Below, one piece after another: positions 1-64,000 of a stretch of 64,000 nucleotides of DNA. The position numbers and the translations under genes were made by a program. The notes below the pieces were generated by a model. It saw only the letters and a list, made by a program, of their open reading frames with translations, made no database searches and was not told the origin of the DNA. Positions within the stretch are counted from its first letter, which is position 1, and each line of letters starts with the position of its first letter. Origin of the DNA: Undaria pinnatifida (Eukaryota; Sar; Phaeophyceae; Laminariales; Alariaceae); contig JABAKD010000018.1 of the NCBI GenBank assembly GCA_012845835.1, positions 992,001-1,056,000 on the forward strand, given 5' to 3'.

Positions 1-136
1 GGCACGATACAACCTCACTCCACGTGCGATTTAAAGGTTCCCGCTGCCGATTGGTCAGGTGACTTAGTCCCGTTTGTCATCCTGATGTGTAAAGCGCGTG
101 TGTTGTGCGTTTCGTTTTCTTCTTAGACAATCGTAG
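1..136 (+). other. 3' end of an upstream intron of the Patched-like gene
   Basis: The first exon seen starts at 137 in the middle of a codon series, so earlier exons lie left of the window. A better pyrimidine tract ends at the AG at 125-126, but using it would put an in-frame stop before the exon; the AG at 135-136 keeps the frame open. Confidence 0.55.
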
Positions 137-260
137 GATTTAATGGCACAAGCAGCTGGCAACGATGGTAATCTCAACGTAGTGTACAAGACGGCCCGAT
201 CAAACGACGATGCGGTGGCGGAGAGCGTCTCGGGCGAGGTTTTCCTCTTCGTCATTACCT
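137..260 (+). CDS. Patched-like gene, exon 1: end of lumenal domain 1 and start of sterol-sensing helix
   Basis: Reads through NLNVVYKTARSNDDAVAES into SGEVFLFVIT, the usual entry into the second transmembrane helix of Patched/NPC1 proteins (a hydrophilic SxDD.. stretch followed by a helix starting with F-L-F-x-I-T). Donor is T|GTGAGT at 261. The exon ends one base into a codon, which exon 2 completes to tyrosine. The acceptor (TCGTAG) is weak and chosen because it keeps the frame open. Confidence 0.8.
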
Positions 261-3200
261 GTGAGTAGTCGAGTTACGCGAAACCGTCTGTCTCGTCAAC
301 AATCATTCGATGCCGTGATGTTAACATAAGTTTATTCTTTTTACTACCCAACCCTCTATGTTTTGCCTCTACGAGATGTGTCATGATACCAAAGGTCTTC
401 CGAAATATCAAACATAACTGTTCCAACGGGATCATCTTCGATACAAGTGATTCCTTGTGGCATGCCGTGAAAAGGGATGCACCTAGTATTTTAGGCCGTA
501 TCTCTCGGACGTGGGAAATAATTACTCGTAGTGTTGAAAAGTCGGTAATCGTGTATTTCCGAGTCCCAGGTAAGCGATAAATATTGGTACCAGGTATAGT
601 TTTTATTGCAACATGTGTTACGGAAAACCTTCAACACACGGTATGGTGCTCACATTTTTTTTTCTTGTTTGAAGTGACTCGGAGTTACTCGCGCGAGTGC
701 CACCCCTGTTCCTTCGTGTCCGTCAGTTTTCATAGTGCTGCATGAATTCGCAATGGATTGGTAAGCTGTGCTGTACTCATAATATCGCCCAAATGTCATG
801 TTCCAGCGATACACGGAGTCCCCAGTGCAAAATTCTCAAAACCGGTGGTGAACATGAGGGTGTCGCTTCTATCTCAGACCATGGCTAAGATAGGGGGGAT
901 AACCCCATTTTCACCATTGCGTTTGAGCCACTGGCACTCCCCTGACTCCCTACCTCGAGCGTCCCTTTAAAGGCATTTGAATTTACGCAGCGTCGTGGCC
1001 AAGTCTTTCCACGGTGTAGGGGCTCCACAGTTTTGGGCAAACTAACCATATGCCGTTTTTGTGCGGTTCAGCTCCTCAATTGAGGAACGACAGGTTACTT
1101 TGCATCATTCTGCAAGAGTATACGTTGTTTTCTAGGACCTAGGCAGACAAGCTTGGGTCGGGTGTTTCGAAAGAATGTTTTTTTGAAGACATTTTTTGGG
1201 TGATATGTTGAGGTAGCTCCTCATGTTAAGAGCTCAGAAAATCTTTAGGAACTGCTACACCCCTACCGTGGGATGGCCGAGATTGCCATCCCATTCCGCG
1301 GCCCTCATATGGTGGAGTTGAGGCAGTACGAAATCTTATGATCGGAATGAAACAAGGGAGTCCCACTCGCGCGAGTGAGCCCAACAACCGCTGTAAAAAA
1401 TGCCCAAAACGTGACCCACCTACCGTATCACTGGTCGAGTTTAACCCGCACGTTAACGTTCAACTCATTAAGGAGCAGGGGCGTCACTCGCGCCAGTGAC
1501 ACCGTGTCTCGGCGAAATTGGTCCCAAAACGGTTGACCGCCCACCCGTAGCCTGAGTTCCCGATATATTCAAACATTGGCAGTGAGATACAGAAACCCTC
1601 TCGACAGTGCTACGTCATACCGTGCACTAAACGACAGGCCAATCGGGATCGATCCTCGATCACTCCCCCAGCTCTGCATGAAGTCCCGGGTATGAAGGCC
1701 GGCGTACCATCTGACCCTCGCTCTCCATCGCTTGCCCCTATGCTCGGAAATATCTGTACTGCACCATCCTGCACTGGATCCTGCCGAATGAGCTATGTTT
1801 TTGGCTTTAAGATACGATCATGATTGTCTTCGTGAAGATAGCGATTGGACGTTGTTGCGCCGGACATGTGCGGCGAAGGACCTGGCTCGGGCTAAGCGGC
1901 GTGACGCTCGTTGTCAGCGCGGGCTTTGCTGCATACGGCATCAACAGTGCTTTTGGTATGGTTAACGTCACTTGCGACGGGCAACACAGCCACAATGTTT
2001 CTACGATGACATCTATCCCCCCCCCCGCCATTTATCTTTTACCTATCGACACGTTTTCAACCCACATGGTAATATGTCAAACCCCCACTTCCAATATCTT
2101 AACATCACCTTTACGATACCAACCCTGTATGAAATACCCACACACCCCTACACCAGACGAACCCCTACCTTTATGTTGTAGTTCCTCCTGATGAATTCTT
2201 ACCTTTTTCTGTATAGATTCAAACATCCCTACGCCTACCCTTCATGATGCAATACTGGCATGCGGCTTGCACATTTGTGGTCGAGGGTTAACTCCACCCA
2301 CGGTATGCCGATGATGATGAAGTCCAACTATGGTGATGGTCTCCGAGCTAGGATCGGCTGGGGTATGACATATCGGGAATAGAGCCTTAACGTAGACACA
2401 CCGCCCTCTTTTCTCGAAATGTACTGGTGGTATCAAACATCACAGGTGATAAAGGCCGTGGATATCGTATATCCTTCGTGATATAGTCTGAAATTGTGAA
2501 GAATGCAAAGCATATCAACGGCGAGATCACCTGTGGTGTCCGTTTAATACTGCGCAACAAGCAACCAGTCATACCTATTTCACTTTCTGCCGTGTGGAGT
2601 GGTCACGGGCAACGACTTATGTCAACCTTGATGTAGCATATCAGTAGCCTACGCGATATTTCAAAGGACAAATCTACGCATGACGAGTGTTAAGGGCTAC
2701 ATCATGCGTGATAATATGTATCACTACTCAATACAACGGTTGTCGTGCTTATAGAACCTCTCCACAATCGGCCAGTCACACCGTGCATTAGATCTCAGCC
2801 GTGAGGTAGTCACTGAAATTGGGCTGTACTCTCCCTGACATACTACGTCAACGGGCTATAGAACGCACGACGATGTATGCCTTCGTATATCACAAATCCG
2901 TATAACCTGTGATGTGCGAATGTCACCCCTCCATAAGAAATTACTCATCCAGCACCAAATCCCTACCGTTCAAGTGGACATCAACGTTGACATATATTAC
3001 CCGTGACATAGTGGACAAGGGGGCTTCATCACGCAAGGAATTCGGTATATCACTTGGCTATACATAACGGACGATGGGTCAAACATATCAGCGCACTACG
3101 TCACGCATTCTGGTGGTGTTAATACTCCACCAAATCCATGATGTGCCCACATTGCCGATCTATCGCATGATGTGACATATCATCCGGGATTCAATAGTTC

Positions 3201-6200
3201 CGCCGTGAGGTGGTCGCTGAAGTTTGACTCTACCACCGTTGATATGCTCGTACAACATGGTCACATGTATGGAATATGTTGGACATGTCATTTATGTATC
3301 AGAGGCCTCTATATCACCCGGTTCTGTTTTGTATTTATAATGCGTTCCAAAAATGAGCAGGATGTGACTACATCACGGCTCGATTCCCAACATGCCATAC
3401 CTCGTTCCATGTCGGCTGTGAGATCACCTTTATTGTGTGGGCTATATCACCCTGGGTACAACGTGCGTGGAGATGACCATGACCACATATCTCCAATCTG
3501 CGAGCCAGTAATGCATCAAAGTGTTTGGTGTCGGGAACGTTCGAGTCTGCGCAGGGGGGGGTTAGAAAAATACGAACAGAATCAATATGTTGCTGGACAG
3601 GTTAGGATATCTCAGGGAGGTTTCACATTCTGTACGGGAGGTGGGTATTTCGAGCGGCGGGTTGCTTTTCAAAAGGGGGGGGGGGGGCTGATATTTTGAT
3701 GTGGGCTGTAATGTTTTTTTCTAACGTTTTCCGACATGTCGCCCCCCGCGATATATAGTCTCCTTTTCGAAATATGGACATATCACAGAACTCCCCAACA
3801 TACCCTTGAATCATTCCACAAGCCCTTCACACAACGCCCCATTCCCCGCAAGTGGCGGCCACAATTTTGACTGGGGGTTTATTCATTGAAGAGGGGGTTA
3901 AAGGTTTTGATCGACAGTTGCTACATTATACAATGGAGAATAAACAAATGGTGGGGACGATAACTCAAAAATTCTTTGCGTTGCAGTGGAATGTACGTAT
4001 GCATACACCTAGACTATATATACTGTAAAAACATAGAGTGCACTCCAGCTGTGAGATCGAAGTTTCCGTAGAAACTCGTCTTTGCAGATTATGAGTGATA
4101 CTCCGATTGCGCGTACTAGTGGGGGTTTGTCCTCGTTATAGATATATGTGGTCAGCGACTTCCGGTAGAACTACGGTGTATATCGTACCCGGCTCACCAG
4201 GGCGATAAGAATCTATCTATGCGCGAAACCTATACTAGCCGTTTAATATAGGACAAAGTTTATCGGACGTAGAATAAAATATAAAAAATGAAGATACACC
4301 CCAGCTGTGAGATCGAAGATTTCGTCGAAACCCATCTTTGCGAGCTGTGTGTGATACTCCGATCGCGCGTATTTCGAGTTGTGTGTCCTCATTGAGGGTA
4401 CAGGTCGGCGACTCCCCTTACAACTACAGTGTAGCTACCAGGGTCAACAGGGTGATGTTAGTCAGTCTGTGCGCGGGAACTATTAAAACCCGTTTCTGAG
4501 GGCGACAAAATCCGACAGCTGTGAAGGGAAATGTATCCGTTTATATTGTGAATCCTGTAAGTCGAATAACCGGTGAGGGGGGGGGGGCGGAGTTTTGAAA
4601 GACGTGGGGGCCTGGTTTTGATCAAAAGCGAGCGGGGTTGGAGGGGGGGGGGGGGGGCGGGCGGGTAATTTGTGGGTGTAAGCTATAAATCCTTTCAAGG
4701 GATAATCTGACGATTTTATGGAAAAAACAGTCTATCATGGGGGGGGGGGGGGTTGGGGCGGGGGTAGGGTGTGTGGGCCAGCTCAATCTGTGCGTGGAAG
4801 CTATACATTTTTTTGAGGGGATAACTGTGACGGTTTTGGAAAGAATTCATCAGTTTATCATGTATATCCTGAGGTAAGTCGTACAATGAGTGAGTAGAGA
4901 GAGGGCGGAGTGTTCTAGGGGGTGGGGTTGGGATGGGGTGGGGGGCGGGGTTGGGGAGGTGGGGGGTGGGGGCGGGGGGGGAGGGGGAGGGGGGGGGAAG
5001 GAAGGGTTTTAGGTCAGGGGTTTGTTATAGGTATGGTGCTAGGTCTAGGCGATATTGCGGGTGGTGAGGAAGAAGGAGGCGTTCAGGCCGGGGAGGGGGA
5101 GGAGAAAGCAGCGGGATGGATGTCTCTACAAAAACAATGAAGTGATATCCAGTGCGTAAAGTGTTAAATAATGTGGCAGATTTCGATATTAGGTAGGGCG
5201 TTTGAGCAACGGAGAGCGAGAGGGGGGGGGATGGGGGGGGGGGGGGGGAGATTTTTCATGAGGTTCAGGTCGCATACGTATAACATTCAAATACACTTCG
5301 GCTGTGAGATCAAATATATGTAGGGGCTTGTTATACGCGTGGTGCTAGGTCTAGGCGATCCTGCGGGTGGTTGGAAAAGAGGGGGCGTTGGAGTTTTTTT
5401 TTTTACTCTAGCCGACTGCGATTGTGAGTAGGGCGTTCGAACAAACTAGGCGGACGGGGGGGCGGGGGATCGGTGAGAGGGGGGGGGGGGGGGGGGGAGG
5501 GGGGGGGGGTTATGAACATGAGGGGTGATGGGGAGGAGAAGGGGAGGGGGGGGAGGCGGGGGGCGGGACATTCAAATATGTGCGCGGAAACAAAAAATCC
5601 TCAAAGGGGACAAACCTGACGATTGAAGCATTAACACATCCTTTCATATCATCTGCCTGGTAATGTTTACTATTCTAGAAGGTTTGATGTCAGATGCAGT
5701 ACGCAACACAGTGTTTAGGTGTAGTAAATAACGTGATAAATCTTCTTAATTTTTTGTTGTATATGGATCGAAAGCTAGAATATGTTATAAAATATTTGTA
5801 GTTACCATTATTTTCTGACATCGCGAATTTTATGAAATAGATACGTATTGCCAAATACAACAGGCGAGGTGATGTGGTCATGCACTGTTTGTCATCACCA
5901 GCATACAGTCATCATTACTTTCTGACATCGCAAATCATGCGAAAAAATGTATCAGTTTATCATTGACTTTCAATAGGCGAACAGTCGGTGAGGGGAGGAG
6001 AATTTTACGGGGAGAGGGGCGGGTGGGGGGTAAAATAACGGGGGGGGGGGGGGACGGGGAAGGGTTCCAACAGTCTTAGTCGCGAAAATGTGTACGAGCT
6101 TACTGTACGCTCAGTTCTAGGTCCAGAGATTGGTGGAGGTGGTGCGACGGGGACAGATGGGGCAGAGGGAGTTTAATTTGAACTTGAAAACGACATAGAA

Positions 6201-9200
6201 ACTGAATAAAAAACTACCGCACATAGTTGGCGCTAAAGATGAAGATGTTATATCACCTGTCGAGTAGTGTAGATCATTTGACATATTTTGATTTTGGTTT
6301 TTAGGGGTAGGGTTAGCCAACACATATCATTTTCCTTGCGTTCTTGCTCCCGTTCCTCGGATAGGTGTAGAATTTTTCCACACGACAGCTGAACCCCTGC
6401 GTGGACTCCTGCTTTGGCGCGAAAAAGTTGAGCCGCGGGTTTTTTCTTGTGCTCCTCGCCCGATTGGTAGTTTTAATGTACCGCGCCCAAATCGACATCA
6501 GCAAATTAATGGTCTAATCATGAACCCCAATAGTTTTTGATGACTCAGGTATCCAGCCAACTTCATGGAAATACTAAGTCATATCCGACGGCAATGGTCA
6601 GTTTTGCCGTGTCAATTTCGAAATGTTTCGGCTAAGACCAAGTCCAAGACTTGGGCCATACCAGCATTTTAACGACCGAAGTGTTGGCCCTCGCGCGAAC
6701 GGCTCTGAGTAAAACTCAAATTAGAATAAAGCATTGCTCTTCTTTAAAATGCTTATTTTTTACAACGTAGCAATGATATTATTGCGGTGCTTGCCGTGCA
6801 GCCGAAATGGCTGATGCGAGGGTAGCTAGCCACCCGTGGGAGTGACTTAACGCCACTGAAACCGGAAGGCATCAAAATGACCCCCCTGTCGCAGTATATG
6901 TCCGGGGAAGTGCTACATTTTGCAAATCACCCGTCAGCATCCCTACTGCTTACATATTGATGGCCGGCTTCGTAACGTACGGCATTAACAGCACCTTCGG
7001 TATGATGCGAACGGCGGAGGCGCTTCCTAACTATAACGGCTTTCTTGAATCAAACACATCGGAACGCAGCGGGGAACGGAGGAGTTACTGGGTAACATCC
7101 TGACATTGCTGATAGCGATAAGGCAAGTATGTGTTCTACTACGGAGATCCGTTGTGAACAGGATGAAATATTGAAAAATATAAGGGAAGCATCGCCACTT
7201 CATAGGTGAGCTCTCCTGCGCTACAACTGTGATCGATAGAGGCTCTGTGTACTCGACAAGGCAAGCCAACGGAATAGACTGTAGCCAAGCGCTTTTACAC
7301 AAAGGTGGTTTTTTTTTTCCCCCTTTGTTGTTTGATAATTCATCCTGCTAACAATGGATCTCTGTAATAATTTACAAATTTCCAATATTGACCGATTTGT
7401 GTCAAAATATGGTGGTTTGAAATACCCTCAATGTAATGTGGTCGTGATGTACGCGTTTGCTCCAGCGCATCGTCTACAGCTAGGCATATGGAATCAAGCT
7501 TCGAACAGTGAGCGTGAGTCGATAGAATACATGGTTGCGGGTTTAACTTGACGTTCTGGAGGCGTCGCAATGAAGAAAGGGGAAGCACGCGGGCTCACCA
7601 AACGTTTTTGTGTGAGGGCTACTATGAATACAGACAGCCTCATGAATCATGACATCGAATGATGCTACTGATTCTGCTACCGCCAGGTACTTCGTGTACT
7701 TCGTATAATGTCCGGCCGTGTGTGTTTGACTGGTTCAGTGGAACCTAAACTGTGGCTACTGTGGCTTTATTACATGCTGCGCACCACGCACACACACGGC
7801 GACAACTGGCACAAAGGCAAGAGCTTGAAACACGGCTCTTGCGGTTGAATTGGTTCATTACGTCGCTGTTTCTCCCCTGCCGTGCAATGCTGATTTGTGA
7901 CAACGTACATGCCACGCGCACATACCTGTACATATAGAACATAAAAAAATACATTAAACACATAGGAGGTATGAGCACCGTCTGTGGCGGTCTTAAAAAG
8001 GAGAGATGTCACGGCGAGGTTGCTCTTGTACCGCGACTGCCTTGAGCGCAGAGCCTGGAGGGCCGTGCGTCATGCACCAACACAGAAGCGGCAGCAGAGA
8101 AAGAAACTCGAGTACCAAAGACCCTACTCGTATTAGTTTATGTCAATCGACCTTGCTGGTCTACATTTTTCGCAACGCGCAGCAGATCCCAGGCAGGCTG
8201 TGGGATTTTGATGATTGACATCGAGCGTTCAATTCTCACCTTCATCCAAAAATCTGCAAAATACAGCAAACGTTTTCCACGTGTCAAGAACTTGCAAACC
8301 TGACTCACCTAGTCAACACCGAGATGGACCGATGCCATCACCCGCTGCATGAAGCAATCATTATGTGTTCCCTCTCTGCGTCTGCTGCATCGCAGCTAGA
8401 TATAGCCAGCAGAAGAAACATCATCAACAGCCACTGCAGAACATGCCTAAAACACGATAAGTGTATATTTTGCTCCCAGCCCGGTGTGACACCTATCTAT
8501 ATCGAATAAACTATGTTGTGAATTTATCTTCGTTCCACATATTGGCTCCACATGTTATAAAAAATGTAATACATCCCAGCTGTTAGATCGGAGATTTTGT
8601 CGGAACTCATCTTTGCAAGCTGTGTGTGACACTCCGATCGCGCGTATCACGGGTTGTATGTCCTCATTAGGGATATAGGTCTGCAACTCCCCTTGCAAGA
8701 AAATTGTAGCTATCAAGGTCAACAGGGTGATCTTAGGCAGTCTGTGCGCCGAAACTATCAAACTCGTTTCTAATGAGAACTTATATCGACATTCTTCATC
8801 TTCTTTTCTCAAGAAACACGTCGGGGTTTTGGAGGGATTGCAGGGCTCGGAAAAACGAGGCATGCGGCAGCCCGTGCCTTGCCCTGTGGGCCTTGCTCGG
8901 TGCGAATATCACCCAGATGCGCCGCGGAGCGCAAAAGAACACGAGCAATAGTAGCTAGAGGCCAACCTCAAGTAGATGGGCGGATGGAGCTATTTGTGTC
9001 AAAGACGGGGTGTGCCACATGTTGAGTATTGGCTGCACAGCATAAACCACAGGCTAGAGTAGATGCAACAAATTCATACGATACTGGAGATATGTTGCTG
9101 CTGCCGTCGACACAGTTGGCTGTTTGCAGCCGTGTCGTTGCAGTCAGCAGGAAGGGTGAAAACCGCTGGGTTGGCGTTAAACAGCAAGGGGCGAGATATC

Positions 9201-12200
9201 GGAGCGGGTAAACATACCTTGAATAGGACACGTAGCTACACACAGCCAGCGGCAGCAACATCAGAAACAGCCGCTCATGTCCTGAACATCATGCGTGAAT
9301 TTTGCGCAAATCCTTGTCACATATTTTGTACACTCGCACTAGACGTTTTACACATTAATTCCAAGTGTTTCGTCCACAGATCAGAGTGCACTCATAACCG
9401 TGTGCGTAGTACGAAGGTTGTCCAGTACGTTTAGCCGTCTCTGCTGTGTAGTACGACCCAGCTACGTACAACCTGAGGAAGCAACGCAGCAACAGCAGCA
9501 CACACATATGTCGAACATATGTGCAACAAATGCTACCAAAATTGAGCTGGATGAAAAGTTGCACGATTTCACTGCGATTATTCACATTGTGCCGATAAAA
9601 GTGCGGTCTCCTGCACTACACTCTATTTGCGTTGAAGCTCAAAACAACTTCCATGGAAGAAACTTCCACGAAATATTCCACGGAAGTTTCTCCCACGAAA
9701 GCATCCACGCGTGTTACCTCCGCGAAAGCTTTCACGGAAGTAACTTGCACGAAAGCTTTTTCAAAAGCTTCCACGAACGGTTCCACGTAAGCTTCAACGA
9801 AAGCATTCAAGGAAGTAACTTCCACGAATGGATGCTCCCAGTGAGGAAACTTCCACGAAAACTTCCACGCACGAAATCTTCCACGGAACCTTGCACGAAG
9901 CTTCCCATGGAAATAAATTCCACGAACTCCTCCACAAAAGCGTCCATGGAAGCGACTTGTACGAAAGCGCCGATGGGAGTAACTTCCACGAAAGCTCCCA
10001 CGAAGACTTCCACAGAAATGCTTTTACGGAATCTTCCGCGGATTTAAAAGCTTCCACGAAAGCACGTCATCGGATGTTTAGGCTTTAGATTCATAGAAAA
10101 AAGGAGCAGCTTCCACAAAAGGTCGGACGCTCAGCAGCTTCCACGAAAGCATCCACGAACGCTTTACGTGAACGCTTCTGAAGTAGCTTCCACGAAACGT
10201 CGGAAGATTTTTCTACGGAATTTTGCCTTTTACTTTAACGGGAGTGTCCCAAGATTCCACAGAATTTTTAGCGGCTTCCACGACAGCTCTCACGGATATA
10301 TTTGAATTGCACACTATTGTTCCGCCAGTAGAGCTTATCATTGTTTCGACAACAACATGGTTGACCTTCACTGTGTACAAGACGAAGGGGGTGTCACCCT
10401 ACATACAATGGTTGGTTGTTGTTTCATTGGGTTAGGGTTAAAGGTAGGGTATACATAACTTAAAGAGTATGTCAACCACATCCCAGAAGTTTTTACAAAG
10501 GCTGTCGTGGCAGAAATTTTCTGGCACAGAAGGTATCGCGGGAGCTTCCGTGTGATCTGTTCTTGAAAGCTTCCGTGGAAGAAACATATTTTTTACTCTT
10601 TCAGTTTTTATTTTACTTCCACGAAAGCTTCCGTGAAAGCTTCGGTGGAAGCATATTTACTTCCACGAAAACTCCACGGAGGTTTCAGTATAAGAATCCG
10701 CAGAGGCACATTTATTTCCAAGACAGCTTCCGTGAAAGCTTTCGTGAAGGAAAGTTTACTTCCACGAACGCTTCTTGAGAGTTCCCTTGAAACCTCCGTG
10801 GAAGCAAATTTAACTCCACGAAAGCTTCTGGGAGAGGTTTCGTGGTAGAAAGTATCTTTCACCGGAAGCTTCCGAGAACACTTCCGTGAAAGCTTCCGTG
10901 AAAGCAAATTTACTTCCCCCAACTCTTTCGTGAACGCTTCCGTGAGAACTTTCGTGAGAGTTTCCGTGAAAGCAAGGTTTCTTCCACGAAAGTTTCCGTG
11001 CAAGCTTTCGTAGAAAGATGGTGTTAAAGATTACGATAAAGCTTCTGTGAAAGCGTTTGGGAAAGCTTCCGTGACAGCTTCCGTGGAAGCAATGTTTTTT
11101 CCATGAAAAATTGCGTGAAAGGTTACGTAAAAAGTCCCGTGAAAGCTTCGTCAAAGCTGCCGTGAAAGCTTCCGAGCAAGAAAATTTATTTCCACGAAAG
11201 GTTCCATAGAAGTTTATGTGGAAGTAACTTCCTTGGAAGCTTTCACGGAAGCTGCCGTGGAAGTATCTTCCGTAGAAGCTTCTACGAAAACCTTTCGGGC
11301 AAGTTACTTCCACGGAAGCTTGCACAGCTCACATGAAAACTTCCATGGAAGCGATGAGAGCGTCCATGGAAGCGATGGATGCTTCCATGGATGCTTTCAT
11401 AAACTTCCACCTATTTTTGAACATTATGCAGGTGGCCCTTCAAGTGTAACGTTTCTTGTTGCAGGGTGGTTGACCCCAAAAACAGAAAGGTCTACTCCTG
11501 GTAGCTCCTCCTGTCGTTCGACATGTTCAGGGTGCAAAAAATAGCACCACGCTAGAATGCAGAAAGTGCTCGTGTTTCAGTGATATATTATTGTGTATGC
11601 GCAAGGAATGTGTGTTTGTAATCAGTACCCTGCTAGTTAGATCCTTTTCCGGCGACCTAGGGTAGTGATAGCACGTACTACGGGTGTCAAATATTGCCCG
11701 GATACGCCCAACAATGCACATCCTACTCCTCTTGCCGTGCTGCAGCATAACACACGCGAAAGCACGCGGTGCCGCCGGAAAATATACGGCAAATGTGGTA
11801 AAACAAGGCAAACTTTACATTCTTATCTCCATGCATTCCGGTGCAAGTCGTCTAAGGTTGAACGAACCTTCTGCGAAACGAGTGAAACCCAAGCAATTGC
11901 TGTTTGACTATAACCATTTCAGTCACGCACGTAACAATGTCCAGTTTGCTCGAGCATCGGGATACGCGTGCACGCCAACAGCTTCCATTGCCTTTCCACC
12001 CCATTTCTATAGTCGACAAATTCACAACACGGCCCATTTTCGACGCGCTTCCATCACAGTCGCAGGGATTTCTTTTACGTCGTTGGCGCAAATCCTCCCG
12101 TTCATCCTCATCGGCATAGACGTCGATGACATGGTGGGCACAAACATATTCACCCGTTGACGTTTTTGACTAACATAGGTGGAGGAGGGCGCGTACACCG

Positions 12201-15200
12201 CTCATACACCGCGGTGCATCCCCGCCGGCTAGAAGAGTAGGGTCAACAACGTTTGACCGTCATTGTCCGAATGTCAGGGTTTGAGATTGGCTTCCTGCCC
12301 CATGTCGTTGACGCTGTGAATGTATGTTTCCGATATTTTAGGAGATGGATCCAACGACACCTCATAAAAAGGAAAACAAATTTGTGAAATATCATCAAGT
12401 CGTTACAGTTGCCTCATCGGTTGTTTTGTTGTAAATGGGCTTCAAAGTGCTCTGATCACGAAATTTCATTTTTGTTGTCATTCCATTATTTCGCCGTCGG
12501 TTTGTTGGGCGAGGTATAGAAGTCCTGATAAGAAAAGAGGTCAGACAATAAAACTGGCACCGTTCCTTTCATGCCACGCGTCCCCAGTGCAGTAAGCTAT
12601 TCACCTCCATATACCATAATGCCCTTTGCAATACCTTCTACGCTCGGCAGCTTTTGGTAGTTAGTTCTGGTATTTGGCGCCTCATGTTGCTGCCTTGTAG
12701 TCCGGCGCTATTGATTGCTGCTCTTAGCGCCTTCTCTCATCTCGGCGCCAATGGAGCTGTGAAACCGGTATTTTCTCCAGTAGTGGCCGTGGCTGCATTC
12801 GGCCACAGTAAATCCAACTTACATATTTTCCCCTCGGCCGCTTAGCGATGCGTCAACTCAGGCGTTTCATTTGTTTGCGCACCATATTGCAACCAAACAC
12901 CTCGTGCTAACGCTCTATCCGGTTTTGGTGCTTGTTCGGATCAACAATATGGTGGGGCCGACCGGTGATTGTTTCAAACCCTGCGGCCGCCAGTTCGTGA
13001 TCGTGGCTGCGTTCGACAAAACGGACCCCTCGCTGCCTGTGGAAGATAGGGTCGCTCTCGGTCTAAAGCGCTGCGGTGCGTCCGTCACATGTGAGAGCAT
13101 ACGTAAGAAGAAGGATACCGTAAGGGAGTTTCGCCAATTTTCATGGCCGGGTTTTCACCATCAGCAGGCGTGTTTCTCGCACTCGCGGACAAAGCAACTA
13201 TTGTTGGAGATGATACTTGGCAGTAACCAGCATGTCGTTCCTTGATGGCGCTAAACGTCATCTGGTATTATATAAATTTCGAGATGCTAGAACAGCATGC
13301 GGTTTTCAGTCCGTTATTAGTATATCTCATTTATCGATGCAGGGCGTAGCAAGTAGATTGTCCCAGCAGTAGTATCTTAAGCAGCGTATACCAGTAATAG
13401 TTGATGAAAAAACAAAAAAAAATACACTCCAGCTGTGAGGTTGAAGTTTTTGGCGAAACTCATCTTTGCCAGCTGTGTATACTACTCCGACCGCGCGTAT
13501 TGCTAGGTGTGCGTCCGTCCTCAATGACGATATAGGTCTCATAGGTGTATACGAAGTACGACACATAGCAGAAATTCTGAACTTATTTCTTGGGAATATG
13601 ATGCACAGCACTTCACAGGCTATTAATAGCCATGTTCAATACCTGGTATACATGTGTTAATTGTACGTACTCGTACACAGCAAAAGGGAGGGAGGATGTT
13701 CGGTATCCTTCATGGAACAGGCAATAAGATATTTTAGATACGAGTTGTTGCTCATGTAACAATGTAGTCTACATAGGGAAATTTATACGTACCATGAGAT
13801 GCAAGTTGTTTATACGACGAGGCTGTATGGTCTAGCATTGGGGTCTGGCTCTGGTTGGGGTCATGCTTGTTTGTTGTTTTTGTTCGTGCCGGATTCTTAG
13901 GGTTTTTGTTTTTTAGCTCTATGATCAACGCATAGCGCGATGGCCCCCATGTGGTCGTTCCAAATCTCCATGTATCAGGTTTTCACTCCTAAACCTTGCT
14001 CACCATCAGCTTTCGTCTTTCATTCGTATTCTCAATAATTTACATTTGGGCCGCCGCCAACATCGCCTCCTCCTCTGTATGCCAGGCTTTCTTCTTCAAG
14101 CTCCCATAATGGTGGTATGATTTCGCTTGTAAATAATTTTAGGTGCTGTCTTCATTGGGTAATCCAAAAGCGAGCCTACGAGCGTATACCAACTGCGAGG
14201 TGATACACGCCACGTGCCATCTCATATACAAGAGAGAACTTGAAAAACGAGGATACTTGAAAGGCGCAAAGTAGGTTACTTTGCATTGCGGGTTCATATA
14301 TAGGGTTTTTTTTCCGCCAGAAGGCTTAAGAGCGTAAAGATACAGGTCGGTCGCTCGCGCGATTAACACATAGCCACCGCTAATGTAAAGATGAAAAAAC
14401 AACATAAACCCCATACTGCTACCTGGGTAGGGGTCGTTGGTATTTTTTTATCGGGACCTGGGCGTCCCGTGCCTTGTTTCTGTAGACCAAGGCTACGCTT
14501 ATGTAGTATTGCCCTTAGATTTTCACGGCCGAGTGTTCGTCGCTCGAGCGAGGGGTTCCGTACGAACCCCGCCCTGAACGGGATAAAAAAACTAATTGTT
14601 TTGGGCCCACCACCAAGACGTTACTGTTTTACGACCTCTTTATAGCTCTCCAGGACACGCAGCTGAGGTTTGCCTTTACCGCAGAAATCGAACAATGAAT
14701 TTGGACTGTTCTATCGTTCCACAGCCTGGCCGGGGTGAACAATGTTCGCACAGCCGCGCCACCCATACCGTGGCACAACTAATAGGTTAGGTTTATATGA
14801 CGTTACTTCGATCGAGTTAGTGGATGCACCTTCGACCGAATCAACCTCAGCTGCCTGCCGAGGAGAGGTTTCCCAGGATAGACGGGCCATGGCTCCCGTA
14901 GATGTGTCATTCGAAATAGTTCGTTCGCGGTGACTCGGGGTTACCCGCCCGAATGACCCCCTAATTAGTCGGCGCGGTCTTTTTACGTTGGTGCTGTTTT
15001 TGTTTTTTTTTTCAAGGAAACCGCGTCATGGAATGTATATCCGTGCCGCGCCAAAACCAATTTTAACTGCAGAGTCACTCGGGCTGATGGATCAGGCCCA
15101 GTAGTGAAAAAGGGGTGACACTCCCTCAATGGTGGCGATGGTTCCGTGAGTGGCAAGTTTGGATAGCGAGTGAAAGGAGCGATGTCCGATCGCTGGCATG

Positions 15201-18200
15201 GTAATCAACACGGGTGCCACAACAGTGACAGCGCGCGCTTATTTGTCGGCATTTCCTAACTGACGCGGCTCCTTTGTAAAACCCCTTAACATCTCCCTGC
15301 ATTAGTTTCAAGTACCTTAGGCCCAAAACCACGTTTCCGAGGGTTGTAAAGGCGTTAAGAGAATGTGACGAGCATGGCGGATCTCTTCCTTGCATTTATA
15401 CTTGTATGCGTAGGCCAGATGCGATTTTTTTATCAGGTGTCATGCATGTTAGGTTTGTTTTTCACAACCTGCTTGAGTTCGGGCATGAAATGCAGAGCTC
15501 CTCCCGAGAAAAGCCTCATGATATGACGCGTTTTAGGGAGAAATATTAAGGAATACCATTTTCCGACACTATATGTTGTGAACGAAAGACCTCCTTTACC
15601 TGAAATTGTTGGTCCCAATGCCACGTTGCATTGATGTTTTTTTTTTTTAGTTACCCCGATGTCTTTGTTCAGCCATTGTCTCACTTTTCAGTGTATTCCA
15701 AGTCAGTTAATGCGTGAGCTGTAGACTTCCTTGCCCAAAGCGCTTCGGAAAAAAACAATAATGGTGCACACCTCTAACGTAGTATGCGTTATGTTGTTGC
15801 GAGAAACTCTGTTGCAATTTGCCTTTCTCGCGGCGTCAAGATGGGACGAATAGCGGTTGAGGTTGGATGGGCAGTGCATGCAGTGGATGTTGCTCACAAT
15901 CCCTGTGGCGTACCTTTAGTAACAGGCAGTTTATCCTTCGTGCGACTCGCCTTTAACCTCCAGGCGTTTGTAGCTTGATGCACACAACGTGGGCTTGTTC
16001 GGTGAACTCTTGACCCGCTCCTCCCCTTTGTGTTAGGGACCCTAATAGCTTCGGCCTAACGGACTACGGCCACGCGTGATGCCATGAACGTTCACCTTCC
16101 CTGCCCGCTGCGCACCATGATGTCCTGGCTACAACCCCAACTTTCATGTAGCTGAAAACGCGAACGCCTTGTTTCCGTTTGCGTGGTGCGTCTGACGTTT
16201 AGACACTTCGCTGACGAACATGTTCGCGTTTATCCTGGGAAGCACGTCATCTCTGCCGGCTCTGGAATACTTCTGCTTCTACGCGGCAACTGCGATATTT
16301 TTCGACTTCTTGTTGCAGGCATGTCATAGTGTTTCATAGGGGCGAATTTGTCATTTATGCTAGCTAGATTCCGGTCACGACTCGGGACGATGAACGAGCT
16401 CCTCACGAGATCAAGACTGCGGAAAAAGGGGCCACCCCCTTATCCACTGCCGGATTTGGCCTCCTCTCACGAGTGTCTCTGTACCCCACTGCGCAAAAGG
16501 CGTTAGGCGATCTGTTTGGCGCAGCGTAGCTAACCGGTGTCATATCAATAAAAAATACGCACCAAACATTAGGACCGGAAAGGACCCGAGGGGGCATTCC
16601 CGCAAGTTAACCTGACCCACTGAATAAAAAGATCCCAAAGGTGAGTCTCTTACCATAAAATGGGTCTACCGTGAGCATTGGAATGTTAGAGGGAACGCCC
16701 TCCGCGGTGATATATGAACCTTTCTGAAAGCCTATTCACAGACATTGATTGCTAGGAAAAAGAGAAGATTCCCACTGACGCAGCTTCGAAACTGTAACGC
16801 CACCATACCTCTTTAATAAAAATATACTTCGTATGCTTTTTACAGTATTATCCCTGGTTGACTAGCCAGCTGGATTATACCGCCCTTTGATTCATCAAGT
16901 ATTCATCGCGAGTTGACGGGTAACGTATGTCTTCATGCTGTCAGTCCAATACAAAATACCGCCACAGTAGTACTCGTCACCTTTTTTCTAGCTGGAACAT
17001 GGTCGGGTCATTACGGCCTGTGGAGTTGGTGTCCACCGCATGTCACGGTTGGGGTGTATTTTGAAAGAATCAACGATATCCTACCCCAAACCCCAGCGAT
17101 TTGCATTGCTAACGCTCGACAGCTGCTCGAAATGAGGACTTATGCAATGATATTTTTTTTCCACATGCCTTTTTTGTTTATTAAGGACTGTCGAGCGATG
17201 AAGTCGGGGTGGCACGGCGCACCGTATTTCAGGAGACACGGCTTTGATTCAAAACCGACGATTTCGGGAGAGAGAAGCTAGGGTGGCTATCGTAGAACGA
17301 CTCCTAAATCATGTACATTTTTTCCTGAGGAGCTTGAAGCTGACAATAGGAAACATTGAAAGTGCTGTGAGATGGGGACCACCATAGTGAATCGGCCTTA
17401 TATTAAAAAATATCCGAAAAAGGTTACATCAATGGTAAGAAAACGATATTTGTGAGACGCTAAGGCTTGGACCCCCAAAACTCATATATATATATATATA
17501 TATATATAAATAGTTCGTCCAAACCGTGATCCGACTTTTCTTCGTAGCATGCACAGCCAAGGCGACGATACCGAAGAATTTTCCACGGCGAGGGCGATCA
17601 TATCTGAAATTCACGAGTCGTAGACGCTCGGAAAACACACCCGCGTGTGACTATGTTCTTTCTTTTGCAGTCCCAAGTACTGAGGGCTTCAGTTTCGTGA
17701 TATACACCGCCGTCGGTCGTGGACGTTTTTTATATCTGTCTCCGCTAACGATATAATCGAAGGCCAGAGCCACTCGACAGGCTAGCCTCAACCTACTCTC
17801 GCTATAACAACAAGTGACGCCACCCCTACCGTAGGCTTCCTGAGAAAAAAAAAGTTTGTGACGAAGGATACAGTTTTCGAGCGCCATGCACTCGCCTTCA
17901 CTCTATCGACGAGTCAAGATCTATCGTGAGAGTCGCTATGAATTCCAATCAAGCTTTAACTCAATGGGGTATGTTTTTGTGTAGTGTACGACGGAACATG
18001 TTTTGTATAATCGCATATCTTGCAAGCCAACGCTAAGCAAAGGCTACAGGCATTGTGAGGATGCCCGAGCCACTGCAGAACGATTGTGTGCAAATGCCCC
18101 CGCTAGAGCGGCCTTGGAAAAACAAATTAGCCTCCTACTGCGAAAGCTCACGCTCAGTCAAAGGCTCGTACCTGCCCGGTGTATTGGAAACCGGTGAAAA

Positions 18201-21200
18201 AGCTCTGGGGCTTGGTTGGTGGTCTGTACCGAGTCATCCAACGAAAGGGGTTGCACGTTTTCTCTGCGAAACAGTTTCCTGGGCGATTCAGTTCTTCACG
18301 TGAGAAACTACCGGTTAGTCATTGTTCAAGTAGTTTCACGTGTGCATATTGTTTTAGGCCTATAACAGGGCATGTAAGTATGGTCGGGTTGTTCAGACGT
18401 ATGTCTTCGAAATATTGTTAGTGGGTGATATATTGAGCTCCTCTTGTGAGGACCTCAGTGCCTCATGCTGCACCTTTTCCGTGAGATGGCCCTACCTCAA
18501 CGAAGTATTTGTGACGGTGGCGCTTCTGCGTGGTGATACGAAGGGGCGGTTGCGTTCCAGGCCTATTCCCGGGTGGACACGAGATCCGATAGAGTTTCAC
18601 CGTGCTGGCTATGAGGCGTGCAGCGCGTGAAAAGCCGCACATTGTTCGGCCCTAAAACATATTTTTGTTCGAAATGAAGGTGACGACGAAACATTGGATG
18701 ATCTCGGTACGTGTAACAAAAAATAATATCAACCAACAGAAGCAAACCGGATACGTTTTGTGCACAGAGGCTCGCCAGAAACTACTTTCGTCGCCAACCA
18801 TTGTTTCCACTGCCGGGGAGAACGTCTACAGAGGCCGATGAAAAGGATCTGTCATCTCGGCGCCAGCTTGGATTACGTCTGAGCGGTTATCACCGGTTGC
18901 GTGTGGCCGTTCTTGGGACAGGTCACAGCGTTCGTAGCTCTCCTGACGATGGACGCCAACCGGCAGAAAGCTGGAAGGATTGATTGGTGCTGCTGTTTCA
19001 AGAGCGAGAATTTTATGGAACAGGTGGGGGACTTCCCGTATAATAAACTTATCCGCATTTTTTTCCAGTCGTCGTAAAGTGTTGTTGTCGCTGCCGACAG
19101 AATGCACCACCCTTGCTCGTGGTTTGTTTTCGTTAAATCTGTCACCGTCAAGTGAAAGTATTGTGTCGCGATCGCTAACAAACAGTGTTGGAGATCTAAA
19201 ATATAAAAGGTATCCTACCACTCGCTGTTTAGTTTAACCCTGTGAGGGCATGTCATCGTGTGGGCAAAACCAAAACACGAAAGGATCCTAAGCCTTTGAA
19301 TTTTCCACCGTCGGAATACCCGACGGTACGGTAGATAAGTCACGCAAGGGCTGAAATCGATTTTGTGAATTCGAGATCCTCTCGCCGATCACATGCATGT
19401 TAAAGCTAAAAGGGTGTAGTAATCGTTTCCTAAGGCGGAAACCGCGAGGGGTGTTGAAAACAAATTGGAGTGCTGAGCCCGATCAAATTTACGGCACGCA
19501 CGGGTGGGGGAAAGGGAAAACGACGGGTGACTACGGCTTGTGCAGAATGTTGCTGAGGGGTGAACCTCCAAAGGGTGGGCATGGAACAAGAGCCCGCCGA
19601 AAATATAGTGCAAAACCTACGTTCGACGTTCTTGGAAAAATCTGGAGGGCCAACTTTATCACCGATACCACGGTATTGAGTGTTGACGAAGACCAAAACA
19701 ATGGTTAGGTTGTTTTTTTGTGTTTTTCGCTCTGGGTCGGGCTCACCCGCGCGAGTGACCGCCCTGTTTCTCGCAGTAATAGGCTTTCGTGCTGTTGTAA
19801 CTTTTCGATATGAATCCTTCTTCGGATGGCTAGCTAGGTTGAGCCAAACTATCGGACTAACGTGTTCTGGTCAGTGAGTTACAGAGTCATTCGTGAAAGT
19901 GTGATCCCTCACACCAGGACGTGAAAAGGGGGGGTACCCCCTGCCGTACGCTTACTCCGAAATATTTACGAATCGGTCTCCATTTTTAACCCAAAAGATG
20001 GTTTTTGAGCGATTTTTTGCTGAATTTGAAGCCAGCTCCCGGCCGGATGTCCTGAAATACGCCAGGCTCGGGGTAAACCTTGACAAACATGCCGTTGGCC
20101 TCTTCTCTGACGGCAGGGTGAGCGAGGAACCGTCCTCCCTGGTGAACAGGTTGCTTACCGGGCAGAGGTGTCTCCCGCAACGGCGGAATCACATCACGTA
20201 GGAGCTGCTGGGCGGTCAGTGCACAATGTTTCGTTTTTGCTATACGGCTAGCTACTCGCCCATGGCGAGGTGTTTTACCTTAGATCTTCTTTTACAATCA
20301 AGACGTTTTCGGGTAGCAGGTGTAGGCCTCATTTTTTCTTACTGACGAGGAAAAACTGCCCGCACAGAAGAGTCATCCCAAGCACAAGTAAGTGTCGCTT
20401 TCACGCTTTCATTTTATGCAAATGCCTTTTCCGAGTCTTCATCGGGTTTTTCATCGGGTTACACAGTATGGTTTCTCGACGCCAGTTTCCGATCACCTAA
20501 AGCAGTTCCGAATGTTGGAGACCTCACATGAGAGAACGAGTCGTTCTACGATAGACACCTCAACCTTTTTTTATTGAAATCGATCGTTTGGAAACCCGCT
20601 CCCGGACGAATCTTTCTCAATACCGTGCCGTTTGCCACCTCAACGCCATCGTCCGTTAGCCCTTGGCACAGACAAGAAAAAACGACATTTTTATTCTTTC
20701 AAGGCATTCCCTTTCTCTTGTCGAGCCTCCATGAAACGTTTTATGTAGAATATCGCTGTTTCGAGGCGCGGCTATGGAAAAACTAGTCAAACCTTAACCT
20801 CAACTGCAGGGTTAACTCCGGTATTTATGTTGACCCCTTGGTCACGGGATAACACACCGGATTGCCCCATTAAAGGTAGTGCTGTCGCGGTTGCCGCATC
20901 AATATTTTTTACAGAATTTGTCTCATGACATATTCGTGATGTTTGTTTTGGGCTCTCTTTCGATGCGCGTGCCCTGCCGCCCTCGTACGCTGCCAGTACG
21001 TTCCTGTTGGACCTCAAAGACGAATACGTACCTACGTAGTGACTAGTGATCAAGGAGAGAACACAATATTTCACGCGGCTGACAAGTATGATCATGCAAA
21101 TCTCCAAATATCGTCGCTGGCGAATAATCATTGTTCGTTCAACAGTACACCTCTTGTGTGCACACCGCACGCCTACTTCAGGTTCATGAAGGGGGCGTAC

Positions 21201-24200
21201 GCGTCTTTCATCCTATCCGGGAAGGGCAAAGCTTTGGTATTGCTAGGGACAGCAGGACTTCTCGCAGCCGGCATCTACGGCGCCACTCAGGTGCAAACTC
21301 GCCGACAACGTAGATACACTTTGTAAAGGGCAGAAATACATGACACCGAAAGGGCGCGCCATCTCTTGTTGCTGGGGCTCTCCTAACTCACGCAGCTGTA
21401 CATCTCCCGCCTAAACAGTAAATCTGGGGAAATCGATCGTGCAACCCAACGACCAGACCCATGAATGTACGTTGCAAAAACAATGGTGCCATTCCGACCA
21501 TTTCTGGTTAAGGACCGTAGGCACTCACAAATGTGGGATTTATAAACGTGCCGCGTCTATGAGTATCTTAATCGTAATAGACCTGGTGAATACCAAAGGA
21601 CCTGTCTCTCGACACAGTTTGTAGTCATTGCCGGGGGTGAATGATTAGATCGCGAGGTGGCCTGTTGTTGCGGCGCATACACTTCGGAATTTAGAGGGAT
21701 ATTCCACTGAGGACTTACCAAACTCAAAGACTGACGACGCGCACGCGGTGGTGGTTTGCTTGTGCGAATGGTGATAATGCTTTTTGACTGTTAGTCGTCC
21801 GAGTCAACTACCTGATTTCGAATTTGTTTTTATCTTTGAACACGATCAAGGCTACAGCAAGGGGGTACCCTCACTTTTGACTACTGGACGTGAACCAGTC
21901 GCGCCAGTGACTCTGTTCCTCACTGACAAAGACACGTTTGGCGACTATTTTGCTGCAGCGTATATAACTATCCGTTTTCGTATTTACATCGAGAACGTTA
22001 AACAGGACGAAAGAAAGTCGGTTACCGCAAGAAACAGGGGGGTCACTCGCGCGAGTTACACCGATCCACTGAAAACAAGGTGGCCGAAAAAGGGTAAAAC
22101 AACATAACCCCCATACTGTAGTATTGGTCACGCACCTAGGTCATGGGACTGCCCATCGGAGCGCATAAAATATATTTTATCATAACAAATCTTTGTGTTG
22201 GTTGGCACAGAGTTTGTCAACCCAGGAGGCCTCGGAAATTATTGCCTGAGCCTCTGGGTCTGAGACACCGATATAATACAACGAATACATTTGTTGCTAG
22301 TGTTGAAGAACGTAAAAAACAACTGTGAAAAGTACGGTAAGAACAATTTTATATGTTTGTATCAACGTGGGCAACGTTCTAATGAAGGACAATGAAGACT
22401 GTCACAAATCGGTGACGATATACATGCAGGTATTGCTGGGAACCCGAGTTGCAATATGTCCATACTGTTGAGTTGGGCCGTTGAAGTGATCTAGTGTATT
22501 CTCTCAAAATCAAGGTCGGCATAAGGACGCCCGCTAGAAAAAAATGACATAAGAGCTATAACAATGGAAAGCCGATAGTTTGGCTTCAAGGTTTGCAGAG
22601 TTGTTTTGGGCGGCATTTTCTGGACCATTCCGGGTAACGTCGGTTTTGGAAAAAATGACAAAAAATAGTTTTTTTTTCTGGCTCTTCTTTAGTTCATGCC
22701 GTCCAACAGGTTAATTTCGCCTATTTTCCATCAAGCCTTGATCGACACTGCCCACCAAACACGATTGACCTTCGATCTGGAGATAGAGACAATCCATGGC
22801 CACTGCTCTTTGTTCTTGACAAGTCTAGATGAGTGTAGGTGACAACGCGTGAGAGTTTATCTCGATCCATGACTTAGGGCGTGAGAGGTTGCGTGTATTG
22901 TCCTGAGTTCTTCCGTCACATCCTCTCCAAACTCTGTCTTTCGCCCGTTGGGAGACGAAAGAGAGTGTTTGTCTCAGTTTTCTACACACCAGCCGCCAAA
23001 TAAATGTGTTTTTGAAAAAAAGCCTGATCGGCGCCTGATACAAATCACCGGCAGTAGGGTGTGAGCTGTACACCAAGGGGGGTCGGAGCTCCTAACGAGC
23101 TCGCCACGTTCAGAGTTCACGACGTTGTCGTTGATTTCATCGAACGAAGTGTGTGGAGAACACGAAATTGCGCCGCCCCTAATCCAAGATCTGCTTCTTA
23201 AAGAAATTCTCAAGCCGATGTTGGCCAAGATCGCCGCAACAAATCGTTTTTGGCCGGAATTTTGCGAACTTTCAAAAGGAAACTTTACCAAATTGACCCC
23301 ATAGGCCGACGTTTGGCCTTCCATTGTCACCGGTCTTTGCCTTATATTTTGCAATTGCTCGTTTCTGAATGACGCGGATTTATACTATAACCGAATTGGT
23401 TCCGGAATATCGTTTTAGTCTAGCCTTATTGCTCGTTGCATATTTTCGTTGGGGGATTGTTTGTGATGCAACATTTTATATCTAGTCCACATAATTTGTT
23501 TTGTTCGTTTCTCAACGTCGGGAATCCGAACTGGCGGGGGAAAAGGATTTTCCCGTGTGTCAACATCGTTGTTTGGTTATGCCAAGTTCACTGGGTTAGC
23601 TCAATCTCGTGCAACGTGTAGCTACGTCAAAGTCAGTATATGTTGAAACATCGAGATTGTCATGAGAGAAAAGTGGCCTGAGTAAGCAACCAGTGCTTCC
23701 CTGCTGTGGCGCATGACGAACGACGAACGCTACGGTAGATGTAGCACTTTTCATGTAAAGTTGTTTCTCGGTGACCGGCCAAAATCGTCGGAAAATTGAA
23801 AAGTTTTTTGTTCCGTACTGATTCATGTTGTGTCCCTTTAGGCCATGGGATTCCTCATCCGGTAGCACCTTCGTTTTACTCCAAATCATATTTTTATTTC
23901 AGGAGGTCTTGAGCTAGCACTTCGAGGAACCTCGGGGGAAACGTGGTGGGGTTCTATATTGTAGCATGCGCGTCGCCCCAAGAAGCTAAACAACAGTGCT
24001 GCTCTACACTAGCACATGTCCAAGGTCGTCTCATGAATGAGGAGGTTAAAGACCAAACCTACGGTAGGCTCGATGTGAATTGTTTTGCTGTAGATAGGGG
24101 TAACTCCCGCGAGGGACTTCCCCGTCTCTTTGCGGCCACAACCAATCGTGCTTCCTTTAGGGTTTCGTTGTGGACCCCCAATTGGCAAGACGAGTGATGC

Positions 24201-27200
24201 TCGGCAACGATACGGTAGGGGGTACCCTTCTTGTTTCTCTACCTGGTCTGAGACACTCGTTTGACTGACTCGGTACCTCGCTGAACAAATCCCGTGAGGT
24301 AGTTAGAGGTTTGGCGCAACGTAGCTAACCGTCCCTTTAAGGGTTCATACCGAGATATATATATATATATTATCACAAAAGTTTACGACCGCAAGGAACA
24401 GGGGGGTCACTCGCGCGAGTGACCCCGATCCACTGCAAAACTATACTGGAAAACAGCATAACCGTTATTGTACCGTGCCTGTGGTCGGCTGCTCAAAAAC
24501 CGCGCTCATCACTTTTTTTTCCGTGAGATGTGGAGTCAGTCGTTGTAGTGGCCCATTTGCGGCGGCGACAAAGGTGGTATATCATCACATCATCGTGACA
24601 TCCAATCTACAGTAGAATTGGCCTGAGAACGAGTATGGACGCATGTTACGATAGAGGTAGCGATTTAGTGCATAACCGCTTCTTTTTTGTTTTGACGTTG
24701 CCCTATCTAACCCATCCTAACCACAATAACGTCGGGATTTCGCGTATTTTACATGCATCCGCTGTATATGTGTAATATATACTACGGTACGAAATGTGAT
24801 CATCCATGTCGTAGCAGTGACTGTTTTCTCCAGATCGGGTTTGGGAAACAAAAAAAAAAGTCGAAAGCTCCTCGATTGAGGAACCGATGAAGAAATATTT
24901 ATCGCGCCACCCTCACGCTACGGAAGTTTCTGTCACGGTGGACGCCCCACCCCCCCACCCCCCGTTTGCGCCGGTAACATAGAACGCTGGCAAAATCTTC
25001 CAATTGGGTCCCGTCCAATTACAATGGAGGGGTTATGTCGGTATACATCCCGCGATCGTTCCACATTTCCTGCTTGCCATGGGAGAACGTGTCATGGTTA
25101 CAGGCAAACTTCGAAATGTACCTTGCAACTAGAAATATGATGCATCCAAGGGGAAACCAAATGCTCAGGTCAAAGAGGGGTTTGACTTCCTGGATCTCGC
25201 GCCAGACGACCACCATGCACGGGACTGTGAGTACCGTGTGGGCGCGTTTACCAACATTCGTAACACTCTTCGGCTAATCGTTATGTCTCCTTAACCCCAG
25301 CTTGCCAGGGTTGAATACTAATTGTTTTCTTTTTTCGATATGAATGTTTTGTAAACCTTGTAGGCCGAGGATTTTTTTGTTCGTCCAGTGTTGCAAATTT
25401 TTTGCTTCCTACAAAATAATTTCGGGACAATGTCGAGAGCTCGTCGTGTGCCGCGCTTAAAGTAACAAAACGCTGTTCCTCTACCGCATGTGACACGTAT
25501 CGCCGTCTCGATGGGGGGGGGAGGGGGGCATCATGGTTGTGAATCCGTCTGCCGGCTGACGTGGCTCGTCATGCAAATCATTACTACCGCCGAAGCACCC
25601 TATACCCTGTATATGTATTCTTCGTGGCCTACGCAGGCCACAGCAAACATAATCGAGACTTACGCAAATTTTTTTTCTAACGTGCCGCGGGCTACGATAG
25701 AAGTGCACCACATTTTTGCTGATTTTCCTCAGTTTGGGAGCTCAAGACCTCTCGCACTAGATTTTCGGAAAAAAATGAAACAGCTAACCCGGAAAAAACC
25801 TTTGATGGGGCCTAGGTACACAACAGGAGTCATTTTAAAAGGGGCCTATGTCCGACGATTTGGTACCAATATTATGAATAACGCGTGAAACGATAGAGGT
25901 TTAGCATTTTTGTTTTCGTACGCCGTTTTCTGAATGACTCTCTACTCCTCGACCCATCTATAACATGAACTCGTCAAAACTTCGTTGATATATTCGCTGT
26001 TGTATTTGGGTAGCACCTAGACCAGTGCATTGGTTGTCCACAGGGTGCCCCACTTTGCTCTCCGCAAAATCAGATTTCGGGTGGGGAATACATACTTACC
26101 CTGGAATTACGATTCGCCTCTCTACCCGTAGCACACGGCAGAACCCCGTCTTTCAAAATATATTTGGGAAAAAATTTGCTATCTTTATAGTGGCATGAGT
26201 CCAGTTACACATCGACGCAAGTTATATGTTGAACTGGTCACGTGAAAGAGTCTAGGTCAAATTGGTGAACGTGTGGCGCGTGATCACGATTCGCCTCTCC
26301 ACCCGTAGCACACGTCAGAACCCCGTCTTTCAAAAAATACTTTGGGAAGAAATTTGCTACCTTTATAGTGGCATGAGTCCAGTTACACATCGAAGCAAGT
26401 TGTATATTGAACTTGTCACGTGAAAGAGTCTAAGTCAAATTGGTGAACGTGTGGCGCGTGATACACGATCGCGCGGAGGCACGTTTTGGTTGTTACAACG
26501 CGTACCTGCAGGGGTGGCATCTCGAGTGGCGCGGGATTAACCGACTTGCTGAAAATCGCTTATAAGGCCCTATGTCGTTTTCTGCTTTGCACATACTTAT
26601 CCCATTGGGCTGCTGATCGTTGTAACGATACAGAAATTCCCAAGAGTCCGTTGCTGGGTAAGGTCCAGACCTCCTGAAACTCAAAAGGAAAACAGATTTT
26701 CCAGCTGGAGATTTTGACGGCTTGCGCCCGGCGTTCCCCTGCCTATCCTCCTATTTGTTCGTGCTGATGTCTTTGAACGTGCCCGCGTTATGCTCCGATC
26801 TGGTTGTCCCCCTGCCCTGGCGACAACAGACGCAAACGTCGCGCGGAGGTATGAACTGGAAATCGACACTCACTACGTGCAGCTGAACATTCACACAGAA
26901 GACATCGACTACCGGAACATCTCCGTTCAGGTAAGTAAGTGTTATCCGATCATCACTTGACCGAGCAATAGGTTGAGACACACATTTGAACTATATCTGA
27001 CGCTTACGCGGCGTTGAGCTGGACCATTTGTGGTCTCAGTTGCTTCCAATTAGCGGATCTCGACGTCCAACATATTTCACCGATGACTTCAAGATGGCAA
27101 AGTGGTTCTCGTTGGGAATGTTGACATGACCGACCTAAACCTGTCAATAAACCGACAGAAAAAGACGAACTATATCTCGAAGATGATGGGGGGCTGAGGT

Positions 27201-30200
27201 GCCAACTCATTCGGAACCCCGCCCGATTAAAAGAGTGCTACTTCTGTCCCCGCACGAGTCCGAAACGTAAACCAATTGTACCCGATGTATACAAAACGTG
27301 TTTTAAGGTAGAGGAGCCATGCCACGGTATGCAATGCTGGCGCAGCAGAAGCGTCTGAGCTCCGAAGACGCGCGTTGCGACAAAACGTGCACCACGTTTT
27401 TTCTGTGCTTCTTAATTTGGGAAATTACTAAGAAAAATAGATCACTCAAAAATATGATTTAGAGGAATTTTATACTGCTGCCCAAGTGAAAATCCCATAG
27501 CCCAAGGTATATAACGAAAATCTTTGAAACTAACGTGTTTCCGACAGTTTCGGTTAAGGAGCTCTGGCGTTGAGAAACCATTTCAGACGAAAAATGCTGC
27601 CTCCATCGTAGCACGCGCCCCAGAAATAAAAAAAGCTCAGCATCACACCACAAACACGACTAAGAATGGCATTTGTTCGCACATACATGCCGACCGATTC
27701 TTGTAATGGCTAGTCTCCAGACCAACTACTTACTCGATATAAATATCCCAATAATAAGGCCATTTCTTATACTGTCGGATTCGACAGTCGAAAACGGCAT
27801 TTTTTGACTGGAGCCCAAATCGGGCTTTCTTGCACAGTCAAAAAGAGGCGTTTTCGACTCAACTTTTTTCGACTGAGAATTCGGACTGGCGGATCCAGTC
27901 GGAAAGCTCGACTTTTTCAATTGAATCCTCCAGTCAAAAACCTCAGTCGAATAAAAATGTCATACGTGTTTCAATAACCGAACGCAACGGTCATCCCACC
28001 ACGGAACACACACCCGCACGGCCACACGGCAACACACCCATACCAGGCACCACACTTTAGTATCATACAACGCGCTGATGCTGGCTTGGATATCACTGTT
28101 GTTGCTTGTCGCAGCAAGTCAGCGTGGCGCATTCCTAGTCCGATCGCCAGCAGCGTGTATCCCACGACGGCACCAGCGCGGGACACCGATCCTTTCAGCT
28201 AACCCGAAAACCACCAACTCGCTGGGACGAGGGTTCGTCGAGCCGTGGCTCGCCGAGAAAGCGCGGAGCACAGAGATTTCGACTGCCGTACAGACAGCAG
28301 TACTCCCTCACACCAACCGCCTCTAGGAAGACCAAAAAAACTATGAAATCGGCTCGACTGGCGATAAGAAGAAGGATAAGAAGAATCCAGTCGAAAAATA
28401 ATCCAGTCGAAAAGAGCCGGTTTCGACTGGCGTAATCCGACTGTGTCAGAATTGACCTAACAGGCAGTTCGGCGCCTTTCGGGATTCCACCAATTAGAAA
28501 GAGCGTTGTCACAGAAAATGCAACATGCACATTAGGGTTACTCAGAGGTGGACGTTTGCTTGTTCTGGGGCTCCAGACATGAGGACATGTTTCCACCCAC
28601 ACTAGAGTTACAGCAGGGGATTCTAAGCACGGAATGTGAGGAGCTCAGTTGTTTTACCCGAAACATGACTTCCAATGTGTTAGCTCGGGCAACTTGTCCG
28701 AGTACATTCGAGAATATTGTATGCATAACGTATTGCTGTACCCTTGAGTAGCTCAACCGCCCTCACAGGATTGCCGCAAACAGCGCAGTCCTACTGCTGT
28801 TTGATTGCTCCCTCCCCCCGCCAATAAAAAAAAAGACATTCAATACAAGCCAACACGCAGCAGGAGGGCAACGTTGTCGTCTACGCACAAGAATATTCAA
28901 ACGCAACAAAGCCGCTTCACGTCGAGACGACTTTGGACTATGGATTCCCGTCGTTTACCCACCAATGTTCCTCAGGAGATATTTGCTGCCTCCATCGTAG
29001 CGCACGTGTCTTACCTGCTGTAATTGTAACCTCTTTGGCTTCACACGGAGCGCGCCTTTGCCCATTTTGGGCTGATTGGCGAATAGTCTCGACCGGTTCA
29101 TTTGGAGATCTCTGTTAAAAGATGGATCGGGTGGACAAAATTATACCTTTGTTTGAGTCCGGTTGGGTTGGACCAATTCAAACACGTAACGAGAAGTCGC
29201 TTTTATGACGCTGTTTTACTATCGGCTTGGAGTCACTCGATCGAGTGGAGCGACTACGTATACCGCGGCAAAATGTGGTTGAGTTCGATTTTTAGTCTGA
29301 TCAGTGAAGAGACTACATTTACGAAAATCCGAAGTCGCCACCTTGATTATTTTCACGCGAAGGGCATTGATCCTAACACACGACACTGACCTTGGAAGCA
29401 TTCGAAGCGCTTCTTTGTGAATTACCCCATGGCCAGGTATTTACACCGAATCGAAATAATCAGGGTTAGCGTAGGAGGGGGGGGCTACTGTTCGCCTCTC
29501 GCACGAGTAATTCCGTACGTCCCTGACGAAACACGAGTTGCTCTTTGCTTTTAGCGCAGCATCGCCTACAGTTCCATTGGGGACATAGACGAATATTATT
29601 CTTCAAGCACGCGAAACCTATGGCGGCAAGTGTGTACGCGCGTGGGTAACCCCGGTTTACAGCGAACAAAGTCCCCAAAAATACTATGATGTTGGGTTAA
29701 AGAGCCCCGTCATTCAGGAAACATTCCAGCCGAGAAGAGGTACCTATATATTAGCATTCGTCTTTTTGTTTATGGTGAGCCGTGTACGAAACTTGAGCGG
29801 TTGGACTTTATACAAAGATTTACACGAAGGCAGTGAACCCATCGCATTGCCACTTGTCAAGCGGTCTTCTTTAGGGCATAACGCAACAATTGTTGTTCTA
29901 GGAGTCATCCCTCTATAGGTTGAGTTGTCTACTTTTTGCGCCATTTTGTTTTTTGTGCGCGGCTGAGCTCCTCAGGTATGAAACTGTCACAAAAACACAA
30001 AAAATCCAAGTGGACACTAGTTTTGGCAATAGCGCATGGAACGGATGGTGGAGGAAACGAATGTTGTCGATGTTATGTTTCAGATAATACACCGGACCAA
30101 AGCTACGGCAAGAGGGGGGTTTGGTATGACGATGTTCTGATAATGTTATTATGATGTTATCACGATGTTATCATATTGTTATGGTGATGTTATCATGATG

Positions 30201-33200
30201 TTGTCATGATGTTTTCATAATGTTATGAAATGATTTTATGAAATATGGTTGTAATGATGTTATGATGGTGTTGTGATGATGCTATGATGATGTTATGATG
30301 ATGTTGTGATCATTTTATGAAGATGCTGCGATGATATTATTACGATTGTATAATGATGTTATCGTGATGTTGTCGTGATGATATACTAATTATATCATGA
30401 TGTTTTGATGATGTTTTGATTATGTTATGATGATGTTACGAGGATGTTATGATGATATTTATCATACCAACTTTTTCTACCGGGGGTTGAAGTTAGAAGT
30501 AGTCGCATACGTGATCCTGTACTCTCACTGACGAGAACGCAACAGCAGGCGATTTGTTTGCGCAGCGTCGCCAAGTATGTCATTGGGGTTGTACAACGAA
30601 TGGAATATACGATCAACCAATTCTACAGGTATGGCGGCAAGGAAACGGGGATTCACTCGCGCGAGTGACCCCGGGCCACGCGAAGAAATCAACCCCAAAC
30701 TGACTCACCCAAGCGCGCAGATTTTGTCATTGAGTTCCTTAATTTGGAAGCCCAGACAATTTGGGTGCACCTCTTGCATAGAACGAGTCTTGGGTGTGGG
30801 AAATAGCAAACTGTACTTCCACCTGGCGAGTAACGTCTGGGTGTTTTGCGGTTCTGGTGAATTCTTTGACGTGTGGTCGAAACGGTATGACAAGGTAGAG
30901 AGGGTGCTAAAAAGTGCGAGAACATTTCCGACACAGACGTGAGATCGCACCGTCTCCCAGCTATACCACTACGCCTAGTTTCAATCCCGTTTATACTCCA
31001 ATGCAAATTCGTTGTTGCCTGGGTAATGGTGGTTTCCGCCGTGTTGGGCGTACACGTCTTCGGCGTGGGGTGCAGCGCTCACCAAATTATAGAGGGGCAT
31101 ACACCCACAATGTAGGGGTGCCCTCCCCGTTGCGTGTTTTACGTGCAGCGCCAATGTAACGGCTGCGACCTTACATGTTGAGCTTGTTCTATTTTCGGCG
31201 ATCTTCAACCGTGCAGAAGCTTCATTCTTTACCTTCAAGATATTGGCTTGAGTTGACAACACAATCTACTTGATATCAAAGGTCACTGTCGTGAGCTACG
31301 TGAACAACTAACACGTTTAGAAATGTTCATCTCACGCGAGAGGTGCAGCATAACGGTTTGGTCTCCTCATGTTTTACGAGCACATACCTCACCCGAAACG
31401 TGACATCGAAGACATCAAGCTCGCGCTGTGCTGGGTCTAAAGCAAACATTATATAAACAAATACCGTACTGCGCCATTTGCAGAGCTCCATCGGTGGGAA
31501 CCGTTTATCCCCAACAGCACAAATCCCATCGAATCACAGCCCGAAACACAAATCTGTCTTTCCAAGCATATCCTGGGAATTCGTCTCTTGAGAAGCTCGT
31601 CGAAAATATACCCTTCCACTCAAAACTCGACAACATACCATGCTCCGTGCGCATAATTGCCACGATATACGGCTGACCGCAACGATGCTTTGCACGTGAC
31701 TGTGCCGTCCGTGGAACATTGTCAGGCCCAGATTCAGGCCACAGATGCGATGATGATCGGCGGGCAGTACGTGGTCGGACCCGTGACCTCATGGCTCACT
31801 TCGTTCGTGGAGTGGGCCAACAACAACACCGAGTACAGGTGCGCCATGGCAGAAAGCGCCAGCCATATGTAGTATCCGGGGTGATAGCGGCGACGGTGCT
31901 CGCTTTGTCGCCACAGCTCCCGAAAAAAATATATGTTGCAGGCATGACGGGCAGAAAACGTATAGACAACTAACGATAGGGAAACACGACGTATTTCGGG
32001 GGTGGTATTTCTTTTTTCCGGGGGACTCTTCAACTGCAGAATTACTCGCAATTTTTTGCAATACCACTTCCTTGTCGGGTATTGCGCACTACATGCTTCG
32101 GTACCTTAAGCCTAGGAAGAACATTGATCGCGATCCACATCCACTTTGTTCATCAAGACCGGTGGCTGCGTAAAAATTGGGCAGGACGTATGTCACGCCT
32201 CGCGTAGGAATAGCTTCCAAATGTTCTCAACCTTCGGGAAACCGCGCAAGGGCGACCGCAATCTAAACTTCGAGCAATCTCGCGCCGGACGGAGTGCCAA
32301 CGATGACTCGCTTGCCGGTGCCTCAATCGTGAAACGGCAGAAATATCAACACTCCTTTGAGCTGTTTTCGTTCTTGGTAAGGGATGAAGGATATAAATTC
32401 CGTTTCAAACGAGAAACACGATTCCACGGCCAAATAACTTGGGTTAATCGTAGGGAACGGTGGTAGAGCTCAAAAGGGGACACGTGCTACCGTAGGGTCA
32501 CTTCTCTGAGTCTCTTCTGTGTTGAGGATCTCTGAACCTCACCCATGACTTGCTTTCGAGGTTCATGAGAGCGCACCCGTTGAACAAAAGCCGATGGCCT
32601 ATCGTTGTTAGAAAGAGAGGTTCGGGTTAAAAAAATCAGCGAGAAACCCAAACGTTTGGGTTAAAAAGCCGCGCTTTGTGGGAAAACTAAACAAAACGAC
32701 AAGAGGTACTTTAACCGGAGCACGTGCCCGGGATAAGCCCAGGGCATCGATGTTTGAAACGCCGTTTGTGTCAGGCAACCTATATTTTCTGTATGTTACC
32801 TAGGTCGTGGGTTTGTTCATCGGTTTACATATCCATTTGCCTCGGAATCGGATTCTGGGCGGGGCTTGTAAAGCTTGTCAAGCGCGAGGTGAAACCCATA
32901 CACAAAAATTGTTACTTTTGACCGTACAATTACCACCAAAGTGATTGTAACACATGTCGCGTGTGACACTAAGGGTAACACTTGTTTAGCTAGGATGACG
33001 TCTTGATGACTGGCCCGCCCTTAACTGATTGTCTACGGGAATGCGACTCTCGTCGATATTTTTCTAATCTTTGTTGTCTACGTAGGTGGTAAATTGAATA
33101 ATGATTGATCGGATTACCACGGCACAACTAAATTTTCACCAACTTGTTGGCTTGGTGGTGTTCGAGTTTCTTTGAGTGCAAAAACCTTTCAGACAAACCT

Positions 33201-36200
33201 AAGCGCACCTTGTTTGCCGTAGAAAGCGACTATGACTACAATAACCGCAATTCCCGACTCGATACCCGTCACCTCGTTTACTGACGACGCGGTTCAACGA
33301 CACACGTACCTGGGTGTCTGTTTCTTGCTACCAGCGTCAACGTGCGCACGTCCGGGGCGTACCTCGTGTACAGTGACCCAACCACGTTCTACCCCGCCTT
33401 GACCAACTTCACCCACGACGAGGACAACGTGCGCTTCCTTGCAGACATCGTCTTCAACGACGACGGCGAGATAGAGGCAAGTGCGCAAGTACCCAGAGAA
33501 AAACAGTTGACGAGATGTTTCTGGTACATACGGTCTTCATGGAAAACACGGGAAACGAAAGCCAAATTTTCATGTACTCTTTCAGATGGCGGCGGCTGTT
33601 GGCCTTTGCGATACCCTCATTTCTGAGCGATTCACTATGCAGCCTCCACATGTAAGCGGGACAAGGCGAATTGCTTACAAAAATATCCTACCGTGACGAC
33701 GAAGAATTTCAGATGAGTCGAACCAGAAGAAAAACTCGGCTCTCCTTCATGGCTTTGAGCACGTATTGTTGTCCAACTTCTGTAAGATTTACATGAGCAA
33801 CGAGCAGGCAACATAAATATATTCTCATGCATCAACATCGGTGGCAGGCAATAGTTTGGGTGACGCGTGCTACGATTGAGGTGCGCCACTTCTTTTTGTG
33901 ACGATACCTCTATCCGGGAGCTTAAGACATGTCCCAACAACTGACTTGGAGAAAACACAGACTGCCACCGGATAAAATTTCCCATGGCCTACGAGGTACA
34001 CGACGAAAAACACGAAAAAACAAATGTCGTTTTTCCGACGATTTTCGGCTAAGGAGCCCCGTCACTCAGAAAGCATTTAAGTCGAAAAGTGAACTACCTC
34101 TATTGTAGCACGCGTCGGGTTAATATTCTAGGCTACCCCGTCCTCTAAGTGTTTACCCACGAATGGTAGAACGCGCGCTTGCTGCCCATTCCGGTCCACA
34201 AACACGGATACATTCGACAAAAAGGTATTCAAGGCGCGTTTCTCTGTGGGGGTTTGTTTACGTCACGTCGTGGATCGCCTCTGAATCGTGACGTCGAATC
34301 TGTTGAACGAAACGGTGACACTCGAGGACAATAGCATTGCCGACTCCGGCGGGCCTTGTTAGGGTTTCATATAGACCCATCCCACGATAGGGGTGCAGAA
34401 ATTTCATAATACTTTCTGAGCTACTAAGAATTTTCAGATTTTCTAACATGAGGAGCTCGAGGAACATCTACTCTTAAACATGACTTCAAAGGGATTCGTG
34501 CGCGCAACCTGACCAAGACTATCTGCCCTAGTAGAGTCCAAAAACACAAATTTTGATGGTGAAAATTTTAGGATCTAACCGGCAGTTCCTGCTCACTTTA
34601 GAATCTCAACCGGAATCTAACATTATTAGTGAATGCAACAACTGCAATCCATACCGTGGGATGACTCCCCGACAAATACACATGTATTTCCCAATACAGT
34701 CCTGTTTTTTTCCTTTCTACTGTGGCCACCATTACATGGCGGGTTCAACAGCCAACTTTTCCAAACAAATGTATCAATTTCGGGATGAGGTGTTAAGCTC
34801 CTCGGCAAGGGTCAAAGTTATTGTGGGGCGAGAGGTCACTTTGGCGGCCTTTTTTTTCAGTGGCTGGTGGCCACTCGCGCGAGTGACCCGCCTGCTTTTT
34901 TGGGGGCTTCAGGATTTCACGAGTGTACATTGTTTCGGCATCAATGCGGCATCGAGCGACTATCTACGCCGCGCCAACAAAATCGACGAAAATAGCGTTT
35001 TGTGTCAGTGAGATACACAATCACTCGTGCGAGTAGTAAAACCGAAACAACAGTGAAAAATGGGAGTATGATGGAGTATATTATGATCCTACAATGCCGT
35101 AGAGTTGGTCCAACGCGACCTGCGTGCTGTGACGGAGACAGCTTTTTAATGTCATAATATCGTTCTGAATAGGAGGGGTCCATATGCCAGACGTCGTACG
35201 AAAACGAACAGTTGATCTGCAGTTTGGGTTTCACTTTATGTTGAAAATGCGATTTCGTTATCGAGCTTCACTTTTACGTTTAAAAATCGAACTTTAAAGA
35301 CGTGAGGTATGATTCATCCCACCTACCACAATATACCGTTGAATACTGCGTATATTATATCTATGAAACAAAGTCAATGGGGTAACTGACACTGAACTGT
35401 CTCGGCTTGATGCTCGGTTTGTACCTTTTCCCGACGACAGATCAGTCGGTCTGGAATGTTCCTCGTCGGGGTGACCAGCACACAGAAGTACATTGACACC
35501 CTGCTGGACGTCCGGGATGTGGTGGGCCAATCAAACCTCCAACCTCAACCAATTGGATTCTCCTACGTCTTCCTCTTCGTGGAAATGGTACGGATTCAAG
35601 AGTTATAAGATACCTGGGATATGTTTACCGAATGTTGCACGCCTATCTCATCATGATTTTGTTCAACATTGGGCAATATGTGTTGTGGTGTCGGTACAAC
35701 ACAGACTATGATCGCGAAAAAAAGGTTGTATACGACCGGTGTGCGACCGGTGTGACGTCAACTATTTGGAAGAACACGATATACTGTACTTTGAAAGCTG
35801 CGTGATACCTCCGCCGCGCGTTCTAGCAAGATGAAAGTGATACTCCCTCATTGCTGGCACCAGTTGAATGGATGCCGTCGCATGTGCGAAGCATCGTTGG
35901 TTTCACGATTCCATAGGTCCTAGGTATGTTCCAGGCCTGGAACACCGTCCCAAACCCGTTACTCTCCACGCTGAAGTGTGTTCTTACGCTAGGGGTTGAA
36001 TTTTCGATCGATTTTTTTTTTGAAAGACGGAGCCTCTTAGACTCAAATTTGTTAGAATTTCAGTTTTCTTTCTGTAAAACCAATTTGTTCAATACTTCGG
36101 CCATTAAATTATAGTGGAGAACACTTTGTATGGCCCTTCAAATGTGCTTCAAGTTTAGGCATGGACCTCATAAAATCAAACACATTAGGGAAAACGTTGC

Positions 36201-39200
36201 GCATTTCTGCTGCAGTTGAATGTGCCCGCTCTCGGTATGCGCAGCACCAACTCGCTGTGATTTACTGGAAATCTTGCCAAGTTTCCTGCTGGATGTTGCA
36301 GTCGTTGTCACCCTAACAACCATTGGCCAGTGTATGTTCCCCTGTCACAACCATGTGCGATGTCCTGGATCTGGTGTAAAATCTACAATTTTCGGTTACT
36401 CAACAACCTCCCCGAGCATGTGGCTGTCATCATCCTAGTCTTGTTACTTCGTACAGACATGTTCGCCCTCTGCCTGATCTTTTTTTGCTGTCTACCCTAC
36501 GTACAACTCGGTATAGCGCGATGCCATGTATGTGGGACGCTTTTGCCATACAAAACCAACGCTGCCTTAACTTTCGTGGCGAGATGCCTTATGATTTCTC
36601 CTTATCTTTGGTTTGAGATGTTCGACACATACTGTGCTGTGTACATCCTCCCGTTCGTGTATCATGCTTTTTACCTGGGATGCTCGCTCGTGGTCATCTA
36701 AAACAGAGTGTTGCTTGGTTTCGTCCTTGAGCTTGTGGCCGTCGCCATCCTGACCATATGACTTCTTCAGCCGGCTCCCTGACCCTTCGCCTAAATCCGA
36801 TGACGTATGCGCTCTCGGCGTACATGTGAGATTACGACAGTTGCAATGTCCTTATGCGCGACACGCTACACGCGCAATGCTTTGTACGTGACATGCCCTG
36901 TATGTGTGCGATGACAGTTCCTAGTAGTCTACAAGGAGTTGCTGCTCAACTTCTTCTTGGCGCTGGTAGCCGTCATCGTGCTGAGTTTCCTGGTTCTTGG
37001 AAAGCCCGTCGTCGTCATCATTGTTTCTCTCACGGTGGTAAGCGTTTTTTGAAGAGTTTTTGGTTGACAAAGAAAGGCGGTTCACCCCGGTGGGGACGCT
37101 AATAATGTTGACGGGTTCTACGATAGAGATGCATCACTTTTCTTCTAAGGTTCCTGCATTCGGGAGCTTAGGACCTCTCTACCCAAGAAACATTTTTAGA
37201 AAAACAAAAATGCTACAGGGTGGACAATGCTTTGACCACGCTCCACGACGAGAGTCAACCTTCCAACAAATGGCCAATTACCGACGATTTGGTGTTTAAA
37301 AGCCCCATTTTTTAGGAACCATGTCAGACGGAAAGTGCTACGTCTATCGTAGCACGCGTCTGTTGACGTCTGTAACGAGGGTATTCAACCGCGTCGAAGG
37401 CGTTTTTTTTATTCAAAGAAAAGTGAAGACGCTTCGCAGAATATTGAATATCACAACAGTCCTCGTTGTTGGTTTGACATCATCATCAAATTGTCGGCTT
37501 CTGAGAATCGTCTTACGGTATTAATCCCCCCCCTAATTTTTCTTCAGCGAAATCGCCGGTTTTGAAACGTATCATCCGGCCGAATCTCCTGAAATATGGT
37601 GCCTCTTGGCACCGCGATGTCATCGTTATATAACTCTTTGCAAACCGAGCAATATGGGAAGATAATATCTTTATATTATCTCTTTTTGTGTCGACAAGCA
37701 CGAAACGTTCGTTAAGGAAGCACGCTAGTTTGTTAAGGGGGGGGCTATCGCAGAATCGGTCCTGAAAGTGTTCGAGAGGCGTTACCAAGCCGTTTCCTGG
37801 GTATCACGTTTACCTGGTTTCTTAAGAGTTTCGTCCGGGACGACTGGTTTCGCCGTATCATCGCACGAATGCATCAACTTCCCATTCCTGTCGTGAATTA
37901 CTGTTCAACTTTGAGTCGACGGCGACTGGCTGACGTCATTCGCCTAGAAAACAATACCAACGTGTTGATATAGCACAGTTGCCGAATGTTGTTGTATCAG
38001 CCACGTTAAGCGACCAACCATCACATTTGTCTCCGTTGTTGCTAACTGCTGCAGAGATATGATATATTGGTCGATCAAACAGGAAATGCATATATATTCG
38101 GTTCACATAATTTATCAATCCCCACAAAATAAGTTAACACATCAGTTATCGGCCGACCAATCACACAATGATGACTGCTGCCACGTACGAAGATAGTTGT
38201 AGATGTTTCGGGGTATGTTGGTTGGGTTTGAAGGTGCCCTTCAACTCAGGAACTACGTTACACTCGTTCTAATCCGGTTTGGTGCTTTCTAGGACCCCCC
38301 CATGATACGTTCCCTAGGTCCTTTATTGTTTTGCCTGTCTAGTAGCATGCTTATGGTCCCAGGAAGGTGCATTTGCGGTCGAGAAATAGAGCCGTGGCCC
38401 CCACAAATGACACGTGCCCGAAAAGCGCCGCAGTCATCCGCTAGTCTCCGCCGCCATGCACAACTATATAGACGTTCTTCGAATACATCAATCCCTCTAC
38501 CCTCTGTCGCTTCTAACCGCTGCTGTCAAGGCGATAATCGACGTGGACCTGCTGGGGTTCGTGTATCACTGGGGCTTGGAGATCAACGGAATCACCGTTG
38601 TCGGTTATGTTCGTCTGGCGTCATCGCGCGGTAGAGTAATCCCACGGCAGGAGTTGCGCCACACGAAATGTTAGCGGAACTATTTCAGGACATTACAAGT
38701 GGGGCCGCCCTATGGTGTAAGATTTAAACAAGTACGGTTAGAGTTCGACGACGCCCTCTTGTGTGGGATAGTTTATGATAGGGGCATAAGCTTGGTCTGG
38801 TTGGGCGAACGAGCACCGTCGGAGTCATGTTTCGATCGATGTATTGTGCTCCTCATGTTAAAGGTTGGAATTTTGCAGAGAAACGTTTGGGACCGGGTAC
38901 GCTCCTCAATTGTTGACCTGTGGGGGTGACAATAAGTTTCCGAGCAAATAGTTGAGTTATAAATTGCCTATTATTGTGGTGGTCAGGTTTCGCAAACGAA
39001 CGTCTCGAAAATAATGTTTCGGGTGATAACATTTAGCTCCTTCACTTCTCTTGACGAACGCACAAACTTTTGGTTCGTCCCTAGCGTGGTATCACGCGGG
39101 AAAAAAATATATATACCTTTGTCCGATTAGCCTCACCAAGTGAGAAACTACCGAGTAGTCGAATAAGTTTCAAGCATGCGTCTCTCAGGATTAGAGCTTA

Positions 39201-42200
39201 GAAGCTTGGTCGGGTCGCGCATTATAACGACGTCGAAAATGCATTGCGTCAAGTGAGATATTGAGCTCCTCATGTTAGGAGCTCAGACCATTTCTGCTGC
39301 GCCCCTGCCGTGGGTTGAGGTATGTTTGGAGCCCAACGATTTCTGGCCGGTTAAGTTCTTCATGTAAAGAACTACCGGGGTGTCACTCTAGAGATGTTGC
39401 GACTGAAATTTGTTTGAGGACAAAGGCGTAGTAGCGTTATGTCGGATTGGGGCGAACAAAGGCTTTCGACGTCATGATTAGAGTGGGTGTGCGAGGACTT
39501 CACGTTAGGAGTAAGCAGCTTTTATCTTCACCCCTTCCGTGGGATGGCTCCGCACCACTTAAAACCGAGCTAGACGTCGTCAGTAAAACGTTCTCAGCGG
39601 CTGCTATCACAGGAGCTAAGCGGCGCGCCAAGCAAATGTCTAATCTTACGGCACGTTCATTTAGAACCCCGGACCCGAGATGCACACAAGGAGAGCAAAG
39701 CGTTTGATCCGCGGCGCCTCGTGTGAGCACGAACGTATAGCGTGCGTTTTTGTATGAGACTTCGAGTAAGTCGGCGATGCTGTGTTTCAGGATGGCATGG
39801 CCCCCACATCGATCCGTGGCGGTGCGCTATCAATATATGAAGATCGCAGTTAATCTACTCAGCCGATGCGATTATATCTCGCCACCAATACCGTTCTGAT
39901 ATCTGCATTATTTACAACGCCAGCGCGGAGGTGCTTTGCTTCCTGACACCGATGTTTATCCTGTCACAACGCTCCCCCCCGTAAAATGTCAATGCGCAAC
40001 GTGAGGATCGAGAACAAGGACCGTATCACCAAATGGTTACATGAAACTTTGAGTACCCCAGGAAAAGGCACAAAGACAGGGAAACTACATCATATTTCAC
40101 AAGCAGTACAAAACTGCCAACGGAATTGGCGCTCAGCTTCCGACAAGGTCCCGCCTTCGTTTTTGCTCATTGCTGTGCTGCTTGTTTCTGATCGTCCTCA
40201 GAGTTGGTTATGGCCGTTGGGCTGGTAGTGGACTACATGGTCCACATCGTCCACTACATTCTTCACCAGGTATTGTATTTATGCGGCAACAGTTGAGGTA
40301 GGTTCGGATAAAATCGAAACCCGTACTCTACCACGATTTATTTACTCAACCACCCTCAACACCTCATAATCCGCCTCGAACGTGGGAGGACATACTTCTA
40401 CACATCGTACACTCTTTCCTGGATCAGGAGCTACGCGCATCATTTCTTGCGCAGTTACTTAAACATATCAAAACACAGTTGCAATGCATCTCTGGTGTTA
40501 TATTTCCAACCTCCTGCTTTGCCCGGCTACTACATAAGTTTGTTTCACTTGTTTTGGGAACCCTCATCGGCGTTGTCTTCCGAGCCAATGGCAGGTTGGC
40601 TGCAGGAATTATGTTTTATAGATTTCGACGACACCTCCCCAAAGTTCGCGATGCAGTAGGTCCGGCAGACCATACCAACCCCTTACCAAAGAAGAACCTA
40701 CAATTAAATATATGTGTCGTGGAATGACGCCCATACGTGTGTGCAGTCACCCTGCCGTTGGCTAATTCCCCCGCGAAAAGATTCGCACAATAATAGGCGT
40801 GACAAGTTTCAGCTATATATACAATATAGTTGTGAATGGTGGAGTATAAAAAAATGAAAACTGGGAAAGGCGATAAATCTCGTTTTTAGTTGATCGGTTG
40901 AGGTACGCAACATCATCAACGAATCGTATTTCGGGACAACTGAAATTTGAATATACGGAAAAATGTATACACGTGAAGGACAATACTTAGAGGAAAACCA
41001 CGTTCAAATTGGGACATTTTTCAACTTCATGTGGCATGTTTACGGCGCGTCGAAGGCTACAGCAGGGTGGGCATTCCCATCGTTTCTACTGGGTTTGAGT
41101 CACTCGCACGACCTCAACGACCAAATACTCTAGGTAGTGAGCTTGTTGCAGTGTAGCTTACCGTTTTTTTGCAGATTGATATCGCTAGTTTTTATCCAAC
41201 CCGAAATCTCATAACAACAACAGAGGACGGGGGTTAGTCCCTCGAGAAACCCGGAGCTACGAACAAAAGGAGGCCGTTGACGTGACCCCCTACCGAAACC
41301 TGGACCTGCGGCAGCCTGGCGTGTTTTTCACGAAATCGACGACCACGGTTGATGCGATAAAACGCGAACATCAAAGAAAGGCGACCAGATAAATAGCCGC
41401 GCCCACGTAGGCCTACAAGAGATACATCATCGGACTCCGGTGGTAGCGCCACAAGGAAATCATGGCGGCCGCTATGCCAATTTTCCAACGGATAGCTTTG
41501 CCAAGCACCAAGAGACGCATGATACGTTAGAGGTGCACCACATTTCTTCTCGACCGAGGAAGTCTATAGCTCGTCCACAACCGGACTTCGAAGAAACAAA
41601 AGAGGGCCACACCCCATGAAGAGACACATGGGCTTAGTATACGAAAGCACATTGCACTCGAAGCGCGAGAACAAAAGGGTTTCATGTGTTTGGAAAAAGT
41701 TTAGCGCTTTTTTCCGTTGACCAATGCGATCAACGCGGTTAGTTTCTTGTACTTGTACTGGCATAGCACGATAAAACTTCAATCAATCTACCTGGTCGCT
41801 GACACGCAAGTGAAGCACGCAGAGAAGCATCGTCAGAGAGACAGGTTCATGTCGCGATGTAGACTGGTTGAATTTGGTGCTGCTGTGAATTGTTGTGACT
41901 GCTGGTGTGATCGAGTACAACTGCGATTGCTTCTGTGAGATTTTCCTGTGGCAGCTGTTGTTAACTCCGTGGGCCAAATTCCCGACGATGGGTAATTCGC
42001 CGGATGCCGCGGCTCGCGGCACCACAAGCGATAAGGCGGAGGCTGCTCTGCGAGTCCCCGCCACCGCAGCTCTTCCTTGCTATGGATTTGCCTCCAGGGC
42101 GCCAGCGGTCGGTGCGTCTCGGACATCGACTGAGAGTGCCAAGTCGACTCGGCAAGGTGAGATGAATTACGCGGGTTCAATGATTGTTTCGATGACAATA

Positions 42201-45200
42201 TGGCCGTGACCAGTGCTTGAATCGGTTTCTTTCTCACGGGAGGTAGCGATTGCCCGTGCTGACCAGGGCTCCAACTTCGACCTGTTCCTCCGCCAGTTCG
42301 CCAAGAACAACTTTGGTCCGGCGGCTGCCTTAAGCGATGACGGTTACGCTCAAGAGAGGCAGTAGCAAAAAGCTCAACTGACCGATGCCATGATTACGTG
42401 GAAGAAGGTCGACACTTGTAGAATGCTGTGGGTTGTTTGGGGGCGTATCCCCCCACACCTCGGGGACTCCCCTTCTAACCAGCAGTCGTTTGTGATGAAG
42501 GTCATCCACGTACCGGCTAATGTGGTTCTCCAGCCACGTTCTTTGAGCTTCTTTGACATCGGGGCGAATGGGTCCCACGTAGACGGACCGGTCTGACACT
42601 CCTTTATGGTCTCCGAACGCCCCGGCCTCTTTGGATTGGCCGTCGTCTGCATAACTATGGTAGGGCTCTTGCTCGGGCTCGACAACGATCTCCCATGTCC
42701 GGTTTGAGTAAACACTCTTGGTGAAGCGTTCATGGTGGCGATCCCGTGCCTGCGCGTTCACACCTTCAGTGGCTACAGTCTGCTGTCGATCTTAAAAGCG
42801 CATGACGTGCTGTTCGAGATGGTCAACGCCAGATCGGCTGTTGGGTGAGCGAGCGCAAGCGCGCTGCACAGCATTCGTTCCCTTTTGTCGCCCCTCCCCG
42901 TGCTGGTACGGGTTTTGACTTCCCACCCATGCGTAAGCTTGTGCGTGCTCTTGAAATTCGTCGGGAGTCGGGCGGAATTGGTCAGGCTCGTGCTCAGCAG
43001 TACGTGTGGCGCTGAGAGACAGCACCCCCAAACGGAAGGCCGCCGCTCCCTTTGATGAGCTGGATCGCCTGGGACCAAAGGAAGAACCAATTCGAGCGCC
43101 CCCCTTGGTCTGCCGGATGTTCGCGTGCACTGGTCAACGCAATTTTTTCCTGGCACATCACTACATGCATCCCCCGCTGACTCGGCAGCCACGTCATCTC
43201 TATCCAATCACAGAGGCGGTGGCATGGCAAATCTAGGCTGGCGGGCGAAGAGTTGCGGGCGTTGTCGTTGCGTGCGGACATCCCTGCAGAGAGCAACGGC
43301 GGGGGGAACAGATGTGGCGAAGCCGGGTTTGGATCTAAACACGATCCCTGGTGTGAGGTGGGACCAACCATTGGGGGCGCAGCTGCAGCGCTGGCAGTGC
43401 GGGGGTGCGATGCGTCGACAATCGCGCTAAGTCAAAGAGGCTTTGCGGGGACGTGTGTTGGAGCCCGTTGGACTCAGCACTCGTTGAAAAAGTTGACGAA
43501 TCGGTCGCATGCCTTGATACAGGTATCCCCAGCAAACGTGTGCGAGGTTCAGTTTGAAACTTGGGGTGCAGAGACACCACGACCAACGCCGAACGCGCGC
43601 GCGCCCGATTGGATGCGGCAGTGGTGGTGTTGTGCGTTGCCGATGCGTGCTACGACAGCGGTGAACCACGTTTTCGTTGTGTTTCCTGACTGTTAAGAGC
43701 GTGAAATGTTCCCCAAAACTGTTTTGGACGAAACTTTATTCTGTATAGGATGAAACCCTTATGGCATAGGTATACAACACGGAATCATTCAAACAGAATA
43801 ACTAATTTCCGGCGATTTTAGGTTTAGGAGCCCCGTCATTCGTAACCCACTTTTGACGATTAGAGATACCTCTATCGTAGCACGCCCCCGCGCAGAATAG
43901 CGTAGCGCGCTCGGTATCATCAACAGGTTCCGCGAATCTCGATCAGGTGGACAGCGTGGGGTCATCTCGTCTTCGTTCCTGTCACGGAAGTGTTGAGCAT
44001 TGTACGTCTTCTGTCGGAACCTTACGCCTCGCTGCAAATATCAATCCTCAAATCGTGCGTCATTGGTTTATTAAAGTTAAGAATACCCCCGGTGTTGATC
44101 GGGTGATTCGTGTTCTGATACCGGAGTTCCCGGTGTGCGTTGCGGGGGGACGAAAACCGAATGGTGAGCTTGCATACGGCAACGACCCGAGCGTCGCCCC
44201 TCATGCCCTTGTTGCTGACCTATCAAATATTTGCTGGCGTTTTACACACGCGGGCCTTGGGGTTTGCATTGAATTCCGCGTCTGGTATCCAACGTGTACG
44301 TGTTTCGCCTTTATCGTTCGTTCTGAACCCTATGTTCCGCATAAGTCACGATCTCACGTTTGCGTGCACGCGACTAGTCCAGCTTTTACGACGATACAGA
44401 TTTTTTCCCCGCCCCCACCTGCGATCTCGGTCATTTCTTCATAATGGTTTTTTAGGGGTGTGTTTTTTCGCGGGAGAAGCACGGTCCGACCGATAGAATT
44501 GTCCATTGCAGTATTGACGTGAAAAACGCCCATCGACCAGTCTTAGTTAATCCGGTGGAGGCGCCGATGTTTGGGAACGCAATAGGTGGCTACGTAGTGG
44601 TTGTAGATTTTCGATTGCAATTCGGGCGACGTACTAGCGCTGGTTTCTGGAGGTTGATGACGTTAAAGATGGGACACGCCTACACCCACTCTACATTTCT
44701 AGACGCGGCCGTTTCACCTCAAGGGGTTGTCATCGTCACGCATGTGCGGCTTTCTCCGCCGCAGGGGGGGTCGGTTGGGTCTCTCCCTCCTGATTGTAGG
44801 CTCGTTTCCAAGAGCGGCTACGCCGAGAGTTGTTTGTTGATGCGGTACTACGTGGACGGCGGCATTCTTATCGACATGAAGCGTTGGGCGGACGCCCGTC
44901 GCTGTATGCGGGCCGGGCAGTCGTTGGAGTCGGACAACTCGCGATTGTTTGGCACACGTGGCGCTCCCGATCCTCCTCTGTCCACCAGCAGAAGCACTAA
45001 TTGACACGCGTGTCTCGAAATGTTGAGCTGGTTAGTCGGCCAAGAGACGCTTCCAGTGACGTCGCCGCGACACAAGAGCGTCAAGCTCTGATCGCTTCTA
45101 GCAGAGTGCCACCCGTCGAACATATGTGCTTCCGCTGAGCCGGTGTCACAGCTCGCGGGTTTCCTAGTGCACATCTCGATTGCCGTTCGTCCCGAGGCTT

Positions 45201-48200
45201 TCTTAGTGTATCGTTTATTGGCTCGTGTGGGATGCTGCGCATCGCATCCGGTTATAACTTCAGTAGCAAAGTGGCCAATCCTTGGCGTCGTGTTGCCCAT
45301 GGGATCGAGCTCAATCTGGATCTAGAGCTCTGGCGTTAATTTCTTGACAAAAGTGTTGGCACGCTCAACGGCGTGTTGTCGGGGCCGATGTATGTTCGTT
45401 TGACCGCCCAGCACAACATACGTTGTTGTCTGACGGGTAAATCCCGACATGACGGGGGATACAGTTTCGAAATCAGTGTTTACTGGAGCTTTAATCTTAC
45501 CGGCCAGGAACAGTCACGGTTTTGCGGCTCGAGAAGCACGGCCAGGGCGTGGACGACGTACCCATCAACGTGCTTCAACCTGTAGGCAGGGTTGTCTCGG
45601 TCTTGGTCCTAGTCTCTTGGTGTGCCGATCGACCACCAGCGGCGGGAGATCGTGTGTTGTTGCAGGGAGACAATGGGCTCTCGGTGCATTGGGCTTGGCG
45701 GTGCCGGGGCAGACTGGAACAGCGTTCAAGTTGCCCTAATGCGTCTTCTCGGCGTTTGCAAGTGTCGGCTGGATGGCACTTAGACGCAATGCATGTGCGT
45801 GGTATTCACAACGTTTGCACCAATGCTATCTCTTGCTGGAACTGGGACTCCGTTCTTGGACACTTCCGCACTGTTCGTCCAAACACCCCGTGGCAGGTTC
45901 GGGACCGAGGGGCCATCGGCGTGTCTCTCTGTACATCGGTGTTACCCTTAGGCTCGTTCGAATCGCCGTTGAAACCTCGACTGCACGAGCTAATTTGAGG
46001 ATGTTTTGCTCATTGGTAAACGTTTGGGTACGTTGTGGTTTTCTCGTCTTTCTTCAGCGCGTCATTGACGGTATGATCAACGTGTCGTAACTATTTGAGT
46101 ACATAGTGTAAGCCTTCGCCACCGAGAACTGCGGTCATCGACATTCGAAATATATCTGTTTGCTATCAAGACTTTCCAACGCATTTCGCGCGGTTTTGAG
46201 CTCGACGTCACCCACTCTGTCGTCGCAGGCACTTTCAAAGGCGTGGCGTGCTCGCAATCCAACGTGGGTACGTACGCCGGCCCGAGTCGTGGGTCATGTT
46301 TCTTGTTGGCGAAAGATTGATGCCTGCGTGGCCTAACGAGGTGCACGTGTTGCGGCCTTCGATGAGTGTGTCGCTTTTATTCTTGCCCTGCGCGTTTAAA
46401 ATGTTCACGGAACCTCGGTCGCGTATTCACAAAACGCATTGTGTAGGGCTAGCAGACGTGGCTGTCTTTCGCGGTCGGGTAAAGCTAGGCTTGGCGCAAT
46501 GGTCAACAGCTGACAAGCTTCGTGGGTCCAATCACGACCAGTTGCGCAACTGGGCGTTGTTTCACGCGTTTGGATGGGTTCACCGAAGGCCGTGCGGGCC
46601 GCTGGCGGCGCCGTCGGTCTTGTACTCGAGTTGATGTATATTTATTTCTTTATGCGCTCGTCACCTCCCTTGGAGGCTTATGGCAGTGGTGGTGACCGAA
46701 TGTCCATGTGGCAGAAGGAACAAACGACGGTAGCTCTGCGAGAAGTTTTTCCGTTGGCGAGTGTGCGGTCGGACAAGTGCGCTTTGCACTCCCTTTTGAT
46801 TGGAGGTGCAACGCATTTGGTAGCAGGGACGTGATTCTTCAGAGCCGTTGCAGGGAGAAGGCTGATGGGCGTCTGATGCGTATAAGGCGTACGCTCGTAG
46901 ACACAAAAATTATGCCAGCAGGGTAGCAAACGAAATTGCCCAAGATGTGATGGGTAGCGGGATCCAGCCCCAGCAGGGTGCACATTGGGGATGAGGTAAC
47001 CTTACTCAAAAGCTGGAGCCGTAGAAGTCGACATGAGGTCAATTCGATCTACTATCGCATCCTTCATACAAGCTACGGTAAGGGGGTGACTTTTGCGCCG
47101 GGAAGGGTTGTAGTGGCAGGGGACCACTCGTGCGAGTGACACCGCCGATCCGTTGCGATCTGAAGCTTTGACCACCATTCGAACATCCAAAATGGATACG
47201 ACAATGGAATGATAAGCTACGCTGCGCCACAAACTAAACGACTGATGATGAATTTTTCGTTTGTGAGGTACGAAGTCCCTCAAGCGAGTGGCTCAAACAA
47301 AGTGGTGGTGAAAATTAGGGTACCCACCGTACGGTAGTTACGGTCCTACGTATATGTGCCACACGGGCACCAAGAAGGACTTGGATATTGACGTGCGTAC
47401 CATATGTTATAGCAACAAGGGGGCAGAGGGGGGGGTGCAATGCGTTCGTAAGCTGAGATAAATACCATTTATTGAAATCTGAGGTCGAAAGATCCAAATT
47501 TCCAGCTGGGATGGATGTTGGGACAGGTGTACGGAAGATGGCGTGGGGGTGCTGTTAGAACAGGCCCGGAGGTATGCCCTTCTCCGCACCCTCCGTCCTC
47601 CGAGCGGGGGGGTGCACCTAAACTTGAACATTATGGCGAAGAAAAACCTGTAATGGAACAAATGATTTCGGGTTGAGGTGCCCAGTCGTTCAAGCAAAAA
47701 TAACATCTATCGTATCACATTATTAACAGGAAGGAGGACGCACGTACCCGAACACTAGACAATTAGCACAAAACACGAATGATCGCTCAATATTTCAATA
47801 GCCTAATCGCCAGTTATGATTTGCGCGCAGCTGTTTGAGGTTCCCTTCCCCACTCAGAGAGTGGTGGCTTCCCAACATGGGTCGCCAAAGGAAAGGAGAG
47901 GCTGGCGGCGGCACACACGTGACCACTCGAGCCGCCGCTTCTGTCCACGCACCCTGGTCGGTGTCCATCAGAAGGGCGTGATATGACTTTCTGTGGTTCT
48001 TCGGTTCCCCACATATTCGAAGAACAATGTGCCCTTTTCCTTGATAGGAATCGGTTATTGCTTTGCGAAATCGAATGCGGTTGGGTCTTTCGTTTTCCTC
48101 GTTCTATTTTGGAAATATTTCGCTGACCATGATAACCAAACGTCGTCTTGGACAACCATGTGCTTATTGATTCTGACGTGTAGACCATGGCATTGTTAAC

Positions 48201-49187
48201 TACGTTAGATTACAATTTTTGAAGGTTTGCTTTGCCCAGAATGTAGACATCATTTTTGGGGGAAATCTAACTCAAACAAAGAGGGGGCACATCGATCACA
48301 AGACTACAGTATAGGAGAAACGCTTTGCACGGTAATGGGGGACGCGTTTCCGCTACAATGATTTCCGAATGAGAGAGGTCTCCAATTTCGTATGTATGTC
48401 GTAAAATTGTCCTGCAGTATTTCGTGCTTGCTTTCCGTCCCGGCCCAAAGGTTCGTGCGTATCTGGCTTGATTTCCAATTTTGTCAGACCCAGTTCCACG
48501 TGCCCACAAGGTAAAAGAGCACCTCAATTTTGACGCCTCATAACAGAGTAGGGGCAATTATTCCGAAGAATGTGGCGGGGGTTCCATCTCTTCATCATTA
48601 GGGTGGGCGCTGCCAACTTCCTGTCCTAGCAAAAGAGTCAGACCCGATTCGGCGTTTGTCTATACCGAATTTGGAAAATATACCTGACCGAACTGCGGTG
48701 ATTACTCACAGCCAGATATATTACGTCTGTTCACATCGCGAAACCAATATGGACAACCAGGTGCGTATCCAAATGATCCCCCTACGATGTCAGAAGTGGT
48801 CCCCGGCTAGAGAACCTGGGCGACACCGGTGACGGAAGTGCCTGCGTCCATCTCTGCTGCAAACGTTGCTACCTCTGCTGGCGGGGTATATTTCGAGTTC
48901 AAAGTGCCCGGGGTGTATGTTTACCTCAGGAACACCAACAATGAAGAACGTGTACAAATTGATTAATTTTCGCCTAATAATTCCATGTCCTATCCGCCGC
49001 TTGCCGCAAACATTAGGACGCGGGCACCACTAAAGACATGCGCATAGCAAACGCCCTGGGGGAAATCGGTCCTTCCGTCATGATGGGCGTAGCTACGACA
49101 TTCCTGGGCATCATGCCGATGGCCTTCGCCCACAACGTGATCTTCCGAGTGTTTTTCAAGATGTTCCTCGTTATCATCAGCTTTGGG
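137..49187 (+). CDS. Patched/NPC1-like RND transporter with sterol-sensing domain, 16 exons seen, both ends missing
   Basis: Host gene spread over 49 kb. Exons at 137-260, 1812-1955, 12066-12133, 12994-13090, 16203-16318, 18922-19023, 21182-21290, 25169-25226, 26830-26930, 31726-31838, 33335-33476, 35441-35587, 36918-37037, 38531-38603, 40202-40269 and 49017-49187. Each is bounded by AG and by GT (or GC twice), and codon phase agrees at every join except the one before 21182. Translated in order they follow the Patched/NPC1 plan: sterol-sensing helices with GIDVDDM, a cytoplasmic linker, the first helix of half two, a lumenal domain, then the C-terminal bundle with GLVVDYMVH. The acidic pairs sit where RND proteins have their ion-relay residues. 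Family members move sterols or other lipids across or within membranes; the substrate here is unknown. About 584 codons are seen. The N-terminal helix, the first lumenal domain and the last helix are missing from the window or not found. Family call is firm; NPC1 versus Patched versus Dispatched is not settled. Confidence 0.85.
261..1811 (+). other. Intron 1 with palindromic repeats
   Basis: About 1.55 kb. It contains three copies of the palindrome CACTCGCGCGAGTG or close variants (near 684, 1362 and 1481), a second palindrome AGCTCCTCAATTGAGGA near 1069 and a related AGCTCCTCATGTTAAGAGCT near 1215. No reading frame here resembles a protein I recognise. Confidence 0.55.
1812..1955 (+). CDS. 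Patched-like gene, exon 2: sterol-sensing helices 2-3
   Basis: Acceptor TTTAAG at 1806-1811. Two bases finish the tyrosine codon begun in exon 1, then TIMIVFVKIAIG (helix 2), a basic cytoplasmic turn HVRRRTW, and WLGLSGVTLVVSAGFAAYG (helix 3). In the family this position reads L-G-x-x-G-V-x-x-V. Ends in A-F plus the first base of a glycine codon; donor GTATGG at 1956. A GT five bases later (1961) would put exon 3 out of frame. Confidence 0.88.
2400..3620 (+). repeat. Degenerate repeats rich in TATCAC/GTGATAT words
   Basis: The words TATCAC, GTGATAT and ACGTCA recur many times. Longer similar stretches start at about 2797 (GCCGTGAGGTAGTCACTGAA), 3203 (GCCGTGAGGTGGTCGCTGAA) and 3413 (GGCTGTGAGATCACC). 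The last resembles the head of the CAGCTGTGAGATCG repeats at 4.0-4.5 kb, so this may be an older, decayed part of the same array. Unit borders cannot be set by eye. Confidence 0.35.
4028..4260 (+). repeat. CAGCTGTGAGATCG repeat, copy 1
   Basis: Begins near CACTCCAGCTGTGAGATCG, then a shared body: GAAACTCGTCTTTGC, TGATACTCCGATTGCGCGTA, a TGTCCTCGTTATAG stretch, and a tail ending near TGCGCGAAACCTATACTAG. Copy 2 starts about 265 bp further on in the same direction. No coding potential seen. Confidence 0.65.
4293..4500 (+). repeat. CAGCTGTGAGATCG repeat, copy 2
   Basis: Same order of blocks as copy 1, with the tail GTCTGTGCGCGGGAACTAT and CCCGTTTCTGAGG clearly visible. It is the best preserved unit beside the copy at 8567. 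Its tail leads directly into the G-rich sequence that follows. Confidence 0.7.
4500..6100 (+). repeat. G-rich tandem array with long poly-G runs
   Basis: A recurring unit contains CTGTGCGTGGAAGCTAT, a GGGGATAA..CTGACG stretch, AAATGTATCAGTTTATCAT, a TCCTGTAAGTCG stretch, then a run of 8 to 18 G on the + strand (for example near 4576, 4642, 4739, 4940-5000, 5220-5250, 5460-5515, 6040). Part of the repeat head recurs near 5290. The runs are unusually long and always on the same strand, with many sites able to form G-quadruplexes. Predicted proteins here (Gly/Arg-rich) are composition artefacts. Confidence 0.7.
6101..8566. other. Intron 2 stretch with no recognised feature
   Basis: No exon-like frame and no family repeat seen on either strand. 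At about 6960-7000 a short run reads like the helix-3 region of the host gene (AGFVTYGINSTFGM), resembling the end of exon 2. It has no matching splice frame and may be a decayed partial duplicate of that exon. Confidence 0.4.
8567..8776 (+). repeat. CAGCTGTGAGATCG repeat, copy 3
   Basis: Full-length copy (about 210 bp) in the same direction as those at 4.0-4.5 kb: ATCCCAGCTGTTAGATCGG, TCGGAACTCATCTTTGC, ACTCCGATCGCGCGTATC, TGTCCTCATTAGGG, TCAACAGGGTGATCTTAGG, GTCTGTGCGCCGAAACTAT. It stands alone, so the family is dispersed as well as tandem. Confidence 0.7.
9646..11410. repeat. Minisatellite of near-palindromic CTTCCACGAAAGCTTCC units
   Basis: Roughly 1.7 kb of a 10-14 bp degenerate unit. 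In the left part (9646-10060) the + strand mostly reads CTTCCACGAAAGC; in the right part (10565-11410) it often reads CTTCCGTGAAAGC, close to the reverse complement. AAGCTT recurs many times. Because units are near-palindromic, several frames on both strands stay open for up to 200 codons (rich in S, T, F, H, G, E). These are by-products, not genes. The stretch 10300-10560 is less regular. Confidence 0.8.
11411..12065 (+). other. 3' end of intron 2
   Basis: No repeat family recognised. A frame running from about 11684 through exon 3 to 12160 is open by chance; only its last part (from 12066) fits the host protein. The acceptor is GTCGCAG at 12059-12065. Confidence 0.5.
12066..12133 (+). CDS. 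Patched-like gene, exon 3: sterol-sensing signature helix
   Basis: Two bases complete a glycine begun in exon 2, then ISFTSLAQ and ILPFILIGIDVDDM. This is the diagnostic helix-4 motif of Patched/NPC1 sterol-sensing domains (LPFxxxGIGVDDMF); the paired aspartates are the RND ion-relay position. Acceptor GTCGCAG, donor GTGGGC at 12134, ends on a codon boundary. Confidence 0.9.
12134..12993 (+). other. Intron 3
   Basis: 860 bp with ordinary composition. No repeat family or other gene recognised. Confidence 0.5.
12994..13090 (+). CDS. Patched-like gene, exon 4: loop after helix 4
   Basis: Reads FVIVAAFDKTDPSL, then a conserved cytoplasmic segment VEDRVALGLKRCGASVT. In Patched/NPC1 proteins the same place has an E-R-x-G-x-A-L-x-x-x-G-x-S-[IV]-T pattern leading to helix 5. 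Acceptor CCGCCAG, donor T|GTGAGA at 13091. It ends one base into a codon that exon 5 completes to tyrosine. Confidence 0.9.
13091..16202 (+). other. Intron 4
   Basis: 3.1 kb. It holds a truncated CAGCTGTGAGATCG repeat at 13418-13545 and a degenerate palindrome (TTACCCGCCCGAATGA) near 14940. The rest shows no gene or repeat I can name. Confidence 0.5.
13418..13545 (+). repeat. CAGCTGTGAGATCG repeat, copy 4 (truncated)
   Basis: Head and middle of the unit only: CACTCCAGCTGTGAGG, GCGAAACTCATCTTTGCC, CTACTCCGACCGCGCGTATT, GTCCTCAATGACG. The tail with GTCTGTGCGCGAAAC is absent. Confidence 0.6.
16203..16318 (+). CDS. Patched-like gene, exon 5: sterol-sensing helices 5-6, GC donor
   Basis: Acceptor GACGTTTAG. 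After the split tyrosine it reads SLTNMFAFILGSTSSLPALE, then FCFYAATAIFFDFLLQ. This matches the family pattern TSLTNFxAFxxGxxxxxPALxxFCxYAAxA. The exon must end at CAG (16316-16318) for exon 6 to join in frame, and the next bases are GCATGT, so the intron starts with GC rather than GT. Confidence 0.9.
17063..17303 (-). mobile_element. MITE of the GTTCTACGATAGCC family
   Basis: About 241 bp, reversed relative to the 37.5 and 49.9 kb copies. The right end reads GGCTATCGTAGAACGACTC. The inside carries the reverse of the family core (TATTTCAGGAGACACGGC, TTTGATTCAAAACCGACGA). The left end (GAAAGAATCAACGATATCC) is a weak match. No coding capacity. Confidence 0.55.
17483..17508. repeat. TA dinucleotide repeat
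   Basis: An uninterrupted AT/TA run of about 26 bp. A shorter TA run lies at about 24355-24371. Confidence 0.9.
18922..19023 (+). CDS. Patched-like gene, exon 6: end of helix 6 and start of cytoplasmic linker
   Basis: VTAFVALLTMDANRQK, then RIDWCCCFKSENFMEQ. In the family the sixth helix ends in F-V-A-x-L-x-x-D-x-x-R, followed by a cytoplasmic linker that often begins with a cysteine-containing stretch. Acceptor GGGACAG at 18915-18921, donor CAG|GTGGGG at 19024, 34 whole codons. The CCC cluster at the membrane edge could be a lipidation site; that is a guess. Confidence 0.88.
19024..21181 (+). other. Intron between exons 6 and 7, probably hiding a linker exon
   Basis: Exon 6 ends on a codon boundary, while the natural start of exon 7 (21182) is one base out of phase. 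Either a small exon with length 3n+2 lies here, or exon 7 starts earlier, at 20997, after GCTGCCAG. Also present: a palindromic repeat near 19742 with a tail to 19945, a fragment of the GTTCTACGATAGCC family at about 19990-20075 and a full copy at 20538-20788. Confidence 0.5.
20538..20788 (+). mobile_element. MITE of the GTTCTACGATAGCC family
   Basis: About 251 bp. The left end GAGTCGTTCTACGATAGAC and the right end GGCTATGGAAAAACTAGTC are inverted matches. The internal core GAAATCGATCGTTTGGAAAC then CGCTCCCGGACGAATC is shared with the 37.5 and 49.9 kb copies. Non-coding. Confidence 0.65.
21182..21290 (+). CDS. Patched-like gene, exon 7: first helix of the second half
   Basis: FMKGAYASFIL then GKALVLLGTAGLLAAGIYG and ATQ. 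This is the canonical start of the second repeat in NPC1/Patched proteins (F-x-x-x-Y-A-x-x-L-x-x-x-x-x-K-x-x-V, ending in Y-G-x-x-Q). Donor CAG|GTGCAA at 21291, ends on a codon boundary. Starts after CTACTTCAG; starts at 21146 or 20997 are also possible, and only 20997 joins exon 6 directly in frame. Confidence 0.85.
21856..22116 (+). repeat. Palindrome-bearing interspersed repeat
   Basis: Starts near GCTACAGCAAGGGGGTACCC and includes one decayed (AGTCGCGCCAGTGACT, 21897) and one good palindrome (GTCACTCGCGCGAGTTAC, 22042). It ends near CAACATAACCCCCATACTGT, a tail also found at 14395. Borders are estimated from the 24.2 and 47.1 kb copies. Confidence 0.45.
23722..23920 (-). mobile_element. 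Degraded MITE of the GTGCTACGATAGAGGT family
   Basis: Reversed relative to the 33.9 kb copy. It starts GACGAACGCTACGGTAGATG, contains CCAAAATCGTCGGAAAAT and a CCATGGGATTCCTCATCCGG block in the order expected for the reverse strand, and ends near AGGTCTTGAGCTAGCAC. The right end is worn. Confidence 0.45.
24208..24479 (+). repeat. Palindrome-bearing interspersed repeat, best palindrome
   Basis: From GATACGGTAGGGGGTACCC to ATTGTACCGTGCC; the ends are roughly inverted (ACGGTA at left, TACCGT at right). It contains a perfect 24-bp palindrome at 24403-24426 whose centre is GTCACTCGCGCGAGTGAC, plus a GGCGCAACGTAGCTAACC word also found at 16506. About 270 bp, no coding capacity. It looks like a non-autonomous element. 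Confidence 0.55.
25169..25226 (+). CDS. Patched-like gene, exon 8: start of second lumenal domain (58 nt)
   Basis: VKEGFDFLDLAPDDHHARD plus one base. In the family the second lumenal domain starts with L-x-D-x-x-P-x-D-S-Y shortly after helix 7, which fits FLDLAPDD. Acceptor ATGCTCAG, donor T|GTGAGT at 25227. The split codon becomes tyrosine with exon 9. It is very short, but both neighbours fit in phase. Confidence 0.8.
25684..25960. mobile_element. Two pieces of the GTGCTACGATAGAGGT MITE family, head to head
   Basis: The left piece starts GGGCTACGATAGAAGTGCAC and runs + to about 25880 with the family body (GGGAGCTCAAGACCT, ATGGGGCCTAGGTACAC, CCGACGATTTGG). At 25881 ACGCGTGAAACGATAGAGGT opens a second piece reading in the - direction (TAGCATTTTTG, TTTTCTGAATGAC). 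This suggests a later insertion or an internal inversion. Confidence 0.5.
26105..26464 (+). repeat. Tandem duplication, period 177 bp, two units
   Basis: Two near-identical units begin CGATTCGCCTCTC (26110 and 26287), run through AGCACACGGCAGAACCCC and GGCATGAGTCCAGTTACAC, and end GAACGTGTGGCGCGTGAT. A small number of differences suggests a fairly recent duplication. No function seen. Confidence 0.9.
26830..26930 (+). CDS. Patched-like gene, exon 9: second lumenal domain
   Basis: After the split tyrosine: ANV, then ARRYELEIDTHYVQLNIHTE and DIDYRNISVQ. Acceptor is a pyrimidine-rich stretch ending GACAACAG at 26829; donor CAG|GTAAGT, a perfect consensus, at 26931. The frame is open further upstream, but only the 26830 start fits the phase of exon 8. 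Sequence in this part of the family is variable, so the call leans on frame and order. Confidence 0.82.
27366..27619 (+). mobile_element. MITE of the GTGCTACGATAGAGGT family
   Basis: About 254 bp. Left end GACGCGCGTTGCGACAAAAC, then GTGCACCACG; right end GCTGCCTCCATCGTAGCACG. Body blocks (AATTTGGGAAATTACTAAG, CCATAGCCCAAGGTATA, TTTCGGTTAAGGAGC, AACCATTTCAGACG) match the other copies in order. Confidence 0.65.
27750..28462. mobile_element. Inverted-repeat transposon rich in CCAGTCGAAA words, carrying a foreign insert
   Basis: The left end (27764-27798, TACTGTCGGATTCGACAGTC then GAAAACGGC) and right end (28416-28451, GCCGGTTTCGACTGG then CGTAATCCGACTG) are inverted copies of each other, and similarity extends a few bases outside. 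Many internal copies of CCAGTCGAAA and TTTTCGACTG occur in both directions near each end. Between them lies unrelated sequence with an 82-codon frame (28078-28326). About 0.7 kb and without a transposase, so non-autonomous, in the manner of Pack-type elements. Confidence 0.65.
28078..28326 (+). CDS. Captured reading frame resembling a signal/plastid presequence (82 aa)
   Basis: Starts MLAWISLLLLVAASQRGAFL, a short N-region, a strongly hydrophobic core, then GAFL. In stramenopile plastid proteins a signal peptide ends in an A-x-A-F motif followed by a Ser/Arg-rich transit stretch; here the sequence after GAFLVRSPA is basic and rich in R, P, S and T. It lies wholly inside the inverted-repeat transposon, so it is probably a captured first exon of a host gene. 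Whether it is expressed is unknown; it could also be open by chance. Confidence 0.4.
   Translation: MLAWISLLLLVAASQRGAFLVRSPAACIPRRHQRGTPILSANPKTTNSLGRGFVEPWLAEKARSTEISTAVQTAVLPHTNRL
28924..29010 (+). mobile_element. 3' fragment of a GTGCTACGATAGAGGT MITE
   Basis: Only the right end is clear: TTTGGACTATGGATTCCCGT, then GCTGCCTCCATCGTAGCGCA. No matching left end was found upstream. A similar worn right end sits at about 29690-29762 (GGGTTAAAGAGCCCCGTCAT then ATTAGCATTCGTC). Confidence 0.45.
30125..30467. repeat. Minisatellite of GATGTTATGAT units
   Basis: About 340 bp of irregular GATGTTAT/GATGATGTT units, with scattered variants (GATGTTGTCAT, GATGTTTTGAT). A/T-rich and not coding. Confidence 0.85.
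30540..30700 (+). repeat. Palindrome-bearing interspersed repeat (part)
   Basis: GCGCAGCGTCGCCAAG and a CATTGGGGTTGTACAACG word precede GGCGGCAAGGAAACGGGG and the palindrome CACTCGCGCGAGTG at about 30653. The same word order is seen near 22030 and 24395. Confidence 0.5.
31726..31838 (+). CDS. Patched-like gene, exon 10: second lumenal domain
   Basis: AQIQATDAMMIGGQYVV then GPVTSWLTSFVEWANNNTEY and two bases of a serine codon. A segment of this type (P-x-x-S-W-x-x-x-F-x-x-W) is typical of the second lumenal domain of protist Patched-like proteins. Acceptor CATTGTCAG at 31725, donor AG|GTGCGC at 31839. Confidence 0.87.
31839..33334 (+). other. Intron 10, nothing recognised
   Basis: 1.5 kb without a clear repeat family or gene. 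The open frame 32146-32466 has no recognisable features. Confidence 0.5.
33335..33476 (+). CDS. Patched-like gene, exon 11: second lumenal domain, GC donor
   Basis: One base completes serine, then VNVRTSGAYLVYSDPTTFYP, ALTNFTHDEDNVRFLAD and IVFNDDGEIE. The F-Y-x-x-L-x-x-F block followed by D-I-x-F-N-D-D-G-x-I is a strong family hallmark just ahead of the C-terminal bundle. Acceptor GCTACCAG at 33334. The frame of exon 12 requires an end at GAG (33476), followed by GCAAGT: a consensus-like GC donor. Using the GT at 33481 would break the frame. Confidence 0.88.
33477..35440 (+). other. Intron 11 (GC-AG)
   Basis: 2.0 kb. It contains a well-preserved MITE (33862-34116), the palindrome words GAGGAGCTCGAGGAAC (34446) and CACTCGCGCGAGTG (about 34873), and a weaker CACTCGTGCGAGT (35023). 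Confidence 0.6.
33862..34116 (+). mobile_element. Intact-looking MITE of the GTGCTACGATAGAGGT family
   Basis: 255 bp. The left end GACGCGTGCTACGATTGAGG and the right end CCTCTATTGTAGCACGCGTC are inverted matches (19 of 21 over the full ends). Flanking GGGT on both sides is a likely 4-bp target duplication. Body blocks in order: TCCGGGAGCTTAAGAC, CCATGGCCTACGAGGTACAC, TTTCCGACGATTTTCGG, AAGGAGCCCCGTCACTC. No coding capacity, so it must depend on an enzyme supplied elsewhere. Confidence 0.85.
35441..35587 (+). CDS. Patched-like gene, exon 12: end of second lumenal domain
   Basis: ISRSGMFLVGVTSTQKYIDT, then LLDVRDVVGQ and a hydrophobic FSYVFLFVEM. In the family a D-x-x-R-x-x-V segment is followed by F-x-Y-x-F-x-F-x-E-Q, the lead-in to helix 8. 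Acceptor CCGACGACAG at 35440, donor ATG|GTACGG at 35588, 49 whole codons. Confidence 0.88.
35588..36917 (+). other. Intron 12, nothing recognised
   Basis: 1.3 kb. A leucine- and cysteine-rich open frame (36330-36701) looks membrane-like by composition, but it does not fit the family at this place and exons 12 and 13 join directly in phase. Confidence 0.5.
36918..37037 (+). CDS. Patched-like gene, exon 13: helix 8 and start of helix 9
   Basis: FLVVYKELLLNFFLALVAVI, then VLSFLVLGKPVVVIIVSLTV. Forty whole codons; the hydrophobic run with a GKP turn is the standard helix 8-9 pair after the second lumenal domain. Acceptor GATGACAG at 36917, donor GTAAGC at 37038. Confidence 0.9.
37110..37360 (+). 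mobile_element. Intact-looking MITE of the GTGCTACGATAGAGGT family
   Basis: 251 bp, 73 bp after the exon 13 donor. Left end GACGGGTTCTACGATAGAGA, right end GTCTATCGTAGCACGCGTC. TGTT flanks both sides as a 4-bp target duplication. Body blocks match the 33.9 kb copy (GCATTCGGGAGCTTAGGACC, ACCGACGATTTGG, AAAAGCCCC). Confidence 0.82.
37503..37761 (+). mobile_element. MITE of the GTTCTACGATAGCC family
   Basis: About 259 bp. Left end GAGAATCGTCTTACGGTATT followed by a C run; right end a G run, then GGCTATCGCAGAATCGGTC. Core: GCGAAATCGCCGGTTTTGAA, then CATCCGGCCGAATCTCCTG. Shares its core and both ends with the copy at 49875. Confidence 0.7.
38531..38603 (+). CDS. Patched-like gene, exon 14: helix 9-10
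   Basis: AIIDVDLLGFVYHWGLEING then ITVV and one base. The pattern D-V-x-L-x-x-x-x-x-W-G-L-x-[IV]-N-x-[IV]-[ST] is a hallmark of the C-terminal half of NPC1/Patched proteins. Acceptor GCTGTCAAG at 38530 and donor G|GTTATG at 38604 are both weak. They are chosen because the split codon then gives E, making E-L-V-M-A-V-G with exon 15, as usual in the family. Confidence 0.8.
38604..40201 (+). other. Intron 14 with palindromic words
   Basis: 1.6 kb. Words of the palindromic repeat family occur (GTGCTCCTCATGTTAAAGG near 38848, GAGCTCCTCATGTTAGGAGC near 39262, AGTTCTTCATGTAAAGAACT near 39354). No gene seen. Confidence 0.5.
40202..40269 (+). CDS. Patched-like gene, exon 15: helix 10 with second acidic motif
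   Basis: LVMAVGLVVDYMVHIVHYIL plus HQ. This is the second-half counterpart of the GxxxDD motif: A-V-G-L-x-V-D-Y, followed by H-I-x-H, among the most conserved parts of the family. Acceptor from a pyrimidine-rich stretch ending TCCTCAG at 40201; donor CAG|GTATTG at 40270. Confidence 0.92.
40596..43306 (+). repeat. Near-identical duplicated block, copy 1
   Basis: Begins TTGGCTGCAGGAATTATG and matches 61291-64000 base for base, with about ten substitutions and one 1-bp length change (about 99.6% identity). The right border is unknown because copy 2 meets the window end. It includes a decayed palindrome (near 41096), the start of a MITE (GACGCATGATACGTTAGAGG, near 41514) and the left part of the DIRS-like fossil. 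Sequence left of 40596 is unrelated to that left of 61291. Confidence 0.97.
43642..43888 (+). mobile_element. MITE of the GTGCTACGATAGAGGT family inside the DIRS-like fossil
   Basis: About 247 bp: left end GATGCGTGCTACGACAGCGG, right end ACCTCTATCGTAGCACGC. The body has TTTCCGGCGATTTTAGG and GGAGCCCCGTCATTC. It sits between the gag-like part and the reverse transcriptase part, so it inserted after the retroelement did. It lies outside the part of the duplication visible in copy 2. Confidence 0.75.
47071..47338 (+). repeat. Palindrome-bearing interspersed repeat
   Basis: About 268 bp, from AGCTACGGTAAGGGGGTGAC to GGGTACCCACCGTACGGTAG; the ends are rough inverted matches. Contains the palindrome variant CACTCGTGCGAGTG near 47125 and GACAATGGAATGATAAGCTA then CGCTGCGCC, which recurs in other copies. 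Confidence 0.55.
47640..47720 (+). mobile_element. 3' fragment of a GTGCTACGATAGAGGT MITE
   Basis: Right-end blocks only: GATTTCGGGTTGAGGTGCCC, then ACATCTATCGTATCAC. No left end found. Confidence 0.4.
49017..49187 (+). CDS. Patched-like gene, exon 16: helices 11-12
   Basis: DAGTTKDMRIANALGEIGPS, then VMMGVATTFLGIMPMAFAHN and VIFRVFFKMFLVIISFG. The pattern R-x-x-x-A-L-x-x-x-G-P-S-V-x-x-G, then T-T-F-L-[GA], then F-x-x-F-F-K-M-F, is a family signature for the last two helices. Acceptor AACATTAG at 49016, donor GGG|GTCAGT at 49188, 57 whole codons. The next exon should carry a short H-x-x-x-x-L-P-V-x-L segment and the tail; it was not found. Confidence 0.92.
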
Positions 49188-49211
49188 GTCAGTGCTTACA
49201 GTGGTTGTTGG

Positions 49212-49461
49212 GCCGCGTGCTACGACAGGAGTGCACCGTTTTTTTTCTGGGGTTCCTCAATTTTGGGAGCTTACGATTTCTCCCAAAAAATGCTGATTTA
49301 GAGAAAAACTAAGCTACTATCGGATGAAAAAGCCCATGATCTAGGTGTACAAGGAAACTCGTGATAAACAAATGAGCTATGTCGGACGATTTTGGGTCAA
49401 GGTGCCCCGTCATTCATTAAACATCTCAAGATAAAGTGAAAATTTTATCGCAGCATGCGTC
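49212..49461 (+). mobile_element. MITE of the GTGCTACGATAGAGGT family, 24 bp after exon 16
   Basis: 250 bp: left end GCCGCGTGCTACGACAGGAG, right end TTTTATCGCAGCATGCGTC. TTGG flanks both sides (4-bp target duplication). Body: TTTTGGGAGCTTACGAT, CCATGATCTAGGTGTAC, GTCGGACGATTTTGGG. It begins just behind the exon 16 donor without touching it. Confidence 0.8.
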
Positions 49462-49874
49462 TTGGGGTGGTTCATATCCATGGCAAGGGTCTATCCTCGG
49501 CGATGGTTTGTTCCACAACAGGTTTACTGCCTGCAATACGAGGGTAGGGAGCAAAAAACCCTTTCAAACTGCTGGCTAGCGGTTAACAAACATAGCATGT
49601 AATATGTCTCCAGAACCAATTGGGCCTCATAGGCTGAGAAGCGTGTGTTCGCCCTCGTTTGCCGAAGGCAAGATGCGTAGACGAGACGGACACGAGCACA
49701 TATCGCCGCAGCAACAAAAGGCAGAAAGAGTCACCATATTCCACCCTTTTTTACGTTGTGTGTGTCGAACCTGATCACTTTCTTTGTGTAACCACGGCCG
49801 GAGGTCACAATAAATATGCACAAGAATTTGTGGATATAGCAGAACCACGCTTACGGGGCCCTCACCCCAAGAGT

Positions 49875-50126
49875 GAGTCGTTCTACAGTAGCCCCCCCAA
49901 CACCCTTTTCTTTAACGAAATCGCCGGTTTTGAAACCAGCTCCTGGCCGTATCTCCTGAAATACAGTGCCCCATGCAGCCCCGACGTAATCGTTCGATAG
50001 ACCTTTGCAAGCATGAAAATGATTGAGGATCCTTTTTTCATAGCACCCTTCCTCGGGTCTAGCAGCCATGAAACGTTCGTTAAAGAAAACCGCCGTTTTT
50101 TTGGGGGGGCTATCGCAGAATCAGTC
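49875..50126 (+). mobile_element. MITE of the GTTCTACGATAGCC family
   Basis: 252 bp: left end GAGTCGTTCTACAGTAGCC followed by a C run; right end a G run, then GGCTATCGCAGAATCAGTC. Core AACGAAATCGCCGGTTTTGA, then CTCCTGGCCGTATCTCCTG, as in the 37.5 kb copy. Confidence 0.75.
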
Positions 50127-50787
50127 GAGTTCTCCCTTGAATCTCATCACCTTCCGATGCGTGTTGCCATCGGTGTGCAAAAAACCACCCGCAAGGGGCC
50201 GACGACTATATTAAATTGCAGAGTTGCGAGGAAGATGCGGAGGCTTGATGCTGCTCACAGAGCAACTAACTGCGCCTTGGGGGCTTGGTGCACGCGATGC
50301 CGGATTTGTAGGTGGAAATTTCGATCGCTTTTCTAGCGTTGTGGGATGCGAGTCTATGGTCATATGGTGCTATCATGGAGGAAATTCGTACGCCTACCAC
50401 TCACTGCCAACCCACTCTTTCTTCGCGTGGCCTGGCTTTGAAGAGGGTTTGTGATAAAAGCCGACCTACGGTGGGGGCGCCACTTATGGGGCATATTTAT
50501 CGACGGTATAAATATTCTGGCGTGTGTGACGGTTCCTTTGGTTGTAGTTTCGACATGTGCACCGGCGTACGGCAATTCTATGTTTTATGTTGTGCAAGGT
50601 GTTGTGTGCATTTATCCGTTTTTCCTGTGTGCTACTGAACCATGCGCGGGTGGCCTTGCCGTGATTCACAGTAGGGGTAAACGTACCTGCCCTGCAGAAG
50701 CCGTGGCGGTCTATGATCAACACACTCAGGCATTTGGAGTTCAGATGGTACCCTGGATCACCGTCGCCGTTTACACATGTTAGAAAC

Positions 50788-51067
50788 GACACACGCTCTG
50801 CCTTAAGGTGCACCATTTCCTTTACGGGACTCTTAACCTTTAACGGAGCTGTATCCAAATAGCACAATAGTACCTCATGCAAAAAGTATTATGGAGCTAA
50901 TTCAAGGTTCATCCCGGTTACCAACCAAACGCAAGACCCAGGCATAAAAAATAAAAATATTAGCGAAACAAAAATGTGACATTCAGTCCATTTATGGGTT
51001 AAACGAATCTTGCCATTCCGAAACGTAAATGGCACAAAAAATGCTACCTGCTATCGCAACGAGCGCC
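50788..51067 (+). mobile_element. Worn MITE of the GTGCTACGATAGAGGT family
   Basis: Left end GACACACGCTCTGCCTTAAG then GTGCACCATTTCC; right end GCTACCTGCTATCGCAACGA. The body keeps ACGGGACTCTTAACC and GGGTTAAACGAATCTTGCCA. About 280 bp, more diverged than the 33.9 kb copy. Confidence 0.5.
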
Positions 51068-52458
51068 GAAACTTTGCGACGGATTGATGTTGTTCGCACA
51101 TCAACAGGTCTGGCACGGTGTGGCATTCATCCCAGTGGCGCTCTCCTTGCTTCCCGGTATGGGGCTTTGCTGTTGATCAACGCTCATGGCTGTCGGCGTG
51201 CACCACGGTAGTTGCGTGGCCAATAACCCCCGCGGTAAACGTTTGAGGAGGTGTTGATTTGCTCGTCAAAATCCGTTCGTTGCGTCTCCAAGCATCTCCG
51301 TATAATAGCGCGCCTCCGTTGGCTAGTGGGGCATCATAAGATTATAGCCTCGATGTCGAGATAAACAACGTAGCTCGCTTGGGTAAAGGAACTTCGTGCT
51401 GCGCTGCATCAGTGAACATCGCATGCGCAGCTATCTCGGTTGAAGGTTAGATGCCCACTTTCAAAACGTAAAGAACAAGTCGGACGCATGCAGCGGTCGG
51501 GGTGACAATTGCGGCCACCGTGTAGAAATGCACAGCCTGTTTAAAGAGGCAACTCGCTTGCGAAGCTCCAGCCCTCTCAAAAATATATTTAGCTTTCAGT
51601 TGATTGGAGAAGACTTCGTAAATCAATTATTTCTAACCGTTGGATTTGGTATACAAGAAATAAGAAGACGTGGTTAAGACCGCCACGCCCTACCGTTTCA
51701 GGTTCGAAAGCTCGACATTTCGTATAGTCGTTGCGAAAACGGCTTGGGCCAAGGAGTGTTGCCGCTAGGGTACCATGCCTCGGGGGCGCTTGGTACGTTT
51801 GATGTGTACCAAGATGTACTGAGGCTTCTCGTGCGAGGAAGCCAAATGATCACAAAATATATTATTTCGTGAATCAATTGAAAAGTGCCACACCTAATGA
51901 ACTCATCCAGGAGCAAAGTATGCAGAAATTACATTGGCAAGGAAAAAATGCCATTGGGATCAACGATTTCGGATTAAGCATCCCAGTCAATAAAAAAACA
52001 ATTACCCGAAAAACTGGTGCTTTTATTAGAGTATGACTCGGGTGCACTTACACGAATACCACTCTTTTTGTCAGAGGGAAACGATGCCTCCCAGAAACAA
52101 TATCTTGAAACAAACCCGAAACGTTTGGTCAACCGTGCTAATCTACCTCGATCGAAGCGCACGTGTATATCGTTGTCATCGGCACTAATATGACTCCGTT
52201 ATTGTCATGCGCACACACGGATCTCGGGGCCACCAATATCTGGAAAAATACATGGACATTGTAACCTGACTCCTCATCAGAAGAAATATCAGGTATCCCA
52301 AGATTTCCCACATGTGTACTACGATTTTGCTCGATAGAGCTACACACTCGGCTTCATGAAGGGTGGTGTTTACTTTCAAATCGGTCAGAAATGAGGAAAA
52401 ACTACCCTCAAGAAAACAACCTCGTGGTATACCAGCCTCACTCTCTTCTATGTCAGTA

Positions 52459-52680
52459 GACGCGGCTTACGAGATATGTGCACTACTTTCTGTCTGCATG
52501 TTCCACAATTTGGGATGTTACGACGTCTCCGAAAACCTGATTTGGAGAAAAAGAACAAAGTTACACAACGAAAATCCTACGAAACAAATTGCCCTTTTCC
52601 GGCGATTGTGGGTTAAGAAGCTCCGTCATTCGGAAATCGTTTCGGGCAAAGATGGCTACCTCTATCGTAGCATCCGTGAG
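52459..52680 (+). mobile_element. MITE of the GTGCTACGATAGAGGT family
   Basis: About 222 bp: left end GACGCGGCTTACGAGATATG then TGCACTAC; right end GCTACCTCTATCGTAGCATC. Flanks AGTA and AGCA could be a worn 4-bp duplication. The body keeps TTTCCGGCGATTGTGGG and AAGCTCCGTCATTCGG. Confidence 0.7.
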
Positions 52681-53518
52681 CATGCCTCACCGCTTGCCTT
52701 CGACTCGGTATGAGATGCGTTATATACGTATCACGATTGTGTGATTTCTCTTTTGAACGTTTGTACGCCGTCAACCCCCGGCGGGCTTAGCGCGTAAGCA
52801 CAATAGGCATCCCTCCTGACTCCTACCCTTAACCCCGAAAATATTTCGTCGCGATAATGCTAACTGTTTCCGTCAGGGTACGCTGGCCAACCCAGCGAAG
52901 TCTGTCCCCGCACGCAGTCAACAAAGTCCGTCGGAACGTCAGAGGGGCACGCCGTGAAACACAATGCTGCACGATGAAAACATGGATGGGCCGCGCAACC
53001 GCGGCTGGGCTGCACGGATAAACGGGATGTAGCCGTAGTGCAATGTAGATATATGCACGGTATGTATGCATAATATTATATATACATGCTTCATCATCAC
53101 GTTTACTCTCCAGGTAAACTCGTTGGAGGCATACCCTCGGTCATGGTGTAACAGGTGTCTTTCCGCTTTCCACATAGTGCATGACTTTTGTTTGTACGGC
53201 CAAGGGTACCACTCCTACATTTCTTTCGAGTTTTCATTGTCGTTGATTTATAAAAATAATCGCGTATTCTTAAGGCCACAAGCTCATCTTAAACGGCCTA
53301 CCCTACGGCAGCATTGGTGTGCACATGGCTGTTCATTGACTTCCACGCGAAAACATGACCCAGCAGCGCCCCCTCCTTGTTCCTCCTCACATTTGTTTTG
53401 GTTTTAAAGCAGATGCCAGAAGACTCAAAATGCGGAACGTCGAGTGTGTATTGCTACTTGCTGTGCATTATCAGGAGATTTATGAATAGAGTCTTCCTGT
53501 TTTTAGGTTTATTTTGGT

Positions 53519-53564
53519 GGACGATGACGATAATGATGAAGATGATGATGATGATGATGATGAA

Positions 53565-53619
<55 letters not shown>

Positions 53620-53825
53620 ATGATTATGATGACTGATTATGATGATGACAATGATGAAGAAGATGATGACGATAACGATGATGACGAAGATGATGATAAT
53701 GATGATGATGATCATCACCATCATGGTGATGATGGTGATAATGATGACGATGGAGATGGTGAGGATTGCAGTTATCCTGATATGTATGATGATGATGATC
53801 ATGATGACAATGATGATGAACACAA
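53519..53825. repeat. ATG/GAT trinucleotide microsatellite
   Basis: About 300 bp: a pure ATG run in the first part (about 53520-53625), then GAT/GAC/AAT variants. Frames through it give poly-Met, poly-Asp or poly-Ile/His strings on both strands; these are not genes. Confidence 0.95.
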
Positions 53826-54025
53826 ACGTCTTTTTAAGGGATGGGTTGCACGTTTTGCACCGGTTGTTTTCTTCGGAATTCCACCGATTCGTACCTAATT
53901 AATGTCATCGGGAGTTAATCCATAGTCCGTCGGAGATTCATTCATCGAATTTTCTAAACGGGGTGCACATCCTATTTGTACCACCTTATTTCTGTTGTAT
54001 GAGGTACACAGCTCTTAATATTGAT

Positions 54026-54253
54026 TTCGGTAAGGGGATCACGATTTGGGGCCTTTTTTCGGGGTCATCGGCGCGAGTAACCGCCCCGTTCATTGTTGGC
54101 GAAATTAAACGTTCATCGTTTTTTGTCAATCTGCGAAATATAATCCGCAATGGAATGACAATTCTACGCTGCACGAAAAACAATTTCCCCACTTTTTTTG
54201 TCTCGTGATGTAATTTCCGTAGTGCAAATGGGAGTACCCACCCTACCAAAGCC
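54026..54253 (+). repeat. Palindrome-bearing interspersed repeat
   Basis: About 228 bp: left end TTCGGTAAGGGGATCACG, palindrome remnant CATCGGCGCGAGTAACC near 54066, CGCAATGGAATGACAATTCT then ACGCTGC, right end GGGAGTACCCACCCTACC. Word order matches the 47.1 kb copy. Confidence 0.55.
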
Positions 54254-55835
54254 TTTTTTAGCTCTCCTCAAGCGAAGACGTGAGGATGAGCACGTGCTGC
54301 AGCTTCACCGTACTGTGCGTCACATCTTGACGAACGAACAGTCACACCACACGCAGCACGATCATCTTGATTGCTTGATAACGCGTGCTATAGTTATAAT
54401 ACAGGCAGATATATATATTGTGCCTGAGTATGGAACCTGGTCTCTCACGGGGTCCCGGAGTCGAAGTGGAGAGGGTGGTCCCGGATGTCTGGTACTCGTC
54501 GCGGATGGTCGGTAGTCGGAGCGGAGACGTCGTCGCAGAGCTGAAGTCGGAGCGGAGAGAGCGTCGCGGTACTGAGGTCCATTGACGATCGTTCTCAACA
54601 GCGAACGCGACTGATAACCTTTCTTTCTTATATGTAGCAAGGAGATGCTAAGCCAGTGCTAGAGTGACGGTGGGCATATGCCCTTCGTCATGCGGCGGGA
54701 TCATCTTTCGGTGGCTGACCTTCCGGGGAAGGGTCAACGCCGTCTATGACGGGTGACGCCGTTCGCGACCTGGGATCGTGTATTGCCTGACCGGTGACGT
54801 GTCCTCTCGCGCATGCGTGTACGCGATCTACGATAGGTATTTACGACCCTGTCTTCCACATCACCTCCCTCTGTATCCGCTGCAAGTCCATCTTAGCTAA
54901 TGATGGTTTTGTCGCGGTCATCGCGAGGATGACAATTTTAGGAAACGGGGTGTCGATTTATCGGATCGAGACACAGCAGCTGTTATATGCGTGCATCCAC
55001 TCCTTATATCTGACGTGTTTAGCAAACACGGGTGTGAAACACCGGGCCAGCGAAGATATTTACAATTTCGAGCTTGCATGCTCACAGCGTGTACTGGAGT
55101 TGCATGGGGTTTCCAAATATTATCTCAACGCACGTATTCCGTGTGGCCACACATACTGGTGGGCCCCTCGTGGTTGCTGTTCTGGGAACCACGGGCAGCG
55201 AAATTGTTTAGTGATTTCTCTTTTATGGGCGGGTCCGCCTATATATTTTCACTCGGAGTCAGCTCAGTTGATCTAGGTGCACCAACGTGTGACTTCGTTT
55301 TAGGTGGGGTGGAGTAGCGTGGATCTCATTTCCCATGTGTGTTTAGTGTTCGAACAATATTGTTTGTGGCTTGACGGTGGTGTTGCTGTTTTGTCCCGTT
55401 TGGAACGGAGTGTAGGGCACGGGCGTGAATTGTATCCCTTCTTTCAGCCTCTCTCCGTTGGGTACAACAATTTTCTTCACGTCTCCTTGCCCCCGGCTAT
55501 TCCCACCGAAATGCCGGGTAGAGTGCCCGTCAGATCATTGTCGACACGAGTGTGTACTGCCATGCCTGCTGGTGCTACTCTCATCACCGTTGTTGACTCT
55601 TGTGGTTACAGCTGAGTCAACTGTGTTTGCCAGCTTGTTCGTTATTCGGTTACGCCGCGGAGCATCTGAGAATCTTTCTTGCGCTGTCTCGTTCGTGCTC
55701 GTCCCTGCCTACTATACGCCTCCCTTTTCCGAGAGAAGGGGGCGGGGGTGAAGAAGGTGAGGTTATCGCGAGTTGCAAACCCTTTTGGGCTCGGTATGCG
55801 GCGATCAATTCGTGACATTGGGGTATTTCGTCCGC
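54254..55835 (-). other. 3' flank of the Ty3-like fossil, possibly including its LTR
   Basis: Lies directly after the integrase end on the - strand, where a Ty3 element's 3' untranslated part and LTR belong. A purine-rich stretch (- strand GGAAAAGGGAGG, near 55.73 kb) could be a polypurine tract, and a TATATATATCTGCC word (- strand, near 54.41 kb) could be a promoter box. No second LTR is in the window, so borders cannot be set. A 160-codon frame on + (54794-55276) and others up to 55.8 kb resemble nothing I know. Confidence 0.3.
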
Positions 55836-58800
55836 GCGTTACTCGAGGTCGGATTCAGGGCCGTAACCTCGGAGTCTTAGGCGGTACTTGTAGATGTGGC
55901 GGCTTGGTCTGCCAGGTCCCCTTTTATGATCTACTACCCTGGCTACGAAGTAGGACTCAATTTTGGGTTGAGCCGCGTCTGGATGGTCCAACTCGGGTAG
56001 GGGAATGGGCTTCCCTAAAAACAAGTCCGCCAGCTTCTCAAATTGAGGTGCGGGTGGTGTTTCCCGATGATGGTAGGGCGTTATATGGGCTAGGTGGACT
56101 GACATTTCTCGGGAGTTGTTCGTTAGTCGTACTCTATACACCACTGGTGATAATTGTGGGCAGACGACATACGGTCCTCGCCATGGTAATAGCAGCTTTG
56201 GGTTGGGCCCATCCGAATCCTGGAACGGTCTGTACACGAGTACTTCCTGTCCAGGTTTGAATACCGGGTACGGTTTAAGTTTGCTATTTTGTTCTGCCTG
56301 CTTGTCTGCACGCTCGGTTAAGTTTCCGCGTGCGAGCTCGAAAGTGATTTGCAAATTGTCCCGTGTGTTTTGTGCGAGTTCCTCGGTGTCTGCTGTTCTT
56401 GCTGCATGAGAAGTTCCGAGGATTATATCGACTGGGAGTCGGGGTTGTCGTCCGAACATTAAGAAGAATGGTGTCTCATGCATCGTTGCTCTGAAGCTAG
56501 TGTTGTGCGCTAGCTGTACAAACGGTAAGAGAGTGGTCCAGTTGCTTTGATCGATTGCACTGTGCATTGCTAGCATGCTGTGCATTGTTGAGTGTACCCG
56601 TTCGGACACTGAATTACCCTGCGGCCGGTACGGCGTTATGTGGGTCTTTTTGTATCCGAGTATTTGTTGCAGCTGATATATCACCATATTCTCGAATTTG
56701 GGGCCTTGATCACTGTGCAAGGTTTCTGGTGGGCCGAAAATGCTGATTAGTCTCTCGATTATGGCATTGGCTACTGTTTCGGCCGTGTTATTACATACGG
56801 GCAGCAGTACCGCAAACCTCGTCAACTGGTCCATCATGGAGAGAACGTATTGGCATTCGACCCCTGCGGCTGAAGTTGATACCGATTTGTACTCTACTAA
56901 GTCAACCGATATTCGTTGAAATGGCCGCTCGACAGGTAAATGGCCTGTCGGGTGCTTGGGCCTGTTGTGCGCTGTTTTTCGTCGTTGACAAGCTTGACAT
57001 TTTTCGCACCAATCTGGTACGTTGCGGCTGATGGTGGACCACCAATATTTCTGGTGTATTTTTTTATAAGTCGGGCGAGATGCGAGGTGTCCTCCGGATA
57101 GAACGTGATCGTGGTAGGCGTGCAGAATTAACCCAACAACGGCCTCCGGTACTACGAGTTGATCGCGGAAGGTGCTTCGTTTTCCAAGATATCCCGGAAG
57201 GTACGATTTAAACAACAGCCCGTCCTGCACTGAACAGTAAGACATGGTTGTTTTCGTTTCTTTCTCAGGTAATGGTGCGTCTGCGTGCTGTACGTAATCG
57301 ATGTACCGTCCGTACTCCACTTTTTGTGCTGAGCGGAGTTTTTCTCGATCGACGGACACGAAAACATTTGTCGCGCTCACGAATACTGATTTCACACTAA
57401 AGAGCTCTCTATCGCTGCGTACTGGTTCTAGGATATCCAGTTGGTCGGCGGAGATCTGATATGGTCTGGGGACACGAGCTGTTTGTAGCTTGGGATCATC
57501 TGGTACGTTGCGGCAAATGGGCGCGAGGGACGGCACAGCTACTTCTTGCTGGTGCTCGAACGCAAACATTCGTGAAAGCGTGTCCGGTACGACGTGCAGT
57601 TTGCCTGGTTTGTGTTGGACGGTGAAGTCAAAAGACTGTAATGCTATTGCCCAGCGTGTTAACATGTTCGATGTATCTTACATTGAGTATAGATATCGCA
57701 GGGCCGTGATCTTTCACACACACAAAATGACGTCCCCATAAATAAGGTCGCCAGTGCTGGATGGCCAAGACCACAGCATAACATTCTTTGAGCGTAGCGG
57801 AGTAGTGGCGCTGGCTGTCGTTGAAGCGTTGGCTAAAGTATGCGATTATAACGAGGTCATCGTCTTCTGCTGGGCGAGGAAGGCACCTGCACCTGCTTCT
57901 GAAGCGTCAACGTGTATCGCAAAGTCTTTAGAAAAATCGGGAAATTGAAGTACGGGCGCCTGAGTGAGTAATTGTTTCACTGTTGCCTACGCCTGATCGT
58001 GTTCTGGTCTCCAACGTTTAGCGACTTCTTTGGTGGCCTCTTTTTTCGTGAGGGCTACCAGGGGTGCTATGATACCGGCTAAGTTAGGTATAAACTTGCC
58101 TTCAAAGATAACCATTCCTAGCACTGACCGCAACTCCTTTATGGTTTTAGGCGTCGGCAAGTCAACTATAGATTATACGTGATCCTCACCGATCCGAATA
58201 CCGTCGGCCGTCAGTATGTGTCCCAAGTATTTAACTTCTCGGGGGCCAAACTGTACTTTCGATGGTTTGAGGGAGGGGCCGGCTGCTTGCAAGGCTTTGA
58301 ACATACTTTCGAGTAGCTGTAAGTGGCCTGTCCAGGTAAATGAACAACATATACAGTCGTCCATATAAACCAAGAGACCACTTTTGGGACCAAAATGTGT
58401 AAAAGCTAGTGACATAATTCGCGAGAACAGAAACGGCGCGTTAGCTATACCGAAGGGTAGGCGTTTGAAAACCCACTTTCCGTTCTGCGTGACAAAAGCT
58501 GTTTTATCTTGTTCGCTCTCTGATACTGATATTTGGTGGTGAGCATTATGTACGTCACACACAGTTATATGACGTGCTCCTCCGACCGTGTCAAGGTCGC
58601 TTTTTAAGTTAGGCATAGGCCACGATTTTTTTATCAGATTCTAATTTATGGTCGACCTGTAATCTACGCAAAATCGTGGAGTGCCGTCTGATTTTGCGAC
58701 AATAGTTACTGCGGAACCCCAGGGACTAGGGCGCTGTTCAATGATTCCTTCTTGTTCCATCTGGTTCACGCACTTGTCGATAGTTTCATGTACGCGAGGG

Positions 58801-61290
58801 TTTGCACGGTACGGGGTTCTATTTACAGGCCGTGTTCCTGGTTCAAGAGGAAACGTTGCTTCGGCCAGGGTACATTTACCTAGCTCTTGAGGCGACAAGG
58901 AAAAAACGCTGCGATATTTCGTGCATAGAGTCAGTACTTGTTCGCATTCGGCAGGTGTAAACGTGGTTTTATCAAATGCTCGAGTAAGTGCTGCACGAAG
59001 CTCGTTACGCGTGGATTCCGTTGTCTTGCTGTCTGTTTGAATTGCACTGGTCGTTTTGTTCAGGGCTACCGATACAGGCGCAATGTGACCTAGTAAGGTA
59101 TTGCGTTTCAAGTATACGTATTGGTGGGACGGGTTCGCGATCTGGACTATTGCTGTTTTATCAGCGGCCGACCAGTGACTCACTGTACGAGCAACTATCA
59201 TATTTTGAAAAGCTTCAGGTACGGCGGCCGATTCGATGTCTTCGAACGTGAAGATGAGTTGTTCAATGAGTGCAGCAGTGGTTTATGTGGGTGCTGTCGC
59301 TGACACTACTTGTACTGCCATCTCACTCTGGGGGGGGATGCAGCATTTTTGTCGCAACAAGACATACACCGACTCTACATCAGTGTTAACTGTGACCACG
59401 GAGCACTGAGCTGTCGCAGTGTTCTCGGGGCGAGCTGTAAAGTCTACTCTACGATGAGATGCTTTGATCGTCACTTGAGAGGTTTTGAATTACAATTGCT
59501 CTGTACTCCAGTCGAGGACACCTCCGAAGGCGCCCATGATGGTGTTATCGAGTAGCATAATGTCTGGCCCTAAAGAGGGCAATACGAGCGCTTCGACTGG
59601 TAGGGTATAAACTCCTAGCGTAAGTTGAAAGCGAACATGTCCTAAAAATTTGAGAGGCGACCCATCAGCACTGCTGAGGTTGATCGCTCCCGGGGGCACT
59701 GCAAAAATTTGAGTGTCCTTCATTGTGGGATGTGTCTGTACAAAGTGAACAGATGTGCATGGTACATCGGTCGCGGTGTCAATCGTGACATTGTGCGCTG
59801 GAAAATCAACAACTCTGGCGTTTACTCGTACGCGCTTTGACGTAGAGTTGATAGCTGTGGGATATCTGGGATACTCACTCATGGCAGACGCGTGGAACGC
59901 ATCAATGTGCGTTTCCCGGATAGCGTTGCATGATGAAAAAACTTGATGTTTATTTTTCTCATTTAATTTGCGGGACGCAGCAGAAACATACAACGCTTGT
60001 GGTACCATGGAAGGTGAAAAATTATCATTCAGACGTTGACTACTCTTCTCGACTCTGCTTGCTGCTTCTACGGCTGGTCCAACTCCACGCGGTACTGCTA
60101 GAACACTCGGAACCTGCTGCTTATTTTCTTTGTCTGTTACAGTACTCGACTGGTTGTCTGCATGTACTTGTTTCGCATGGGTACTGGCCAGAGGTGTGGA
60201 GCTCTTTGTTCGGCCACACTTATCCCTCCTCTTACTACTAGGTCTACAGGCACTTGCCACGGCTACGCTAGCTGATCGTGCTATCGTTTCTACCGCGGGT
60301 ACGGTGATCCTAGTATGCCTACTCCCCGAACCGGTTTGAGGTAACCGGCGAGGGCCCCTCACGGTTTTTTGGTTACTACTATGCCGTCACGCTCGTGCAT
60401 TTTCGCCAGCCTGCAGTTCGGGCGCGAGTGCGAGCTGCGATGGCGACACATCGGGTAGTCGCATTCGTCGCCCGACGCTACTTTAGGCTTCCTCTTCCTA
60501 CCCGCCTCACTACTCGGCGACCTGCCTCGCTTGTCGGATGGGCAATAATTGGCAGGCTCGAAGATCACTTTGCGTGCCCGGCCTCGCGCCGCCGTCAGGT
60601 TGGATGTGATAGCCTTTTCAAGTTTTGCCATCGACGTCATTAGCTGTCGGTTGGGTCCTCCAGGGGATGTGCCAGAGACGGCCGAAGCATACGTGGTCGG
60701 GGAGGGGGTTAGGGGCGCGCGTAAGGCGTTGGTCTCATGTTTCTTGGCGCGAGTCCGTGAGCCTTGGTACGTGAGGGAGGGGTCTTCGCGGATAAGTTCT
60801 AGACGTACGTGCCGAACTAGGCCGGCTTCGAAGCCATGAGCGATGTTTGCCATGCATGTTGGTATGGCGAGACGTTGACAGGAGCGCTCCGTTTTGGTTC
60901 GGCTAGGAGGCGCGCGTATGCTGGAGTTACACGCAGTCCGTAAAAGTCGACGGATTCATTACTGCCTTGCTTTAGGGTAGAGACGGTGCGAGCGAGGAGG
61001 ACGATGCGGGTTACGGGGCTAAACACGTTTATGAAAGCATCCACCCACTCCTTCCAGTTGCGTGGTGCTCTGACGTCTACCGCTTCCGTGATTAGTTGGG
61101 CAAGCTCTTTGTCTGTGCGCCACTCTAACGTACCACACTGGATTTGGTTCATGGTGCTAGCTGCGTGGTCGGTCACTAAGTATGCCAGGTATCTCACGGC
61201 GTGGCGATCGATAACCGAGTCCGAGGCGCCGTCAGGGACGTGCAAGGGAATGTGAGCGTGAAAGAGCGCCACGATTTCGGGCACATCTTC
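55836..61290 (-). mobile_element. Ty3/gypsy-type LTR retroelement fossil, probably with a chromodomain
   Basis: Reads on the - strand from right to left: capsid part of gag (about 61.3-60.8 kb), a Cys/His-bearing nucleocapsid-like part (about 60.4 kb), aspartic protease region (about 59.8-59.5 kb), reverse transcriptase (about 59.0-58.2 kb, with a YMDD box near 58.35 kb), RNase H (about 58.1-57.3 kb), integrase with an HHCC zinc finger (near 57.0 kb) and DDE core (near 56.9-56.6 kb), then a tail like a chromodomain ending in G-Y-G-P-E. This gene order is that of Ty3. It is broken, with about half a dozen interruptions, and its 5' end is cut at 61290 by the duplicated block. The long open integrase part suggests moderate age. 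The 5' LTR is not in the window. Confidence 0.88.
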
Positions 61291-64000
61291 TTGGCTGCAG
61301 GAATTATGTTTTTTAGATTTCGACGACACCTCCCCAAAGTTCGCGATGCAATAGGTCCGGCAGACCATACCAACCCCTTGCCAAAGAAGAACCTACAATT
61401 AATAATATGTGTCGTGGAATGACGCCCATACGTGTGTGCAGTCACCCTGCCGTTGGCTAATTCCCCCGCGAAAAGATTCGCACAATAATAGGCGTGACAA
61501 GTTTCAGCTATATATACAATATAGTTGTGAATGGTGGAGTTTAAAAAATTGAAAACTGGGAAAGGCGATAAATCTCGTTTTTAGTTGATCGGTTGAGGTA
61601 CGCAACATCATCAACGAATCGTATTTCGGGACAACTGAAATTTGAATATACGGAAAAATGTATACACGTGAAGGACAATACTTAGAGAAAACCACGTTCA
61701 AATTGGGACATTTTTCAACTTCATGTGGCATGTTTACGGCGCGTCGAAGGCTACAGCAGGGTGGGCATTCCCATCGTTTCTACTGGGTTTGAGTCACTCG
61801 CACGACCTCAACGACCAAATACTCTAGGTAGTGAGCTTGTTGCAGTGTAGCTTACCGTTTTTTTGCAGATTGATATCGCTAGTTTTTATCCAACCCGAAA
61901 TCTCATAACAACAACAGAGGACGGGGGTTAGTCCCTCGAGAAACCCGGAGCTACGAACAAAAGGAGGCCGTTGACGTGACCCCCTACCGAAACCTGGACC
62001 TGCGGCAGCCTGGCGTGTTTTTCACGAAATCGACGACCACGGTTGATGCGATAAAACGCGAACATCAAAGAAAGGCGACCAGATAAATAGCCGCGCCCAC
62101 GTAGGCCTACAAGAGATACATCATCGGACTCCGGTGGTAGCGCCACAAGGAAATCATGGCGGCCGCTATGCCAATTTTCCAACGGATAGCTTTGCCAAGC
62201 ACCAAGAGACGCATGATACGTTAGAGGTGCACCACATTTCTTCTCGACCGAGGAAGTCTATAGCTCGTCCACAACCGGACTTCGAAGAAACAAAAGAGGG
62301 CCACACCCCATGAAGAGACACATGGGCTTAGTATACGAAAGCACATTGCACTCGAAGCGCGAGAACAAAAGGGTTTCATGTGTATGGAAAAAGTTTAGCG
62401 CTTTTTTCCGTTGACCAATGCGATCAACGCGGTTAGTTTCTTGTACTTGTACTGGCATAGCACGATAAAACTTCAATCAATCTACCTGGTCGCTGACACG
62501 CAAGTGAAGCACGCAGAGAAGCATCGTCAGAGAGACAGGTTCATGTCGCGATGTAGACTGGTTGAATTTGGTGCTGCTGTGAATTGTTGTGACTGCTGGT
62601 GTGATCGAGTACAACTGCGATTGCTTCTGTGAGATTTTCCTGTGGCAGCTGTTGTTAACTCCGTGGGCCAAATTCCCGACGATGGGTAATTCGCCGGATG
62701 CCGCGGCTCGCGGCATCACAAGCGATGAGGCGGAGGCTGCTCTGCGAGTCCCCGCCACCGCAGCTCTTCCTTGCTATGGATTTGCCTCCAGGGCGCCAGC
62801 GGTCGGTGCGTCTCGGACATCGACTGAGAGTGCCAAGTCGACTCGGCAAGGTGAGATGAATTACGCGGGTTCAATGATTGTTTCGATGACAATATGGCCG
62901 TGACCAGTGCTTGAATCGGTTTCTTTCTCACGGGAGGTAGCGATTGCCCGTGCTGACCAGGGCTCCAACTTCGACCTGTTCCTCCGCCAGTTCGCCAAGA
63001 ACAACTTTGGTCCGGCGGCTGCCTTAAGCGATGACGGTTACGCTCAAGAGAGGCAGTAGCAAAAAGCTCAACTGACCGATGCCATGATTACGTGGAAGAA
63101 GGTCGACACTTGTAGAATGCTGTGGGTTGTTTGGGGGCGTATCCCCCCACACCTCGGGGACTCCCCTTCTAACCAGCAGTCGTTTGTGATGAAGGTCATC
63201 CACGTACCGGCTAATGTGGTTCTCCAGCCACGTTCTTTGAGCTTCTTTGACATCGGGGCGAATGGGTCCCACGTAGACGGACCGGTCTGACACTCCTTTA
63301 TGGTCTCCGAACGCCCCGGCCTCTTTGGATTGGCCGTCGTCTGCATAACTATGGTAGGGCTCTTGCTCGGGCTCGACAACGATCTCCCATGTCCGGTTTG
63401 AGTAAACACTCTTGGTGAAGCGTTCATGGTGGCGATCCCGTGCCTGCGCGTTCACACCTTCAGTGGCTACAGTCTGCTGTCGATCTTAAAAGCGCATGAC
63501 GTGCTGTTCGAGATGGTCAACGCCAGATCGGCTGTTGGGTGAGCGAGCGCAAGCGCGCTGCACAGCATTCGTTCCCTTTTGTCGCCCCTCCCCGTGCTGG
63601 TACGGGTTTTGACTTCCCACCCATGCGTAAGCTTGTGCGTGCTCTTGAAATTCGTCGGGAGTCGGGCGGAATTGGTCAGGCTCGTGCTCAGCAGTACGTG
63701 TGGCGCTGAGAGACAGCACCCCCAAACGGAAGGCCGCCGCTCCCTTTGATGAGCTGGATCGCCTGGGACCAAAGGAAGAACCAATTCGAGCGCCCCCCTT
63801 GGTCTGCCGGATGTTCGCGTGCACTGGTCAACGCAATTTTTTCCTGGCACATCACTACATGCATCCCCCGCTGACTCGGCAGCCACGTCATCTCTATCCA
63901 ATCACAGAGGCGGTGGCATGGCAAATCTAGGCTGGCGGGCGAAGAGTTGCGGGCGTTGTCGTTGCGTGCGGACATCCCTGCAGAGAGCAACGGCGGGGGG
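61291..64000 (+). repeat. Near-identical duplicated block, copy 2 (continues past window)
   Basis: Same sequence as 40596-43306 at about 99.6% identity, starting TTGGCTGCAGGAATTATG directly after the last recognisable Ty3 gag sequence, and still matching at the last base of the window. It includes the left part of the DIRS-like fossil, in the same direction. It contains no host exon. Confidence 0.97.

Follow-up and report, generated by a model that had tools for sequence, protein, structure and literature searches.

The locus raises the question of whether short, exon-sized pieces scattered over some 51 kb of repeat-bearing DNA belong to a single gene and, if so, to which protein family. In the preliminary description of the window (the whole 64-kb stretch of DNA analysed here), sixteen such pieces were noted between positions 137 and 49187 and read as part of a gene for an RND-type sterol/lipid transporter. 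Our own exons E1–E16, counted without a hypothetical small exon, are likewise sixteen and have the identical span. The observation was confirmed, with corrections, and its interpretation as a putative transporter gene is supported by the sequence comparisons given below. We consider it very probable that the window carries the 3′ half of a nuclear eukaryotic gene for an NPC1/Patched-type RND membrane protein. The assignment to a eukaryote follows from the spliced exon structure together with a Ty3/gypsy-type element in the window, and the host is probably a stramenopile alga.

Exon structure and reading frame

Joining 17 well-supported exons on the + strand with a further small one that is hypothetical (E6b) yields an open frame of 613 amino acids that ends at a stop codon. 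E1 is the first exon inside the window, with the 5′ half of the gene located upstream of it. The exons, with the evidence for each in brackets, are as follows.

E1, 137–260, + strand: end of the first lumenal domain and start of TM2 (frame, splice sites, NPC1 alignment)
E2, 1812–1955, + strand: sterol-sensing domain (frame, splice sites, Pfam match of the joined protein)
E3, 12066–12133, + strand: sterol-sensing domain, TM4 motif GIDVDD (frame and splice sites; unspliced ORF, PF02460, E = 0.012)
E4, 12994–13090, + strand: sterol-sensing domain (unspliced ORF, PF12349, E = 0.0037)
E5, 16203–16318, + strand: sterol-sensing domain, GC donor (unspliced ORF, PF12349, E = 1.2e-10)
E6, 18922–19023, + strand: end of the sterol-sensing domain and cytosolic linker (unspliced ORF, PF12349, E = 4.7e-6)
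E6b, 20368–20387, + strand: hypothetical small exon, picked because it restores the frame (acceptor uncertain: 20326, 20350, 20368 or 20371)
E7, 21182–21290, + strand: TM7 region (unspliced ORF, TIGR00918, E = 4e-4)
E8, 25169–25226, + strand: start of the second lumenal domain (PTCH1 alignment)
E9, 26830–26930, + strand: second lumenal domain (PTCH1 alignment)
E10, 31726–31838, + strand: second lumenal domain (frame, GC3 0.84; aligned solely at the margins of longer matches)
E11, 33335–33476, + strand: second lumenal domain, GC donor (frame, GC3 0.90)
E12, 35441–35587, + strand: end of the second lumenal domain (NPC1 and PTCH1 alignment)
E13, 36918–37037, + strand: C-terminal bundle (alignment of the joined C-terminal part)
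E14, 38531–38603, + strand: C-terminal bundle (alignment of the joined C-terminal part)
E15, 40202–40269, + strand: TM10 motif GLVVDY (alignment of the joined C-terminal part)
E16, 49017–49187, + strand: C-terminal bundle (unspliced ORF, TIGR00917, E = 2e-7)
E17, 51108–51176, + strand: last helix and TGA stop (aligns with the end of NPC1)

The end at 49187 given in the preliminary description is one exon short, as the terminal exon with its stop codon is found at 51108–51176. Ten exons (E1, E4, E7, E9–E14 and E16) were among the 23 + strand stretches returned by a GC3-weighted scan, and the seven others were found by means of reading frames and known family motifs. Since homology and phase jointly guided the choice of splice sites, the agreement in phase is not an independent proof of the model.

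Donors of the 17 introns are GT in 15 cases and GC in two (after E5 and E11), several of them being weak, and an alternative GT donor lies 12 nt downstream of the GC donor chosen for E11. With E6b left out, the frame is broken once, at E6/E7, and this is also the only junction among E1–E16 that is out of phase, which agrees with the 14 of 15 in-phase joins counted earlier. The mismatch may be due to a missed small exon or to another acceptor. The donor of E6b after position 20387 reads CAA/GTAAGT, and the exon restores the phase from E6 to E7. The E6–E7 interval holds 101 phase-compatible stretches, and the four with a GTRAGT donor share this same donor and differ in their acceptors. Splicing to an acceptor within the first few bases of E7 (..ATGAAG/GGGG) was also considered; it keeps the phase, but drops the residues F-M-K, which align with F-F-K of NPC1. 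In the same intron region, positions 20028–20219 display a coding-like bias on both strands, and the − strand reading is without a Pfam match.

Relationship to NPC1 and Patched

The joined protein matches the Pfam Sterol-sensing family (PF12349) with 152.5 bits (cut-off, 22.3; E = 1e-44) over model positions 2–152 of 153, and the Patched family (PF02460) with 105.3 bits (cut-off, 23; E = 3.5e-30). The match to ACR_tran (20 bits) is below the cut-off of 28, and bacterial RND pumps appear among the PDB matches, too. The family placement made earlier was borne out by a comparison of the joined translation with NPC1, Patched and Dispatched: among solved structures, NPC1 (E = 3.8e-58) and PTCH1 (E = 6.1e-56) match strongly and collinearly, whereas the best DISP1 match is far weaker (E = 4.4e-9), and Dispatched was thus rejected. 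The NCBIfam models TIGR00917 (NPC1) and TIGR00918 (Patched) gave 268.3 and 207.6 bits, respectively, for about half a protein in each case, against full-length cut-offs of 1016.5 and 1120.4 bits.

The alignment with NPC1 consists of two collinear blocks, one extending from the sterol-sensing domain (SSD) as far as the beginning of the second lumenal domain, the other covering the C-terminal bundle. Taken by parts, the SSD scores almost equally with NPC1L1 (4.4e-29), NPC1 (6.5e-29) and PTCH1 (6.9e-27); TM7 and the beginning of the second lumenal domain match PTCH1 best (1.8e-8; Toxoplasma NCR1, 0.17; NPC1L1, 0.3); and the C-terminal bundle is closer to NPC1 (7.4e-24) than to PTCH1 (1.2e-12). 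E10–E11 (approximately amino acids 314–398) align only as extensions of longer matches, at the edges of those to NPC1L1 (to amino acid 345), Toxoplasma NCR1 (from amino acid 360) and TIGR00917 (to amino acid 375). Of the domains read by the preliminary description, the sterol-sensing half, the C-terminal bundle and the beginning of the second lumenal domain stand, and the part of the latter encoded by E10–E11 is seen in such extensions only.

The gene product shares with NPC1 (3jd8, 6uox; TIGR00917) the SSD, the position of the second lumenal domain and the C-terminal bundle, and NPC1 has the best score both over the whole joined protein and over its C-terminal part. With PTCH1 (TIGR00918), it shares an SSD nearly as close as that of NPC1 as well as the closest TM7 and start of the second lumenal domain, the region in which NPC1 scores less well; the match of PTCH1 to the C-terminal bundle is weaker than that of NPC1. 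Acidic residues in TM4 and TM10 are a criterion of the NPC1/Patched superfamily, and Hedgehog binding is the mark of Patched proper. The TM4 motif GIDVDD aligns with AVGVDN of NPC1, giving D-D here and D-N in NPC1, and the TM10 motif GLVVDY aligns with GISVEF, giving D here and E in NPC1. Of the two RND half-repeats typical of the superfamily, each with a large lumenal domain, the second lies in the window and most of the first would be upstream, where a counterpart of the NPC1 N-terminal domain would also fall. Judged by these comparisons, the predicted protein is of the NPC1/Patched type and is assigned to neither NPC1 nor Patched, as the N-terminal domain that decides between them would lie upstream.

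The 3′ half of the gene would encode the sterol-sensing domain, the second lumenal domain and the C-terminal six-helix bundle. By homology, the two six-helix bundles of the protein would form an ion-coupled conduit for sterols or lipids, with coupling possibly provided by the acidic residues of GIDVDD in TM4 and GLVVDY in TM10. The protein may move or sense sterols or other lipids, both the transport activity and the substrate being predicted from its homologs.

This is an ordinary sort of gene from a known family, with several such genes in Phytophthora and Ectocarpus. In the stramenopile Phytophthora sojae, four proteins with SSD and Patched domains (SCP1–4) are described, three with an NPC1-N domain and one, the Patched-like PsPTL, without it (PMC8530017). 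The same source gives one intron for PsPTL, whereas 16 or 17 were counted here over roughly half of the gene. Nine Ectocarpus genes with Patched and SSD domains are reported to be abundant in gametes (PMC3879662). Both the Phytophthora and the Ectocarpus genes are likened to the present one by the description of their domains, not by sequence.

As a special case of the NPC1/Patched-type gene, the locus might be the cholesterol-transporter/Patched-domain gene of the brown-algal female (U) sex-determining region (U-SDR), stretched by repeats in a non-recombining region. All U-SDRs are reported to contain a cholesterol transporter gene (PMC12592211), and a U-specific gene with a Patched domain has been described from Scytosiphon (PMC11461277). 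The Ectocarpus V-SDR outside the centromere is given as 2.85% coding (PMC12592211), to be compared with about 1.84 kb of this gene's exons in the 64-kb window. However, the nine Ectocarpus genes (PMC3879662) make an autosomal copy likelier beforehand, and SDR genes are reported to have a reduced GC3 (PMC5463336), which is 0.726 here, a value read without an autosomal baseline. Female linkage is regarded as improbable.

Introns, repeats and integrity of the gene

Without E6b, exons make up 3.57% of positions 137–51176, in keeping with the figure of more than 96% intron put forward before. With E6b included, the 17 introns range from 794 to 10110 bp and total 49198 bp (mean, 2894 bp; median, 1603 bp). 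For the kelp Saccharina japonica, mean intron lengths of 1057 bp (2015; PMC4421812) and 1816 bp (2025 assembly; PMC11836290) are reported. The gene is long, yet not outlandish by kelp intron length.

The 64-kb window is repeat-bearing, with a G–C content of 44–56% in 2-kb steps, and searches of the window for tRNA genes and, at the gathering threshold, for Rfam families returned none. A Ty3/gypsy-type retroelement, spread over several ORFs, occupies 55839–61392 on the − strand; its reverse transcriptase and both integrase domains (zinc-binding and core) score above the Pfam cut-offs, and gag below. Positions 40596–43306 and 61291–64000 are 99.6% identical over 2711 bp, lie 20.7 kb apart and have the same orientation. 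The left copy is located within the E15–E16 intron, with its left edge matching the gag region within the right copy, and the right copy runs to the end of the window. The duplication reflects either a recent pair of insertions or an artefact of assembly. It was also considered whether the two copies are the LTRs of one element containing E16 and E17; between 42901 and 49000, the five bases preceding the left copy turn up again behind CA at just two places, 46918 and 46973, which is not convincing.

Other repeats include degenerate tandem arrays with units of 12 and 27 bp, overlapped by long ORFs of either strand (9648–11391), an 11-bp unit repeated about 30 times (30125–30456), two tandem copies of a 178-bp unit with 93% matches just upstream of E9 (26109–26469), and a long GAT microsatellite that gives rise to spurious ORFs on both strands (53523–53819).

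A decaying pseudogene, with its exons still legible, its expression lost and repeats breaking it up, would likewise have long introns bearing repeats, several weak donors and a junction, E6/E7, that works only if a small exon is postulated or a different acceptor is used. Against this, the 18 joined exons contain no in-frame stop save the terminal one, GC3 is 0.62–0.90 in every exon (0.726 in the joined frame vs. an intron G–C content of 0.479), and the TM4 and TM10 motifs are intact; a pseudogene is considered very unlikely. For an intact NPC1/Patched-type gene, the repeat-laden introns would be removed by ordinary splicing.

Coherence of the exons

Unspliced stop-to-stop ORFs are independent of the choice of splice sites. 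Eleven of them (E2–E7 and E12–E16) were submitted to the profile search, while those of E1, E6b, E8, E9, E10, E11 and E17 were left out. Six of the eleven (E3, E4, E5, E6, E7 and E16) match NPC1/Patched models, and within each model the matched positions rise along the gene, so that the pieces, as the preliminary description had supposed, point to one protein family in gene order. Only E5 and E6, both in Pfam, scored above curated cut-offs. The other five submitted ORFs (E2, E12, E13, E14 and E15) gave no NPC1/Patched match, and what E2 did match was weak and unrelated (E = 0.04 and 0.08). In a tblastn search with two NPC1 stretches, E5 (38.5 bits), E16 (38.1 bits) and E6 (36.6 bits) exceeded the best score of 30 shuffled windows (27.3 bits), i.e., three out of 17 exons, and E1, E3 and E17 (19.6–20.4 bits) were within the noise.

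The contrast in G–C content between codon positions 3 and 2 is 0.363 for the 18 exons, compared with null maxima of 0.117 and 0.108 (0/2000 each). Because GC3 had helped to pick the other ten exons, the seven that were unlisted by the scan provide the fair test of codon bias, and their contrast of 0.297 was reached by none of 2000 random spliceable sets (maximum, 0.205).

A partial composite of 322 amino acids with gaps matched no Pfam family at E ≤ 1, and its best match in the PDB set had E = 0.018; the full join scores E = 1e-44 and 3.5e-30 in Pfam, where the composite scored nothing. A Pfam scan of two of the three forward frames of positions 1–14998, with stops read as X, yielded no families, and ten further ORFs compared with Pfam gave a match only for the one holding E3. 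Searches of viral and prokaryotic contig collections produced 3 and 23 pattern matches to the joined protein, respectively, none of them confirmed; such a search from a single protein reaches close relatives only, and E6b, itself hypothetical, supplied one of the six peptide patterns used.

That open pieces picked by eye resemble a transporter merely by chance is hardly credible: they were partly picked by known family motifs, and 113–750 open spliceable readings exist per exon length, but unspliced ORFs score alone and in order, the codon-bias control on exons not selected by codon bias stands at 0/2000, and joining the exons gives E = 1e-44.

The value of the NPC1/Patched-type assignment lies in a corrected model, reconstructed purely from the sequence, of an easily missed gene with less than 4% exon in 51 kb. 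If the locus were, after all, the female-linked U-SDR gene, it would be the sole such gene reported in all U-SDRs and, as such, a candidate femaleness factor that may act via sterol/lipid transport.
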